NCBI GenBank assembly: GCA_017999985.1
Contig: JAGNKU010000002.1
Coordinates: 1-64,000 of the forward strand
DNA: 64,000 nt
From: Phycisphaerae bacterium
Lineage (GTDB): Bacteria; Planctomycetota; Phycisphaerae; UBA1845; Fen-1342
Direction: 5' to 3'
Shown: one piece after another, positions 1 to 64,000 of the stretch
Numbering within the stretch: the stretch's first letter is position 1
How the letters are laid out: each line of letters starts with the position of its first letter
The notes under the pieces: model-generated
Databases searched by the model: none
What the model was told of the DNA's origin: nothing
What the model saw: only the letters and a program-made list of their open reading frames with translations
Made by a program: the position numbers and the translations under genes

Positions 1-713
1 GCGCCAAACTCCGGCCGAGTCCGCCGCCACCCCCTCAAAAACGGACGCCGTCCGCTCCCTCCAGGCTGGTCAGCCTCCGGCCTCCCGCCCCCGAAGCGTC
101 GAGATCGTTACAACGCAACCGGCTCGCTTTAGGCACGCTTCAGTAGGCAATGGCGTTGCCGGAGCCCTAGGCCACGGCCCGAGAGCGCGCACGGGAGGAT
201 TGTCACCCGTCGGGTACGGCATCACGTCTCTCTGCGCTCAACTCGCTCGTGGCGTCCACACAGATCGCGGTCGAGGTCCAGGCGCGACGCTGGCAATCTT
301 CGCCATTGCTGCTATGGGCTCAGGTGGACGCTGTTTTCTGCCACAGTCATCAGCGTCGGGGGCGATGCACCGCTGTGCATAGTTGTAGACGCCGGCCCGC
401 GCGCACTGCTGCGGGTCGCCCAACTCGGCGAATGGCACGATCTTCAACAAAGCGAGCCAAACGCCGGAGCGTCCTGCGCTTTTGGTCGCGAGCGCCTCGG
501 CCAGCGTGTCCTGTCACGCTGTCACCGGGCGACAAGCTTGCGAACACGCTGGACCTGTGCCGGCACGCAGTCACGCGGCTGGCACGGACGCGACCATCGG
601 CGGACGGGGGCTGCATGGTCATCGCGCGCGGGATTGGGTGCTGGGCGGGGACAGGCGAAGTCCGGGCGCGTGTGGCGCAGGGTCCCCGGTGGGCGGATAT
701 AATGCCCGCCGCA
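1..713. other. Leading intergenic stretch, no supported gene
   Basis: I find no gene here that I can support. Short open frames exist on both strands, but none has a recognisable family motif, a convincing ribosome-binding site or coherent composition, and the longest forward one runs straight through the downstream tRNA. The only clear signal is a TATAAT box near the right end that serves the tRNA. The left end may be the region next to a gene outside the window. Confidence 0.5.
698..703 (+). promoter_or_regulatory. -10 box of the tRNA-Arg(CCT) promoter
   Basis: A perfect TATAAT hexamer ends 10 bases before the tRNA 5' end, the usual distance for a stable-RNA promoter. I see no good -35 hexamer at 16-18 bases upstream. 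Confidence 0.6.
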
Positions 714-787
714 GCGCCCGTAGCTCAGCAGGATAGAGCGGCGGTTTCCTAAACCGCAGGTCGCGTGTTCGAATCACGCCGGGCGCG
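714..787 (+). tRNA. tRNA-Arg (anticodon CCT)
   Basis: A 74-nt cloverleaf. The 7-bp acceptor stem pairs GCGCCCG with CGGGCGC and is followed by discriminator G. The D-arm starts TAGCTCAG. The anticodon stem GCGGT/ACCGC encloses loop TTCCTAA, so the anticodon is CCT and reads AGG. The T-arm GCGTG-TTCGAAT-CACGC is intact. No CCA is encoded. The acceptor stem is identical to that of the second tRNA-Arg in this window. Confidence 0.95.
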
Positions 788-985
788 TTTTGCTAATGTT
801 TTCTCAAATCAGGCTTTAGACTACCCGGGCGGATTGTCGCGCAGGGGTCGGCCCGGGAGAATCACGACACCTCGCGCCGGCGGCGGGCTGGCTCCGGGAC
901 GGGGCTCGCTAAGGGGACCGGTTGTGCGCTATTATTCTCGCACGGACAGAACGACTGCGCGGAGTTGTGCTGCGGAGGGTTGCAG

Positions 986-2260
986 TTGCTTAAAGTGCTG
1001 CTGTTTTCGGTGCTGTTGATCGTCGGGCTGGTCGGCTCGCAGTTTCTGCCCGGGCTGGCCGGGAGCAGCTACGCGGCGCTTACCCAGGTGCTGAAGCTGC
1101 TGACCATGGCGGCGCTCGCGTTCATCATGATCCACGTCGGGCAAGAGTTCGAGATCGACCGATCGCGCCTGCGCTCGTACGGCTGGGACTACGTCGTGGC
1201 GGCGACCGCGGCGGCGTTCCCCTGGATCTTCTGCGCAGTGTACTTCGTGCTCGTGCTCGCGCCACCCGCGGGCTGGTCAAGCTGGGATGCCTGGCGTGAT
1301 GCGCTGCTGGCCGGGAGGTTCGCGGCGCCGACGTCGGCCGGCGTGCTCTTCTCCATGCTCGCCGCCGCCGGGCTGGCGACCACGTGGGTTTTCCGCAAAA
1401 CGCGCATCCTGGCGATCTTCGACGACCTCGACACCGTGCTGCTCATGATCCCGCTGAAGATGATGATCGTCGGCTGGGCCTGGCAGCTCGGCGTGGTGAT
1501 CATCGTGATGGCGGTGCAGCTCGCGGTCGCCTGGCGCTACCTCCACCGGTGGCGGATTCCGGCGACCTGGCCCTGGGTGCTCGGCTACGCCGGCGGACTG
1601 GCGCTGGTGTGCGAAATCATCTACTTGGTGAGCAAACTGGTCGATGACGTGGTACCGGTGCACATCGAGGTGCTGCTGCCCGCGTTCGTGCTGGGATGCA
1701 TCATGGCGCGGCCGGGAGATGGAGGGCATGGGTCCGGGCACGCCGCACACGCGGCGTCGGCGGCGGAGGCGCGGGCGAGCACCGTGATTTCGAGCGTGTT
1801 CATGGTGCTGGTGGGGCTGTCGATGCCGCCGCTGACAGGAATGGGCGGCACGCCGGAGGAGGTTGCGGCGGCGGACGCGGCCGTGGCGCAGGCGTACGTG
1901 GTGGCCGAGGGTGGGGGCGCGGCGGTGAGCCCTGGGGCCGATGGGCCGAGCTGGGGCTGGATCGTGATCCACGTCCTCGTGGTCACGGTGCTGGCGAATC
2001 TCGGCAAGATGTTTCCCGCGTTCTGCTATCGTCGTGAGGTTGGGTGGCGGCAGCGGTTGGCGGTGGCGGTGGCGATGTTCCCGCGCGGCGAGGTCGGCGC
2101 GGGAGTGCTGATCATCTCGCTGTCATACGGGATCGGCGGGCCCATGATCACGGTGGCGATGCTGTCGCTGGCGCTGAACCTGCTGTTGACGGGCGTCTTC
2201 ATCGCGGTCGTGCAGCGGCTGATTGTGGCGGAGGGTGCGCAAGGGCAGGAGCCCGGCTGA
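986..2260 (+). CDS. Cation/proton antiporter family membrane protein
   Basis: A polytopic inner-membrane protein of about 424 residues with roughly 11-12 hydrophobic segments, resembling sodium/proton exchangers of the CPA superfamily. Supporting segments are the polar helix region with F-D-D-L-D (middle of the protein), L-G-C-I-M-A-R-P-G, and the C-terminal F-P-R-G-E-V-G-A-G, a charged transmembrane motif typical of these transporters. Two hydrophilic, Ala/Gly-rich loops interrupt the second half. The reading frame opens with several TTG codons and no ATG. I chose the TTG six bases after GGAGGG (974-979); TTG at 965 or 980 or GTG at 995 are alternatives. It stands alone between a tRNA and a convergent nadA group. 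The ion is not predictable. Confidence 0.75.
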   Translation: MLKVLLFSVLLIVGLVGSQFLPGLAGSSYAALTQVLKLLTMAALAFIMIHVGQEFEIDRSRLRSYGWDYVVAATAAAFPWIFCAVYFVLVLAPPAGWSSWDAWRDALLAGRFAAPTSAGVLFSMLAAAGLATTWVFRKTRILAIFDDLDTVLLMIPLKMMIVGWAWQLGVVIIVMAVQLAVAWRYLHRWRIPATWPWVLGYAGGLALVCEIIYLVSKLVDDVVPVHIEVLLPAFVLGCIMARPGDGGHGSGHAAHAASAAEARASTVISSVFMVLVGLSMPPLTGMGGTPEEVAAADAAVAQAYVVAEGGGAAVSPGADGPSWGWIVIHVLVVTVLANLGKMFPAFCYRREVGWRQRLAVAVAMFPRGEVGAGVLIISLSYGIGGPMITVAMLSLALNLLLTGVFIAVVQRLIVAEGAQGQEPG

Positions 2261-2314
2261 TCCGTCAATCGTCCCCTGGAGAGACTCTGGCGGGGAGAGG
2301 GATACAGACAGGGC

Positions 2315-2375
2315 GGATGCGACGCATCCCCCGGGCTGGCACCCGGGGCTACTCACAGACGCCCGCTGCGCGGGC
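2315..2375. repeat. Cluster of three short palindromes between convergent genes (REP-like)
   Basis: Three perfect hairpins lie end to end: GGATGC/GCATCC with a 3-base loop (2315-2329), CCCCGGG/CCCGGGG with a 6-base loop (2329-2348), and GCCCGC/GCGGGC with a 3-base loop (2361-2375). They sit between the stops of the antiporter and nadA, so they may end transcription from both sides, although no T-run follows. The arrangement resembles a dispersed REP-type repeat. Only one copy is in this window. Confidence 0.5.
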
Positions 2376-2426
2376 TGGCGTGGGCCTTCGCTGGCGTTTC
2401 GGACTCGGATTGGGCGGCGGTCAGAA

Positions 2427-3566
2427 TCAGCGCGCCGAGACGGGTTGGGCCGGGCGCAGGGCCAACATGCGGTCCAGCGCGATGCGCGACAGGCGGCGGG
2501 TCTCGGGGTCCACGCTCACCCGATTCACAACCCGCCCGGCAACCAGGTTCTCCAACACCCAGCAGAGGTGCGGCAGGTCGATGCGATACATCGTGCTGCA
2601 CAGGCATTGCATTCCAGCCAGCGAGCAGATGTGCTTGTCCGGGTGGGCGCCGGCCAGCCGATTCACCAGGTGGATTTCGGTGCCGACCGCCCAGTAGGTG
2701 CCCGCGGCGGCGTCGGTGATTGTGCGGAGGATGTATTCCGTACTGCCGACGAAGTCCGCCCGCTGACACACCTCCCACGTGCACTCGGGATGCACGATGA
2801 TCCGGTACGGTTCCGGGCGTGCCCGTAGCGTCTCGCAATGCGCCACCTTGAATAGCTGGTGCACGGAGCAGTGACCCTTCCATAGGACGACGCGGGCCGC
2901 GGCCAGTCGCTGGGGCGTGACGCCGCCGAACGGCTGGTGCGGATCGTATACGACCATGCTTTCCAGCGGCCAGCCGAGCGCGTACGCCGTGTTGCGCCCG
3001 AGGTGCTGATCGGGCAGAAACAGCACACGGTGGCCGCCGGCGGGGTCGCCGTGCGGGTCGGCGCCGTGTAACGCCCATTCAAGCACGAGCTTCGCGTTGG
3101 AGCTGGTGCAGCAGGCGCCGCCGTGCGCACCAACAAAGGCCTTGACGGCTGCGCTGGAATTCACGTAGGTAATCGGTGTGAGGGGGATCGGGGCGGCTTT
3201 CTCAATCTGTGGCCAGGCAGCTTCGAGCTGGTCAATGTGGGCCATGTCGGCCATGCTGCAGCCGGCGGAGAGGTCCGGCAGGATGACCTGCTGGCTCTCG
3301 CTGGTCAGGATGTCGGCGGACTCGGCCATGAAGTGCACGCCGCAGAAGACAATGAACTCGGCCTGAGTCTGCTCGGCGGCGATTTGCGCGAGCTTGAGGC
3401 TGTCGCCGGTGAAGTCGGCGAAGGCGATCACGTCGTCTTGCTGGTAGTGGTGGCCGAGGATGACGAGGCGGCGACCGAGCTGTTCGCGGGCGGCGCGGAT
3501 GCGCGCGGTGAGTTCGCGCTCGGTGCGTTCGGTGTATTCCGGGAGCAGGGGGGCTTGCACGATCAT
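2427..3566 (-). CDS. nadA: Quinolinate synthase NadA
   Basis: Condenses iminoaspartate with dihydroxyacetone phosphate to quinolinate in de novo NAD synthesis, using an oxygen-sensitive [4Fe-4S] cluster in the cytoplasm. At 379 residues it is full length. Seen motifs: L-G-H-H-Y-Q near residues 37-42, C-G-V-H-F-M at 75-80, A-G-C-S-M-A-D with Cys103, K-G-H-C-S-V-H-Q with Cys233, and M-Q-C-L-C-S-T-M with Cys321/323. The last three positions match the three cluster ligands of the family. No nadB or nadC is adjacent. It is the last gene of a leftward group after parA and vanZ, 110 bases after the VanZ stop. Confidence 0.95.
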   Translation of the reverse strand: MIVQAPLLPEYTERTERELTARIRAAREQLGRRLVILGHHYQQDDVIAFADFTGDSLKLAQIAAEQTQAEFIVFCGVHFMAESADILTSESQQVILPDLSAGCSMADMAHIDQLEAAWPQIEKAAPIPLTPITYVNSSAAVKAFVGAHGGACCTSSNAKLVLEWALHGADPHGDPAGGHRVLFLPDQHLGRNTAYALGWPLESMVVYDPHQPFGGVTPQRLAAARVVLWKGHCSVHQLFKVAHCETLRARPEPYRIIVHPECTWEVCQRADFVGSTEYILRTITDAAAGTYWAVGTEIHLVNRLAGAHPDKHICSLAGMQCLCSTMYRIDLPHLCWVLENLVAGRVVNRVSVDPETRRLSRIALDRMLALRPAQPVSAR

Positions 3567-3676
3567 TCGTGTTGTTCCGTTATGCGAGGCCGAGGTCAGG
3601 ATGGGGGACCGAGCCCTGGTCGGTCGAACAGGCCAGAGGCCTCTCGCCAGCTTTCTGACGCCAACCCATCCATATG

Positions 3677-4111
3677 CTAGCGCGGGGCGGGGGTGGAGGC
3701 CACTGATTCACGGGTGCGCCGGACGTTATGTCGGCGGCGCCATTCGAGCCACCCCAACACGAGCGCGACGCCGGCGAGGTCGCACAGCCAGTCGCTGAGA
3801 TCGGTGCTGCGGCCGACGAATTGCTGCGTGTACTCATCCGCGGCGCTGTAGATCAGCAGCACGGCCGCGGCCAGCCAGACGAAGCGGCCGGAGAGCGGCC
3901 GCTGTAGCGACTCCGCGAAACGCCAAAACAGGAAGGTCAGCAGGGCGAACGCACCAAAATGCGCGAGCTTGTCGGACGAGGGGACGGGGACGCCGAATTC
4001 GAGCTTCGGAAAGTGCGTGAGGATGAAGAGAAAGATCCAGTAAGCGGGCAGAGCACGGCGGTACCAGTGGGTCCAGGTGGGGGGCAGCGACGAGGGCGGC
4101 GCGGCGCTCAC
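3677..4111 (-). CDS. VanZ-like family membrane protein
   Basis: A 144-residue inner-membrane protein with about four hydrophobic segments. It has the two VanZ-family signatures: D-K-L-A-H-F-G-A-F in the first half and A-D-E-Y-T-Q-Q-F followed by G-R-S-T-D-L-S-D-W in the second. Typical VanZ proteins are 120-180 residues. The family is linked to cell-envelope traits such as glycopeptide resistance and sporulation, but its reaction is not known. The frame is open further upstream, but the GTG at 4111 overlaps the ParA stop as GTGA, so I take it as the start, with translation coupled to parA. The tail is basic and poorly conserved. Confidence 0.82.
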   Translation of the reverse strand: MSAAPPSSLPPTWTHWYRRALPAYWIFLFILTHFPKLEFGVPVPSSDKLAHFGAFALLTFLFWRFAESLQRPLSGRFVWLAAAVLLIYSAADEYTQQFVGRSTDLSDWLCDLAGVALVLGWLEWRRRHNVRRTRESVASTPAPR

Positions 4112-4941
4112 GGGCTGGTCGAGTCCTGTACGACAGCAGCCGGCGCGGGCGTGCGACGGGGGTTGGCTGCGATTTCGCGGGCCAGCGCGAGGTAGTCCTC
4201 GGCGCCGTGGCTGCCGGGCGCGTAGTCGAAGATCGTTTGGCCGAAGCTCGGGCATTCGGCGAGTTTGATGTTGCGACGGATCACGCGGTCGAAGACGCGC
4301 GCCCCGTGCCAGGGCGCGTCGGGCTCGGCGCCGGCGACAAAGCGGATCACGTCGTCGCGGACTTCCTGGGCGAGCTTGGTGCCGGCCTCGTACATGCACA
4401 GCACGATGCCGGAGACATGGAGCGCCGGGTTGATCTCAGTACGTACGAGGGTGATCGTGTCGAGCAGTCGCCCGAGGCCCTGCAACGCGAGGAAGTGCGG
4501 TTGGAGCGGGATGATGACCTCATCCACAGCGGCCAGCGCGTTGAGGGTAAGCAGGCCAAGGGATGGAGCGCAGTCGATGAAGCAGTAGTCGAACCCGTCC
4601 TGGTAGGGGTGCAGGACGCGGGTGAGCACGGTCTCGCGGTCGTCGCGGCCGGCAAGTTCGATCTCCGCGCCGACGAGGTCGATGTGGGCGGGCACGACGA
4701 CGAGATGCTCGGCAACGGAGTGGGCCGCGTCCGCGAGGGCCGCGCCGCGGGCGATGACGTCGTAGATGCTCGTGTCGGTCTGGCCGACGTCGATGCCCAG
4801 ATGCAGCGTCGCATGGGCCTGCGGATCCAGGTCCATGAGCAGCACGTGCTGTCCCTCGCGGGCCAGGGCCGCCGACAGATTGACCGCGCTGGTGGTTTTT
4901 CCGACGCCGCCTTTTTGGTTGATGATGGCGATCGACCGCAT
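4108..4941 (-). CDS. parA: ParA/Soj-type partitioning ATPase
   Basis: A 277-residue P-loop ATPase of the ParA/MinD family, cytoplasmic and nucleoid-associated in relatives. The deviant Walker A motif K-G-G-V-G-K-T-T is near the N terminus (residues about 9-16), directly after the I-A-I-I-N-Q strand. The D-L-D-P-Q-A-H-A switch and the C-A-P-S-L-G-L-L Walker B-like segment follow in normal order. The frame stays open for another 100 codons upstream, but that part is low-complexity Arg/Pro sequence; the ATG before R-S-I-A-I-I matches family N termini. No parB or parS-like repeat is seen nearby, so this is either an orphan ParA or a copy away from the canonical locus. Overlaps the VanZ start. Confidence 0.92.
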   Translation of the reverse strand: MRSIAIINQKGGVGKTTSAVNLSAALAREGQHVLLMDLDPQAHATLHLGIDVGQTDTSIYDVIARGAALADAAHSVAEHLVVVPAHIDLVGAEIELAGRDDRETVLTRVLHPYQDGFDYCFIDCAPSLGLLTLNALAAVDEVIIPLQPHFLALQGLGRLLDTITLVRTEINPALHVSGIVLCMYEAGTKLAQEVRDDVIRFVAGAEPDAPWHGARVFDRVIRRNIKLAECPSFGQTIFDYAPGSHGAEDYLALAREIAANPRRTPAPAAVVQDSTSP

Positions 4942-5027
4942 GACGTCAGTATACGCGGCGGGCGGCGGGGCGAGAATCGGCAATCCCGCGTGCCGGGCGG
5001 CACTGGGCGCGACCCGCATGCCGAGCG

Positions 5028-5615
5028 TTAGCCGAGGGTTGCGAGAATGTTGGCGCGGGCGGTTTCCGGCACCTCGCTCAGCGCTTCCTCTACCCCGGCC
5101 TGGCCACCGGAACTGCGGACGGCCCCGACGGCCTCGCGCAGCATTCGGTCCCGTCGGGCGCAGAATTCGGTGAACGCCGCGCGAATCTCGTCGCGGGTCC
5201 AGTGGGCGAGCGGGTCGGCGACGCCGGTCTGGCTGCGGGCCCACTTCAGGAGGGCATTGCCGTCATCGCCGAGCTCGTAAAGGCGGGCGAGGACGACGAT
5301 GCGCTGGGCAGAGGTGCCAAGGAACTCGCGAACCGCCGCCGGCACGGCGACGAGTTGGTCGTCGAGGGTGCGGCGGCCGACGGTGTCGAGCCAGCCGGCG
5401 GCACGTTGGGGCTCGTCCGCGGGCTCGGCCAGGCGGCCCGGGGGGATGACGAGCGTCCGATGACCGGTCGCGAACTGCACGGACACCCGGTGAACGGGCT
5501 GATCGCCGGTCGTGCCGGATTGCACGCGCAAAACGGTTCCGGTGCCCCACTCGGGGCGCACAGGGTTGCACACCCGGTGGCCGACGAGGTCGGCGGTGAT
5601 CTCCAGATCGGACAT
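5028..5615 (-). CDS. DUF3553-domain protein
   Basis: A 195-residue soluble protein. Residues about 10-62 form a DUF3553-type domain: G-H-R-V-C-N-P-V-R-P-E-W-G-T-G at the start and F-A-T-G-H-R-T-L near its end, the small beta domain also found at the C terminus of UvrD/PcrA helicases. The rest is helical and I recognise no family in it. The ATG at 5615 has GGAGG seven bases upstream and the domain starts immediately after it; the frame runs open far upstream only as an antisense shadow of the next gene. It lies 86 bases ahead of parA on the same strand and may head that group. In helicases this domain contacts RNA polymerase, so a nucleic-acid or RNAP-linked role is possible. Confidence 0.75.
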   Translation of the reverse strand: MSDLEITADLVGHRVCNPVRPEWGTGTVLRVQSGTTGDQPVHRVSVQFATGHRTLVIPPGRLAEPADEPQRAAGWLDTVGRRTLDDQLVAVPAAVREFLGTSAQRIVVLARLYELGDDGNALLKWARSQTGVADPLAHWTRDEIRAAFTEFCARRDRMLREAVGAVRSSGGQAGVEEALSEVPETARANILATLG

Positions 5616-5864
5616 AGGTGGCCTCCGGCGGTCCAGCGGACGGCGCCGGCACTTGCGGCACTGTAACAACTGGTGCGGGGTCCGGCCAGCGGTTGCCGGG
5701 GCGGGCGTGTTTAGCGGACGCAGCGCGGGGGCGCTGAGGGCCACGGCGCGGCTGCACGGCGGCGACGGGCTTTGCCGATGATTGACTGTACGCATAGACT
5801 TACGATGCGCAGGTGGGTGACCAACGCACCGCGCCGGCGGCAGACGACTCAGCAGGAGTATCCC

Positions 5865-7691
5865 ATGTTCTCCCTGGCACGATCGGTCCATGTCCGGTGG
5901 GCGCTCTACATTGCCTTGTGCTCGGTATTCGCCTTCGTCGTGCTGGGGGGCGGCTGTCCGCAGCCGAACGACCCGAACACTCCGAACACGGACATCGACG
6001 ACGACGGTATCCCCAACGTCGACGACCCCGATGTGGATGGCGACGGGGTTGACAATGATGACGACGATGACATTGACGGCGACGGCGTTCCCAATGACCA
6101 GGACACGACGCCGTCCGGGCCGACGGACAGTAACGATCCCAATGACGGCAACGACCCGAACGACAGCAACGATCCGAACGACACGAACGACCCGTCGGAC
6201 AACAATAACCCGCCCGACCCTGATCCGCCGACGGCGGTGACGCTTAGCGTGATTGCCAAGACCGGCGATGCCGTGCCGGATCAGGCCGCGGGGGTCACGT
6301 TCACCGCGCTGGGTACGCCGGTGATCGATGCCAAGGGGCGGATTGCTTTCTGGGGTGAGTATGGGGGCACGGGTGCGATCGGCACGAGCGGCCTGTACGT
6401 GTGGAACGGGACCGAGGTGGAGTGCGTTTTCGACAACGATCCGAACTCGGCGGGCGTCGTGCCGGGGCGCAGCGCGGCGCACTACTTCCAGTACGACCCG
6501 AACCAGCCCGACATTGCCTGGGGCGCGGGCGACCGGTTGCTGTTTGTGGCGGCGATCAAGCCGGCGAGCGGCTCGTCGAGCACAAGCCTCGCGGGGGTCT
6601 ATCGCTGGCGCGCGACGGATGGGAATTTCGCGCGCGTCGCAGACACGACGCAGGTGGCGGCGGAATTCCCCGACGTGAACGAGGACGCGAACGGAAATCC
6701 CTCGTTCGAGGCCACGTTCTTCGTGCCCGGCGTGAGCGACGCAGGCTTGGGCGTGTTCGGCGTGCACTACACGTACATCAAAACGACCGGGGACGGACTG
6801 GACCGTTTTGTGCTCGACCAGGATGCGTTCTTCACGAGCAACGGCACATCCGTGACGAAGATCGCCGACAGCAGCACCAAGAAGACCGGCGTGGTGCCGG
6901 ACCAGCCGGCGGATGCCTACTTCGGGCTGACGTACACGACGACGACGATCAACGGTGACGGCAACGCGCTCTTCCAGGCCAGCTACGCGTCGAGCACCTC
7001 GAGCGGTCGTGGCGTGTTCATGGTGCGCAGCGGGGAGCGGTATCGCGTGATCGACAACCGCGCGTCGGCGTCGTGGCCCGGCCTGCCCGTCGGCGCGCAG
7101 TTCATGCCGCGGTCGCCCGCGACCGGGTACGCGCTGGCGATTGGTCCGAAAGGGCACATCGCGCTCGCGGGCAAAATCTCGCTGAACAGCAGCCCCCTGT
7201 CGGCGGTCATCCTGTGGGACTGGGACGCCGCCACCTGGACGGAACTGACCGGAACGGGCGGCGCCGCGGCGACGGCGCTGCTGAGCGGCGTGAACGACGA
7301 CGGGGCGACGCTGATCCTGAGCGGCGGCAACCCGTATCTGGTCACGCGCAGCACGCGGACACAGGTGAATGCCACTTTGCCGACGGCGCTGCAGGGCGCG
7401 TCGCTGGGGTGGCTGGATGCCGGGGGAGCGATCAACAACTACGGCCGCGCCGTGGTGCAGTACGCGAACAGTGGCAAGGCGGGGCTCGCGCTGTGGACGG
7501 GCCAGACGCTGCTGGTGGTGGCGGATGCGCAGCTGGGGATACCGGAGGATCTGTCGACGATCTCCACGGTCGTGAAGCCGGAGCGTGATCGGCCGGGCCG
7601 GTCGGGGCTGCTGAACGACGCTGACGAGCTCACGTTCAAGGGGACGCTGACCGACGGCACGGAGGTCATCTACCTCGGCACCGGGGAGTAG
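5865..7691 (+). CDS. Secreted protein with thrombospondin-3-like Ca2+ repeats
   Basis: A 608-residue exported protein. The N terminus is a long hydrophobic signal ending L-G-G-G-C (Cys31), a possible but atypical lipobox. Residues about 43-85 hold thrombospondin type 3-like calcium repeats (D-x-D-x-D-G-x-x-N-x-x-D). Residues about 86-115 are an Asn-Asp-Pro low-complexity linker. The remaining 480 residues are a beta-rich region with repeated units of the form P-V-I-D-A-K-G-R-I-A-F, as in planctomycete surface proteins built from G-x-I-A-F repeats. ATG 5865 is preceded by AGGAG at six bases; an upstream in-frame start lacks one. Divergent from the DUF3553 gene. Role unknown; surface display is likely. 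Confidence 0.8.
   Translation: MFSLARSVHVRWALYIALCSVFAFVVLGGGCPQPNDPNTPNTDIDDDGIPNVDDPDVDGDGVDNDDDDDIDGDGVPNDQDTTPSGPTDSNDPNDGNDPNDSNDPNDTNDPSDNNNPPDPDPPTAVTLSVIAKTGDAVPDQAAGVTFTALGTPVIDAKGRIAFWGEYGGTGAIGTSGLYVWNGTEVECVFDNDPNSAGVVPGRSAAHYFQYDPNQPDIAWGAGDRLLFVAAIKPASGSSSTSLAGVYRWRATDGNFARVADTTQVAAEFPDVNEDANGNPSFEATFFVPGVSDAGLGVFGVHYTYIKTTGDGLDRFVLDQDAFFTSNGTSVTKIADSSTKKTGVVPDQPADAYFGLTYTTTTINGDGNALFQASYASSTSSGRGVFMVRSGERYRVIDNRASASWPGLPVGAQFMPRSPATGYALAIGPKGHIALAGKISLNSSPLSAVILWDWDAATWTELTGTGGAAATALLSGVNDDGATLILSGGNPYLVTRSTRTQVNATLPTALQGASLGWLDAGGAINNYGRAVVQYANSGKAGLALWTGQTLLVVADAQLGIPEDLSTISTVVKPERDRPGRSGLLNDADELTFKGTLTDGTEVIYLGTGE
5985..6235 (+). repeat. In-gene low-complexity repeat: Ca2+-binding Asp runs then N-D-P linker
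   Basis: This stretch codes for alternating D-G-D-G-V-x-N-D units and then for repeated N-D-P-N-D-S/T/G units. The DNA shows near-repeats of AACGATCCGAACGACA. Such tracts can change length by slippage. It separates the membrane anchor from the folded domain. Confidence 0.75.
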
Positions 7692-7735
7692 AGCGGAGCC
7701 GCGACGGGGTCGATGCGGCCGGTTTTCGGGCGGGC

Positions 7736-9730
7736 CTAGTTCGGCCGGGCCTGCTCGATGCGCGCCAGGTCCGCCTGGCAATCCTTCAGATCCGGATCAA
7801 TCGCGAGCGCCTGCCGGTAGTAGTCGGCCGCCGCCGCGGGCTGGCCCTGCATTTCCTTGATTCGGCCGAAGGCGCGCAACAGCCGCACACTCCGCGGCTC
7901 GACGGCCAACCCGGCCGTGAGCTGCTGCTCGGCCGCCGTGAACTGGCCTAGGGCGGCGTGGGCTCGGGCGGACTCTTCGAGCGTGAACGTGTCGGTGGGT
8001 AGTTGCTGCAGCACCAGCTCGAACTGCGCGATGGCGTCCGCGTAACGCTGCACGCGCCCCAGGAACGTGCCGTACTTGCGGCGGATGTCGTAATCGTGCG
8101 GCGCCAGCGCGACCGCGCGCTCGAACGCCTGCGTGGCCTCGTCCGTGCGGCCTTGCGGATTCAGGGCGGCGGCCAGGTGCACATACAGCCGCGATGCGTC
8201 GGGCATCGCGTCGATCAGACGCCGCAGCAACTGCTCGGCCTGGGCGTACTCCTTGTTCGCCTGCATGCGCGGCAGATCGTCGACGAGCAAGCGGAAGTAA
8301 TGAATGTAATCTTTCGGGTCGCCGCCGCGGGGCTCGAACCGGTCCAGTTCGGTGACGTCCTCTTCGGTGAAAGCCGACGGCGTGCCGACGTAGCCCAGGC
8401 CGGCAAGCCGGGCCGCCTCGTCACCGGTCAGCTTGACCGCGGACTCCTCGGCGGACGGCGGGGGCGGCGCATCGGCGAGCAGGTCGTGCAGCGCGGTGCG
8501 CAGCTGCTCGCCACGCGCGGTGTTGGCGGACAGCACATTGCGCAGCTCGCCGGGATCAATGGCGATGTCGTAGAGCTCCGACTGTGGCGCGAGAATATAC
8601 TTCCACTGCCCGGCGGACAGGCTGCGCAACTGCGACAGGCCGTATTCGATCTGGGCATCGAACGTCTCGCTGTAGCCGGTGAGCTGCAGGTCCGCGGGCG
8701 TCGGCGCCAGCAGGGGCCAGAGGCTCACGCCCTGGGCCCGTTCCATCGCCGGTAGCTTGAGTGCCGCGAGGATGGTCGGGGCGATGTCGATGGTGCGCAC
8801 CTGCGCGGTCACGGTCCGACCGGCCGGGACGCCGGGGCCCCGCACCAGGAATGGAACGTGGATGGTCGTGTCATATAGCAGATAGCCGTGCATCAGCTCG
8901 TCGTGCTGTCCGAGGCCCTCGCCGTGGTCGCCGACCGCGATAACGAGCGTGTCCTGCTCATGCCCCAGCGCCCGCAACTGGTCGAGCACGACCCCGATCT
9001 GCGTGTCCATGAACGCGATCTCGTCGGCATACGCGTTCGGCGAGCGCTGATCGGGGATCCGGGGCGACTCGTACGGGAAATGCGGGTCGTAGAAGTGGAC
9101 CCACAGGAAGAACGGTCGATCCTTGACGCTTTGCAGCAGCTCCACTGCGTCACGGGCGATCTCGTCGCCTTTCCGCTCAGCGTTCAGCGGATTGCCCACC
9201 GCCGCCGGTACGACGTCGTTGTACACGTCAAAACCCTGGTCGGTGCCAAACTGCCGGTTCAGCACGAACGCCGCGACGGTGGCCTGTGTGGTGAAGCCGG
9301 CCTGCTTGAGGACCTCGGCGAGCGTCACCGCGCCGGCGGCGAGGCGGCCGGTGCCGTTTTGCCGCGCGCCGTGGGCGTACGGGTACTCGCCGGTGAGGAT
9401 GCTGGAATGGGAGGGCAAGGTGAGCGGCGACGCGCTGGCGCAGCGCGCAAACAGCGTGCCTTCACGGGCGAGGCGGTCGAGGTTGGGCGTCTGCGCGGTG
9501 GCCCGCCCATAGCAGCCGAGGTAGTCCGCCCGCGTCGTGTCGAGCGTGAACAGCAGCACATTGCGCGGCCGCTTGTCCCGGGTGGACCAGAGTGGGCGCG
9601 CCAGCACGCCGAATGCGATCAGCACCGCGACGCCGACGAGGGCGAGGAGGACAAGCCGCCGGGGGCGGCGCGCGTTGGCGACTGCGGCGGTGGGTTCGCG
9701 CTGACTTGCTGGTCGTCCGGGTTCGCTCAT
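7736..9730 (-). CDS. Membrane-anchored sulfatase-like protein with TPR tail (paralogue 1)
   Basis: A 664-residue alkaline-phosphatase-superfamily protein. Layout: basic N terminus, one transmembrane anchor (about 26-46), sulfatase-type domain (about 55-430), a junction L-A-G-L-G-Y-V, then TPR repeats (about 470-660). The metal motif is T-L-D-T-T-R-A-D (Asp64) and a later G-D-H-G-E-G. The nucleophile segment reads S-P-L-T-L-P-S-H, so the residue aligned with the formylglycine Cys is Thr104 and the usual Arg is His108. This argues against a classical sulfatase and for a phosphodiesterase or phosphotransferase, or a non-catalytic protein. The catalytic domain should face the periplasm. ATG 9730 lies four bases after the stop of the preceding paralogue, so it is last in a leftward four-gene run. 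Confidence 0.85.
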   Translation of the reverse strand: MSEPGRPASQREPTAAVANARRPRRLVLLALVGVAVLIAFGVLARPLWSTRDKRPRNVLLFTLDTTRADYLGCYGRATAQTPNLDRLAREGTLFARCASASPLTLPSHSSILTGEYPYAHGARQNGTGRLAAGAVTLAEVLKQAGFTTQATVAAFVLNRQFGTDQGFDVYNDVVPAAVGNPLNAERKGDEIARDAVELLQSVKDRPFFLWVHFYDPHFPYESPRIPDQRSPNAYADEIAFMDTQIGVVLDQLRALGHEQDTLVIAVGDHGEGLGQHDELMHGYLLYDTTIHVPFLVRGPGVPAGRTVTAQVRTIDIAPTILAALKLPAMERAQGVSLWPLLAPTPADLQLTGYSETFDAQIEYGLSQLRSLSAGQWKYILAPQSELYDIAIDPGELRNVLSANTARGEQLRTALHDLLADAPPPPSAEESAVKLTGDEAARLAGLGYVGTPSAFTEEDVTELDRFEPRGGDPKDYIHYFRLLVDDLPRMQANKEYAQAEQLLRRLIDAMPDASRLYVHLAAALNPQGRTDEATQAFERAVALAPHDYDIRRKYGTFLGRVQRYADAIAQFELVLQQLPTDTFTLEESARAHAALGQFTAAEQQLTAGLAVEPRSVRLLRAFGRIKEMQGQPAAAADYYRQALAIDPDLKDCQADLARIEQARPN

Positions 9731-9734
9731 GCAT

Positions 9735-11714
9735 TCACCGTTCGAGCTTCTGCCTGACACGGTCCCGGTCCGCCGCGCATTCACTGAAACCGGGATCCAG
9801 TGCCAGGGCCTGATTGTAGTAGTCCAACGCCTCCGGCAGCCGCTGCTGCTGTTCACGCAGCAGGCCCAGCACCCGCAACGCGTTCGTTTCGCGCGGCTCA
9901 ACCTGCAGCGCATGCTGCAAGTGCTCCTCGGCGGCGTCAAACTGCCCGAGCGTGGCGTGGGCGAGCGCGGCCTGGGTCAGCGCGCCGGTGTCGTCCGGCG
10001 TGCGCTCCAGAATTGCGGTGAACTGTACCAGGGCCTCGGCGGGCTGATTGCTGCGGCGCAGAAAAGTCCCGTATTTCATCCGCACGACGTGGTCCTGCGG
10101 TGCCAGCGCCACGGCACGCTCGAATGCGTCGCGCGCCTCGGCCATGCGCCCGTCCGACTCGAGCACGCCGGCGAGATACGTCGGCAGGTAGGCGGCGCCA
10201 GGCAGCGTGGCGATCAGGTTGCGGAGCATCTGCTCAGCCTGGGCATGCTGTTTCGCCTTGAGCAGCCGCGGCAATTCCCACGAGATCAGCTTAAAGGAGC
10301 GGGCAAACGCGCGCGGGGCCGCGCCCTGGGGCTCAAAGCGGTCCGATTCGGGGATGTCGTCGTCGGACAGCGCGTTGTCGGAGGCGACGTACCCGAGCGA
10401 TTCAAGATCACGCCGGCCCGCAGCGCTCAGCCGCGTTGAAGATTCCGCGGCGTCCGGCGGGGGTGGCGCGTCGGCGATCAGTTGCCGCAGGTCGGCCAGC
10501 AAGCCGGCCGCCCGCTCAGGCTCCTCGGCGATCAGGTTGCGGGTCTCGCCGGCGTCCGCCCCCAGGTCATACAACTCCGGCTCCGGCGACCACACGTACT
10601 TCCACCCGTCCGCCGACAGACTACGCAACTGCGACAAGCCATACTCGATCTGCGCCAGAAACGTCTCGCTGTACGCCGCCAGCTTCAGATCCGTCTGCGC
10701 CCCACGCAACAGCGGCCGCAGCGTCACCCCCTGGGCATGCTCCCACGCCGGCAGCCCCAGCAGGTCGAGTATCGTCGGCGCGACGTCAATGGTCCGCACC
10801 TGGCTCGTGATACGCCGGGCCGGCACACGCGCCGGCCACCAGACCATCAGCGGCGCGTGGACCGTCGTCTCGTACAGGAAGTACCCGTGCTTCCATTCGT
10901 CGTGATCGTTCAACCCCTCGCCGTGATCGGCCACTGCCACCACCAGCGTGTCACGGTCGCGCCCGGTTTCACGCAGGCCGTCCAGCAGGCGGCCGATCTG
11001 CATGTCCATGAAGGCAATCTCGTCGGCGTAGGCCTGCGGCGAGAGGATGTCCGGTGTCCGCTCCGACAGGTAGGGGAAGTGCGGATCGTAGAAGTGCACC
11101 CACAGGAAGAAACGCTGATCCTTCAATGTGCGGAGCATCTGGAGCGCGTCATCGCAGACCTCGTCGCCGCGCCGCTCGGCCTCGGTCGGATTGCCGGTGG
11201 TCGGGCGGACGACGTCGTGATAGACGTCGAAGCCCTGGGCGGTGCCGAATTGCTGGTTCAGGACGAAGCTGGCGATGGTGGCCTGGGTGGCGAAGCCGGC
11301 GGCTTTGAGGGTCTCGGCCAGCGTGGTGTTGGAGTCCGCGAGCCGGCCGGTGCCGTTCTGGCGAGCACCGTGGGCGTACGGGTAGAGGGCGGTGAGGATA
11401 CTGGAGTGGGATGGCAGCGTGAGCGGGGAGCAGGTGGTGCAGCGGGTGAAGACGGCGCCCTCGCGCGCCAGGCGGTCGAGGTTCGGCGTGCGGGCCGTCG
11501 GGCAGCCGTAGCAGCCCAGATGGTCGGCCCGCGTGGTGTCCAGCGTGATAAGCAGCACGCCGCGTGGGACAGCACCTAATGCAGAGGACCCGCGGAATTG
11601 CCAGCCCACGAACACGACGATGGCCAGAACGAGCAGCGCCACCACGCCAAACCAGAGCTGCCGCGCCCGCTTCGGGCCGGATTTCAAGCTGCTTTGCCGG
11701 TCGCGTATCGCCAT
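9735..11714 (-). CDS. Membrane-anchored sulfatase-like protein with TPR tail (paralogue 2)
   Basis: A 659-residue close relative of the next gene in the run, with the same order: transmembrane anchor (about 20-38), alkaline-phosphatase-superfamily domain, L-E-S-L-G-Y-V junction, TPR tail. Asp59 sits in T-L-D-T-T-R-A-D; the nucleophile position is Thr99 in S-P-L-T-L-P-S-H; A-D-H-G-E-G-L-N gives the second metal site. Identical blocks such as H-G-A-R-Q-N-G-T-G-R-L and Q-I-E-Y-G-L-S-Q-L-R-S-L-S-A point to a fairly recent tandem duplication with paralogue 1. A 92-base gap precedes it. Substrate unknown; the TPR half suggests it docks to partner proteins. Confidence 0.85.
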   Translation of the reverse strand: MAIRDRQSSLKSGPKRARQLWFGVVALLVLAIVVFVGWQFRGSSALGAVPRGVLLITLDTTRADHLGCYGCPTARTPNLDRLAREGAVFTRCTTCSPLTLPSHSSILTALYPYAHGARQNGTGRLADSNTTLAETLKAAGFATQATIASFVLNQQFGTAQGFDVYHDVVRPTTGNPTEAERRGDEVCDDALQMLRTLKDQRFFLWVHFYDPHFPYLSERTPDILSPQAYADEIAFMDMQIGRLLDGLRETGRDRDTLVVAVADHGEGLNDHDEWKHGYFLYETTVHAPLMVWWPARVPARRITSQVRTIDVAPTILDLLGLPAWEHAQGVTLRPLLRGAQTDLKLAAYSETFLAQIEYGLSQLRSLSADGWKYVWSPEPELYDLGADAGETRNLIAEEPERAAGLLADLRQLIADAPPPPDAAESSTRLSAAGRRDLESLGYVASDNALSDDDIPESDRFEPQGAAPRAFARSFKLISWELPRLLKAKQHAQAEQMLRNLIATLPGAAYLPTYLAGVLESDGRMAEARDAFERAVALAPQDHVVRMKYGTFLRRSNQPAEALVQFTAILERTPDDTGALTQAALAHATLGQFDAAEEHLQHALQVEPRETNALRVLGLLREQQQRLPEALDYYNQALALDPGFSECAADRDRVRQKLER

Positions 11715-11806
11715 CCGCAGGTCACTCCAGTGCGCGGACCGGGATCCGCGGCAGTGTTCTAGTATATCGGCGGCGGGACCGGCTGGGGCGGACCGAATCG
11801 GCGCAG

Positions 11807-13243
11807 CTAGCGCAGGTATCCGAGGGAGCGCAGCCGGCGGGTCTCTTCCGGAGTGAGCTGGAGCGGGGCAGCGTCGGCGCCGGACGGACCGTGCAACTCC
11901 TTGAGGGCCAGATCGAGGTCGGCTTGGGCTGTGCGCAGCCGGTCCGCAGCCGTGCCGCTCAGGTCGCTCGTCTCTCCCGGATCTTCGCCGATACTAAAAA
12001 GAGCCACGTTCTGATCCGGGTCGATGATCAGCTTGTACCCGTCGTGCAGCCAGCCACGGTAGGGCGGGCCCCAGAAGTTGCCCTCGAAGAGCACCGGGCG
12101 ATCCAAGGGCGGGTCGATCCCGACCACGTCCAGCAGGTTCTGGCCGGCGAACATGGGATCGGGCTGAATGCCCGCCAGTGCGCACAGCGTCGGTGCCACA
12201 TCGATGTGCCGGACGACGGATGCAGCGACACCCGGCGTCAAATGCCCCGGGTAGCGGATCAGCAGCGGGACGTGGACGAGTTCCTCGTAGAGCGTGTGGC
12301 CGTGCTCGAACCCGCCGTGGTCAAGAAATTCCTCGCCGTGGTCGGCGGTGAAGACGATGATGGTCGAGTCCGCGAGCTGCATTTCCCGCAGCGCGGCGAT
12401 CAACCGGCCGACCTCGGCGTCGGTGAAGGCGACTTCGCCGTTGTAGAGCCTTTCGGCCCGCCGGATCGTCGGCGCGTCGATCGAGAGCTTGCCCTGGCGA
12501 TAGGCGATCATTTGGGGCACGGTACCGAACAGCCAGCGTGTGTCGCCGTGGTCCTCGGGCGCGGCGAAGCGCTGCCGGAAGTCGGCGGGCGGGTCGTACG
12601 TGAGATGAGGATCGAAGTAGTGCACGAAGAGAAAAAACGGCTGAGTCCGTGCCGAGCGCAGCCAGCGGAGCGCCGCGTCAGTGGTTTGTGTCGCGCGGCG
12701 GCCCTCGACGTTGTCGGTGGGCACGAAATCCACGTGCTTGAACCCCTGCGTCATGCCGAACCGCTCGGCGAGGAAGTCGATGTTTGTGATTTCCGCCGTC
12801 GCGTAACCCGCGTCGTGGAAGACCTCGGCGACGGTACGGACATCCGGGCGCAGGCCGCGGAACTCACCGAGTCGGCCGCCGGCCCCGTGCTGGGGCGGCG
12901 ACAGCGACGTGAAGAGCGAAGCGAACGCCGGCAGCGTCCAGGGGGCATGCGCATACGCGCGGGCGAAGCGGGTGCTTTCAGTCGCGAAGGCGTCGAGCTG
13001 GGGTGTGGCGCCGAGCGCGCTGCCGTGGGAGCCGAGGCGATCGGCGCGCAACGTGTCGGCGACGATGAGCAGCACGTTCGGGCGCGCCGCGGACGAGGCG
13101 CGGCCCCGCGAGCCGGGGCGCAGCGCGGTCCAAGTGGCCACCAGGGCTCCGAACACGACCACGAGGGCGATGAGGATGCGTCGCCGGCGGCGCGTGGGCT
13201 GCCGAGTGCGGCCGGCGGACGGTTCAGAGGGACGCGGCATCAT
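11807..13243 (-). CDS. Membrane-anchored sulfatase-like protein without TPR tail
   Basis: A 478-residue member of the same superfamily, shorter because it ends straight after the catalytic domain with L-R-S-L-G-Y-L-R. It has an Arg-rich N terminus and one transmembrane anchor (about 23-41). Metal motif V-A-D-T-L-R-A-D (Asp63) and later A-D-H-G-E-E-F-L-D-H-G. The nucleophile segment is P-W-T-L-P-A-F, with Thr103 and no Cys; here even the following His is replaced by Phe. It is more divergent than its three neighbours, so it is not a simple tandem copy. Two ATGs in a row (13243, 13240) follow GGGAG. It lies 23 bases after the stop of the first gene of the run, in the same operon. Confidence 0.83.
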   Translation of the reverse strand: MMPRPSEPSAGRTRQPTRRRRRILIALVVVFGALVATWTALRPGSRGRASSAARPNVLLIVADTLRADRLGSHGSALGATPQLDAFATESTRFARAYAHAPWTLPAFASLFTSLSPPQHGAGGRLGEFRGLRPDVRTVAEVFHDAGYATAEITNIDFLAERFGMTQGFKHVDFVPTDNVEGRRATQTTDAALRWLRSARTQPFFLFVHYFDPHLTYDPPADFRQRFAAPEDHGDTRWLFGTVPQMIAYRQGKLSIDAPTIRRAERLYNGEVAFTDAEVGRLIAALREMQLADSTIIVFTADHGEEFLDHGGFEHGHTLYEELVHVPLLIRYPGHLTPGVAASVVRHIDVAPTLCALAGIQPDPMFAGQNLLDVVGIDPPLDRPVLFEGNFWGPPYRGWLHDGYKLIIDPDQNVALFSIGEDPGETSDLSGTAADRLRTAQADLDLALKELHGPSGADAAPLQLTPEETRRLRSLGYLR

Positions 13244-13266
13244 GGGCTCCCACGGCGAGTTCTCTT

Positions 13267-15261
13267 CTAGTGCGGCCGGGCCTGCTCAACAGCTTGCAGG
13301 GCGGCGCGGGCCCGTTCGGAACGCGGATCGAGCGCGAGCACGCGGCGAAAGCAGTCCGCGGCCTGATCCAGGCGGCCGAGGCGCGTATATACCTGTCCGA
13401 GCGCGTGCAGCGCGTTCGGATTTCGCGGCTGCAGACGGACCGCTGCCTCGAAGTGCGCGCAGGCCTCACCATAACGCTCCATGCCGCTGTAGGCGACGCC
13501 CAACATGGAGTGTGCCGCCGCATCGTTCGGGGTCAGCGCGAGGACCTGCGTGGCTTGAGTGGCGGCGGCGTCCCAGCGGCGGGCACCGAGCAGCATCGAG
13601 GCGTATTGCGCGCGGGTGCGCGAGTCCTCGGGCGTGAGCGCCAGCACGCGCTCGTAACTCTGGATGGCTGCGTCGAACTTGCCCTGGCGGGCGAGCACGT
13701 CGGCGAGATCGCGAAGTGGAGCCGGCGCATCGGCCAACGCGGTCAGGACGGACTGCAATTGAGCTTCGGCGGTGGCGTGCTGGCCGTGCGCGATCGCGAT
13801 GCGGGCGCGCTGGTAGGTGCTGATGGCGCGGATGTGCAAGTGCGGATCGACGCCGCGCGGCTCGAACAGGTCCACCTCGCTGAGGTCCTGCTCGGCGGGG
13901 TCGGCTGCGACGCCCAGATAGCCGAGCGACTCCAGGCGGGCGAGTTCGTGGTGAGCGAGCCGCAAGGAGGAGTCCTCGGCGAGGCGGGGCGGCGCATCCG
14001 CCAGCAGCGCACGCAGTTGCTCGCGCAGGCGCGCGACATCGGCGGGTCGCGCGGACGCGAGATCCTGTTGTTCGCCCGGATCCGCCAGCAGGTCGTAGAG
14101 CTGGGGTGTCGGAGCGTGGATGTACTTCAGCGGGCCGGCGGTCAGGGTCCGAATGCGCGCCAGTCGGAACAGCGTGTGCGGCTCGCCGGCTTCGGCGTAC
14201 GCGGTGAGGTCGAGGTGGTGCTCCGCCTTGTCCAGCAAGGGCCGAAGTGACACGCCCTGCGCGTCGGGGAGCGGCGGCAGGCCGAGGAGGTCGAGCATCG
14301 TCGGTGCAATGTCCAGCGTCCGGACGACGTCCGCCACGACGTGGTTCGGTGGCACAACACCAGGGCATGCGGCGATGAACGGCACCTGCACGGTCGTCTC
14401 GTACGCGAAGAAGCTGTGTTCGAACTCGTCGTGGTCATCGAGGCCCTCGCCGTGGTCGCCGACGAGGATGACCAGTGTGCGCTGGTCGAGTCCAAGCTCG
14501 CGCAGACGGTCGAGGAGCCGGCCGATCTGCGTGTCCATGAAGGTAATTTCGTCGGCGTAGGCAGCCGGCGACTCGGGGTCGGAGGCGCGCGCGGATTCGT
14601 ACGGGTAGTGCGGATCGTAGAAGTGGACCCACAGGAAGAAACGCTCGCGAGCGGACTTTGTCAGCATGTCGAGCGCATCGGCGCAGACCTGGTCGCCCTT
14701 GCGCTGCGCCGCGGCCGGGTCGGTGCCGGCCTGTGGGGCGGGTACCGTGCGGTACTCGTCGAAGCCCTGTGCCATGCCGAAGCGACCGTCGAGTACGTAG
14801 GACCCGAGCGCGGCCCGCGTCGCGAAGCCGGCCGATTTCAGCGCCTCGGCCAGCGTGACGGCAGCCGGCGGTAGCTGATCCGTGCCGTTGCGGCGCACGC
14901 CGTGCACGAACGGGTAGAGGCCCGTCATGATCGTGCAGTGCGAGGGGAGCGTCTGGACGGAGCTGGTGACGCAGCGGCGGAACTGGGTGCCGGCGCGCGC
15001 GAGCCGGTCGATGTTGGGTGTCTGGGCGGCGGTCCGGCCGTAGCAGCCGAGGTAGTCGGCACGGGTCGTGTCGGCCGTGATCAGCAGGACATTGAGCGGC
15101 TCGCCGGCCCTGCCGCCGAACCAGCCGCGCGCCATGCCGACGCGATACACGAGCACGAGCGCCGCCACGGTGCACATACCGAGCGCGAAAAGGGGCAGCC
15201 GGGAGCGTGGGCGCACTGGCTCAGGGTGACTCGGGCGTGGTTTGCGCGGCCGTCGACTCAA
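13267..15261 (-). CDS. Membrane-anchored sulfatase-like protein with TPR tail (paralogue 3, first of the run)
   Basis: Same architecture as the other TPR paralogues: anchor (about 22-40), catalytic domain with Asp64 in T-A-D-T-T-R-A-D and Thr104 in S-V-Q-T-L-P-S-H, G-D-H-G-E-G-L-D-D-H, the L-E-S-L-G-Y-L junction, then at least five TPR units ending near A-V-E-Q-A-R-P-H. The frame is open to 15366, but no ATG fits; I chose the TTG at 15261, six bases after GGAG, giving 664 residues, the same length as paralogue 1. Transcription probably starts in the 170-base divergent region shared with the phosphodiesterase genes. Confidence 0.82.
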   Translation of the reverse strand: MSRRPRKPRPSHPEPVRPRSRLPLFALGMCTVAALVLVYRVGMARGWFGGRAGEPLNVLLITADTTRADYLGCYGRTAAQTPNIDRLARAGTQFRRCVTSSVQTLPSHCTIMTGLYPFVHGVRRNGTDQLPPAAVTLAEALKSAGFATRAALGSYVLDGRFGMAQGFDEYRTVPAPQAGTDPAAAQRKGDQVCADALDMLTKSARERFFLWVHFYDPHYPYESARASDPESPAAYADEITFMDTQIGRLLDRLRELGLDQRTLVILVGDHGEGLDDHDEFEHSFFAYETTVQVPFIAACPGVVPPNHVVADVVRTLDIAPTMLDLLGLPPLPDAQGVSLRPLLDKAEHHLDLTAYAEAGEPHTLFRLARIRTLTAGPLKYIHAPTPQLYDLLADPGEQQDLASARPADVARLREQLRALLADAPPRLAEDSSLRLAHHELARLESLGYLGVAADPAEQDLSEVDLFEPRGVDPHLHIRAISTYQRARIAIAHGQHATAEAQLQSVLTALADAPAPLRDLADVLARQGKFDAAIQSYERVLALTPEDSRTRAQYASMLLGARRWDAAATQATQVLALTPNDAAAHSMLGVAYSGMERYGEACAHFEAAVRLQPRNPNALHALGQVYTRLGRLDQAADCFRRVLALDPRSERARAALQAVEQARPH

Positions 15262-15315
15262 CGCATGCTCCGGTGGCCGTAGAATGCGGGCCAGGGGTAA
15301 GCCCGTCTTGCGCGG

Positions 15316-15344
15316 AGTATAGCGGTGTGGGCGTATGCACTCCA
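15316..15344 (-). promoter_or_regulatory. Possible promoter of the sulfatase-like operon
   Basis: Read leftward, TATACT (15321-15316) is a good -10 box; a weak TGGAGT lies 17 bases upstream (15344-15339). It would give a leader of roughly 50 bases before the TTG start at 15261. The divergent gene starts 107 bases to the right of the -10, so the two operons could share control. Confidence 0.35.
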
Positions 15345-15427
15345 CGGAAGGCACGCAGCGACTCACCGCCGTTCAGGTAGAAAGGCATCGTTTACGATAA
15401 TACAATCTCCCGAAATGGAGGAAGCTG

Positions 15428-17692
15428 GTGCCGCGGGCGAGCCATGCAGTGCAGCGCGCGATGTTCGACCGGACCAAGGACGGCCGCCGCGCCGTAGCCG
15501 AGAGGGCGGCCTGCATGCGGCCGGTTGGACGGCCGGCCTGGCCGTGGCTGGCGGTCTTGCTGTTCTGCGTCCTGCTGCTGCCGGAGCCGGCGCTCGCGTA
15601 TATCGGACCTGGGGCGGGCTTCGCGGTCGGCACGACGCTGGTGACGTTGTTCTTCGCGGTGTTGTCCGCGCTTGGGGCCTTGGTCCTGTGGCCGTTCCGG
15701 TGGGTGATCCGTGCCATCCGGCAACGTCGCGCGCACGCGAAGGCGCGCATCAAGCGCGTGGTCGTGCTCGGCTTGGACGGTCTCGACGCGACCTTGACGG
15801 AGCGTTTTCTCAGCGAGGGCAAGCTGCCGAATTTTGCCAAGCTGAAGGAGCAGGGGACTTACCGGCGGTTGGCTACCACCGTGCCGGCCATGACGCCCGT
15901 GGCGTGGTCGTCCTTCCTCACAGGCTGCAACCCCGGCAAGCACAACATCTTTGACTTTCTGACGCGCGACAAGAAAACCTATCTGCCGGCGTTGTCGTCG
16001 GTGCAGATCAATCCCCCGCGCAAGACGGTCAAGCTCGGTCGGTTTCGCATCCCGGTCAGTAAGCCGGACATCCGCCTGCAACGCAAGGGCAAGCCCTTTT
16101 GGAACACACTGGGCGAGCACGGCATCTTCAGCAATGTCATCCGCATGCCGATCACGTTTCCGCCGGAGCCGTTCCACGGCGTGCTGCTGTCGGCGATGTG
16201 CGTGCCTGACCTGCGCGGCAGCCAGGGGACGTTTTCGTACTACTCGAGCGCGGGCAGCACCGAGCCGGAGTACATCGGCGGCGAACAGATCTACGTGAAG
16301 CGCGAGGGGAATCTCATCCGGTCGCATCTCGTCGGCCCGGAGAACACGTTCGTGGAGGGCGGGGGGGCGATGCGCTGTCCGTTCGAGGTGCGCATCACCG
16401 GGCCCGATCACGCGCTGCTGAAAGTCAACGGCGAGACGCACAAGCTGACGCGCGGCGAATACACGCCGTGGATCACCGTGAAGTTCAAGCCGGGGCTGGG
16501 CGTGAAGGTGAACGGCATCTGCGAGGTGCTGCTGCTGGAGACCGAGCCCGAGTTCCGGATGTATGTCACGCCGATCCAGATCGACCCGGCGCGGCCGGCG
16601 ATGGCGATTTCGCATCCGAAGGTGTACGCGACGTACTTGTCGAAGCTGATGGGGCAGTTCGCGACGATGGGGCTGGCGGAAGACACGTGGGGGATGAACG
16701 CCCGCATCCTGGATGACGAGGCGTTTCTGCACCAGTGCGTGGAAGCGGACGAGGAGCGCATCGACATGTTCTTCGATGCGCTGGAGAAGGTGCGGCGCGG
16801 CCTGTGCGTGTGCGTGGTCGACGGCCCGGACCGCATCCATCACATGTTCTGGCGCTACCTGGAGCCGGAGCACCCGGGCTACAGCGGGCAGGGCGGCCGC
16901 GAGCGCCGCAACGCGATCGAGGAAATGTACGTCCGGATGGACGAGCTGGTCGGCGACACGCTGGCGGCGTGCGCTGACCCGGGCACGCTGCTCTGGGTGA
17001 TTTCCGACCACGGCTGCGCGTCGTTCCGGCGGGGGATCGATCTGAACGTCTGGCTCGAGCAGAACGGCTACCTGAAATTGAAGCCGGACGGCCGCGGCCA
17101 GCGGTATCTCACCGGCGTCGATTGGTCCCAGACGCGGGCGTATTGCATCGGGCTGACGGGTATCTGGCTGAACATCCGTGGGCGTGAAGCGCAGGGCATC
17201 GTGGATCCCAAGGATGCGGCGGCGCTGCGCGACGAGCTGGTCGGCAAGTTGACCGGGTTGCGCGACGCGCAGGATGGCCAAGTCGCGATCAATCGGGTCT
17301 TCGACGCGCAAAAGGTCTATCGTGGTCCATACAAAAGCGAGGCACCGGATCTCATCATCGGCTACAACGCGGGCTATCGCGTGAGCTGGGAGGCCGCGAT
17401 CGGCCAGCCGACGGACAGGCTGTTCCACGAGAACACGAAGGCCTGGAGCGGCGACCACATCATCGATCCCAAGCTCGTGCCGGGTGTGCTGTTCAGCAAC
17501 CGGAAGATTGCCGACGAGCAGCCGCACATCGCCGATCTCGGGCCGACCGTGCTGGAGCTGTTCGGCGTGGCGGTCCCGGAGCACATGGACGGGCGGCCGC
17601 TACGCGTGGCCGACGCGGACGGTTCGTATCCGGACGGGAACCATGGTCAGGAAAGGGCCGCAGCGCAGGCCGTATCCGAGGCTGCTGCGTAG
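15428..17692 (+). CDS. Type I phosphodiesterase-like protein with two N-terminal membrane segments
   Basis: A 754-residue alkaline-phosphatase-superfamily protein of the type I phosphodiesterase/nucleotide pyrophosphatase class. Residues about 36-57 form a signal-like segment ending A-L-A, followed by Y-I-G-P-G-A-G, a second hydrophobic segment (about 65-90) and a strongly basic stretch (91-110). The catalytic domain has L-G-L-D-G-L-D (Asp117), Thr156 in M-T-P-V-A-W, I-S-D-H-G-C, and a final G-D-H. GTG 15428 has GGAGG six bases upstream. By the positive-inside rule the domain after the second segment would be cytoplasmic, unlike the neighbouring paralogue. First gene of a rightward run; the next starts nine bases on. 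Confidence 0.85.
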   Translation: MPRASHAVQRAMFDRTKDGRRAVAERAACMRPVGRPAWPWLAVLLFCVLLLPEPALAYIGPGAGFAVGTTLVTLFFAVLSALGALVLWPFRWVIRAIRQRRAHAKARIKRVVVLGLDGLDATLTERFLSEGKLPNFAKLKEQGTYRRLATTVPAMTPVAWSSFLTGCNPGKHNIFDFLTRDKKTYLPALSSVQINPPRKTVKLGRFRIPVSKPDIRLQRKGKPFWNTLGEHGIFSNVIRMPITFPPEPFHGVLLSAMCVPDLRGSQGTFSYYSSAGSTEPEYIGGEQIYVKREGNLIRSHLVGPENTFVEGGGAMRCPFEVRITGPDHALLKVNGETHKLTRGEYTPWITVKFKPGLGVKVNGICEVLLLETEPEFRMYVTPIQIDPARPAMAISHPKVYATYLSKLMGQFATMGLAEDTWGMNARILDDEAFLHQCVEADEERIDMFFDALEKVRRGLCVCVVDGPDRIHHMFWRYLEPEHPGYSGQGGRERRNAIEEMYVRMDELVGDTLAACADPGTLLWVISDHGCASFRRGIDLNVWLEQNGYLKLKPDGRGQRYLTGVDWSQTRAYCIGLTGIWLNIRGREAQGIVDPKDAAALRDELVGKLTGLRDAQDGQVAINRVFDAQKVYRGPYKSEAPDLIIGYNAGYRVSWEAAIGQPTDRLFHENTKAWSGDHIIDPKLVPGVLFSNRKIADEQPHIADLGPTVLELFGVAVPEHMDGRPLRVADADGSYPDGNHGQERAAAQAVSEAAA

Positions 17693-17701
17693 GAGGCGGG
17701 A

Positions 17702-19816
17702 ATGGTCGTGTCAAACGAACTGGTACCCTTGAGTCGACGCAGGTTCCTGCAGGTCGCGAGTGCCGCGGGCCTGACGTCGATCCTCTGCTTCCACGGTGGT
17801 TGCAGCCCGTTTGGCAAAGGCGGCGAGGCCCGCCAGAAATCCGCCGCCGCCGGCAAGAAGATGATCGTCGTCGGCATCGACGGCTTCGACCCGCGGCTGG
17901 CCGAGCGGCTGATGGATGCGGGTGAGCTGCCGCACTTGGCGGCGATGCGCGCGGCGGGCGGCTATGCCCGGCTCGGCAGCAGCGTGCCGCCGCAGAGCCC
18001 GGTCGCGTGGGCGAACTTCATCACCGGCGCGGACCCAGGCGTGCACGGGATTTTTGACTTCATCCACCGCCATCCCGACCGGGGCTGCGCACCCTACTAC
18101 GCGGCCTCGGAGACAGTTCAGGCGACGCAGGGGTGGGAAATTGGCGAGCACAAGCTGCCGCTGAATTTCTGGCCGTTCAATCACGGCACAACGCAGACGC
18201 TGCTCAAGCGCGAGGGCGTGCCGTTCTGGGATTACCTCGACGCCGCCGGCATTCCGTCGAAGTTCTACGACATTCCGTCCAATTATCCGCCGAGCCCCTC
18301 GACGCACGGGCACCAGGCCTGCCTGGCCGGCATGGGCACGCCGGACCTGCTGGGCACCTATGGCACGTACCAGTGTTTCTGGTCGCGCGCCCAGAAGGTG
18401 AAGGATGAGGGCGGCGGCCTGAAGAAGCCGATCGTGTTCAAGGACCACGTGGCGAAAGTGAAGCTGACCGGGCCGGTGAACACGCTCTTGAAGCAGCCGG
18501 TCGACACCGAGCTCGAGTTCTTCGTCTACCGCCATCCGACGGACGCGCAGGTACGGATCGAGATCGACGGGCACACGCTCGTGCTCAAGGAAGGCGAGTG
18601 GAGCGACTGGAAGCAGGTCAGCTTCCCGCTCAAGATGCCGTCGTTTCTGCCGGATGACAAGGTGACGGGCATCTGCCGGTTCTTCCTCCAGCAGGTGCGG
18701 CCGGAGTTCCGGCTGTACGTGTCGCCGCTGAACATCGACCCGTCGAACCCCGGTTCGCAGAAGATCAGCGAGCCGGCGGAGTTCGTGACGCAGATCGCGG
18801 ACGAGCTGGGCCTGTTCCCGACGACCGGCTTCCAGGAAGACCACAAGGCGCTGTCGAACAAGATCTTCACGGACGAGGAGTACCGCGCCCAGGCCGACTA
18901 TGTGCTGCAGGAGCGTTTGAACCTGCTGAACTACGCGCTCAAGCACTATGACGACGGGCTGCTGTTCTTCTACTTCTCCAGCACCGATCTGCAGGCGCAC
19001 ATGTTCTTCTGGGACAGCGACGAGAAGCACCCGACGCGCTCCGCGGCCGAGGCGCAGAAATACATGGGCGTGGTCGAGGATCTGTATCGCCGGATGGACA
19101 CGGTGGTCGGCGACCTGGTCGCGCGCTACGCCGACCAGGCCACGATCATGGTGCTGTCCGACCACGGCTTCTGCAATTTCCGCCGGCAGTTCAACCTCAA
19201 CACCTGGCTGCGTGAGAACGGCTACGTCGGGCCGGCGAACTGCGGCTCGCTGTACATGGACGATCGGAAGTACGGCCCGCGCGTGGACTGGTCGCAGACC
19301 CGGGCCTACGGGCTGGGCCTCAACGGCCTGTACCTGAATCTCAAGGGCCGCGAGAGCGAGGGCATCGTCGATCCGTCGGAGCGCGACGCGCTGCTCGAAG
19401 AGATCCGCGCGAAGCTGCTGGCCGTCCGCGACCCGGAAAACGGCGAGCCGGCGATCTCGGCCGTCTATCGCAGCGACGAGGTGTACACGGGGCCGTTCAA
19501 GGAGCGGGCGCCCGACCTGATCGTCGGCTATCGCCGCGGCTGGCGGTGTTCCTGGCTGACCGCGCTCGGTACGATCGAGCCCGAAGTGTTCAGCGACAAC
19601 GATTCGGCGTGGAGTGCCGACCATTGCATGGCCACGGAGGAGTTGCCGGGCGTGCTGTTTGCCAGCCGGCCGATCCGGCATCCGCAGCCGGCGCTGGTCG
19701 ATCTGGCCCCGACGATCCTCGCCGAGTTCAGCGTCACGCCGCCGGACACCATGAGCGGCAGGAACGTGTTTGCGGCGCCGGTAGTGGCCCTGGCCGACGC
19801 GGGACAGAAGGAGTGA
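17702..19816 (+). CDS. Tat-exported, type I phosphodiesterase-like lipoprotein
   Basis: A 704-residue paralogue of the preceding gene with a different N terminus: S-R-R-R-F-L-Q (residues 11-17) is a twin-arginine signal and H-G-G-C (Cys34) a plausible lipobox, so it is probably folded in the cytoplasm, exported by Tat and lipid-anchored outside. Catalytic residues seen: Asp60 in V-G-I-D-G-F-D, Ser99 in Q-S-P-V-A-W (nucleophile position), L-S-D-H-G-F, and W-S-A-D-H near the end. A central insert of about 200 residues between metal motifs matches the neighbour's in length and in blocks such as W-S-Q-T-R-A-Y. GGAGG is six bases before ATG. Substrate unknown. Confidence 0.87.
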   Translation: MVVSNELVPLSRRRFLQVASAAGLTSILCFHGGCSPFGKGGEARQKSAAAGKKMIVVGIDGFDPRLAERLMDAGELPHLAAMRAAGGYARLGSSVPPQSPVAWANFITGADPGVHGIFDFIHRHPDRGCAPYYAASETVQATQGWEIGEHKLPLNFWPFNHGTTQTLLKREGVPFWDYLDAAGIPSKFYDIPSNYPPSPSTHGHQACLAGMGTPDLLGTYGTYQCFWSRAQKVKDEGGGLKKPIVFKDHVAKVKLTGPVNTLLKQPVDTELEFFVYRHPTDAQVRIEIDGHTLVLKEGEWSDWKQVSFPLKMPSFLPDDKVTGICRFFLQQVRPEFRLYVSPLNIDPSNPGSQKISEPAEFVTQIADELGLFPTTGFQEDHKALSNKIFTDEEYRAQADYVLQERLNLLNYALKHYDDGLLFFYFSSTDLQAHMFFWDSDEKHPTRSAAEAQKYMGVVEDLYRRMDTVVGDLVARYADQATIMVLSDHGFCNFRRQFNLNTWLRENGYVGPANCGSLYMDDRKYGPRVDWSQTRAYGLGLNGLYLNLKGRESEGIVDPSERDALLEEIRAKLLAVRDPENGEPAISAVYRSDEVYTGPFKERAPDLIVGYRRGWRCSWLTALGTIEPEVFSDNDSAWSADHCMATEELPGVLFASRPIRHPQPALVDLAPTILAEFSVTPPDTMSGRNVFAAPVVALADAGQKE

Positions 19817-19821
19817 GCCTC

Positions 19822-20007
19822 GTGCCGAAGATCAAACTCGATGACAACCTCTACGACCGGGTGAAGAAGGTGGCGCAGGTTGCCGGCTACGGCTCGCCGG
19901 AGGAGTTCATCACGCACATCATCGAGAAGGAGCTCGGGCAGCTCGAGGCCGGCGACGACGAGCAGAAAGTGCTCGAGCGGCTGCGCGGGCTGGGGTATAT
20001 CGAGTAG
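19822..20007 (+). CDS. Small ribbon-helix-helix-like protein, 61 residues
   Basis: The first 40 residues have the beta-helix-helix pattern of CopG/Arc-type proteins: P-K-I-K-L-D as strand, then D-R-V-K-K-V-A-Q, a G-Y-G-S-P-E-E turn, and an I-T-H-I-I-E-K-E helix. An acidic stretch follows, and the protein ends R-L-R-G-L-G-Y-I-E. That ending matches the L-x-x-L-G-Y element found after the catalytic domain of all four sulfatase-like neighbours. GTG 19822 has AAGGAG eight bases upstream; GTG 19813 overlaps the preceding stop and is the alternative. It may be a DNA-binding regulator of the block or an adaptor. I do not know a characterised homologue. Confidence 0.75.
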   Translation: MPKIKLDDNLYDRVKKVAQVAGYGSPEEFITHIIEKELGQLEAGDDEQKVLERLRGLGYIE

Positions 20008-20061
20008 TCCGGCGCACCGGGCGGCGGGCAGCGCGGTCCTGACCACCAGGAAACGCGTCGG

Positions 20062-21006
20062 ATGAGCGTTATCAACTGGCTGCTGATCAGCATCGGCAAT
20101 GCGGCGCAATGGCTGTGGCATGCGCTGGCGACCGGGGGGGCCGCGGTGTGGGAGGTAGTGGACGCGGTGCTGAACCCGGTGCTGTCCCGGGTACTGGCGG
20201 TGCTGAATCCGATCTGCACGGCGATCGGTGACGGCGTGTACATGGTGCTCGCGCCGCTGCCGGTCTGGCTGGGGCTGACGGTGATTTCCGCGGTCATGGG
20301 CGTGCTGATGCTGATCGGCTTCCGATACACGTCCAACCAGGCGGCGATCGGGCGGGCGCGCGACGACATCACGGCGAATCTGCTGGCGCTGAAGCTGTAC
20401 AAGGACGAAGTGCGTGTTGCGGTGCGCGCGCAGGGCCGGGTGCTCGCCGCCCTGTTGCGCTTGCAGTGGCACATGCTCCGGCCGCTACTGATCATGCTGC
20501 TGCCGATGTTGCTGGTGCTGGCGCAGATGGGGGTCCGCTACCAGTGGCGGCCGCTGCGGGTGGGCGAGCAGGCAAACATCACCGTGCGACTCAGGGACGC
20601 GCCGGTGGACCTGGCCGGCGTCGCGCTCGCCGAAAATCCGGCGCTGGTCGTCGAGGCCGGGCCGATCCCGGGGGGTGGCGCGCTGGTCTGGCGCGTGCGG
20701 GCGGCGACCACGGGCCGGCATACGCTGCGCCTCACGATTGGCGGACAGACCTACGACAAGGAATTCGTCGTCGGCGACGCATTTCAGCGCGTCAGCGCGT
20801 CGCGCTCGGAACCACGGTGGACGGCTCAGATATTCCACCCCATCGAGCCACGGCTGCCCGCGGAAGCGCCGCTCAAGGAAATTGAAATCGCGTATCCCGG
20901 CGTGGCGTCGTACATCTGCGGCGCGAACTGGTGGATCCTGTACTTCTTCATCATCTCCATGCTTTTCGCGCTGCTGTTCAAGCCGATCTTCAAGGTGCGT
21001 TTCTGA
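20062..21006 (+). CDS. Three-segment membrane protein, Oxa1/EMC3-superfamily-like
   Basis: A 314-residue protein. An amphipathic N-terminal region is followed by a transmembrane segment (about 70-92), a charged helical hairpin of about 45 residues, a second hydrophobic segment (about 135-155) ending R-Y-Q-W-R-P-L, an extracytoplasmic beta-rich domain of about 110 residues, and a final segment (about 285-308). The pairing of two membrane helices round a cytosolic coiled-coil recalls the DUF106/EMC3/YidC insertases, but that link is my inference and sequence identity would be low. It follows the small RHH-like gene by 54 bases and precedes glycosyltransferase genes, so it may insert, flip or tether a component of this surface system. 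Confidence 0.6.
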   Translation: MSVINWLLISIGNAAQWLWHALATGGAAVWEVVDAVLNPVLSRVLAVLNPICTAIGDGVYMVLAPLPVWLGLTVISAVMGVLMLIGFRYTSNQAAIGRARDDITANLLALKLYKDEVRVAVRAQGRVLAALLRLQWHMLRPLLIMLLPMLLVLAQMGVRYQWRPLRVGEQANITVRLRDAPVDLAGVALAENPALVVEAGPIPGGGALVWRVRAATTGRHTLRLTIGGQTYDKEFVVGDAFQRVSASRSEPRWTAQIFHPIEPRLPAEAPLKEIEIAYPGVASYICGANWWILYFFIISMLFALLFKPIFKVRF

Positions 21007-21132
21007 TCCGCGGTGCGCCGCGCGGCCACGCGACGGCCAGCCACCGGCAGCATTTTGACCGAGCGCAAGCGGCGCGGTCGGTCGCCGCTTTCCTCAACTC
21101 GCGCGGCGCTGCGTCCCGATAAACACAGCGAA

Positions 21133-23370
21133 ATGCCGACGCTCGACGAGCTCATGCCGCGCCTCCGCGAGCTGTTCCGTGACGGCGCGCGCTTCGACTT
21201 CATCGCCGCCGCACACAGCGTGTTGGCGTGTGTATCGGTGGCGCCCGAGCTGACGCGTCTGACCCTGCGGGCGCTGGCGGAGGCCGGCCTGGGTGGGCCC
21301 GCGCTGGAATTGCTGCAGGTGCGGCGGGACCTGGGCGTCAGCGCAGCCGAGCTGGCCGCCCTGCGTGCCTCCTGTGCGGCACTGCCCGATGGCCGCGTGC
21401 CCTGGACGGCGTGCGAGGAGACGTTTCAGAAGAACTTCACGGCTCTGGCAGGGGCCCGGCCGGAGTGGCGGGAGCGCGAGGGCCAACTGCGGGCGCTGGT
21501 GTCCGGCCTGAACCTGCATCGTACGTTGCAGGGGGCATACTACGTCTCGCGCCGCGCCCCGGGGCGGCTGCGCGAATGGGTGGCGGACCTGACCATGCCC
21601 GAGGTGGCGGCGGAGACCTGCGCGCCGCCGGACGGCAAGGTGGGGGCGGCGGCGATCGTGGGGGCGCGGGCCGCGCGGCTCGTCGCCCGCGTCTGCGAAT
21701 ACACGCACCGCGTCGTGCTGTGGCACAGCGCTCCGGTCTACCTCGTCGAACCCGATCCGGCGTGCTTCGCCGCCTGGCTGCACGCGGAGGACAGTAGCGC
21801 CAGCCTCACGGCCGAGCGGCTGCTGATCTTCGTCGGCCCGGACGCGATCGCGCGGTGCGCTGCATACTGGCGTACTCACCCGCGCCTGGCGCTGCCGGCC
21901 CACCTGATCAATCTGTGTGCCGGGCCGCAGCCGGCTGCGGAGCTGCGCGCCGCCGCGGAACAAACGGCCGGACACAACCGGACCGAGCGCCGCCGTGTCA
22001 CGGACGCGCTGGCGGCGCGCTACGCGGGGCGCGACGCGGCCTATTGGCTGGAACGGTTCAAGCCACCCGGGCCGGTTCTGGCCGTCACGTCGCGCTTCAC
22101 GACCATGCTGCAATACTCGACGCGTGACGCCCTTGCGGCCCTGCGCGCGCTAGGCTACACCACGCACGTCCTCATCGAAGACTGCGATCACGAGTTGTTG
22201 CGGGCCCATGACCTTTACCGCGCCGTGCTCGAGCTGGACCCGCTCTTCGTGCTCGCGCTGGATCACGCGCGCTGCGAGGCACCGGATCTGCCCCTGAGCA
22301 TGCCATTCGTGCTGTGGATTCAGGATGCGCTGACCGACTTGATGACGCGGCAGGCCGGCGCATCCGTCGGACCACACGACCTGGTCTGCGGGTACTACTG
22401 GCAGCGCTGCACGCGCGAATTCGGTTACCCCCCGGACCGCTTCCTGCCGGTGCGCATCCCCGTGTCGCCCGACGTCTTCCACGACGGCCCGCTGGACCCG
22501 GAGACCGCGGCGCGCTACGCGGCGGACGTCTGTTACGTTGGCCATGGCGGCGAGCCGATCGAGGCACTCTACCGGCAGGCGCGGCAACGCTGGAACCCCG
22601 TACTGCACAAGGCGCTGGATCAAGTCTACGGGCGCGTGCAGCGCTGGTTGTCCGGCGCCGAACCGATCGACCCCCAGGCCACGACGGAAGACATCGTGCG
22701 TACGCTCGCCGCGATCGGCAACGTCAGCCTGACGGACTTCGCCAACCGACTCTACGACGTCGGGCGCCGGCAGCAGACACTGGAGTGGGTCGCGGCCTGG
22801 GCCCAACGGACGGGGCGAGTCTTCCGCATCTATGGCCGCGGCTGGGCACAGCATCCAACCTTGGCGCCGTTTGCGGCGGGCGTGATCGAACACGGTGAAC
22901 CGTTACGTCGTGTATACCGCGCGTCGAAGCTGGCGCTGCAATTGATGCCGTCCGGCTTTCTGCACCAGCGGGCGCTGGAAGCGCTGGCGAGCGGAACGCT
23001 GCCGCTGGCGCGGTACTGCCCCGAGGACTTTGCGCAGTTGCCGATCGAGACCTTTGTCACGCAGCGCGCGGCGGGTAAGCACGCGGAGAAGACAGCGGCG
23101 ATCTTCGCCGGGTTGGAGCGCGTGGTTTTTCGTACGCCCGCCGAGTTTGAGATCATCGCCGAGCGCTATCTCGCCGACGCCGACGCGCGGCAGAGCGTCT
23201 GGGCCGACCTGCACGCGGTCGTGCAGCGCGACTATACCTACGAGTCGGTGATGCGGCGGATACTGGAGGCGCATCGCGCGGTGATCCAGCGCCGGGCCGA
23301 GGCGAACCGGGCGTCGGCCGGCGCGGATGCGCCCCCGCGGCGCTCGCCGGCGGTTGTGACGCAGGGCTAG
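21133..23370 (+). CDS. CgeB-type glycosyltransferase
   Basis: About 745 residues. The C-terminal half carries a GT-B fold glycosyltransferase of the CgeB/YkvP type: R-I-Y-G-R-G-W followed by a hydrophobic run, Y-R-A-S-K-L-A-L-Q-L and H-Q-R-A-L-E-A-L-A-S-G, the nucleotide-sugar binding end. The N-terminal 300 residues are Ala-rich, helical and unassigned. It probably acts in the cytoplasm, transferring a sugar to a surface-polymer precursor. The start is uncertain: ATG 21133 begins a conserved-looking M-P-T-L-D-E-L, but no good ribosome-binding site precedes it; an upstream GTG at 21013 would add 40 basic residues. Donor and acceptor cannot be read from the sequence. Confidence 0.75.
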   Translation: MPTLDELMPRLRELFRDGARFDFIAAAHSVLACVSVAPELTRLTLRALAEAGLGGPALELLQVRRDLGVSAAELAALRASCAALPDGRVPWTACEETFQKNFTALAGARPEWREREGQLRALVSGLNLHRTLQGAYYVSRRAPGRLREWVADLTMPEVAAETCAPPDGKVGAAAIVGARAARLVARVCEYTHRVVLWHSAPVYLVEPDPACFAAWLHAEDSSASLTAERLLIFVGPDAIARCAAYWRTHPRLALPAHLINLCAGPQPAAELRAAAEQTAGHNRTERRRVTDALAARYAGRDAAYWLERFKPPGPVLAVTSRFTTMLQYSTRDALAALRALGYTTHVLIEDCDHELLRAHDLYRAVLELDPLFVLALDHARCEAPDLPLSMPFVLWIQDALTDLMTRQAGASVGPHDLVCGYYWQRCTREFGYPPDRFLPVRIPVSPDVFHDGPLDPETAARYAADVCYVGHGGEPIEALYRQARQRWNPVLHKALDQVYGRVQRWLSGAEPIDPQATTEDIVRTLAAIGNVSLTDFANRLYDVGRRQQTLEWVAAWAQRTGRVFRIYGRGWAQHPTLAPFAAGVIEHGEPLRRVYRASKLALQLMPSGFLHQRALEALASGTLPLARYCPEDFAQLPIETFVTQRAAGKHAEKTAAIFAGLERVVFRTPAEFEIIAERYLADADARQSVWADLHAVVQRDYTYESVMRRILEAHRAVIQRRAEANRASAGADAPPRRSPAVVTQG

Positions 23371-23435
23371 CGGGAGCGTGCCGTCGGTGCCGGCGCGCTG
23401 ACGCGCAACTTCCGTCGTCATTCGCCGGTGCCGGC

Positions 23436-23462
23436 CGCGTCGCGCACGGGGTGCGCGACGCG
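23436..23462. terminator. Strong GC-rich hairpin after the CgeB-type gene
   Basis: CGCGTCGCGCA and TGCGCGACGCG form a perfect 11-bp stem round a 5-base loop. No T-run follows, so intrinsic termination is not certain. It sits in the longest gap of the rightward run (205 bases) and may split the run into two transcripts or attenuate the downstream pair. Confidence 0.4.
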
Positions 23463-23575
23463 TGCCCGGCGGCCTTATCGGACGGCCGCGACCCAGGTGG
23501 GGCGGCGCTGCGTCCCAGGTTGTGCTTGGGTCGATAGACACGGGCAGGCGCTAACCCCAACTGCGGACTGAACGC

Positions 23576-25219
23576 GTGCATCAGCCTGTACAACGCAAGG
23601 TCGTGACGCTGGAGGCGCTGCTGAGCGCCCTGCGCGCGCCGCGTGCTGCCGGCCGCACGGTGGTGCACTGCCACGGGTGCTTCGACATCGTGCACCCAGG
23701 CCACATCCGCTATCTCCAATTCGCGCGTGAACTCGGCGACATCCTGGTGGTGTCCCTGACCGGCGATGCGAAGATCGCGAAAGGACCCGACCGTCCGTAC
23801 ATCCCGGAAGAGTTGCGGGCGGAGAACGTGGCCGCGCTGGAGTTCGTGGACTGGGTGGTGATTGACCCGCATGCGACGGCGTGCGACCTGCTGGCGCGCC
23901 TCCGCCCGGACATCTACGTCAAGGGCCGCGAATACGCCCAGGCCACCGATCCGCGCTTCCAACGCGAACGCCAGATCGTGGAAGGCTACGGCGGGCGCGT
24001 GGCGTTTCACAGCGGCGAAGTGGTCTTCAGTTCGACGCGCCTGCTCGAAAGCATGCGCGACGACCAGCAACTGGACGAGCAGCGCCTCCAGACCCTCTGC
24101 CAGCGGGCAGGGATCACGGTGGATGTGGTCCGCCGCGCCATCGCGCGCTGCGCGGGGCTGCGCGTGGTCGTGATCGGCGACCTGTTGCGCGAGCAGTACG
24201 TGTTCTGTGACGCCGGCGCGGCGGACGACGCGCCGGTGCTGGCGGCACAGCGGCTGGGCGGGGCGGCGTACTGGGGCGGGGCGGCGGCGGTCGCGTTGCA
24301 ACTGCGGGCGCTGGGTGCCGTGCCGACCCTGATCGCGGCCGTCGGGCGGGATGTCGCCAGGCCGCGCGTGTCCGAAGAGCTCGGCGATTTCGGCGTCACC
24401 TGTCGACTGCTGCCGGAGCGGCCTGGGCTTATCGAGCGCACGACGTTCATTGCCGATGATGCCAAGCTCTTCAAGCTCACGGACGGATCGAGTGCGCCGC
24501 TGGACAGCGCCGCGGAAAAGCGCGCGGCGGCCGTGCTCGGCGAGTGCCTGACGGGGGCGGATGTACTCCTGTGGTGCGACCACGGGTTCGGCATGGTCAG
24601 CCCCGGACTGCTGGCGACCGGGATGATCGCGGCCTGCCAGGGCCGCCTGTTCGTGGCCGGCTACGCGGCGGGGCAGCGCGGGCAGTTGCTCGGGCTGACG
24701 GGGGCGCACCTGCTGACCGCGACGGAGCGGCAGGTCCGCGAGGCGCTGCACGACATGGCGTCCGGGCTGCCGGCCGTTGTCTCCAACCTGCTCAATCTGA
24801 CGCATGGACAGACCGCGCTGGTGTCGCTGCGGAAGCGCGGCGTGCTGGGTTTTGACGCGGGCGGCGATCGAACGGGCCACGCTGCCGGCGAGTCAAGTGC
24901 GTGGCGCGAGCGCCTGCGCAGCGAGTTCGTGCCGACGTTCGCGCGCCACGCCGTTGATCTGCTGGGTGCGGAAGAGGCCGTCCTGGCCGCGGCGGCCCTG
25001 GTGCTGGCCGGCGGCGGCACGCTGTCGCTCGCGACGTATATCGCCGCTGCGGCGGAATCGCTGGCGGTCAGCTACAGTGGGGGCAACCCACCGAACGCCG
25101 CGGCCTTGCTGGCGCTATTGGAACGGCGTCCGGAGTTGCAGGTCGGCGGACATTGCGTGCCCGACCGGCGGCCGCACACGCCGGTTGAGGAACCTCCCGT
25201 ATGCGTGCCCCGCGACTGA
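23576..25219 (+). CDS. Nucleotidyltransferase-PfkB fusion (HldE-like, domains swapped)
   Basis: A 547-residue protein with both HldE activities in reverse order. Residues about 10-165 are a cytidylyltransferase-like domain with G-C-F-D-I-V-H-P-G-H (H-x-G-H at 40-43) and F-S-S-T-R near its end, so it looks active. Residues about 165-530 are a PfkB/ribokinase-type sugar kinase with R-L-G-G-A-A near 240. The kinase signature normally D-T-x-G-A-G-D reads D-L-L-G-A-E-E (461-467): the catalytic Asp is Glu, so phosphotransfer may be lost or altered. HldE makes ADP-heptose in E. coli with the kinase first. Here it probably makes a nucleotide sugar for the adjacent glycosyltransferases. GTG start; weak ribosome-binding site. 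Confidence 0.82.
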   Translation: MHQPVQRKVVTLEALLSALRAPRAAGRTVVHCHGCFDIVHPGHIRYLQFARELGDILVVSLTGDAKIAKGPDRPYIPEELRAENVAALEFVDWVVIDPHATACDLLARLRPDIYVKGREYAQATDPRFQRERQIVEGYGGRVAFHSGEVVFSSTRLLESMRDDQQLDEQRLQTLCQRAGITVDVVRRAIARCAGLRVVVIGDLLREQYVFCDAGAADDAPVLAAQRLGGAAYWGGAAAVALQLRALGAVPTLIAAVGRDVARPRVSEELGDFGVTCRLLPERPGLIERTTFIADDAKLFKLTDGSSAPLDSAAEKRAAAVLGECLTGADVLLWCDHGFGMVSPGLLATGMIAACQGRLFVAGYAAGQRGQLLGLTGAHLLTATERQVREALHDMASGLPAVVSNLLNLTHGQTALVSLRKRGVLGFDAGGDRTGHAAGESSAWRERLRSEFVPTFARHAVDLLGAEEAVLAAAALVLAGGGTLSLATYIAAAAESLAVSYSGGNPPNAAALLALLERRPELQVGGHCVPDRRPHTPVEEPPVCVPRD

Positions 25220-26442
25220 GCATTGTCCTGGCGACTCACAACCGGGCGGCCGTCCTGGCGCACACGCTGGACCGTCTGCGGGCACTCGCGCCGGAATGCG
25301 GCGCGCATGAGATCATCGTCGTCGACAATGCGTCGACGGAGAACGTGGGGGGCGTGGTGGCGGGCCGCTCGAACGTCGAGTTCGTGCGCCTGAGGCACAA
25401 CGCCGGGTCGTGTGCCAAGGCCTACGGCGTGCAGCGGGCCCGCGGGGCGCTCATCCTGTTTCTGGACGATGATTCGTATCCGCGGCCGGGGAGCGTGGAG
25501 CGGATGCTGCGGCATTTTGACGCCGACCCGCGACTCGGCGCCGCCGGCTTCACGGTGCATTTGCAGGACGGCTCGCAGGAATGCAGCGCGCTGCCGCACG
25601 TGTTTGTCGGCTGCGGCGTGGGCCTGCGGGCGACGGCGTTGCAAGCGGTAGGGGGGCTGGATGCATCGTTCTTCATGCAGGCGGAAGAGTACGATCTGAG
25701 CTTCCGCCTGCTGCGCGCGGGCTGGAAGGTCGAAGTGTGCGGAGATCTGGCGGTCGACCACTTGAAGACGCCGCACGCGCGCCGCGCGGAGCGCACCACG
25801 TACTACGACGTCGCAAACAATCTGCGCGTCATCGGTCGGTATCTGCCGGCGAGTTATGTGCGCATCTATCGGGCGGACTGGCTGGATCGCTATGCGCGGC
25901 TGGCGGCGGCGCAGGGGCACACGCGGGCGCTGCGGCGGGGCCGGTGCGTGGGGTGGTGGCGCGGGTTGGTGGAGCGGCCGCTGTATCGGCGCTGGCGGCT
26001 GAGGGCGGCGGAGTTGGAGCAGGTGTTTGCGTGGGAGTACGTGGCGGCGCGGATGGGGGCGTTGCGGGCGGTGGGTGTGCGGCGGGTAGTGCTGGCGGAT
26101 TACGGGAAGAACGTCTACGCGTTCCACCGCGGGGCGCGGGCGGCGGGCATCGCGGTGGCGGCACTCGCGGACGACGGACACGCGCGTGGCGGAGTGGTGC
26201 CGCCGTACCGCGGCGTGCCGGTGGTGACAGTGGCGGAGGCGCGGGCGCTGCGCGCGGATGCGTGGGTCGTGAGCAACACATCGTACGTTCACGCGGCCCG
26301 GCGGGTGGCGGAGCTCGAACGCAGCCGGGTCCCCGTGCCGGTCTACAACTGGTTCCCGGCACCGGCAGCACTGAGCCGGCAAGTCAGCGTGTCGGTTCCC
26401 GACGCGGAGCCGGTGGGGGCCATTTGCAGCCTCAGTGATTGA
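25201..26442 (+). CDS. GT2 glycosyltransferase with C-terminal Rossmann-like domain
   Basis: A 413-residue cytoplasmic enzyme. Residues 1-230 are a GT-A family 2 domain: S-I-V-L-A-T-H-N-R at the start, V-V-D-N-A-S-T, and L-F-L-D-D-D-S (the D-x-D metal site) near 90, then E-E-Y-D-L-S-F-R. Residues about 285-400 resemble a nucleotide-binding sensor domain: V-V-L-A-D-Y-G-K, G-V-P-V-V-T-V-A-E-A and W-V-V-S-N-T-S. The start overlaps the preceding gene by 19 bases, so the two are co-translated and probably consecutive steps: nucleotide-sugar supply, then transfer. It is the last gene before tRNA-Arg(TCT). Confidence 0.85.
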   Translation: MRAPRLSIVLATHNRAAVLAHTLDRLRALAPECGAHEIIVVDNASTENVGGVVAGRSNVEFVRLRHNAGSCAKAYGVQRARGALILFLDDDSYPRPGSVERMLRHFDADPRLGAAGFTVHLQDGSQECSALPHVFVGCGVGLRATALQAVGGLDASFFMQAEEYDLSFRLLRAGWKVEVCGDLAVDHLKTPHARRAERTTYYDVANNLRVIGRYLPASYVRIYRADWLDRYARLAAAQGHTRALRRGRCVGWWRGLVERPLYRRWRLRAAELEQVFAWEYVAARMGALRAVGVRRVVLADYGKNVYAFHRGARAAGIAVAALADDGHARGGVVPPYRGVPVVTVAEARALRADAWVVSNTSYVHAARRVAELERSRVPVPVYNWFPAPAALSRQVSVSVPDAEPVGAICSLSD

Positions 26443-26485
26443 CACGGCGGGGGGTTATCCTGAGCATTGTAAACACGCAGAAGGA

Positions 26486-26559
<74 letters not shown>

Positions 26560-26651
26560 TGGGATAACACACCAAGCAGCCGCCAGTTACGTGTCAACGC
26601 GAGCACGGCGTCGCAGGTCACGAGTGGCCGCAAATGCGCGTTCCTGGACCC

Positions 26652-28010
26652 TCAGTGGGTGTCGCCCGTGGTGTCGGATTCGCGCTGCGCCGTCATGACC
26701 GGCGCCAGATTGACGGCCGGCACGGCGCGTTCGAAGTCGCTGGCCGCGATCAGGGGCTGGGGACGCAGACCGGCGAGGGCGGCTACGCAGCGGTCGGGCA
26801 CGGTCTGCAGTCGCGTGTTGTAGAACGTTGCGACCTCGTTGAAGTAGCCGCGCGCCAAGGAAATACGCTGCTCCGTCTCGACGACGCTGCGTTGCAGGCT
26901 GAGGAATGCTTCATCGCCATTCAATTCGGGATAGCACTCGACAATCGTGCGCAGTCGGACCGCGCAGCCGGCAGGGTCGGGACCGGGTTGGCCGGGGGCC
27001 GTTGCGGCGAGCTGGCTGCGCAGGGCGGCGAGTTCGGTCTGCACGGTACGCTCGTAGTCGCGCAGGCCCTCGACGACACGCACGAGATTCGGAATCAGGT
27101 CGTTGCGCCGCTTGAGTTGAATGTCGACATTGGACCACGCCTGGCGCACGCGCTGCCGCAGGCCGACGAGACTGTTGTACGCCATCCACAGCCAGCTCAG
27201 CAGCCACAGGCCCACATAGCCGCCGCCGACGGCGAGGCCCAGCGCTACAGGCCCGGCCGGCACGCCGTGAGCGGCGCGCCCGGCCAGCAGCCAGCCACCG
27301 GCCGCCGGAATGAGCCCGAGGATCCCCAGCAGCCAGAACTGCCAGGCGAGGCCACCGGCGACCTTGGCTTCGCTGCGCGTCGAGATCAGGTACAGCGGCG
27401 TGCGTGCAGCCTGCGCGATTTCCGGCGCGACGATGTCACTGCGCTCGCGGGCGCGACCGACCACGTAAAGGGGCGCATGCAGCGGCAGCGCCTGCTCGAC
27501 GAAGCGCCGTCGGTGGTCCGAATCAGAAACCGCCGCAGAGGGGCCCTTGCCGTAGTACAGCGGATCGCCTCGGCCGCAGGTCGCATTGAAAACTTCCAGC
27601 GGCTCGACCTTCGCCCCCGCGGGGTTGATTCGGATTACCCCGTCATCGTCGCGCAGGTAGAAGAGACTCTGCTCGTGGCCGTCGGCGACGCGCTTCCAGC
27701 CGCTTTCGTGACGCGTGCGCGTCTGTCGTTTGCCCTGGCTATCGGTGTACTGCTCGGTGACGGTCCGCGACCAATGCTCCTCGATGCTCCAGGTGTACCA
27801 CACGCACGGCGCCTCAGCGAGGAAACTGACCAGCGGCTGCTCGGACTCCACCGTGCCCTTGAGTTCCACCAGCCCGATGAAGACACCGGAGGTGCGGCTG
27901 GTTGGCAGGTCGGCGATCAGCCGGCGTTTGCGTGCGGCCCGGAAGCCGCCCCATAGACACAGCGCGGCCAGCAGGAGGCCGATGGCCAGAATGACAGCCT
28001 CGATGGGCAC
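26652..28010 (-). CDS. GIDE-LemA fusion membrane protein
   Basis: A 452-residue protein. An N-terminal transmembrane helix (1-22) leads into a GIDE-type domain (about 30-210), the bacterial relative of the membrane-side domain of eukaryotic MUL1, with G-x-V-E-L-K-G-T-V and C-V-W-Y-T-W blocks. Two further hydrophobic segments (about 222-275) follow. From 276 to about 440 it is a LemA domain: A-Y-N-S-L-V-G-L-R-Q-R-V, W-S-N-V-D-I-Q-L-K-R-R and D-L-I-P-N-L-V. LemA is normally a separate small membrane protein. No RING finger is present, so no ubiquitin-ligase activity is implied. GTG 28010 has GAGGGG upstream. It follows serS after a palindromic repeat. Function unknown. Confidence 0.82.
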   Translation of the reverse strand: MPIEAVILAIGLLLAALCLWGGFRAARKRRLIADLPTSRTSGVFIGLVELKGTVESEQPLVSFLAEAPCVWYTWSIEEHWSRTVTEQYTDSQGKRQTRTRHESGWKRVADGHEQSLFYLRDDDGVIRINPAGAKVEPLEVFNATCGRGDPLYYGKGPSAAVSDSDHRRRFVEQALPLHAPLYVVGRARERSDIVAPEIAQAARTPLYLISTRSEAKVAGGLAWQFWLLGILGLIPAAGGWLLAGRAAHGVPAGPVALGLAVGGGYVGLWLLSWLWMAYNSLVGLRQRVRQAWSNVDIQLKRRNDLIPNLVRVVEGLRDYERTVQTELAALRSQLAATAPGQPGPDPAGCAVRLRTIVECYPELNGDEAFLSLQRSVVETEQRISLARGYFNEVATFYNTRLQTVPDRCVAALAGLRPQPLIAASDFERAVPAVNLAPVMTAQRESDTTGDTH

Positions 28011-28057
28011 CGGTGCCCCTCGTCAGAGCCGACGGCTAGTTCAAAATCACACCAACC

Positions 28058-28114
28058 TGGGTGGCATGGGCGTCCCGCCCGTCGGCGAAACGGGCAAGCT
28101 GCCCGTGCCACCCA
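28058..28114. repeat. Nested inverted repeat (REP/REPIN-like) between serS and the GIDE-LemA gene
   Basis: TGGGTGGCATGGGC (28058-28071) pairs with GCCCGTGCCACCCA (28101-28114) with a single T:G wobble. Inside, GCCCGT/ACGGGC forms a second hairpin. Two nested palindromes with an asymmetric centre are typical of REPIN-type dispersed elements. It may also act as a transcript-stabilising or terminating stem. Confidence 0.55.
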
Positions 28115-28145
28115 TCTGCCAAGTCACCCTCAATGAGGCGGTCCA

Positions 28146-29432
28146 CTATTGTGCCGGCGTGATGCGCTCCACGCCGTTCATGTACTTGCGCAGCGCCGTG
28201 GGGATCGTTACGCTGCCATCCGCGTTCTGATTCAGCTCCAGCAGCGGAATCAGGATGCGCGGGCTGGCGATCACCGTGTTGTTGAGCGTGTGGCAGAAAT
28301 CCGGCTTGCCGGTGTCGCTGCGCCGGTACCGCAGATTCAGCCGGCGGGCCTGGAAATCATGGAAGCGGCTCGCACTGTGCGTCTCGCCGTAGTCGGCGCG
28401 GCTCGGCATCCACGTCTCAATGTCGTACATGCGCACCTTGCCCTGGCCCATGTCGCCGGTGCAGACTTCCATGACCCGGTAGGGGAGCTCCAGTCGCTGC
28501 AGCATCGCCTCGCTGTTCGCGACGATTGCGTTGTGCCACTTCTCTGACTCGGCAGCCTCCGCCTTGCATACGACGACCTGCTCGATCTTGTCGAAGAAGT
28601 GGATGCGGTACAGGCCGCGCGTGTCCTTGCCGGCGGCGCCGGCCTCACGGCGAAAACACGTGCTGCGCGCGAAGTACAGCTTCGGCAACTCGGCCTCGTC
28701 GAGAATCTCGTCGGAGTGATAGCCGGTGACCGGTACCTCCGCCGTGCCGACCAGGCTCTGCCCGTCGCGTTCGCAAAGGTAGACCTCGTCGCGATGCAGC
28801 GGGAAGAAGCCGGTGCCGTACATCAGCTTGTCGTCAACGAGCACCGGGACGGTCAGCGGCAGGAACCCGCGTTCGAGCATCAGGTCCCATGCAAGACGCA
28901 GCACGGCCTCGTGCAATTGCGCGCCGAGGCCGCGGAGAACGTAGTTGCGGCTGCCGGCGATCTTCACGCCGCGATCCACGTCGATGATCCCCAGCGCAAG
29001 GCCCAGTTCGAGGTGGTCCTTCGGCTCGAAGCCCAAATCGGCCGGCAGCTTGGGTTTTCCGACGCGGCGGATTTCGATGTTGCCCGAGGCGTCGCGGCCG
29101 ATCGGTGCAGCCGGATCGGGAATTTGCGGCACGAGCAACATGAGCTCGCGCAGGTCGGCGTCGATCTTCTCGCGCTCGGCGTCGATCTCCTTCAGGCGAT
29201 TCTTGAGCTGGCCCATGGCCTTGCTCAGGGCGGCCTTTTCCTCCTTGGGCGCCTTTGCGATGCGCTCGCCCGTCTGGTTCTGCTGGTAGCGCAGGTCGTT
29301 CCACTCGGTTTCGAGGGCCCGGCGGCGGCGATCAACCTCGAGGATGCGGTCGATATCGACGGTCATGTTCTTGTCGCGGGCGGCCTTCTTCACCAGCTCG
29401 GGGTCATCGCGGATCAGCTTGATGTCGATCAT
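28146..29432 (-). CDS. serS: Seryl-tRNA synthetase
   Basis: Class II aminoacyl-tRNA synthetase charging tRNA-Ser, 428 residues, full length for bacterial SerRS. The N-terminal arm (about 28-105) is the long antiparallel coiled coil that grips the tRNA, rich in Lys/Glu. Motif 2 is seen as F-R-R-E-A-G-A-A-G-K-D-T-R-G, motif 3 as N-N-T-V-I-A-S-P-R-I-L-I-P-L-L-E-L-N-Q, and the Ser-binding T-A-E segment is conserved. The gene stands alone with its own start at ATG 29432. Confidence 0.97.
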   Translation of the reverse strand: MIDIKLIRDDPELVKKAARDKNMTVDIDRILEVDRRRRALETEWNDLRYQQNQTGERIAKAPKEEKAALSKAMGQLKNRLKEIDAEREKIDADLRELMLLVPQIPDPAAPIGRDASGNIEIRRVGKPKLPADLGFEPKDHLELGLALGIIDVDRGVKIAGSRNYVLRGLGAQLHEAVLRLAWDLMLERGFLPLTVPVLVDDKLMYGTGFFPLHRDEVYLCERDGQSLVGTAEVPVTGYHSDEILDEAELPKLYFARSTCFRREAGAAGKDTRGLYRIHFFDKIEQVVVCKAEAAESEKWHNAIVANSEAMLQRLELPYRVMEVCTGDMGQGKVRMYDIETWMPSRADYGETHSASRFHDFQARRLNLRYRRSDTGKPDFCHTLNNTVIASPRILIPLLELNQNADGSVTIPTALRKYMNGVERITPAQ

Positions 29433-29510
29433 GGCGCCTTTTCTCGTGCAGCCGTGAATGCACCGGGGCTCACGCCCGCGGGCGAGTTGGCATTATATGC
29501 GGGGTACGGT

Positions 29511-31358
29511 TCACGGCGAGGGTCGGGACGCAGGCGGTCGCGGATCCGACCAGGCTTCGCGGACGGCGGTGCACGCCTCGTCCGCGTCCACGTCGCCGAT
29601 GATGGTGATCGCCACGGAGTCCACCGTGGCAAGTGACGCGAGGGCGGTGCGGATCTCCTCGGCGTCGGTCAACGGGGCGTGGCCGGCCCGCCAGCCGATG
29701 AAGCCCGCGGGGGCGTATAAGTCTTCGCCGTCTTGGTGCGCCAGTCGGCGTTGCAGGCCGCGACCGTGCGCGGCGGCGGCAGAGCAGGCGGCGGGCGTGG
29801 CATTAGGATGACGGAGCAGCGCCGCGTGCCATTCGATCATCTGCGCCAGGTGCGACGCCGGACCCCGCGAGACCAGGCCCGGCGGCATGCCCGCCGGCCG
29901 GGGATAGAGGTCCAATCCGTGATACGTGAGGTAGTCGCGAATCTGATCGACCGAATACGCCGTCGTGCCTACGGCCATCAACGCATCCAGCGCGCGGATA
30001 GGTTCCGTATTGGCGTGCGGGACGGTATGCACTTCGATCAGCTCCACACCCGGACGTGAATTGATTGTGAGTGTAACGGAGTCGGTGAGTCTCCGGGTGG
30101 GGGTGCTGATGGGGAACGTGGCGGCCACGGCGGCGGGTCGTGTGCTGGGCTGGCTGGTTGCTCCCGCTCCGTTGCGCGGCGCAACCACTGTGCGAGTCGT
30201 GCGGAGTAGGGTCGCGGCCTGCTGGAGGTCGCCGACGTTGACGTGCAGTAGACGCGGGATCTTCCAGGCGGCGAGGAGCATGTCCCCGCCGATCATCTCA
30301 CAGCGTCCCAGCTCCAACGCCCGCGCGGCGAAGTCGAGTCGGCCCAGTTGGGCCTCGCGCACCGCCAGCGCCCGCGCCCGGTTGAGCTCGATCTCGGCCG
30401 CGAGCACCTGCTCGGCCCGTTCCAGCTCGGCGAAGACTGCCCGAATGACATCATCGGGTGCGACGGCGAAATCCGGTCGGTGATCCACGGAGAGCTGCAG
30501 GACCCCCGCATCACGCCACGTGGCACGGTGCCAGCGCGGCGGCCAGCAGCCGAGGTCCGTCAGGCGTTGGCACAGGGGACCATCGACCGGGTTGCACAGG
30601 CGCTGCATCAGCACGTCGAGGACGAGGTTCTCGTCGTCGCTCGCCGGCGGGGTCAGCCACGCGATATCCAGCCCGCTGGGCGTGGCCGAATCGACGGGCA
30701 GCTCGATGCGCTCTTCGGTCGGCGCCGGCGACGGAGGTCGCTGGCGGGCTTCAGCCCAGGGCACGTCGCCGAAGAATCGCCGCGCCGTGTCGTGTATTGT
30801 CGGCGGCTGCACGTCGCCAATGACCATCAGGCAGCCATTCTCTGGGACGAACCAGCCCCGCAGGAAGTTGTTGGCCGCGTCGGCGGACGGGTTGGCGGTG
30901 TCCCACATGCGTGCATAAGCGTGTTCGCCAAGGAGCGGCGCGACCAGACGCGGGTCCACGGATACCAGCGTGCCTGGTGACGGGGTGGCCGTGATCTCGG
31001 CCGCAACGATCGGAGTTGCAGCGACCACGGCGGTCAGGCTGCGGAGTGTGTCACCGACCTTCTCAGCCGGTACGAGCGCGGCGAAGTAGCACGCGTCGGG
31101 CAACGTAGCCCCGTCGAACGGTAGTGACGCGCTGCGGTCCAGCCGCCGCTGCAGGACCATTCGCACCCGGTCGCAAAGGTCACCCTGTCGCGGGGGTGTA
31201 TCGGCAGTACCGACGCGATACCAGAGCTGGACGCTAACCGCGGGTGCCGCGCGGTCTCGAAGGACGATCACCTGCAGGCCATTCGACAACCGGTCGATCT
31301 CCGGTGTCGGCCCGGTCTGGCTGAACGCTAGCAGGATGGTCAGCAGGGTGGCGGGCAT
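29511..31358 (-). CDS. M16 peptidase-like protein lacking the zinc site
   Basis: A 615-residue secreted protein with a short signal peptide (M-P-A-T-L-L-T-I-L-L-A-F) followed by an M16 fold: L-S-N-G-L-Q-V-I-V-L-R-D and V-Q-L-W-Y-R-V-G-T match the family N terminus. Where active members have H-x-x-E-H there is Q-G-D-L-C-D-R, so no zinc ligand pair remains. Two M16 halves appear, joined by a S-Q-P-S-T-R-P linker near residue 400. Inactive M16 subunits usually pair with an active one; none is in this window. ATG 31358 has GGAG seven bases upstream. It may bind peptides or serve as a chaperone subunit. Divergent from the radical SAM gene. Confidence 0.78.
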   Translation of the reverse strand: MPATLLTILLAFSQTGPTPEIDRLSNGLQVIVLRDRAAPAVSVQLWYRVGTADTPPRQGDLCDRVRMVLQRRLDRSASLPFDGATLPDACYFAALVPAEKVGDTLRSLTAVVAATPIVAAEITATPSPGTLVSVDPRLVAPLLGEHAYARMWDTANPSADAANNFLRGWFVPENGCLMVIGDVQPPTIHDTARRFFGDVPWAEARQRPPSPAPTEERIELPVDSATPSGLDIAWLTPPASDDENLVLDVLMQRLCNPVDGPLCQRLTDLGCWPPRWHRATWRDAGVLQLSVDHRPDFAVAPDDVIRAVFAELERAEQVLAAEIELNRARALAVREAQLGRLDFAARALELGRCEMIGGDMLLAAWKIPRLLHVNVGDLQQAATLLRTTRTVVAPRNGAGATSQPSTRPAAVAATFPISTPTRRLTDSVTLTINSRPGVELIEVHTVPHANTEPIRALDALMAVGTTAYSVDQIRDYLTYHGLDLYPRPAGMPPGLVSRGPASHLAQMIEWHAALLRHPNATPAACSAAAAHGRGLQRRLAHQDGEDLYAPAGFIGWRAGHAPLTDAEEIRTALASLATVDSVAITIIGDVDADEACTAVREAWSDPRPPASRPSP

Positions 31359-31578
31359 GGAGCTACTCCGGCTTGTCGCATCGACGGCATTGTCGTGCGC
31401 GTGCCCGTCGACGGCCAGCGCGTCGTTCGTCAATTCTCCCGAGTTTTGCTTGCAGCCACCGCTGCCGGCAGTAACCTAGGACCAGGGTCTGCGATCGGGC
31501 GCGGCCCCGTAGTTACGGGGTACGGGTCGGTCGCACCATGTGGATCCGTGGGGCGCGTTGCCGCCGCAGGAGGGCCAC

Positions 31579-33249
31579 ATGCGGATCGGATTGATTTCGA
31601 CCTATACGCATCCATTTGCGCTCGGCTTGCGCTACGTCTCGTCCTACCTCAAAACGATGGGACACGATGTCTCCGTCTGCTTCATGAGTTCCCACCGGGA
31701 CACGACGGCGCCCGATTTCTCGGCGGCGGCGCTGGCCGATCTGGTCGAACGCCTGCGCCCATGCGCACTGATCGGCCTGAGCCTGATGACGAACACGTTT
31801 CGCCGCGCGCAGTTCCTGACCGAGCACCTCCGCAACGCGGGATTGCGCGCGCCGATCGTCTGGGGCGGCACGCACCCGACGGTGGCGCCGGAGGAATGCC
31901 TGGAAATCGCCGACGCGGTTTGCGTGGGCGAGGGCGAGGAAGCGGCGCTCCAGCTCGCCGAGCGGTTTGAGGCCGGCCGCGATCCGACTGGCGTCGCGGG
32001 CTGGTGGTTCCGCGCCGGCGGTGCGTTTGGCAATGCACAGGCGATTCGTAATGCGCTGGGGCCGTTGGAGACCCGGCTCGATGACCTACCCTTCCCCGAT
32101 TACGAACTGGACACACACTGGGTGGGCGAGCGGCAGGGCCTGGTGCCAGCGACCCCCGCCAATCTGCGCGGTGCGCTGCAGACACTACGGGTCCTGACAG
32201 CGCGGGGCTGCCCGTATCACTGTGCGTTCTGCAACAACGCGGCGCTGCGCCGCATTCACGAAGGCTGCGGCCGCTGGGTGCGGACGCGCTCGCTCGAGAA
32301 CGTGCTGGCGGAAATCCGGCTGGCGCGCCGGTGTTTTCCGATGATCCGCGCCATCAACTTCGTGGACGACCTGTTCCTGGTCCGTTCCGCGGCCGAGATC
32401 ACGTCGTTTGCGGCGCAGTACACGGCCGAAATCGGCCTGCCGCTGCAGCTTGACGTGTTCCCCAATACGGTGACCGAGGCTAAGATCGCCGCGCTGGCTC
32501 GGCTGCCCATCGAGCTCGTCAGCATGGGCGTCGAAAGCGCGAGCGCCGACACGCTGCAGAACATCTACCAGCGCCCCACGTCCCCGCAGCGCATCGCCCA
32601 GGCCGTCGACACGCTGGCGCGCCACCGCATCCGCACGGAGTACCACTACATCGTCAGCAACCCCTATGAGCCCGAGCAGAACGTGATTGAGACGATGCGC
32701 TTCATCGCGTCGTATCATCGCGGCCGGGCCGTGTTGCGGGTGTTTCCGCTGATGTTCTATCCGAGCACGCCGCTCTATGAGCGGGCCCGGCGCGACGGCC
32801 TGATCGGGGCGCGCCACGGGTTCGCGTACGACCGCATGGGCAGCGGTGCACTGCAGTTCGCGGGTCACGACTACCTGGGAATCTGGCTCCGCGTCGTGCT
32901 GAACCTGCGGAATATCGGGATGCCGCGGTGGCTCTGTCGCCGGGTCATCGACGTGGTGGTGAGCCGGCCGGTGCGCGCGGTGCTGGATCATGACTGGTTC
33001 TGTCCGGCTGTGTTCATCGGTTACCAGGTGGCGCGCAAGCTGGTGCGGAATTTCCTGTACCAGCCGTTCATCAAGCCGCTGCGGTACGTGCGCTGGCCAC
33101 GGCGTGTCCAGATCATGGCGAGCGGGGCGTGGCGTGTACCGAGGCCGAATGTCGCTGCACTACGTCGGCGGGCCTCCGCAGCGCCAATCCCAAGCGGCCT
33201 CAGGCAGTCAGGTCCACTAGGAACGGAACTCGGCGCCGCGGCGCCGTAA
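31579..33249 (+). CDS. B12-binding-type radical SAM protein
   Basis: A 556-residue protein. Residues 1-130 form a Rossmann-type cobalamin-binding-like domain (R-I-G-L-I-S-T-Y start, V-W-G-G-T-H-P-T-V strand), although the D-x-H-x-x-G cobalt-ligating motif is not evident. The radical SAM core follows with C-P-Y-H-C-A-F-C (Cys211, 215, 218) binding the [4Fe-4S] cluster, and G-V-E-S-A-S in the SAM region. A basic C-terminal tail of about 60 residues has membrane-associating character. ATG 31579 follows AGGAGG at five bases. Such proteins methylate or rearrange lipids, antibiotics and cofactors; the substrate here cannot be read, and no biosynthetic partner lies next to it. Confidence 0.85.
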   Translation: MRIGLISTYTHPFALGLRYVSSYLKTMGHDVSVCFMSSHRDTTAPDFSAAALADLVERLRPCALIGLSLMTNTFRRAQFLTEHLRNAGLRAPIVWGGTHPTVAPEECLEIADAVCVGEGEEAALQLAERFEAGRDPTGVAGWWFRAGGAFGNAQAIRNALGPLETRLDDLPFPDYELDTHWVGERQGLVPATPANLRGALQTLRVLTARGCPYHCAFCNNAALRRIHEGCGRWVRTRSLENVLAEIRLARRCFPMIRAINFVDDLFLVRSAAEITSFAAQYTAEIGLPLQLDVFPNTVTEAKIAALARLPIELVSMGVESASADTLQNIYQRPTSPQRIAQAVDTLARHRIRTEYHYIVSNPYEPEQNVIETMRFIASYHRGRAVLRVFPLMFYPSTPLYERARRDGLIGARHGFAYDRMGSGALQFAGHDYLGIWLRVVLNLRNIGMPRWLCRRVIDVVVSRPVRAVLDHDWFCPAVFIGYQVARKLVRNFLYQPFIKPLRYVRWPRRVQIMASGAWRVPRPNVAALRRRASAAPIPSGLRQSGPLGTELGAAAP

Positions 33250-33438
33250 CCGCGCACGGGTCGCCGCGACGACTCAGGGGGCTGTGCCGCGGAATCGGCC
33301 GATGTAAAGAGCGGTGCCGATTTTGCTTGCCCGTCGCAACCGGAACCCGGCGCGGCGGGTATAAGCGACAGAGGTGCGGTGCGTCTCTACAGCGGATGCG
33401 CGCCGTAAGTGACTGTCGATAAATAGGTTGACACTGCC

Positions 33439-35118
<1,680 letters not shown>

Positions 35119-35353
35119 GCCGGCATCCGCGCGACGCAATTGATGGCTTGGGGGGAGCAAAGCTGTAACTTCAGCGGTGCTGGCGACAGAGCAGAGCTGG
35201 ATCGCTCTTCGCTGGGAGTGGGGGTGCATGTCTGACGGCCACGCGGCGTTTCGAGGGGGGCGCTGCCGCGGGCGCACCGATCACCGCAGTGCGCTGCCGG
35301 TGCAAGGGGCTCCTATCCGGAAATACGAGGCGCGCACACGCACGCCCCCCGCT

Positions 35354-35381
35354 TTGACTTCCGCGCAGCGCGGGCGATACT
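35354..35381 (+). promoter_or_regulatory. Promoter upstream of the nitroreductase gene
   Basis: TTGACT (35354-35359) and GATACT (35376-35381) are separated by 16 bases, close to the vegetative consensus. The -10 box ends 32 bases before the ATG. It lies in the 295-base gap after pilB, which otherwise holds no gene I can support. Confidence 0.55.
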
Positions 35382-35413
35382 CTCAAATAGCGGACCTTTG
35401 CGGGAGACGCGCG

Positions 35414-35956
35414 ATGGACGTCTTGGAAGCGATCAACACCCGTCGCAGTGTGCGCTCGTACAGCGACCGGCCCATCCCGCCCGAGGTCCTGGAGCGGCTG
35501 CGCGGCGCGCTGCGGGCGGCGCCTTCGGCGTGCAATTTCCAGCCGTGGCGTTTCGTATTCGTGCAAAACCCGGAGCTGCGCCGGCAATTGGCCTCGACCG
35601 CCAATGACCAGTTCTGGATCGCGGAGGCGCCGCTCGTCGTCGTGGCCTGCGGTCTGCCGCAGCAGGCGTACAAGCACATGGGCGGTTATGGCAACAGCGT
35701 CGAAATCGACGTGGCGATCGCGGTGGACCACTTGACGCTCGCGGCGGTGGCCGAGGGACTGGGCACCTGCTGGGTGGGGGCCTTTGACGAGCGGCGTCTG
35801 AAGCGACTCCTCGCCATTCCCGATGCAGTGAAGATTATCGCCCTCACGCCGGTCGGCTACCCCACGGCGCCGGACCTGAATGCTCCGCTCGACGACGCCC
35901 GGCGCAAGCCGCCGAGCGAGATCTTCAGCACCGACCGTTACGGCCCGGTCACATAG
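35414..35956 (+). CDS. Nitroreductase-family flavoprotein
   Basis: A 180-residue FMN-dependent oxidoreductase, the usual length for the short nitroreductase class. The N terminus A-I-N-T-R-R-S-V-R-S-Y is the FMN-phosphate binding signature, followed by A-P-S-A-C-N-F-Q-P-W-R-F, and later G-L-G-T-C-W-V-G-A-F, which lines the flavin. These homodimers reduce nitro, quinone or related compounds with NAD(P)H; the physiological substrate is not readable. ATG 35414 has GGGAG seven bases upstream. A longer open frame to the left lacks family sequence. Monocistronic, with its own promoter. Confidence 0.92.
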   Translation: MDVLEAINTRRSVRSYSDRPIPPEVLERLRGALRAAPSACNFQPWRFVFVQNPELRRQLASTANDQFWIAEAPLVVVACGLPQQAYKHMGGYGNSVEIDVAIAVDHLTLAAVAEGLGTCWVGAFDERRLKRLLAIPDAVKIIALTPVGYPTAPDLNAPLDDARRKPPSEIFSTDRYGPVT

Positions 35957-36112
35957 CGACGCGGGGCGCAGGCGGACACCGACGACTTCTCGGACACGCC
36001 GGTGCGGGCCGCCGGCATACGTGGCCGAAAGTGTATACTGGGACAGGTTGGCGGCGACGCGGCGGGTCGTGTCCGCGCGCAGTCGCATGCGTAGTTGAAA
36101 ATGGGGAAAGTC

Positions 36113-38695
36113 ATGAACGGCACCCTCGCCCTCAACGGCCTGCGTCTGGTGTGGGGACTGGTGCTGGCCGCCGCCAGCCTGACCGGCACGACGTATGCGC
36201 AGCTTTCGACGGATGACGTCGCGGCGCTCCGCAAGCGGGCCGCGGCCGAAGGCTGGACGTTTACCGTGGCCGAGAACGACGTGACCGGGATACCGCTGGA
36301 ACAACTCTGCGGCCTGGTCGAACCGCCGGACTGGCGCCGGACCGGGCAATTCGACAACCTGCCGGTGCAGCGCGACTTGCCGGCCAGCTTCGACTGGCGG
36401 ACGCTGGGCGGTTGCACGCCGATCCGCAACCAGGGCGGCTGCGGCAGTTGCTGGGCGTTCAGTGCCATCGGCGCCATGGAGTGTGCGATCCGGATCCGCG
36501 ACGCCGTCAGCACGAATCTGTCTGAGCAGTGGCTGGTCAGTTGCACGGCGGCCGGCGACTGCAGCGGCGGCTGGCATACGGACGCCCTTCAGTATTTGCG
36601 CTGCAACGGACTGCAGGACCCCTGCGGCGACAGCGGCGCGGTGCTCGAAACGAGCTTTCCATACGTGGCCTATAACGCACCCTGCAACTGCCCGTACGAG
36701 CATCCCTACTGCCTCGACTCGTGGTACTACGTCGGGCCGAGCTCGGGCGTCCCGACGGTCGCGCAGCTCAAGCAGGCCATCTGGGAACACGGCCCCGTCG
36801 CGGTCGGCGTCCACGTGAACGACGCCTTCCAGGCTTACGACACGGGCATCTTCAACGCGTGCGCGGACGGGGCGCTGAACCATGCCGTCGTACTCGTTGG
36901 CTGGGACGACAACCAGGGCCCGGCGGGCATCTGGTTCCTGCGGAACTCGTGGGGGACCTGGTGGGGCGAAAGCGGGTACATGCGGATCCCGTACGAATGC
37001 TGTCGCGTCGGCTACGCCGCTGCGTATGTGAACTACTCGCCACGGCACATCGTGACGACTGTGAGCAACGTCACCATCTTCGAAAGCGGGACGGCCACAT
37101 TCGGCGTGAAGCTGGACGCGAATCCCGGCGGCACATTGGCGGTATCGGTGGCCCGGGCCAGCGGCTCGAACAACGTGACTGTCGTCGCCGGCGCGAACCT
37201 GACTTTCTCGGCGACGAACTGGGACACGTATCAGTACGTCACGCTGGCGGCGGCGCACGACGAGGACACCTACGATGCGACGGCGGTCGTCCACTGCAGC
37301 GCCAACGCCTGGGCGCCGGCGGATGTGTCCGTCGCCGAGCGCGACGACGAACGCCGGCTGTCGTGGCTCGACAAATCGCCCGCGCCGCATCCGGCACCCC
37401 GCGCTGGGCATGCCCTTGCGTTCGACAGCGGCCGTGGTCTGAGCGTGCTCTTTGGCGGTGTCGATGGCGCGACGCGCTGGGATGACACCTGGGAATGGGA
37501 TGGATCGGCGTGGGCGCCGCGCGGCACGCCGGGACCGTCCGCGCGGGCGTACCACGCGCTGGCGTACGACAGTGCGCGCGGCGTGACCGTACTGTTCGGC
37601 GGCGATAACGGCAGCGCCTGTCTCGGCGACACCTGGGAATGGGACGGCACGGCCTGGGCCCAGCGTGCGGCGAGCGGTCCCGCCGCCCGGGCGAACCATG
37701 CGCTGGCGTATGACAGCAACCGCGGCGTCGTGGTGCTGTTCGGCGGTGACAACGGTGGGACGCGCTTCAGCGACACCTGGGAGTGGAACGGGGCCACTTG
37801 GACGCAGCGTGCCACCACTGGCCCGACCGCTCGCACGGGGCACGCGCTGGCATTTGACAGCAATCGTGGTCGCACGGTGTTGTTCGGCGGCTTCGACGGC
37901 GGCACGGTCCTGGGTGATACATGGGAATGGAACGGCAGCACGTGGATGAACACGGGTGCCGGCGGTCCGGCCGCGCGCCAGAAACACGCGCTCGCTTATG
38001 ACGGTGTGCATGGCGTCGTCGTGCTGTACGGCGGCGCGCCGGCGGGCGGCGGTGTGTATGACGACACGTGGCACTGGAACGGTTATGCCTGGTCGCCGGT
38101 GACCGTGGCTGGCGCCCCGGGCCGCGCGGCACACGCCCTCGCGTACGACAGCGCCCGGGCGATCGGCGTGCTGTTCGGCGGCGACGATGGCAGTCTGCGT
38201 CTGGCGGACACGTGGGAGTTTGGCGGGCATTTGCCGGTCGTACTGCTGCAGCCCGTGGACACCGTCGCGTGCCAGAGCGAGCCAGCGACTTTCAGCGTTG
38301 TGGCCGAGGGTAATCCGCCGCTGTCGTACCGGTGGCGGAGGAATGGTCTTCCGCTGTTCAACAGCAGCCGCATCAGCGGGGCCGCCACCGACACGCTGAC
38401 GATCCAATGGGTCTACGGTACGGACGCGGGCAACTACGACGTGGTCGTGACGAACCCCGCAGGCGCGGTCGCCAGCGATACGGCCGTACTGACCATTTGC
38501 GTCGTGGGCGATTTGAATTGCGACGGCGGCATCGGGTTTGACGATATCAACCCGTTCGTGCTCCGGCTGGCGACGCCAGCGCAGTACGAGCTGCTCTATC
38601 CTGACTGTCCCGACGAGAATGGCGACATCAACCGCGATGGGACGGTCGGCTTCCGCGACATCAACCCGTTTGTGGAGTTGCTCAGTGGCGCATGA
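36113..38695 (+). CDS. Secreted papain-like protease with Kelch, Ig-like and dockerin-like domains
   Basis: An 860-residue exported protein. The signal peptide ends T-T-Y-A (residue 29). Residues about 88-300 are a C1A papain-type protease with all catalytic residues: Gln107 in R-N-Q-G-G-C, Cys113 in G-S-C-W-A-F-S, His257 in L-N-H-A-V-V, Asn278 in N-S-W-G-T-W-W-G. The pro-region is short (about 30-88). A beta domain (about 305-415) follows, then six Kelch units of about 48 residues (about 425-703), an Ig-like domain (about 706-795), and a dockerin-like tail with D-L-N-C-D-G and D-I-N-R-D-G calcium loops, each ending D-I-N-P-F-V. ATG 36113 follows GGGGA; TTG 36095 is an alternative. Confidence 0.93.
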   Translation: MNGTLALNGLRLVWGLVLAAASLTGTTYAQLSTDDVAALRKRAAAEGWTFTVAENDVTGIPLEQLCGLVEPPDWRRTGQFDNLPVQRDLPASFDWRTLGGCTPIRNQGGCGSCWAFSAIGAMECAIRIRDAVSTNLSEQWLVSCTAAGDCSGGWHTDALQYLRCNGLQDPCGDSGAVLETSFPYVAYNAPCNCPYEHPYCLDSWYYVGPSSGVPTVAQLKQAIWEHGPVAVGVHVNDAFQAYDTGIFNACADGALNHAVVLVGWDDNQGPAGIWFLRNSWGTWWGESGYMRIPYECCRVGYAAAYVNYSPRHIVTTVSNVTIFESGTATFGVKLDANPGGTLAVSVARASGSNNVTVVAGANLTFSATNWDTYQYVTLAAAHDEDTYDATAVVHCSANAWAPADVSVAERDDERRLSWLDKSPAPHPAPRAGHALAFDSGRGLSVLFGGVDGATRWDDTWEWDGSAWAPRGTPGPSARAYHALAYDSARGVTVLFGGDNGSACLGDTWEWDGTAWAQRAASGPAARANHALAYDSNRGVVVLFGGDNGGTRFSDTWEWNGATWTQRATTGPTARTGHALAFDSNRGRTVLFGGFDGGTVLGDTWEWNGSTWMNTGAGGPAARQKHALAYDGVHGVVVLYGGAPAGGGVYDDTWHWNGYAWSPVTVAGAPGRAAHALAYDSARAIGVLFGGDDGSLRLADTWEFGGHLPVVLLQPVDTVACQSEPATFSVVAEGNPPLSYRWRRNGLPLFNSSRISGAATDTLTIQWVYGTDAGNYDVVVTNPAGAVASDTAVLTICVVGDLNCDGGIGFDDINPFVLRLATPAQYELLYPDCPDENGDINRDGTVGFRDINPFVELLSGA
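37390..38220 (+). repeat. Six tandem Kelch-encoding repeats
   Basis: About 145-base units inside the papain-Kelch gene. Each codes for A-R-x-x-H-A-L-A-Y/F-D-S-x-R-G, V-L-F-G-G and D-T-W-E-W-x-G. Six units fit a closed six-bladed propeller. Nucleotide identity between neighbouring units is high enough to allow unequal recombination. Confidence 0.85.
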
Positions 38696-38709
38696 ACTCG
38701 GGGTGACCC

Positions 38710-39630
38710 ATGTCACATCGTAAGCGTCGCGTGCTTGTGCCGTGCCTGACGCTGGTGAGCGCGCTGGTCTGGCAGGCGTCCGCCTGGCAGGAGTCGCGTC
38801 CGACGTCGGTGCCCGCGTCGCAGCCGGTGGCCAGGTTGCCCATCCTGGTTGAGGAAATCAAACTCACCGTCGAAGAAAAACCAATCCGCGGCTGGGCTGC
38901 CAAGATCGACCTGAGCGACCCGCGCGTGGACATCCGCGTGACCGCGCCGCCTGCGCCGAGGGCCGATGATCCGCCCGGCACGGAAACGCACCTCGAGACC
39001 ACGCCTGACTGGCTGCGGCGCGAGGCGCTGGTGTTGGCCGTCAACACGCACTTCTTCGCGCGCATCGGCGACACGAAAGGGCCGCTGCCGGCCGGCACAC
39101 CGATCGACCTCGTCGGGCCGTGCGTCAGCGAAGGCCGCGCGGTGTCGCCGAGCCTGGAGCAGCCAAGCCCGGTGCTGGCGTTGACCAAAGACCGGCAGCC
39201 GCGGATTGGCATGCTGACCGGCGCGGAGCTGGACGGCATGGACGATGTCGTCTGTGGGATCGGGCAAGCCGGCAACAAGAGCGGCGGGCTGCTGGTGGAG
39301 GGTGGCCGCAACACCGGCGCCACCGCGCTGCCCCGCCCGCAGGAGCGTCATCCGCGCACCGCGGCCGGGATCAGCGCCGACGGCCAGACGCTCATTCTGG
39401 TCGTGATCGACGGCCGCCAGCCGGAGTGGAGCATCGGCATGACGCTCCCCGAGCTGGCGGATCTGATGATTAAGCTGGGCGCGGACGCGGCGTTGAACCT
39501 CGACGGCGGCGGGTCGTCGTCGTTCGTGTTCGCTCCGCCGGGCGGCGTGCAGATTACGAATCGCCCGAGTGACGGGCACTGGCGCGCCGTGGGGGCAAGC
39601 ATGGGTGTGCGGCTGCGCGAGACGAAGTAG
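38710..39630 (+). CDS. Phosphodiester glycosidase (NAGPA-family) protein
   Basis: A 306-residue exported protein with an N-terminal signal (about 8-25) and a short linker with S-V-P-A-S-Q-P. The rest matches the NAGPA domain found in human lysosomal uncovering enzyme and in many bacterial exopolysaccharide-associated proteins: V-N-T-H-F-F-A, R-T-A-A-G-I-S-A-D-G, and the signature A-L-N-L-D-G-G-G-S-S-S near the C terminus. The family cleaves sugar-phosphate diesters. It begins 14 bases after the protease stop and is probably co-transcribed. It could act on phosphate-linked surface glycans, fitting the phosphodiesterase-rich block elsewhere in the window. Confidence 0.9.
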   Translation: MSHRKRRVLVPCLTLVSALVWQASAWQESRPTSVPASQPVARLPILVEEIKLTVEEKPIRGWAAKIDLSDPRVDIRVTAPPAPRADDPPGTETHLETTPDWLRREALVLAVNTHFFARIGDTKGPLPAGTPIDLVGPCVSEGRAVSPSLEQPSPVLALTKDRQPRIGMLTGAELDGMDDVVCGIGQAGNKSGGLLVEGGRNTGATALPRPQERHPRTAAGISADGQTLILVVIDGRQPEWSIGMTLPELADLMIKLGADAALNLDGGGSSSFVFAPPGGVQITNRPSDGHWRAVGASMGVRLRETK

Positions 39631-39631
39631 G

Positions 39632-40771
39632 TCAGGGCTCCTGCTTCTGGCGGGCTTCGTAGCGCTCGAGCGTGGCGCGGATCTCGGCGGCGACCGGTGG
39701 CGGTGTGCCTTCGAGATGGTCGACGGCCGCGCGCATCCACTTCACCGCGCCGTCCAGGTCCGCCTTCTCGTAGCACACGCGTGCCAGCGTATTGAGCAGC
39801 GTGGGGTCCTTGAACTCGGTCAGCTCGTTGGCGCGCTGCGCCGTCCCGCCGGCAAAGAGCAGGTCGCGGGTGGCGATGCCGGGCTCAGCGACGACGGCCC
39901 AGGCGAGCCGGTTGAGGGCCTGGGCGTCGTCCCAGATTTCCTTGCGAAACGCGCGGCCCTGTTCGTAGGCTTTCTCCGGGTCGTTGAAGTCCCGCAGCCG
40001 TGTCAGAAAGGCCAGTTGGCGCAGGTGGTGGGGGCGCTTGATGTTCGGGTCGAGCAACGTCTCGGGCGACATCGTGTTGCACAGCAGGCAGACGTTGATG
40101 TGCACACTCTCAGGGATGCGCTCGCTGAACGAGCGGTCGGGCTGCTCCACGCCGATGTCCACGAGCTTGAGATCGCACGCCGTCCGGAGCACGAGCAGCT
40201 CGCCAACCGTGCGGCCCATCGTCTGCCAGGTGAACGGAATCAGCTCCAGTTTCGCAGGCACGGCGAGCGGCACGGTCTTACCCTTCACGCCCAGGTCGCC
40301 CGCGATTGTCAGCGTATAGCGCTTGCGGCCCTTGTCCTCGCCGACCAGCTTCGTGTCCGTGACGCCAGTAACGAGAAATGTGATCTCCGGATACTCAGCG
40401 GCATTCAGCAGGGGGGTGCTCTGAAGCAGCCTGTCCTGGTCTTCGACGCCGGTTTTCAACGCGGCCACCGGTATCCGCAGCGCACCTGCGACGAGCGGGG
40501 CATCGTTCGCGCCGAGGTCGAAGGGCGAAACCATGTAGCCCACGGCGCGCTGGCATGTGACCACGACGTGTTGAAGCGGGGCGTCTGACGTGCACACGAA
40601 CTGCGTGTCCTCACCCGGCGTGACGTGATACACGTCGCCCAGGTCGAGGTGGACCTCGGGCACGACCAGCGCCTGGCCGCCTTCGGTGCGCGGCGGCACA
40701 TCGGCGGCGCGGGCGGCCGGCAGAGCGACCAGCAACAGCGCTGCAGTGCAGCGGACGATGCGTCTCAACAT
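39632..40771 (-). CDS. Exported YceI-like protein with helical TPR-type C terminus
   Basis: A 379-residue protein with a clear signal peptide ending A-R-A-A. Residues about 30-190 resemble a YceI lipocalin-like domain (periplasmic isoprenoid binding): V-P-V-A-A-L-K-T-G-V-E-D-Q-D and Y-P-E-I-T-F-L-V-T-G fit the family, as does T-I-A-G-D-L-G-V-K-G. The junction holds a C-L-L-C pair (near 225). The remainder is helical with TPR-like spacing (A-L-N-R-L-A-W-A-V, L-L-N-T-L-A-R-V-C-Y). ATG 40771 follows GAGGTG. It ends one base from the convergent NAGPA gene and follows the PQQ-propeller genes, so a periplasmic redox role is plausible. Confidence 0.75.
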   Translation of the reverse strand: MLRRIVRCTAALLLVALPAARAADVPPRTEGGQALVVPEVHLDLGDVYHVTPGEDTQFVCTSDAPLQHVVVTCQRAVGYMVSPFDLGANDAPLVAGALRIPVAALKTGVEDQDRLLQSTPLLNAAEYPEITFLVTGVTDTKLVGEDKGRKRYTLTIAGDLGVKGKTVPLAVPAKLELIPFTWQTMGRTVGELLVLRTACDLKLVDIGVEQPDRSFSERIPESVHINVCLLCNTMSPETLLDPNIKRPHHLRQLAFLTRLRDFNDPEKAYEQGRAFRKEIWDDAQALNRLAWAVVAEPGIATRDLLFAGGTAQRANELTEFKDPTLLNTLARVCYEKADLDGAVKWMRAAVDHLEGTPPPVAAEIRATLERYEARQKQEP

Positions 40772-40805
40772 GGGAGCACCTCGCGAGAGACAGGCGCGCC
40801 GGCCA

Positions 40806-42080
40806 TTAGCCCTTGTCGGCCGGACCGATGTCCAGCGCCATAATCGAGTGATCATCGCGCAGATACAGGCGCGTGCCAACCAGCGTCGGCACGGTCCAGG
40901 ATTTCTCTTCGAGCACCTTGGCCTTCGAGTGGACCTCCAGGCCGGTGGGCGTGGCGGTCGCGAGCGCCAGGTTGCCTTCCTCGTCGAGGATGATGAGCTT
41001 CCCGTCCGCGTACAGCAGCGTCGCCTTCGCGAAGCCGCGCTCGCGCCACAGGATCTTGCCCGTGTTCAGGTCGATTGCCATCAGGAACGCCGGACCGAAA
41101 TCGCCGCTGGAGCCATACACGGCGTCGCCGATGCGGACCAGGCTGCCGTGCATGACTTTCATCTTGCGCTCCAGCCAAACCTCTTCAGCGGTGTACGCCC
41201 CGTCCTTCTGGGTGATGCGGAAGAGCTGCGTGGCGCCGCCGTAGGCACAACTGTAGAGCACCTTGTCCGGCGGAACCCACACGGGCGAGCTCATGATGCC
41301 GGCAAGTTGGACATCCACGGTCGTCTTCCAGCGTGTCTGGCCGGTCGCGGGGTCGAGGCCGATGCGCGCGGCACCGAGCGTGCACAGCAGATGGTCTTCG
41401 TCATTCAGCCGCACGAGCATGGGCGAAGGATACCCGCCGCGAAAGGCCTCGCTTTTCCACACGAGCGCGCCGGTGTCCTGCTTGAACGCGGCGACGCCGG
41501 CGTCTTTACCGCCGAGGTTGATGATGACGTTGTCCTGGTAGGCGATGGCGCTGGCGCCGTAGCCGCGGCCGAGGTGGCTGGCGCCGTACTCCGCCGCGAG
41601 GTCATGTGCCCACAGAATCTTGCCCGTTTTCTTGTCGAGGGCGTGGAAGTGCGCCATGGCGCCGAGGGTGAACAACCGGTCACCGACGAGCAGGGGGGTG
41701 GAGTGAGGTCCCGCACCGAGGTCGAGGAGCATGTCTTCCTTCGGCGGGGCGTCGTAGCGGGTTTCCCACACCGGCTCGCCGGTGGCGGCGTTGAAGGCCA
41801 GCACGGCGTCCTGGTTGTCGCGCCGGCACATCGTGAAGAGCGTGTCTCCATCGGTGACGATCGCGGAATGTCCCGGGCCGATGTCGCTGCGCCAGAGGCG
41901 GCGCGGGCCGTCGTCGGGCCAGCGGTCGGCGAGGCCGGTGCTGTCGCAGGTGAAATCGCGGTGGGGGCCGCCCCATTGCGTCCACTGGGCCTGAGCAGCG
42001 CTGGCCAGACCAAGCGTCAGGAGCGCTGCGACACCCCGCAACCCCGATGACGGATAAGCGGCAAGACGCAGGGCACGCAT
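40806..42080 (-). CDS. PQQ-type beta-propeller protein (copy 2)
   Basis: A 424-residue exported protein with a signal peptide ending S-A-A-Q-A. It is an outer-membrane or periplasmic beta-propeller of the pyrroloquinoline-quinone repeat type: repeated units A-x-x-A-x-T-G-x-x-x-W and L-D-x-x-T-G-K-I-L-W. The opening W-T-Q-W-G-G-P-H-R-D-F is typical of planctomycete PQQ-like proteins. I see no enzyme active-site motif, so it may be structural rather than a dehydrogenase. ATG 42080 is the most likely of several starts. It lies 34 bases upstream of the YceI-like gene. Confidence 0.85.
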   Translation of the reverse strand: MRALRLAAYPSSGLRGVAALLTLGLASAAQAQWTQWGGPHRDFTCDSTGLADRWPDDGPRRLWRSDIGPGHSAIVTDGDTLFTMCRRDNQDAVLAFNAATGEPVWETRYDAPPKEDMLLDLGAGPHSTPLLVGDRLFTLGAMAHFHALDKKTGKILWAHDLAAEYGASHLGRGYGASAIAYQDNVIINLGGKDAGVAAFKQDTGALVWKSEAFRGGYPSPMLVRLNDEDHLLCTLGAARIGLDPATGQTRWKTTVDVQLAGIMSSPVWVPPDKVLYSCAYGGATQLFRITQKDGAYTAEEVWLERKMKVMHGSLVRIGDAVYGSSGDFGPAFLMAIDLNTGKILWRERGFAKATLLYADGKLIILDEEGNLALATATPTGLEVHSKAKVLEEKSWTVPTLVGTRLYLRDDHSIMALDIGPADKG

Positions 42081-42233
42081 CGGATTCCTCGCGGACAAGC
42101 CCCGGATCGCGCGGCCGGTGTGCCTGCCGACCCGGGCGATCCTGGCGGTCATCCTACCGCGCAACGATCGCCACGCGCAGCGCGCCGTTGTCGGAGCCTG
42201 TCAGAAGTTGTCAGACATCGGTCGCGTCGCAAA

Positions 42234-43718
42234 TCAATTGCCGCCTTGTGGCTGCGACGCAATCGCCACCAGGTTTCGCTGCGTTACGACATAGAGCACG
42301 CTGTTCGCGACTGCCGGCGTGGCGTAGACCGCGTTGCGCATGTCGTTGCGGACCAGTTCCTTCAACGTCGGGCCGTGCTGCACGACCACCACGTCGCCGT
42401 CCGCGTTGCCGAGGAACACCTTGCCATCAACCATGCACGGCGACGCCCAGACCGCCGCCTGCATGTCATGGCGCCAGTGCCGCTGGCCGGTCTTTATATC
42501 CAGGCACGAGAGGTAGCCGTCGAGATCAACCGCGTAGAGCAACCCGTCAGCCACGGCGACGCTCGCAATCGTGCGGCCGAAGTCCTTGCCGCCGAAATGC
42601 CACAGCTTGCCGGTCTCCGTGATGTCGCCGCGTTTCGTTGCGTCGATTGCGTAGAGATGCCCCTCACCGGACGAACTCTCCGGATCGTCGCCGGCCGCAA
42701 GATACACCGTGTTTCCGACGATCACCGGCGTCGCGACGATGCTGGTCTTCGTGCCGGAGCCGCCAACCTCCCAGACCGCGTCCTTGGGGTTCAGGTCGAA
42801 CTTCCAGAGCGGCTCGCCGGTGCGCGGCTCGAACGCGTAGCACCAGCCGTCGCCGCCGCCGAAGATGACCTGCGGCTGGCCATCGATAACGCCATACGCT
42901 GGCGAAGACCATTGGCCATGCAGGATGTGCTCGCCGGGGTCATTGCGTTTCCAGACGACCTTGCCCGTGGTCTTGTCGACGGCGATGAACGACGGCGCCT
43001 GCGGTGCCGGCGGCTTTTCATGCTCGTCGTCGACGCCATTGGATGTGCAGACGAAGACCAGATCGCCGACGACCAGCGGTGCACAGGCCGCCAGATTGTG
43101 TGGATAGACGCCCAATTCGCGGATCATGTCGAGTATCCAGATGAAGTCCGCGTCTTCCGGCGTCGTGTAGCGCTCGTCCTTGTACGGCCCATCGTTGCGG
43201 TCGTCGCGCAGGCCGTTCACGTCCGCACAGACCAGCTCGCAACGGTTACTGACGTAATAAACTCGGTCGCCGTCCACGCACGGCGTTGAGGCGACACCTT
43301 GCTCCGGCCAGTCGTTGGCGGGGCCGGTGGCAAGCTTGTCATGTGTTGCCTGCCACAGCAGCTTGCCGGTCTTTTCGTCGAAGCACAGGACGCAGCCCTT
43401 GTCGCCCTTGATGTCGGGGCGATATTCACGGCCGTTGTTGGTGCCGACGAAGATCTTGCCGCCGGCGACGACCGGGCCACCATAGGATTGGGTGCCCAGG
43501 GGGGCGATCCAGCGGATGTTTTCTTTCTTCTGCAGGTCCCACTCAGCGGGAATGCCAATCGTGGGCGAGACGGGGTTGCGCGCCGGGCTGCCGCCCCAGA
43601 GGGGCCAGGCGTCGGCAGTCGGGCGTGTCGCGGGTTGAGAATCGGGCGGCGCGGCGAGTGCCGTGGCGGTGCAGAGCAGCAGTGCTTTCAGCGATGCTGT
43701 GATTCGTGCGCTACGCAT
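42234..43718 (-). CDS. PQQ-type beta-propeller protein (copy 1)
   Basis: A 494-residue exported propeller with signal peptide (1-22) and linker D-S-Q-P-A-T-R-P. Repeats such as F-D-E-K-T-G-K-L-L-W-Q, V-D-K-T-T-G-K-V-V-W-K, F-E-P-R-T-G-E-P-L-W-K and L-D-I-K-T-G-Q-R-H-W-R mark at least five blades. It belongs to the same family as the next gene but is more distant than a recent duplicate. Its start overlaps the end of the ccsBA gene by eight bases, so translation is coupled with cytochrome c assembly. That supports an electron-transfer role, but no haem motif is present. Confidence 0.88.
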   Translation of the reverse strand: MRSARITASLKALLLCTATALAAPPDSQPATRPTADAWPLWGGSPARNPVSPTIGIPAEWDLQKKENIRWIAPLGTQSYGGPVVAGGKIFVGTNNGREYRPDIKGDKGCVLCFDEKTGKLLWQATHDKLATGPANDWPEQGVASTPCVDGDRVYYVSNRCELVCADVNGLRDDRNDGPYKDERYTTPEDADFIWILDMIRELGVYPHNLAACAPLVVGDLVFVCTSNGVDDEHEKPPAPQAPSFIAVDKTTGKVVWKRNDPGEHILHGQWSSPAYGVIDGQPQVIFGGGDGWCYAFEPRTGEPLWKFDLNPKDAVWEVGGSGTKTSIVATPVIVGNTVYLAAGDDPESSSGEGHLYAIDATKRGDITETGKLWHFGGKDFGRTIASVAVADGLLYAVDLDGYLSCLDIKTGQRHWRHDMQAAVWASPCMVDGKVFLGNADGDVVVVQHGPTLKELVRNDMRNAVYATPAVANSVLYVVTQRNLVAIASQPQGGN

Positions 43719-46700
43719 AGCTGTGAATGCTGTTGATGAAGAAGTTCACGAAGAACCAGTTGAACGCCATCATGATGCAGCCGGCGATGGAGAGCCAGGC
43801 CGTCCACAGGCCGCGGTTGCGGACGACGAAGCGAATGTGGATGAGGATCGCGTAGATGATCCACGTGTTCAGGGCGAAGACCTCTTTCGGGTCCCAGCCC
43901 CACGGTCGGCCCCACGACTCGTTTGCCCAGATCGCCCCCATGATGACGCCGCCGACGAACAACATCACGAACACGAGGTTCAGGATGATGAGGTGGCTCC
44001 AGTCGATGTTGTTGAGCCACGCCGGCAGATTCGCGCCGCGCCCCTCGTCGCCGGGTGTTGCACCCGCCAACAACGGTCGCTGACGACTCACGTCGAGCAT
44101 GCCGCCATCCGGTCCGACCGGCACCGCACTCGCCCCCGTTGCCTGTCCATAGCGCACCGAGTAGTAGCCGATGAGATACGCCACCGCGATCACCGCTGCC
44201 AGGAAGATCAGGGCGTATGAGAAGCTGATGAGGACGGTGTGAATACGGAGCTGGATGTGATCGAGAATGCCGGGGATCGTGCTCAACTCGCCGCCCGGCA
44301 GCACGTAGCCAGCAGCCACCAGCGCGAGAAAACCCGTCGCGCTCGCCGCCACCAGCAGAATCCGCGGCTTCAGCCACAATTCGAGCAGCACCGCCGTCAC
44401 AATGCCCAGCCACGCCGAGGCAACCACGGCTTCAAACACGTTCGCCACCGGCACGCGCCCGAGGATGTACCAGCGTAGCCCGAGGCCGTATGCGTGCCAC
44501 GTCAGCCCGGCGGCCAGCAGGATCAGCGTCAGCACCCACGGCACGCGCCAGCGCGTCACCAGTGCCAGGATGCTTACCAGGAATGCCACGAAATACAGTA
44601 GCCAGCCGCCAGTGAATTTGCCGAGCGCGTAGTAGCGCACTTCCGCCATCCGTTGCCCTTGGGCGGGATACACGCCGGGGCCGGCCAAGGTGGGCAGCAG
44701 AACGCTCAGGCGATCGAGATATTTCTGCACGCCTGCCGTGTCGCCCTCGAGCCACGCGGCGCGTAACGACGACCAGGCCACCGTCACGGCGAGCGCCTGC
44801 TCGGGCGTGACACCCGGCAGCGGTCGCTGGGCGCCGCGCGCCAGCCCGAGCTGCGCCAGCTGGTCATCGGCCAGGTTGGCCAGCACCTGCTGCGGTACGA
44901 ACCAGGGCGCGACGGCGTCGCCGCCCGGCTGTGGGACGAGCGTGATGATGCGTTCGAGATTGGCCGCCAGCGCCTGCGCCGTTCGCACGCGGTTCGCCGC
45001 CTTGCGCATGAGCGGCTTCGGCTCCACGCTGCGCAGCGCGGTCTCAACCGCGGGGTCGGCCAGCTCGCGTGGCGTGAAATGCGGCTTTGCGAGGATGCGC
45101 CGCCGCTTCTCCTCGGTCATGTGCGTGGTGAGGAGGGCACGCAGGCCGATCTCCTTCACACGCAGCAGCGGCGTATCCACGTACGCGTCGCGATGGAACA
45201 GCCATTCGAGCAGTGAGGCGGCCGGCGTCAGCCCGGGCAGGTGCTCCTTGCCGGTCATGGCGGCGAAGGACTCGCGGGCGAACGAGTCGAGCGTCTTGTA
45301 CCGTCCGCCGTCCTGCACCACGATGAGGCGCGCGTTGGTCCAATCCACCTTCTGGTCGAGCGTGATCGCTGTCTTCGACGCCTCGAACGGCTCAACCGGC
45401 TTGCGACAGGCGGGGATGAACACGCACAGCCCGATCAGCAGCACGGGCAGCGCCGCGCCTTTCATCCGCCGGAGCAGGGCGGGCTTGACGTAGAACGCGA
45501 AGAGGCAGCCGAGGGTGACGATGATCCAGCCGATGTTCATCGGCCAGATGCCGATCTGGTTGCCGACGCCAAGGACCGTGTACTCCCAGTGATTCTGGAA
45601 ATCGAAGCCGCTCTGGAACAACGTCCAGTGGCCGATCGCCAGCGTCTGGTTCGTGGACACGGTCGCGGCCCGTGGCGCGGCGTCGCCGGTCTGCACGTAG
45701 ACATCGCTGCGGTACGACTCGATGCCACGCTGGCCGGGGAAATACGTCGCGCTGACCCGGCTGGCGGCGATGGTGGCCCCCAGGTTGTGCCGCGCGCGTG
45801 TATACAGCACCTCCCACGCCGACCGGCCGTCCGGCGCCTGGATCGTGATCGGATGCGCGTTCACCTCCACGTACGAGCTGAACGGGCACCATTGCGTATC
45901 GGTCCAGCCGGCGTAATCGCCGGTCCCCGTGATTTGCAGACGGAGGGCCGACGCCGCCCGCGGCGAGATGCCTTGCTGGCGCGTCTCGCGCACCTCCAGG
46001 GTCGGCAGCATACGCGACTTGCCATCCGGCGACTTGTGCGGCTGCAGTTCGACGACGTACGGCACATAGCCGGTGATGCGGATCGTGAAGGGCAGCCCTT
46101 CCGCCGGCACGTCAATCGGCATGCGCCACGGCTCGAACCAGCCGGTCGGGATGCTCAAGCCGAGCAATTTGATCGCCGGGCGCGTGCGGTACGAGGGGAT
46201 TTCCGTGCCGCGTGCATCCCTCAGCACGCCCTCGTCCGGCAGGTAGCGCTCGCGATGAATCGGCAGCCGCGCGATGACGGCGGTGGTCGCGGCTCCCGTG
46301 GTCAGGTTCCGCAGGTGCAGCACGGGCGTTTCATCGTCGTAGAAGCCGTTCTGGGCGGCATACGTCGCCAGGTGCGCGCTCAGCGTCTCGGTGAGCGGCT
46401 GCCAGTCGTCAGCACCGGCTCCCACCGCGACGACGCGCGGGGGCGCGTCGCCGACGTGCACGTGGAGCTTCGCCGCGGCGACGGGCTGCACGCCGTCGGG
46501 TGTCGTCTCGACCACGTGGATCGTGATGGGGTCCGTGCCCGTCGCCAGCGTGCTCGACCATGTCGCACCGGTGGACGCGCGAAACTGATCGATGATGGCG
46601 CTGCGTCCGCCGATGGTGGCGCGAATCTGGATCGCCGGGGCGCGCAGCAGGACTTCGCCCTCGATCTTCGTCCCGAAGTAGGCCCACGCCCCGCCGACGA

Positions 46701-47007
46701 GCAGCAGGAGGCCCAGGTGCGCGACCAGCGCGCCGGCGTTGATCCAGCGCCAGTGCATGCGGCAGAACGTGGCGGCCGCAAGCGACAGCGTGAACAGCGC
46801 GACCAGCAGGGCGAACAGCCAGTGTCGGAATGCCTGCATCTCCGTGACTTCCAGCGCCCAGCGAACCGGCGCGTAGGCCGACACGACCGAACTGTAGATG
46901 AGAATCAGGCTCAGCAGCGCGACACCCAGCCAGATGCTCGACAACAAGCGCACAAGCGGATGGCGGCGCGGAGGCTGCGTGGGTGCCGGCGCGACTTGGA
47001 CATTCAT
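43711..47007 (-). CDS. ccsBA: Fused cytochrome c assembly protein, ResB-CcsA (CcsBA)
   Basis: A 1,098-residue polytopic protein carrying both membrane parts of the system II cytochrome c synthetase, which exports haem and attaches it to C-x-x-C-H motifs. N-terminal ResB/Ccs1 half: S-S-I-W-L-G-V-A-L-L-S-L in the first helix, three early segments, then a large periplasmic domain. A soluble linker of about 290 residues precedes the CcsA half (about 850-1098). CcsA has the haem-handling W-G-W-D-P-K-E motif and a 35-residue hydrophilic insert (V-G-P-D-G-G) between helices. ATG 47007 is preferred over an upstream frame extension. Other window genes that need it: the di-haem peroxidase. Confidence 0.93.
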   Translation of the reverse strand: MNVQVAPAPTQPPRRHPLVRLLSSIWLGVALLSLILIYSSVVSAYAPVRWALEVTEMQAFRHWLFALLVALFTLSLAAATFCRMHWRWINAGALVAHLGLLLLVGGAWAYFGTKIEGEVLLRAPAIQIRATIGGRSAIIDQFRASTGATWSSTLATGTDPITIHVVETTPDGVQPVAAAKLHVHVGDAPPRVVAVGAGADDWQPLTETLSAHLATYAAQNGFYDDETPVLHLRNLTTGAATTAVIARLPIHRERYLPDEGVLRDARGTEIPSYRTRPAIKLLGLSIPTGWFEPWRMPIDVPAEGLPFTIRITGYVPYVVELQPHKSPDGKSRMLPTLEVRETRQQGISPRAASALRLQITGTGDYAGWTDTQWCPFSSYVEVNAHPITIQAPDGRSAWEVLYTRARHNLGATIAASRVSATYFPGQRGIESYRSDVYVQTGDAAPRAATVSTNQTLAIGHWTLFQSGFDFQNHWEYTVLGVGNQIGIWPMNIGWIIVTLGCLFAFYVKPALLRRMKGAALPVLLIGLCVFIPACRKPVEPFEASKTAITLDQKVDWTNARLIVVQDGGRYKTLDSFARESFAAMTGKEHLPGLTPAASLLEWLFHRDAYVDTPLLRVKEIGLRALLTTHMTEEKRRRILAKPHFTPRELADPAVETALRSVEPKPLMRKAANRVRTAQALAANLERIITLVPQPGGDAVAPWFVPQQVLANLADDQLAQLGLARGAQRPLPGVTPEQALAVTVAWSSLRAAWLEGDTAGVQKYLDRLSVLLPTLAGPGVYPAQGQRMAEVRYYALGKFTGGWLLYFVAFLVSILALVTRWRVPWVLTLILLAAGLTWHAYGLGLRWYILGRVPVANVFEAVVASAWLGIVTAVLLELWLKPRILLVAASATGFLALVAAGYVLPGGELSTIPGILDHIQLRIHTVLISFSYALIFLAAVIAVAYLIGYYSVRYGQATGASAVPVGPDGGMLDVSRQRPLLAGATPGDEGRGANLPAWLNNIDWSHLIILNLVFVMLFVGGVIMGAIWANESWGRPWGWDPKEVFALNTWIIYAILIHIRFVVRNRGLWTAWLSIAGCIMMAFNWFFVNFFINSIHSYA

Positions 47008-47136
47008 AGGCACTTCCCGACGGATTCTCGGGCCTCGGCTCAGGCTCGCGTGGCGGACACTGTACCGAATCGACACTAGGCTGGCGACGCGGCCCCGGCA
47101 ACTTTTGATAACCGCTACCGGCTCCGCCGGGGCCGC

Positions 47137-48705
47137 TCATGCAGGACCACTCTGCCCGGGCGTCTCATCGGGCGGCAGTTCCAGAACCACCTCCGTGGCC
47201 CGCGTGTCGCGCGCCAGGGACGGCTCCGCGGGCGCGGCCGCGGCAGGCAGCGTCACGGTGAAGCTTGAACCAGCCCCGGGCCGCGTGACCAGCCAGATCC
47301 GCCCGCCGGCCTGCTCGACCACCTCCCGCACGATCGTCAGGCCCAGGCCGGTGCCGGGGATGCCGGCCGCGAGCGCGTTCGGCCCGCGCCGGAAGGCGTC
47401 GAAGACCGGCTCTTCACCGAGCGTCCCCCCCTGGGCGCGCAGCAATTGCGGGTCAAAACCCATCCCCGAATCGCTGACGTGAATCGCTACCGACTCGGCC
47501 GACCCGGTCGACGGTCGAGCGGTCACCGCCACGCGCACGCGCCCCGGGCCGGGCGTGTACTTGATGGCATTCTCGATCAGGTTGCCGATGCAGTCGCGGA
47601 AATCCTGTGGGTCGAGGCGGACGTGCAGCTCCCGGTCACGCGGCGTCCAGCACGTCAGGTCGATCCCCTTCGGTTGGGCCAGCGGTCGAAACTGGCGGCA
47701 CAGGTCGGTCACCGCCTGCACCACATCCACGCGGCTCGCGCGCTGCTGGCGCGGGTCGGCCTGCTGCACGCGGGCCAGCGTCAGCAGCTCCGTGACCTGC
47801 GCAAGGCCCTCGGCCGCCCGGCGGGCGATCTTCTCACAGGTAGCGCGAATGCCGGCCTCATCGGTGACGATCCCATCGCGCACCAGGTCGGCCAGCGTCT
47901 GGGCGATCGCCAGCGGGTTCTTAAGCTGGTGAGTCGCGGTCTGCATGAAGCGGGCGCGGCGTTGCTGGAGGTCCTCAAGCGCCTGTCGCGAGCGCTCCAG
48001 GGCCGTGTTTGCGGCGTGCAGCAGGGCATCATTGCGATCCAGCAGCTCGGCGATCCGCAGCGTGAAATACAGCGTGCCGAGCACGCCGAACGCCACGACG
48101 CCCAGCATGACCAGCACGAAACCCGCCGCGCGATGCAAGCCGGTCGTCCCCAGCAGCGGCAGGAACGCGTAGTGCGGCAGCACGCCGCTCCACTCGCCGA
48201 GTGCGACGGCCGCGTACAGCAGCAGCGCCCAGCAGCTCTGCAGCAGGGCCTGCCAACCGGTGAGCAGCAGGCCGCTGATCGCGACGTGGAACAGGTAGAA
48301 CACAGCCATCGGATTCTCGACGCCGCCGGCGAAATGCAGGATCGTGCTGAGCAAGAGGAGGTCGACGGCAATCTGCGCGTTGGCGAAGCGCTGCCCGCTG
48401 CGCACCGCCTGTGCGTGCGGCCGATCCTCGTCGTGCAGCCCGCGCCGCAACAGCCGGAACACCAGCCCCCAGACCACGTTGATCCCGGCCACGGCCAGCA
48501 CGGCCGCCCACAGCGGCCAGGGACGCTGGGCGTTCGGCGTGGACACGCGCTCGAGCAAGAGCAAGGCAAGCGCGCCCACGACGAACACCCAGCGCAGCCG
48601 CACGAACCAGTTCAGCCGCATGAGCACGACGAGAGCTCCGGCCCGGTGTGGCTCATGCGGCGCGGGCGTCCGGATCGCGAGCAGTTCGATGGCTTCGCTG
48701 GGCAT
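47137..48705 (-). CDS. Membrane sensor histidine kinase (orphan)
   Basis: A 522-residue kinase. The N-terminal half has about six transmembrane helices (about 35-215) with no large extracytoplasmic domain, so it probably senses the membrane or an intramembrane signal. A short coiled coil leads to the H-box A-T-H-Q-L-K-N-P-L-A (phosphoacceptor His259). The ATPase domain has N-L-I-E-N-A-I-K-Y-T (N-box), D-S-G-M-G-F (G1) and G-T-G-L-G-L (G2). A tail of about 40 residues is acidic and unassigned. No response regulator is adjacent. It reads toward ccsBA, 129 bases away, and may regulate respiration genes. Divergent from pepD. Confidence 0.92.
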   Translation of the reverse strand: MPSEAIELLAIRTPAPHEPHRAGALVVLMRLNWFVRLRWVFVVGALALLLLERVSTPNAQRPWPLWAAVLAVAGINVVWGLVFRLLRRGLHDEDRPHAQAVRSGQRFANAQIAVDLLLLSTILHFAGGVENPMAVFYLFHVAISGLLLTGWQALLQSCWALLLYAAVALGEWSGVLPHYAFLPLLGTTGLHRAAGFVLVMLGVVAFGVLGTLYFTLRIAELLDRNDALLHAANTALERSRQALEDLQQRRARFMQTATHQLKNPLAIAQTLADLVRDGIVTDEAGIRATCEKIARRAAEGLAQVTELLTLARVQQADPRQQRASRVDVVQAVTDLCRQFRPLAQPKGIDLTCWTPRDRELHVRLDPQDFRDCIGNLIENAIKYTPGPGRVRVAVTARPSTGSAESVAIHVSDSGMGFDPQLLRAQGGTLGEEPVFDAFRRGPNALAAGIPGTGLGLTIVREVVEQAGGRIWLVTRPGAGSSFTVTLPAAAAPAEPSLARDTRATEVVLELPPDETPGQSGPA

Positions 48706-48804
48706 GAAGTATCAGGATAACGCAGCTACGGGCGCGGCGCGCGCAACTTCGGCGGCCCGTAGCGTAGCACGCGCACCACCGGCCGGCAAACGCGACCCGC
48801 CCGG

Positions 48805-48834
48805 ATGACGCTGGCGCCCGGTTCGCGTTAGAAT
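48805..48834 (+). promoter_or_regulatory. Possible promoter of pepD
   Basis: TAGAAT (48829-48834) is a fair -10 box with ATGACG 18 bases upstream (48805-48810). It ends 35 bases before the GTG start. The match at -35 is partial. Confidence 0.35.
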
Positions 48835-48869
48835 GCCCGCCTGATTTCAACCCGCAGGAGGAACGATCA

Positions 48870-50378
48870 GTGACCATGCAAGCGAACCTGTCCGCGATCG
48901 CGGGCCTGCAACCCGCCGCCGTGTGGCGTCATTTTGCCGAGCTGGCTTCCGTGCCGCGCCCCTCCAAGCGCGAGGAGCAGATCCGGGCGCATGTGCGGCG
49001 CTTCGCGAGCGAGCGCGGCTTCCCCATGCGCGAGGATGCGGTCGGCAACATCGTGTTCGACGTCCCGGCGACACCCGGCCACGAGCATGCGCCGCCGGTC
49101 GTGCTCCAGGGCCATGTCGACATGGTCTGTGAGAAAAACGCCCACATCGAGCACGACTTCGACCGCGATCCGATCCGCCTGGTGCAGGACCGCTACGGCC
49201 CGGCGCAGGAGCCGATCATTCGCGCCGCTGGTACGACGCTGGGGGCCGACAACGGCATCGGCCTGGCGCTGGCCCTGGCCGCCGCCACGACGCCGGACAT
49301 TGTCCATCCCCCGCTCGAAATCCTCTGCACGATCGACGAGGAGATGGGCATGACCGGCGCGAAGGCGCTGGCGCCCGACTTCTTCCGCGGCCGGCGTATG
49401 CTCAATCTCGATTCCGAAGAGGACGACGCCCTGTACATCGGCTGCGCGGGTGGCTGCGACACGACCATCACGCTCGACCTGAAGGCGGCCGAGCCGGCGG
49501 GCAAGTTCGGCGTCTGGCGCGTCACGGTCACCGGCCTGCGCGGCGGCCACTCCGGCGTCGATATCCACCAGAACCGTGCCAACGCCATCAAGCTGCTGGT
49601 GCAGACGCTCAGTGGCGTCGAAGATGGGCGGCTGCGCGTCGCGGCGCTGCATGGCGGGACCAAACGCAACGTCATCCCGCGCGAGGCCTCCGCCCTCGTG
49701 ATCGGCGCGGCCAACCTCGGTGCCAAGCTCAGCGCGGCGGGCGACCAGGTGCATGCCACGGCCGTCCGGGCCGGAGGCGAGGCCGGCTGCACGATCACGG
49801 TGGAGAAGGCGCTGGCGAGCGACGTTACGCTCGCCGCCACGCCGAAGGATACGCGGCGCCTGCTCACGCTATTGACCGCGCTGCCGCACGGCGTGCTGGC
49901 GGTGGTGCCGGAGATTCCCGGGCTGGTGCAGACGTCGAACGGCGCGACCACCGTTGAATGCCATGTCCATAACGGTGGGCTGCGATTCATCCTGGGGTGC
50001 CTGTCGCGCAGCTCTTCGTCGGTTCAACTGCATGCGACTGCCCGCCAGCTGGCGGCCATCGGCGAACTGGCCGGGGCGGAAGTCGTGTCGCACAATTCCT
50101 ATCCCGGCTGGCAGCCGAATGTGAATTCGCCGCTGCTGGCAACCTGCCGCGGCATCTACGAGCGTCTGTTTGGCAACCCGCCGAAGGTGGCGGCGATTCA
50201 CGCGGGCCTGGAGTGCGGCATCATCGGGGAGCGCATCGGCGTGGGGCAGATGGACATGATCTCGCTGGGGCCGCACATTGAAGGCGCCCACAGCCCCGAC
50301 GAACGCGTCTACATTGCCAGCGTGGACAAGTCCTGGCGGTTCCTGACGGCGATCCTGGCGGAACTGGCGAAGGGCTAG
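48870..50378 (+). CDS. pepD: Aminoacyl-histidine dipeptidase (PepD, M20 family)
   Basis: A 502-residue cytosolic di-zinc peptidase cleaving Xaa-His and other dipeptides. Full length. Zinc and catalytic motifs in order: G-H-V-D-M-V (first His and Asp), D-N-G-I-G-L-A (bridging Asp), I-D-E-E-M-G-M-T-G (catalytic Glu), L-N-L-D-S-E-E-D, and H-A-G-L-E-C-G near the C terminus. The dimerisation lid domain is in the middle. GTG 48870 follows AGGAGG at eight bases; ATG 48876 is 14 bases away and less likely. A palindromic element separates it from the S9 peptidase gene. Confidence 0.95.
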   Translation: MTMQANLSAIAGLQPAAVWRHFAELASVPRPSKREEQIRAHVRRFASERGFPMREDAVGNIVFDVPATPGHEHAPPVVLQGHVDMVCEKNAHIEHDFDRDPIRLVQDRYGPAQEPIIRAAGTTLGADNGIGLALALAAATTPDIVHPPLEILCTIDEEMGMTGAKALAPDFFRGRRMLNLDSEEDDALYIGCAGGCDTTITLDLKAAEPAGKFGVWRVTVTGLRGGHSGVDIHQNRANAIKLLVQTLSGVEDGRLRVAALHGGTKRNVIPREASALVIGAANLGAKLSAAGDQVHATAVRAGGEAGCTITVEKALASDVTLAATPKDTRRLLTLLTALPHGVLAVVPEIPGLVQTSNGATTVECHVHNGGLRFILGCLSRSSSSVQLHATARQLAAIGELAGAEVVSHNSYPGWQPNVNSPLLATCRGIYERLFGNPPKVAAIHAGLECGIIGERIGVGQMDMISLGPHIEGAHSPDERVYIASVDKSWRFLTAILAELAKG

Positions 50379-50432
50379 TGCGAACAGTGGTGAACGAGCC
50401 GCCACGCTCAGATTCTGCGTTGGCGGTGCATT

Positions 50433-50490
50433 GTGCCACTGCTCTTGAGCAGTGCGTAGTGTGGACGCCACTGCTCGAGGGCAGTGGCAC
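50433..50490. repeat. REPIN-like double palindrome between two peptidase genes
   Basis: CACTGCTC-TT-GAGCAGTG (50437-50454) and GCCACTGC-6 bases-GCAGTGGC (50467-50488) are perfect hairpins. The outer parts GTGCCACTGC (50433-50442) and GCAGTGGCAC (50481-50490) are also perfect inverted repeats, so the pair forms one larger palindrome. This is the two-REP-in-opposite-orientation design of a REPIN. Confidence 0.65.
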
Positions 50491-50526
50491 GCGTGCAGGT
50501 CACCGGCGCAGCGTGGGAGCGTGTGC

Positions 50527-52587
50527 ATGTTTGGAATGACCGCGTTTGTCTGCCTGGCGGTTGCGGGGCTGGTCGTCGCGGGGTTCGCCCAGGCGGGCCG
50601 GAAGCGGACGCATCCGTTTTCGGTTTACGACCTGCTGGCGATGGAGCGCATCAGCGACCTGCAGGCTTCGCCCGATGGCCGCTGGCTGGCGTTCGTCGTG
50701 CGTGTCACGGATCTCGAAGCCAACAAGGGCCGCACGGACATTTGGCTCATGGCTGCAGATGGCTCCGGCCTGCGCCGCCTGACGACGCACCCGGCCGGCA
50801 GCAGCAGCCCGCGCTGGGCGTCCGATAGCCGTACGCTCTACTTCCTCTCGTCGCGTTCGGACTCCGGGCAGGTCTGGCGGCTCATGATCGACGGCGGCGA
50901 GGCCGAGCAGGTGACGAAGCTCCCGCTCGACGTGGAGTGCTTTGCACTGTCGCCGAACAATCGCTACCTCGCGCTCGCCATCGAGGTATTCCCCGACGCC
51001 CGCAAGCTCGCTGACACACGCCGACGCCTCGACGCGCTGAAAGAGAAAAAGGCTTCCGGCCGCGTCTACGAGCGCCTCTTCGTCCGCCACTGGGACACGT
51101 GGAAGGATGGTCGTCGATCGCATTTGTGGGTGATGCCCACCGCCGACGGCAAGCCTGTTGATGTGATGCGGGGCATGGATGCAGACGCGCCGGCCAAGCC
51201 TTTCGGCGGCGCGGAGGAGTTCACGTTCACGCCGGACAGCAAGGCGCTCGTATTCGCCGCGCGGGATGTCGGCCGCAAGGAAGCGTGGTCCACGCACTTC
51301 GACCTGTTCATCGCGCCGCTCGACGGTTCGCGCCGGCCGCGCGTGCTCGTTGATGGCCAGGGTGCGACCGTCAGCCAGCCGACGTTTTCGCCGGACGGCA
51401 AGACGCTGGCCTATCTCGCCATGGTTCGGCCCGGCTTTGAGGCCGACCGTTTCCGGATTGTCCTGCAGCGCTGGCGGACCGGCCCGCGGCGCGTGCTTAC
51501 GGAGCGCTGGGACCGTTCGCCGGGCAAAATCGTCTGGTCGCCGGATTCGAAGACGATCTACACGGTCGCCGATCATCTCGGGCAGCATCCGTTGTTCGCG
51601 GTGAGCGCGGCGACGGGCAAGGTGCGGACGGTGGTCGCCGAGGGCAAGGTGACCGAGATCGCGCCGGCGGGTGACCGGTTGGTGTACGGTCTGTGCCACC
51701 ACCGCAGCCCGGTGGAGTTGTACTCAGTCGGCGTCCGTGGCGGCCGCTCGCGCGCCCTGACGCGCATCAATGCCGCCAAGGTCGCTGCGGTGCGTATGGG
51801 CACCGCGGAGCAATTCACGTTCACCGGCTGGAATGATGAAACGGTGTACGCCCACGTCGTGAAGCCGGCAGACTTCAACCCACGGAAGAAGTACCCCGTC
51901 GCGTTCCTCGTGCACGGCGGGCCGCAGGGCTCGTTCGGCAATGATTTCCACTATCGCTGGAACCCGCAGGTGTACGCCGGCGCGGGCTACGCCGTGGTCA
52001 TGGTGGATTTTCACGGCTCGACCGGCTACGGGCAGGCGTTCACCGACGCGATCCGCGATCACTGGGGCGATCGGCCGCTGGAGGATCTGCAGAAGGGTCT
52101 GGCAGCGGCCCTCGCACGGTACAAGTGGCTCGATGGGCGGCGCGTGGCGGCGTTGGGTGCGTCGTACGGCGGCTACATGATCAACTGGATGCACGGCAAC
52201 TGGCGCGGCCGGTTCCGCTGTTTCGTCTGCCACGACGGCAATCTCGACGAGCGCATGGCGTATTACGAGACCGAGGAGTTGTGGTTCCCCGAATGGGAGC
52301 GCGGCGGCACGCCGTGGGGGCGGCCGGAAGCGTACGCCCGGCACAACCCGGCGGACCACGTGCACAAGTGGCGGACGCCGACGCTGGTGATTCACGGCGG
52401 CAACGATTTCCGCGTGGTGGACACGCAGGGCCTGGCGACGTTCACCGCCCTGCAACGCCGCGGCATCCCGAGCCGCCTGCTCTATTTCCCGAACGAGAAC
52501 CACTGGGTGCTGAAGCCGGCGAACAGCATCCAGTGGCACGAAGAGGTCATCGGCTGGCTTGATCGCTGGACAAAGAAGCGGCGATAG
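50527..52587 (+). CDS. S9 family prolyl oligopeptidase / acylaminoacyl-peptidase-like
   Basis: A 686-residue serine peptidase. It has an N-terminal signal or anchor (1-23, ending F-A-Q-A), a WD40/TolB-like beta-propeller (about 35-420) with S-P-D-G-R-W-L-A-F and S-P-D-S-K-T-I-Y repeats, and a C-terminal alpha/beta hydrolase domain. The triad is seen as Ser in G-A-S-Y-G-G-Y-M, Asp in H-G-G-N-D-F-R-V and His in N-E-N-H-W-V. H-G-G-P-Q-G is the oxyanion-side motif. It probably degrades peptides in the periplasm. ATG 50527 is chosen because the signal starts there. It follows the palindromic element and may be independent of pepD. Confidence 0.94.
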   Translation: MFGMTAFVCLAVAGLVVAGFAQAGRKRTHPFSVYDLLAMERISDLQASPDGRWLAFVVRVTDLEANKGRTDIWLMAADGSGLRRLTTHPAGSSSPRWASDSRTLYFLSSRSDSGQVWRLMIDGGEAEQVTKLPLDVECFALSPNNRYLALAIEVFPDARKLADTRRRLDALKEKKASGRVYERLFVRHWDTWKDGRRSHLWVMPTADGKPVDVMRGMDADAPAKPFGGAEEFTFTPDSKALVFAARDVGRKEAWSTHFDLFIAPLDGSRRPRVLVDGQGATVSQPTFSPDGKTLAYLAMVRPGFEADRFRIVLQRWRTGPRRVLTERWDRSPGKIVWSPDSKTIYTVADHLGQHPLFAVSAATGKVRTVVAEGKVTEIAPAGDRLVYGLCHHRSPVELYSVGVRGGRSRALTRINAAKVAAVRMGTAEQFTFTGWNDETVYAHVVKPADFNPRKKYPVAFLVHGGPQGSFGNDFHYRWNPQVYAGAGYAVVMVDFHGSTGYGQAFTDAIRDHWGDRPLEDLQKGLAAALARYKWLDGRRVAALGASYGGYMINWMHGNWRGRFRCFVCHDGNLDERMAYYETEELWFPEWERGGTPWGRPEAYARHNPADHVHKWRTPTLVIHGGNDFRVVDTQGLATFTALQRRGIPSRLLYFPNENHWVLKPANSIQWHEEVIGWLDRWTKKRR

Positions 52588-52628
52588 GCCCAGCGCCGGC
52601 CCCGGTGAACCCGCCTCTCCTGCACGAC

Positions 52629-53069
52629 ATGGGCCGATTGCGATCACAACTCGACGTCTTCAAGCCCGCCGCGCCGGCACGCGTGCATCTGCTGCTGGCG
52701 GCGATGCTGTGGTCGGTCGTCGGGGCGCTGCTCGCGTTTTTCGGCGGTCGCTGGCTACTCGCGTCCAGCGCGCCATATGGCGCGCTACTGCTCCTGCCGG
52801 CGGTCGTGATCGGCCTCCTCAAGGCTCGCTTCGTTCTTGACCGCACCGCCGCCCGCATCGTGACCCGCATTCGGGCGCGTGGCGACGGCCGTTGCGTAGG
52901 TGGCTTTCTCTCACTTCCCACCTGGGGATTCGTCGCGCTGATGAGCCTGTTCGGGTACCTGCTGCGCCACAGCCACGTGCCGCGGATGATCGTGGGTTTC
53001 ATCTACGTCGCCATCGGCGTGGCCTTGCTGGTCGCGTCACGCCGCATCTGGCGTGTCACCGCCGGCTGA
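52629..53069 (+). CDS. Small four-helix membrane protein, unknown function
   Basis: About 146 residues with hydrophobic segments near 20-45, 50-70, 95-112 and 120-138. The N-terminal L-R-S-Q-L-D-V-F-K-P-A segment looks conserved, being atypically ordered for such a small protein. The middle basic loop is cytoplasmic by the positive-inside rule. The start is uncertain: ATG 52629 lacks a good ribosome-binding site and GTG 52605 would add eight residues. It begins about 40 bases after the S9 peptidase stop. I do not recognise a characterised family. Confidence 0.65.
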   Translation: MGRLRSQLDVFKPAAPARVHLLLAAMLWSVVGALLAFFGGRWLLASSAPYGALLLLPAVVIGLLKARFVLDRTAARIVTRIRARGDGRCVGGFLSLPTWGFVALMSLFGYLLRHSHVPRMIVGFIYVAIGVALLVASRRIWRVTAG

Positions 53070-53333
53070 CAGCGGCATATCGGGAGCGCTTGCGGGGCGG
53101 CGTCTCCGTATATTCATGCCTGCGTGAACACTGCCGCGGCGGCGGTGGCGCTGTCAGTTTGGCAGGGCGCACGCCACGGTGGGGCGTAAGCCGATTGCCA
53201 TAACCCACCATCGCAGAATGGCTTGCAGCGAAACCGGGCCTACCCAACTTGTGGTATCGACCTTGCTTCCGGCGACATACGGATAGTCTGCGCCTGGCGA
53301 TGATGCCGGCGCTCTCTCTGTAGGGAGATTGAG

Positions 53334-55253
<1,920 letters not shown>

Positions 55254-55290
55254 CCGCCACCGAGCTGATATCGTTCAACGAGTCCTAAGT

Positions 55291-55310
55291 GGCCGACCGC
55301 CGAGTCGGCC
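55291..55310 (+). terminator. Hairpin downstream of dnaK
   Basis: GGCCGAC and GTCGGCC form a perfect 7-bp stem with a 6-base loop 37 bases after the dnaK stop. No T-run follows, so Rho-independent termination is not certain. Confidence 0.4.
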
Positions 55311-55398
55311 GTCGATCAGCCGACCAGAGTGGAGTCCGACCTCGGGGCGGCTCAAGTACTTAATCGGGACGCGAGCCCGCGGGAGTGCGCAGCGCAAC

Positions 55399-55587
55399 AT
55401 GCCCACGTATGAATACTTATGCCCCAAGTGCGGTCACGTCTTCGAGGAGTCCCTGGTAAAGATCGGCGACGACTCGCCGAGGCCGTGCCCCAACTGCCAA
55501 TACGCGAAGGCTGCACGCAAGCCCTCGACGTTCTCGGCCGGCCATTCGCAGCCGAAAGCCTCAGGCTGCACGCCGCGCCGCGGCTGA
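55399..55587 (+). CDS. FmdB-family zinc-ribbon protein
   Basis: A 62-residue protein starting P-T-Y-E-Y-L-C-P-K-C-G-H, the FmdB signature, with the second pair C-P-N-C after about 24 residues; the four cysteines bind zinc. The C-terminal 25 residues are Ser/Lys/Pro-rich and unstructured. Regulatory or RNA-related roles have been suggested for the family but are not proven. It follows dnaK by 145 bases and is often found beside dnaK or dnaJ genes in planctomycete-type genomes; that recollection is not checked here. Confidence 0.85.
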   Translation: MPTYEYLCPKCGHVFEESLVKIGDDSPRPCPNCQYAKAARKPSTFSAGHSQPKASGCTPRRG

Positions 55588-55794
55588 GGCCTGCGCCGCT
55601 AAGCCCTGGTCGAGGGCGGCACAATCGAAGATGTCGCTGCGCGTACCCCCCGGCTGTTGCGGATCAGCACCGCGGGCTGCGGACGGCGCGCGGCAGTTTC
55701 TAACCGACCGCTGTGATGGTGTGTGCCTTGGCGGCCGCTGCCGCCCTTGCGAAATTGGGACCCGCCCGTTCTCCTACCGCCTTGGAGGTGCCGA

Positions 55795-56739
55795 ATGCGC
55801 TCATTTCCGCAGACAACCATGCTATGGACGGCCTTGGCGGTGACGGCTCTGGCTCAGCAACCCGAACGCGACTATGTCGCCGAGGCCGAGGCGGCGTACA
55901 TCGCGGGTGAATATGCGCAGGCAGCGGCCCTGTTCGAAACGGCGATCCTGGCTGGCCAGCTCTCCGCGCCCGTCCTATACAACACCGCCTGCTGCTACGC
56001 CCTCACCGCCCGCGTCGACCGCGCATTCGAATGTCTCGACCGGGCCATCGCCGCCGGCTGGCGCGACGTTGAGCATGTGCAGAACGACGCCGACCTGCGA
56101 TCCCTCCACGACGACGCGCGCTGGGCGGAGGTCCTGAAGAAATGCACCGCCGCGCGCGAGCGTTTCCGCCGGTCACTGAAGAAACCGGAACTGTACGACG
56201 AGCTCATGCGCCGCATGCAGGCCGACCAGCGCGTACGGCAGGGGCCCGCCACCGATCCGACGGAGATGCGCAAGATCGATGACGACAACACGGCGTGGCT
56301 CAAGCGCGTGGTCGCCGACCATGGCTGGCCGACCATCAGCCTGGTCGGGGAGGAAGGCGAACTGGCCGCGTTCCTGCTCATCCAGCACGCGGGGCCGAAG
56401 CAGGAACTCGAGTTTCAGAAAAAGTGCCTGGACTTGATGAAGACCGCGTTGGAGAAGAAGGACGTGCGCCCAACCAGCGTCGCCTACCTCACCGACCGCG
56501 TGCTCATGTACGAAGGCAAGCCGCAAATCTACGGCACGCAATTTGTGCTCAAGGATGGCACGTATCAGCCCTACGCGATCGAGGACGAAGAGCACGTCGA
56601 CGCCCGCCGGGCAGCGCTCGGCCTGCCGCCCATGACGGAAACCAAAGCGCAGATGCGCGCCCTGTCACCGACCCCGACCCAACCGGCATCCCAGCCCGCC
56701 ACGCAGCCGGCGTCGCAGCCCGCCAGTCAGCCGAAGTAA
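55795..56739 (+). CDS. TPR-containing exported protein with DUF6624 domain
   Basis: A 314-residue protein. A short signal-like segment (about 5-20, W-T-A-L-A-V-T-A-L-A) precedes a TPR pair (about 25-115). Residues about 128-280 match DUF6624: L-M-R-R-M-Q-A-D-Q, D-D-D-N-T-A-W-L-K-R-V-V-A-D-H-G-W-P-T, and A-Y-L-T-D-R-V-L-M-Y-E-G-K-P-Q-I-Y-G-T-Q-F. The protein ends in a low-complexity T-Q-P-A-S-Q-P tail. GGAGG is six bases before ATG 55795. DUF6624 has no assigned reaction; the conserved polar residues suggest a binding role. Confidence 0.8.
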   Translation: MRSFPQTTMLWTALAVTALAQQPERDYVAEAEAAYIAGEYAQAAALFETAILAGQLSAPVLYNTACCYALTARVDRAFECLDRAIAAGWRDVEHVQNDADLRSLHDDARWAEVLKKCTAARERFRRSLKKPELYDELMRRMQADQRVRQGPATDPTEMRKIDDDNTAWLKRVVADHGWPTISLVGEEGELAAFLLIQHAGPKQELEFQKKCLDLMKTALEKKDVRPTSVAYLTDRVLMYEGKPQIYGTQFVLKDGTYQPYAIEDEEHVDARRAALGLPPMTETKAQMRALSPTPTQPASQPATQPASQPASQPK

Positions 56740-57005
56740 TCGCGGACGCGGCGCGTGCTGTGACGCGCGCCAGTGTGTAGGTCGATTCCTACGCGCGAAT
56801 GCAGGTCGCGCCTATGGAAACGCACACGGTGGCCTGCTACCGTGCGCGCTAGACACATCGGTTTCGTTGCCAAGCGGAGAGCGGTGGGGGCGGGCGCGGC
56901 ACGAGCTGTCGCCCGCTTCCCTCGCGTGACAGGCTGCGGCACATGGCGGTGATGATCCAGATGATCGTGGCGAGGTCCGTTCGAACCAGGCATGGAGGAC
57001 GAAAC

Positions 57006-58175
57006 ATGCGAACCAGAATCCTGTTGGCTTGTGTCCTGACCAGCGCAATGGTGGCAACGGCGGCTGCGCAGGAGCTGACGCCGCTCGAACAACTCGGCAA
57101 GTTCTTGTTGTTTGACAACCAGTTGTCGACGCCGCACGGGCAGTCGTGCGCGGCTTGCCATGCGCCGGAGGTGGGTTACACCGGACCGCACAGCACGATC
57201 AATGCACACGGCGCCGTGTATCCGGGTGCCGTGCACACGCGCTTCGGCAACCGGAAACCCCCGACGGCGGCGTACGGCGGCGACAGCCCCGTGATGTACT
57301 ACGACCAGGATGAGGGGCTCTGGGTGGGCGGCATGTTTTGGGATGGGCGCGCCACGGGCTGGACGCTGGGTGACCCGCTCGCGGAACAGGCGATGGGCCC
57401 GTTCCTGAATCCACTGGAGCAGAACAACCCCAACGCCAAGCTGGTCTGCACCAAGGTTGCCCAATCGAGCTACGCCGGCCTGTTCGAGGAAGTGTGGGGG
57501 CCGGGGTCGCTCGACCCGGTGAAGGACGTGGCGGGCACGTATGAGCGGATCGCCCGTTCCGTCGCCGCGTTTGAGAGATCCGCCGAGGTTAACCCGTTTA
57601 CCTCGAAGTTCGACTATTACCTGAAGGGCGAGGCGGAACTCACGGAGCAGGAAGCCTGGGGCCTGGAGCTGTTCAACACAACGGGCAAGTGTGCGCTCTG
57701 CCACCTCAGTGATGGCCCGGCACCCTTGTTCACCGACTTCACGTATGACAACCTCGGCGTTCCGCGCAACGGCGAGAATCCGTTCTATACCATGCCGCGG
57801 CGCTGGAACCCCGACGGCTGGCTGTGGGTGGACATGGGCCTGGGCGGGTTCCTCGAAGCGGCCGGCTATCCGCCGGAGATGTTCGAACCCGAGCTCGGCA
57901 AGCACAAGGTGCCGACGCTCCGCAACGTCGACCTGCGGCCCTACCCTGACTTCGTGAAGGCGTTCGGGCACAACGGCTACTTCAAGTCGCTCGAAGAGAT
58001 CGTGCACTTCTACAATACGCGTGACGTCGAGCCCTGGCCGGAGCCGGAAGTGCCGATGAACGTCAATAGCGACGAGCTCGGCAACCTCGGACTGACGCAG
58101 GACGAAGAGGCCGCGATCGTCGCGTTCATGCGGACCCTCTCGGACGGGTATGTGGAGACACGCCTGGCAGAATGA
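57006..58175 (+). CDS. Di-haem cytochrome c peroxidase / MauG-family protein
   Basis: A 389-residue periplasmic protein with signal peptide ending A-A-A-Q. Two c-type haem sites are present: C-A-A-C-H (Cys48, Cys51, His52) and C-A-L-C-H (Cys229, Cys232, His233). Blocks such as F-W-D-G-R-A, P-F-L-N-P-L-E and V-P-T-L-R-N-V match bacterial CCP/MauG proteins. It could reduce peroxide or oxidise a protein partner; electron donor unknown. Haem attachment fits the CcsBA protein in this window. GGAGG lies nine bases before ATG 57006. Monocistronic. Confidence 0.94.
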   Translation: MRTRILLACVLTSAMVATAAAQELTPLEQLGKFLLFDNQLSTPHGQSCAACHAPEVGYTGPHSTINAHGAVYPGAVHTRFGNRKPPTAAYGGDSPVMYYDQDEGLWVGGMFWDGRATGWTLGDPLAEQAMGPFLNPLEQNNPNAKLVCTKVAQSSYAGLFEEVWGPGSLDPVKDVAGTYERIARSVAAFERSAEVNPFTSKFDYYLKGEAELTEQEAWGLELFNTTGKCALCHLSDGPAPLFTDFTYDNLGVPRNGENPFYTMPRRWNPDGWLWVDMGLGGFLEAAGYPPEMFEPELGKHKVPTLRNVDLRPYPDFVKAFGHNGYFKSLEEIVHFYNTRDVEPWPEPEVPMNVNSDELGNLGLTQDEEAAIVAFMRTLSDGYVETRLAE

Positions 58176-58449
58176 CGCCTGGCACGCTCCGCGGGGTGGC
58201 AGCCAACCGGCTGTCTGGCGCGTGGATCGTGTATCGACGGGGTGCGTAGCGGCGGCGGTGAGTCGGCGCCTTGGGCGCCGCGAACCGTCGCCGCCCGTTT
58301 TGCCGCGCGAAAAAAGTCCTGTCGCACAGCGGGGCCCGCTGGTTGTCTGCGGGCCGCGCCAGCAGGTCGGGACATGCCGTGTACGCCATGCGCCGGCGAC
58401 CGTTTCGTGCCGGCCGGGTTCATGCTAAAGTCTCCATAGCGAGGCCGCG

Positions 58450-61400
58450 ATGTACCTGTTGGCGCTGTTGCGCTTTGAGACCCCCGGCTATCTCGCCCTG
58501 CTGGCGGTGCTGCCGCTGCTGGTCGTGTGGTCGTATCGTTCGCTGGCCGGGCTGGGGCCGGTGCGCCGCGTGCTGGCGATTGTCGCCCGCTGCGTGGTGG
58601 TGGTGGTCATGGTGCTGGCGCTGGCCGGCGCCCAGCGCACGCAACGCATCGACGACCTCTCCGTCATCTTCCTCGTTGATCGGTCCAAGAGCATCCCGCC
58701 CGACCTGCAACGCCGGGCGTTTGAGTACCTGCAGCAGGTGGGCGCGAAACGCGCGGGTGACGACCGCATCGGCGTGATTGCGTTCGACGGGTCGGCCGAT
58801 GTCGAGCAGTTGCCGATGGCCGCGTTCGCCGTGGATACCCCCGGCGCACCCGTAGATCCGGACCAGACGAACTTGGCCGCCGCGGCGCGCATGGCCTTGG
58901 CGCTGCTCCCCTCGGACACCGCCGGCCGGCTGGTGCTGATCACCGATGGCAACGAGAACGCGGGCGACGTGCTGGCCGAGGTGGGCCGGCTGGCGGCCAC
59001 AGGCATTCCGATCGACGTGTTGCCGATCTACTACGATCATACCCACGAGGTCGTCTTCGAAAGCCTCAAGGCACCGCCCACCGCGACCGCCGAGGAGACG
59101 ATCAACCTGCAGATGGTGCTGCGCGCCCAGCAGCCGACCGCCGGCAAGGTGCTCCTGTGGCACAACGAGACGCTCGTCGATCTCAACGGCCCCGCAGCCG
59201 GCACGGGCTACCCGGTGGAATTGACGGCGGGGCCAAACCGGCTGGCGATTCCCGTGCCACTGCGGGTGGCGGGCGCGCATCGCTTCCGCGCGCAGTTCGT
59301 GCCGGACGTCGCGGAGGCCGACGCGATTGAGGACAACAACACCGGCCAGGCCTTCACGGTCGTATCGGGGCAGGGCAAGATCCTGATCCTGACGACCACG
59401 AAGGACCTGAGCAGCGCCCAGCCTTCGGCCGAGATACTGCAGCGCGCCCTGGAGTCGGAAAAGCTGGTCTGCGACATCGCGGTGGCCGGCCAGAGCGTGC
59501 TCGACCAGGTGCGGCTGCTGGAGTATTCGGCCGTAATTCTGTCAAACGTGCCGGCCGGCGACCTGCGGGACGATGAGAAGACCGCGCTGGCGGTGTACGT
59601 ACGCGACCTGGGCGGCGGCCTCGTGATGGTGGGTGGCGACGATTCCTTCGGGGCCGGCGGCTGGCTGGGCAGCGCGGTCGAAGAGGTCATGCCCGTCAGC
59701 TTCGACATCAAGCACAAGCGGCAGTTCCTGAAAGGCGCGCTGGTGCTGGTGATGCACGCCTGCGAGATCGAACAGGGCAACTACATCGGCGAGCGCTGCG
59801 CGATCGAATCGGTGAAGACGCTCAGCAGCCGCGACCTGGTCGGCGTGCTGGCGTGGCAGTGGCTGGGCGATCAGCAGGGTCACTGGGCGGTGCCGCTGCA
59901 GGAGGTCGGGGCGCGGACGCCGGTGATCAACGCCATCAAGAAAATGAGCATGGGCGACCTGCCCGACCTTGACGCGGTCATGCGGCCCGGCGTGGAGGCC
60001 CTGCTGGGGCGCAGGGACGTCGGCCCGAAGCACATGATCGTCATCTCCGACTTTGACCCGTCGGCGCCGCGCGACGACCTGCTGAAGGCGATGAAGGACA
60101 ACGGCATCACCTGCTCGACGGTGGCCATCGGCTATGGCGGGCACTTCGTCGACGACGCCAAGGCGGACGGAATCGCGCGGGCGACCGGCGGGCGCTTCTA
60201 CCGCGCCAATGACTTCAGCAAGCTCCCACAGATCTTCATCAAGGAGTCACGCGAAGTCCGGCGTTCGCTGGTGCAGGAGACGCCCTTTCAGCCGCAACTG
60301 GTGAACCCGCTGTCGCCGGTGGTGCCAGGGCTGGCGGGGGATGGCGTGCCGGAACTGGGCGGGTTCGTGCTGACGACGGCCAAGCCGCTGGCGGACGTGC
60401 CGCTGGTGCGCAAGGCGGAGGAAGGCAGCGACCCGGTGCTGGCGCACTGGCAGGTGGGACTGGGCAAGACCGTCGCGTTCACGAGCGGCCTGTGGGCCCA
60501 GTGGGGGGCGAACTGGGCCGAATGGCCGAAGTTCAGCAAGTTCTGGGCGCAGGTGGCGCGCTGGACGTCGCGGCAGTCCGAGGCGGCGGCGTTCGACGTC
60601 ACCACGACCGTGCATGGCGGCAAGGCGCGACTGCGGATTGACGCCCTCGACAAGAACGCGGACGCGATCAACTTCATGGAAGTCGCGGGCAGCCTGGTGG
60701 ACCCGGGGCAGCGGGCCCAGCCCCTGCGGCTCGTGCAGACCGGGCCGGGACGGTACGAGGCGGAGTTCGATGCCCGTGATCGGGGCAACTACATCGTCAA
60801 CCTGGCGTACCGGATCGGACAGGGCGCGCAGACGCAAAGCGGCTCACTGCGTACGGGCGTCTCGGTGGCCTATTCGCCGGAATACAGCCGGTTGCAGCCC
60901 AACCTCGCGCTGCTGGACGAGATTCGCACACGCACGAAGGGTCGCCAGCTCGGCGTGGAGGACGCCGCGACCGTTTTCGACCGGGCGGGGCTGACGCGGA
61001 CGGAGGCGCGCCACGCGCTCTGGGAGACACTCGTCCAGTGGATGCTGGTCCTGTTCATTCTGGATGTCGCCATCCGGCGGATCGCCATCAACCCGCTGGA
61101 GGTTTACCGCCACGCGCGGCGGTTCCTGGCGGAGCTGGCGGGCCGGGGGCGCCCGGCGAGCGAGGCGGCGGCCGTGCTCTCGACGTTAAAGGGGGCGCGG
61201 GACCGCGTGCGCGAGGAGCAGCGCGCGACACAGGCCGGCGCGGAAGGCGGCGGCCCGGCGCCCGGCACGCGCTACGAGGCGCGCACCCCGGATACCAAGG
61301 CCACGGAGGATCTGAGCCGCGCGCTGGGCGGGGCCACCCAGCAGGATGCCCCGGTCGTGGCGCGTCCCACGGGCAGGAAACCCGCCGTTTCGGAGGGTGA

Positions 61401-61473
61401 ATACACGTCCCGGCTGCTGAAGGCGAAACGGCGGGCCCGCGAGGACATGGACAAGCGGGACGATCAGGGGTAG
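58450..61473 (+). CDS. Large VWA-domain membrane protein
   Basis: A 1,007-residue protein. Two N-terminal membrane helices (about 13-30, 41-60), then a von Willebrand A domain whose MIDAS motif is D-R-S-K-S (77-81), with a second VWA-like region near 430-590 (S-D-F-D-P-S, T-V-A-I-G-Y-G). A glutamine-amidotransferase-like domain (about 305-425, L-G-G-G-L-V-M-V-G-G-D-D-S-F) lies between them, and a further membrane helix is near 860-880. A charged, disordered C terminus of about 110 residues follows. This matches the BatA/DUF1355-type architecture; its partner is often a MoxR ATPase, absent here. Envelope chaperone or assembly role is inferred. Confidence 0.82.
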   Translation: MYLLALLRFETPGYLALLAVLPLLVVWSYRSLAGLGPVRRVLAIVARCVVVVVMVLALAGAQRTQRIDDLSVIFLVDRSKSIPPDLQRRAFEYLQQVGAKRAGDDRIGVIAFDGSADVEQLPMAAFAVDTPGAPVDPDQTNLAAAARMALALLPSDTAGRLVLITDGNENAGDVLAEVGRLAATGIPIDVLPIYYDHTHEVVFESLKAPPTATAEETINLQMVLRAQQPTAGKVLLWHNETLVDLNGPAAGTGYPVELTAGPNRLAIPVPLRVAGAHRFRAQFVPDVAEADAIEDNNTGQAFTVVSGQGKILILTTTKDLSSAQPSAEILQRALESEKLVCDIAVAGQSVLDQVRLLEYSAVILSNVPAGDLRDDEKTALAVYVRDLGGGLVMVGGDDSFGAGGWLGSAVEEVMPVSFDIKHKRQFLKGALVLVMHACEIEQGNYIGERCAIESVKTLSSRDLVGVLAWQWLGDQQGHWAVPLQEVGARTPVINAIKKMSMGDLPDLDAVMRPGVEALLGRRDVGPKHMIVISDFDPSAPRDDLLKAMKDNGITCSTVAIGYGGHFVDDAKADGIARATGGRFYRANDFSKLPQIFIKESREVRRSLVQETPFQPQLVNPLSPVVPGLAGDGVPELGGFVLTTAKPLADVPLVRKAEEGSDPVLAHWQVGLGKTVAFTSGLWAQWGANWAEWPKFSKFWAQVARWTSRQSEAAAFDVTTTVHGGKARLRIDALDKNADAINFMEVAGSLVDPGQRAQPLRLVQTGPGRYEAEFDARDRGNYIVNLAYRIGQGAQTQSGSLRTGVSVAYSPEYSRLQPNLALLDEIRTRTKGRQLGVEDAATVFDRAGLTRTEARHALWETLVQWMLVLFILDVAIRRIAINPLEVYRHARRFLAELAGRGRPASEAAAVLSTLKGARDRVREEQRATQAGAEGGGPAPGTRYEARTPDTKATEDLSRALGGATQQDAPVVARPTGRKPAVSEGEYTSRLLKAKRRAREDMDKRDDQG

Positions 61474-61572
61474 GGTGCGGAGCTTTTCCGGCGAGGCCGG
61501 CTCGGTCAGCAGGGGGCGGGCGCCGCCAGCCCCGAGGCGTTGGGATTTTGTGTCCGACGAGGTACGGTGTTT

Positions 61573-63777
61573 ATGCCTGTCTCGGAATTGTTGGAATTGG
61601 CCCGCTCGGGCGGCTACGACCGTTTCGAGAGCCGCTGTCTGGAGTTGCTGGAGAGCGGCACGCTGACGCTGGGGCAGCTTGTCGGGCCGTTCGAGGAACT
61701 GGAGCGGGCCGGCCAGGCGGAGCGGCTGGCAACGTTGACCCAGATGGTGCTGGAGAACGCGGACGCGACGCGCGATCCGGCGGCCGCACTGGCTCTGGTG
61801 CGCGTCGCCCTGATCGCCGCGCCGAAGAACGACGACCTGCGCCGCACGACGATCGAGCTGTATCGCCGGCTCTATGGCCAAACGCCCGGGTTCGAGGTGG
61901 TGCTGGCGGCATCCGGCATCAACGGCGGGCGACCGGTGCGCAATGCGCTCAAGCTGCTCGACCTGTGTTTGTCGCTGCAGCCGGGGGACACGCTGATCAG
62001 CCGCATGGACGACCGCGTGGTCGAGGTGGCCGAAATCGATCGTGAAAAGGGCCTGTTCACGCTGCGGCGCGAGGGACGAACGACGACCGTCCCGGCGCCC
62101 GAGGTGACGCGCGAGTATGACCGCATCGCCCCCGACGACTTCCGCGTGCTGCGCCAGCTGCGACCGGAGCAGCTCACCAGCAAGATCGAGGACGACCCCG
62201 TGGGCGTGGTCATCGGGCTGATCCGTGCCCACGACGGACACATTGACGCTGATCTGCTGAAGCACGAACTCGTGCCGAAGTACATCGAGACACGCGACTG
62301 GTCGCGCTGGTGGACCAAGGCCCGCGGACTGCTGAAGCGTTCGCCCCACGTCGTCATCGAGGGCCGCGCACCGGTCATTCTGTCGTACTGCGCGGCAGGC
62401 CAGACGCACGAGGAGGAGACCTGGGACGCCCTGCAGGGCCAGAACGACCCCATCGAGTGGATGAGCACGATTGAGAGCTATCTGCGCGAAAAGGCGTCAC
62501 GCCACGAACCGCCGGACGAGGCTTTCCTGCGCCGTTTCCACGAGCACGTGATCAAGTACATCGCGGCCGTGGAGAGCCGGCGACCGGCCGAGGCGTTGGC
62601 CGGTGCCCTGGTGGTGGAGCGACTCAGCGAGAAGGGGCTACCGAGTGACGACGCGTCGCGCGGGCGGGCGGTGGCCATGCTGCGGGCCGCGGCCGATCCG
62701 GGCTTGCTGCTGCGCGGCGTGGAGCACGAAGGACTGCGCGAGCGCGGGCTCGATGCACTGCGGGCCGCACGCCCCGACGACTGGGCGCAGTACGCCCTCG
62801 CCTGGCTGCCGACCGCGACCGCGGGGTTGCTCGACAAGATCGTGGCGGCGGCCGTGGCCGCCGGGCATGCCGACGTCGTGCAGACCTTCATCGACACGGG
62901 CCTGAGCAACCCGGTCGCGCACCACGAGCTGCTGTACTGGCTGTGGAAGGGGCCGAAGCAGAAAGACCAGTTGCGGTTGCCCAGCGATGACGAGTTGTTC
63001 CGTCTGATCCTCGACGAACTCAGCGCGCTGGGCCGCACCGTCACCGCGGCGCCGGAGGTGGTCAAGGCGTTCCGGCAGCGCATGAAAACGGCGCTGGCCA
63101 TCCGCGACTACGACAAGGCGCGGCAATGCCTGCAGCGCGCCAGTGAAGCCGCCGCGATCACGCTGCGACGGCAGTTGCAGCGGCTGGAGGGCCTCGGCGA
63201 GAACGTCCCCGCCAAGCTGCTCGACCTGCTGCGCGACGTGCATCCGCAACTCTGGGTGGTGCAGCGCCAGCAGGTCGCGCCGTGGGAAGATCGCGAGACG
63301 CTCTGGTGCACCTCGGAGGGCCTCGCGCGCCGCACCGCCGAGCGCGACGAGATCGTCAACGTGAAGATGCCGGAGAATGCGAAGCGGATCGGCGAGGCGG
63401 CGTCGCATGGCGACCTGAGCGAGAATTCGGAGTACAAGTTCGCCCTCGAGGAGCGCGACCTGCTGCGTGCCCGCGTCGCCGCGATCAACGATGAGCTCTC
63501 ACGCGCCCGCACGCTGACACCGCACGACGTGCCTCACGACCAGGTCGGCATCGGCTCGCGCGTCACGGTGCGCGCCGTCAGCGATGGACGCGAACGTGTC
63601 ATGACGTTCCTGGGGCCGTTCGAGACGGATGTGGAGCGCGGCATCTACAGCTACCTCGCGCCGGTCTCGCAGAAGCTCATGGGCCGGCAGGTGGGGGACC
63701 GCGTCGTGGTCACCGCCGATGGCGCCGACACCGAGTGGGAACTCATCGGCCTGGCCAACGCACTCACGACCCATTGA
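61573..63777 (+). CDS. greA: Long GreA-domain transcription factor
   Basis: A 734-residue protein with a standard GreA at its C terminus (about 595-734). The coiled-coil tip motif H-G-D-L-S-E-N-S-E-Y keeps the Asp and Glu that stimulate RNA cleavage in the RNA polymerase channel. The FKBP-like end has V-G-I-G-S-R-V-T-V and F-L-G-P-F-E-T-D. The N-terminal 590 residues are helical with an Ala-rich solenoid pattern, so they may bind another partner. Similar long GreA proteins occur in Chlamydia. ATG 61573 has GAGGT about nine bases upstream. It starts 99 bases after the VWA gene. If no short GreA exists in the genome, this is the main one. Confidence 0.85.
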   Translation: MPVSELLELARSGGYDRFESRCLELLESGTLTLGQLVGPFEELERAGQAERLATLTQMVLENADATRDPAAALALVRVALIAAPKNDDLRRTTIELYRRLYGQTPGFEVVLAASGINGGRPVRNALKLLDLCLSLQPGDTLISRMDDRVVEVAEIDREKGLFTLRREGRTTTVPAPEVTREYDRIAPDDFRVLRQLRPEQLTSKIEDDPVGVVIGLIRAHDGHIDADLLKHELVPKYIETRDWSRWWTKARGLLKRSPHVVIEGRAPVILSYCAAGQTHEEETWDALQGQNDPIEWMSTIESYLREKASRHEPPDEAFLRRFHEHVIKYIAAVESRRPAEALAGALVVERLSEKGLPSDDASRGRAVAMLRAAADPGLLLRGVEHEGLRERGLDALRAARPDDWAQYALAWLPTATAGLLDKIVAAAVAAGHADVVQTFIDTGLSNPVAHHELLYWLWKGPKQKDQLRLPSDDELFRLILDELSALGRTVTAAPEVVKAFRQRMKTALAIRDYDKARQCLQRASEAAAITLRRQLQRLEGLGENVPAKLLDLLRDVHPQLWVVQRQQVAPWEDRETLWCTSEGLARRTAERDEIVNVKMPENAKRIGEAASHGDLSENSEYKFALEERDLLRARVAAINDELSRARTLTPHDVPHDQVGIGSRVTVRAVSDGRERVMTFLGPFETDVERGIYSYLAPVSQKLMGRQVGDRVVVTADGADTEWELIGLANALTTH

Positions 63778-63792
63778 CGTGGGTCACGCGAC

Positions 63793-64000
63793 TCAGCCGG
63801 CGTGCAGCCCGGTCCAGACCAGGTAGCCCGCGTACGCTGACAGCAACAGGAACCCCTCCCAGCGCGTCACGCAGCGCCCCGTGCCGGCCACGATGTAGAA
63901 CAACACGCCGGCGGCCATCATCAGCGGACCATCCCACCAGAGCACCGCGGCGCTGACCGGCAGCGGCTGGATCAGCGCCGCCAGTCCGGCGACGAAGAGC
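63793..64000 (-). CDS. C-terminal end of a Na+/Ca2+ exchanger-type membrane protein (partial)
   Basis: Only the last 68 residues are in the window; the 5' part lies past the right edge. Translated leftward they read as two hydrophobic helices with C-V-T-R-W-E-G-F-L-L-L-S-A-Y-A-G-Y-L-V-W, the terminal helix signature of bacterial CaCA-family exchangers (YrbG-like). The stop is at 63795-63793, convergent with the GreA gene. Confidence 0.7.
   Translation of the reverse strand, partial: LFVAGLAALIQPLPVSAAVLWWDGPLMMAAGVLFYIVAGTGRCVTRWEGFLLLSAYAGYLVWTGLHAG

Follow-up and report, generated by a model that had tools for sequence, protein, structure and literature searches.

The present study analyzes a divergent gene cluster at positions 7736 to 26442 of the window, a stretch of 64,000 nucleotides from a contig of a Phycisphaerae bacterium. 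Reading leftward on the minus strand are four genes for proteins of the sulfatase fold, S4 (13267..15366), S3 (11807..13243), S2 (9735..11714), and S1 (7736..9730), while the plus strand carries two alkaline-phosphatase-superfamily phosphodiesterases, PDE1 (15428..17692) and its paralogue PDE2 (17702..19816), a 61-residue ribbon-helix-helix protein, RHH1 (19822..20007), a membrane protein, MEM (20062..21006), and then a CgeB-type gene (21013-23370), an HldE-like gene (23576-25219), and a GT2 gene (25201-26442). All had been named in a sequence-only reading of this DNA, and all proved to be open reading frames at those positions. Pfam found four PF00884 proteins, with TPR tails in S1, S2, and S4 and none in S3, as well as two PF01663 proteins, a PF13524 CgeB-type protein, the HldE-like protein, and the GT2. 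The gaps between genes (9, 5, and 54 bases) and one overlap of 19 bases, from which one shared process had been suggested, agree with the coordinates. The proposed 166-base control region between the two arms is obtained with codon 15294 as the S4 start and ATG 15461 as that of PDE1, whereas the longest open reading frames leave a gap of 61 bases; promoter and terminator scans scored the real sequence no better than shuffles. The probable start of S1 is ATG 9730, 4 bases past the S2 stop, while its longest frame (from 9940) enters S2, and RHH1 begins at a GTG at 19822 and ends at 20007, rather than being the 19880 frame of the mechanical list. PF00884 has only nine matches in the whole 5.23-Mb genome, four of them within 8 kb here, a clustering that exceeds chance, though S1, S2, and S4 resemble tandem copies.

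The core of the cluster is a module of four genes, PDE1-PDE2-RHH1-MEM. Prevalence outside the phylum of the window was drawn solely from 80 named loci read out of 568 relatives, and among the 70 of these with room for the module all four genes were present in 67, spanning about nine bacterial phyla (as given by record title), with median intergenic spacings of about 28 and 22 bases. Within the phylum, MEM homologues occurred in 40 of 246 genomes, and the order PDE2-RHH1-MEM was kept in 28 of 29 loci. It had been allowed beforehand that the cluster would be chance proximity if the small and membrane proteins were rarely next to the phosphodiesterase genes in other genomes; since they adjoin both phosphodiesterases in 67/70 loci, chance proximity of the four-gene core is ruled out, and that these four genes form a genuine and widely conserved unit is nearly certain. 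The converse applies to the CgeB, HldE, and GT2 genes, for which chance neighborhood does hold: no homologue of any was found near PDE1 in the 80 named loci, so these three, which the sequence-only reading had counted as part of the system, are lineage-specific downstream neighbors outside the conserved module. As an account of the cluster generally, chance neighborhood is extremely improbable. The sulfatase-like arm is an optional partner, present in 22/70 loci. What stands of the proposed undescribed system is the four-gene core, and no description of it, whether by composition, motif, or sulfation, was found in the literature searched, from which subscription journals were mostly absent.

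Both phosphodiesterases belong to the NPP type, having the PF01663 family profile (Pfam E 1e-33 for PDE1 and 3e-39 for PDE2) together with the metal-ligand residues, which in PDE1 are D117, S/T156, D468, H472, D527-H528, and H677. A profile search matched PDE1 to the NPP structures 2gsn and 7n1s, relatives that phmmer with single PDE1 and PDE2 sequences did not recover from the PDB. Compared with NPP enzymes the catalytic core and metal-ligand pattern are the same, but PDE1 and PDE2 are about 700 residues long and are two paralogues predicted to face opposite sides of one membrane. The PDE1 start most like a signal peptide is ATG 15515, and its N-terminus consists of a signal/YIGPGAG segment followed by one transmembrane helix (hydrophobic segments at 41-59 and 69-87, then five K/R), with YxGPGAG invariant in the alignment. 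PDE2 has a Tat/lipoprotein signal, and its homologues carry RR or a lipobox at their N-termini. The earlier proposal of one Tat lipoprotein and one phosphodiesterase with an inside-facing domain fits these N-termini and the predicted topology of PDE1; the catalytic domain of PDE1 is predicted to be cytosolic and PDE2 exported, which would place them on opposite membrane faces.

The membrane protein had been labeled Oxa1-like, and profile searches agree. Two non-overlapping MEM profiles matched the archaeal YidC-like protein MJ0480 (E 4.2e-8 and 1e-9), with TM3 collinear, and there was a weak match to PF01956 in 2 of 19 members. Judged from these profiles, MEM belongs to the Oxa1 superfamily, in the archaeal YidC/EMC3/TMCO1 branch. 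That superfamily includes archaeal YidC/DUF106 (MJ0480), EMC3, TMCO1, and Get1 (PMC8675477, PMC8887752). Like its members, MEM has a core of three transmembrane helices, the first followed by a cytosolic helical hairpin, on which helices of the AF2 model (pLDDT 91.8) and hydrophobic segments agree; across this core its profile similarity to MJ0480 is significant, and S76, Q155, and S299, all polar, are located in the three helices. It differs in being bacterial and encoded in the same genome as an ordinary YidC, in having an inserted Ig/filamin-like domain that separates TM2 from TM3, and in its fixed tie to phosphodiesterases, and any insertase activity is putative. Because RHH1 and MEM share a frame, they were modeled as one chain by reading the stop between them as Gly, which is a modeling device and not a claim of natural fusion. 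Foldseek and VIA-align 2 lists for this chain were filled by Ig/filamin-like matches to the inserted domain and are uninformative on the helical core, such that missing Oxa1 chains carry no weight. MEM was also considered as a bacterial YidC and rejected (hhalign probability 0.5% against the YidC of relatives, and no PF02096 hit); with an ordinary YidC also encoded, MEM is an extra Oxa1-type protein. An alternative explanation could be that MEM serves chiefly as a dedicated insertase or chaperone and that PDE1, PDE2, or the sulfatase-like enzymes are its clients, consistent with its family, in which other relatives insert proteins, with its position beside membrane-bound enzymes, and with its being additional to YidC. 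This would not account for the sulfur genes described below or for RHH1, and PDE2, having Tat or lipoprotein signals, should need no insertase, so we regard it as quite improbable.

RHH1, previously called RHH-like, does match NikR in a profile search (E 0.0018), and its membership in the ribbon-helix-helix family is supported by this similarity together with a strand-helix-helix arrangement: helices at 8-21 and 26-43 were seen in the AF2 single-chain model, and pairing of the strand requires a dimer. It ends in LRGLGYIE, a tail that the read-through model placed without confidence. The same L-x-x-L-G-Y element, noticed earlier as shared among the enzymes, is real and common to far more proteins than had been seen, occurring in 104/106 RHH1 proteins, 17/17 copies of a second ribbon-helix-helix protein (RHH2), 27/27 sulfatase-like proteins, 16/19 lipoproteins, 12/22 APS kinases, and 2/2 CysD proteins, for which a GY-type C-terminus may be general. 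It was nearly absent from PDE1 (0/112), PDE2 (2/134), MEM (1/106), and the sulfotransferase (0/25), and from background reading frames (4/3010). The triplet LGY was counted 152 times and permuted or near triplets only 1 to 17 times, with the exception of GYL (54), a triplet also contained in the LGYL tails. In S2 the LGY helix was conserved but placed less confidently by the model than the fold. Among APS kinases, two from genomes without MEM had tails loosely like the LGY tail, no significant association of tail with MEM status was detected (p 0.14), and the kinase of the window genome itself lacks the tail. We infer that these tails are short docking peptides. It is possible instead that RHH1 and RHH2 are DNA-binding autoregulators and not adaptors, which would fit either chemistry discussed below and is suggested by the similarity to NikR and by the conserved outward K-x-K strand residues of RHH1; APS kinase, lipoproteins, and exported enzymes carry the same tail and do not bind DNA, which makes this doubtful, and RHH1 may both bind DNA and serve as an adaptor.

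The four leftward proteins would probably be annotated automatically as sulfatases. S4 has Thr at the nucleophile position (TLPSH), the element LESLGYL, and a TPR tail; S2 and S1 likewise have Thr, with LESLGYV and a TPR tail; and S3 ends in LRSLGYLR. The AF2 model of S2 (pLDDT 90.7) has the sulfatase fold. They therefore share the domain of type I (S1) sulfatases and of LtaS/EptA-like phosphotransferases, but differ in carrying Thr for the formylglycine Cys/Ser, the LGY element, and TPR tails. All four were rejected as type I sulfatases because the Cys/Ser-x-P-x-R formylglycine motif is lacking: sequences in the window read TLPSH or TLPAF, and in 30 aligned sulfatase-like proteins the nucleophile column held Thr or Ser, never Cys, without the following Arg motif. 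A Thr or Ser nucleophile in place of Cys goes with phosphoryl rather than sulfuryl chemistry. These residues, the NPP membership of PDE1 and PDE2, and the lack of any sulfate gene beside the module in the window are consistent with a phosphate version of the system, as in the sequence-only reading. Here the module would both build and trim groups attached by phosphodiester bonds to a lipid or glycan of the surface; the sulfatase-fold enzymes would be phosphotransferases like LtaS or EptA, and the sulfur genes frequent neighbors only. Against a purely phosphate chemistry, ATP sulfurylase, APS kinase, CysD, or a PAPS-type sulfotransferase was nearby in 23/39 and 27/80 loci, recurring in several phyla, and some of the APS kinases at module loci bear the LGY-type tail. 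The sulfotransferase, found downstream of MEM in several phyla, scored above the PF13469 cut-off (E about 1e-11) at loci other than the window and has a 5'-PSB-like P-loop with an invariant SGLPRSGTS; in a comparison of genomes, this family and MEM tend to be found together (Fisher p 2e-6, with kinship of genomes ignored), and eleven genomes have the sulfotransferase without MEM. The window genome encodes APS kinase, ATP sulfurylase, and sulfotransferase away from the module. Such genes also make up known sulfate activation and sulfation loci, but in the literature searched no sulfation locus was found that combines twin phosphodiesterases with LGY tails and an Oxa1-type protein. On this balance the phosphate proposal appears rather unlikely.

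Patterns detected are most consistent, at a probability of roughly 0.45, with a membrane complex, assembled through LGY tails as docking peptides, for making or remodeling an envelope molecule that is sulfated and lipid-linked. PDE1 would be anchored, its catalytic domain facing the cytosol, and PDE2 would be exported, so that paralogous enzymes would work on both membrane faces. MEM, of archaeal-YidC/TMCO1 type, would supply a three-helix core with polar residues and, as several insertases do, could offer a way across for a protein segment or the head group of a lipid. RHH1 would be a small dimeric adaptor, and the LGY tails of RHH1, RHH2, APS kinase, CysD, the lipoprotein, and the sulfatase-fold proteins would dock on the LGY-free parts, the simplest receptors being PDE1 inside and PDE2 outside. 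Local PAPS synthesis and the sulfotransferase may feed the complex, whose likely job would be to make, move, and trim the sulfated molecule. The data show the module, its gene order, the fold families of its parts, how the LGY element is distributed, and the linkage of the genes; which membrane side each enzyme faces, docking, and assembly into a complex are inferred, the substrate and the crossing step being our guess. A more specific and unlikely version is an undescribed machine in which MEM is itself the crossing element for the sulfated lipid-linked molecule and an LGY code is read by PDE1 and PDE2, each on its own side.

Several implications follow. Automatic annotation would probably label the cluster as sulfatases, a label corrected here, and a relative of archaeal-type insertases is placed in bacteria alongside an ordinary YidC. 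LGY is a simple short motif through which proteins may be brought together on either side of a membrane. Every part of the module comes from a known family, yet the combination, which was not found described, is kept across distant phyla and therefore implies an important and still unnamed envelope process.

The forward-strand arm of the cluster consists of four adjoining genes, encoding two phosphodiesterase-like paralogues (PDE1 and PDE2, both PF01663), a ribbon-helix-helix-like protein of 61 residues (RHH1; 19822, a GTG start, to 20007; VPKIKLDDNLYDRVKKVAQVAGYGSPEEFITHIIEKELGQLEAGDDEQKVLERLRGLGYIE) and an Oxa1-superfamily membrane protein (MEM), followed on the same strand by CgeB-, HldE- and GT2-type genes. 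Four sulfatase-fold genes (PF00884) lie on the reverse strand in the order S4, S3, S2, S1; the 166-base gap described between the two arms holds for starts at 15294 and 15461, with the caveat that sequence alone does not settle where S1, S4 and PDE1 start. Beyond GT2, and convergent to it, is a LemA-GIDE fusion protein (PF04011 and PF12483; 26652-28010), then seryl-tRNA synthetase. A lipoprotein-like ORF at 5772-7691 has a long D/N-rich repeat stretch (PNDPNTPNTDIDDDG...), and most of the length of a long antisense ORF that overlaps it is probably spurious.

A protein search found MEM matches in 40 of 246 genomes of the phylum, although some few of the lowest-ranking hits could be false positives, and RHH1 lay between PDE2 and MEM in 28 of the 29 match surroundings inspected. 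Scanning a PDE1 alignment against the GTDB genome collection gave 568 confirmed relatives, and the best 80 of these came from Planctomycetota, Acidobacteria, Desulfobacterota/Deltaproteobacteria, Omnitrophota, Aminicenantes, Poribacteria, Calditrichota, Kiritimatiellota, Dadabacteria and one Bacteroidota, by the names of records that are mostly MAGs. The expectation that the small and membrane proteins adjoin the phosphodiesterases was borne out, with PDE2, RHH1 and MEM beside PDE1 in 67 of the 70 loci with enough sequence; one miss (L140, Calditrichota) was scored solely through the distance limit, two sulfatase-like genes separating PDE1 from the other three. PDE1-PDE2-RHH1-MEM was the commonest order among named loci, and Acidobacteriaceae have PDE2-RHH1-MEM-PDE1. 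Sulfatase-like genes were near the module in 22 of 70 loci. At none of the 80 loci did a homologue of the CgeB, HldE or GT2 genes, which the sequence-only reading had counted as members, lie near PDE1.

A single MEM protein had no match in hmmscan; a profile of 19 homologues matched the archaeal YidC-like protein MJ0480 (E 4.2e-8), as did one of 33 others (E 1e-9), the latter collinearly through TM1-hairpin-TM2 and then TM3. Between TM2 and TM3 is an Ig/filamin-like domain, and a read-through model joining RHH1 and MEM had a mean pLDDT of 91.8. The three-helix DUF106 type of this superfamily, kin to eukaryotic EMC3 and Get1, is described as archaeal (PMC8675477, PMC8887752), whereas MEM is found in bacteria. 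MEM is not bacterial YidC, as a YidC profile built from relatives gave no match; the window's own genome encodes an ordinary YidC separately. The RHH1 profile matched NikR, and RHH1 could alternatively be a regulator, which would fit either a sulfate or a phosphate chemistry.

PDE1 matched NPP structures by profile and keeps the alkaline phosphatase superfamily metal-ligand pattern (D117, S/T156, D468, H472, D527-H528, H677). Its N-terminus combines a signal-like segment with an invariant YxGPGAG and a further hydrophobic stretch, and basic residues come after the latter; the catalytic domain is therefore predicted to lie on the cytosolic side. PDE2 homologues begin with Tat or lipoprotein signals. 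A third phosphodiesterase-family protein of the window's own genome (562 aa; G000:C8:3903-5591, L171), away from the cluster, ends in EQRLSDLGYLE and has no evident signal peptide.

The L-x-x-L-G-Y (LGY) element proved common to many proteins at these loci, well beyond the enzymes in which it had first been noted; its role in docking is one that we infer. It ended 104 of 106 RHH1 homologues and occurred in a second ribbon-helix-helix protein, RHH2 (17/17), lipoproteins (16/19), sulfatase-like proteins (27/27, internal or terminal), CysD proteins (2/2) and, in a looser pattern (G, N or S; Y or F), APS kinases (12/22). It was essentially absent from PDE1 (0/112), PDE2 (2/134), MEM (1/106) and the sulfotransferase (0/25). 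Over all locus ORFs there were 152 LGY tails, whereas permuted or similar triplets numbered between 1 and 17, GYL excepted (54, mostly the same LGYL tails counted); background loci had 4 LGY tails in 3010 ORFs, one on an APS kinase. Off-window carriers in the window's own genome were a second RHH, the third phosphodiesterase (LSDLGYLE) and two sulfatase-like proteins. An alignment of 30 sulfatase-like proteins has 13 invariant columns, which include L436, L439 and Y441, and AF2 gave the LGY helix block means of 80 and 71 in a fold mostly above 90; strong conservation with loose placement is the pattern expected of a docking peptide, and is not proof of one. The APS-kinase tag did not differ significantly with MEM status (p 0.14), and two APS kinases from genomes lacking MEM carry the loose version, so the link between tag and MEM is not a strict one. 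Two CysD-like proteins encoded close to the module (L091:7110-7946 and L092:12240-13052) end in MMQKLRSLGYM, and the RHH2-type protein of the window's genome (G000:C4:217063-217269, L170) adjoins no other recognised part of the system. Many unrelated proteins (own genome, L170, L172, L173, L177) share another C-terminus of the type NGDGxxxFxDINPFVxLL, which is EF-hand or dockerin-like and may serve to sort or anchor proteins at the surface.

The main rival to a sulfate chemistry is that of the sequence-only reading, which took the process to involve phosphate-linked groups. At many loci RHH2, ATP sulfurylase, a sulfatase-fold protein and APS kinase lie upstream of the module, and at many others a small PF13469 sulfotransferase with an invariant SGLPRSGTS lies downstream of MEM; at least one sulfur gene was present at 23 of the 39 loci from the phylum and at 27 of the 80 named ones. 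Among the 246 genomes, leaving out three doubtful MEM hits, the sulfotransferase family occurred with MEM in 13 and without it in 11 (odds ratio 9.75, p 2e-6, ignoring relatedness of the genomes). The family may also function without the module; MEM was not detected in five carriers of the window's class (G157, G209, G077, G231, G242; L218-L222). In the window's own genome the sulfur genes are sited away from the module. S2 has a predicted sulfatase fold; across 30 aligned relatives the nucleophile position is always Thr or Ser, with no Cys among them, and the window proteins have TLPSH or TLPAF there, so by motif S1-S4 are not type I sulfatases.

No published description of the system was found in the literature searched, coverage of which was incomplete, so that "undescribed" means not found within it. 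Every single part is from a known family, and what is new is the assembly. The data show the four-gene unit and how widely it occurs, the families of the folds, where LGY elements are found and which genes are linked. PDE1 and PDE2 would act on opposite membrane faces, with LGY elements as docking peptides and the components assembled around MEM. More speculatively, a lipid head group might cross through MEM, by analogy with lipid scrambling by insertases (PMC10491306), and our guess is that the product could be a sulfated envelope lipid or glycan.
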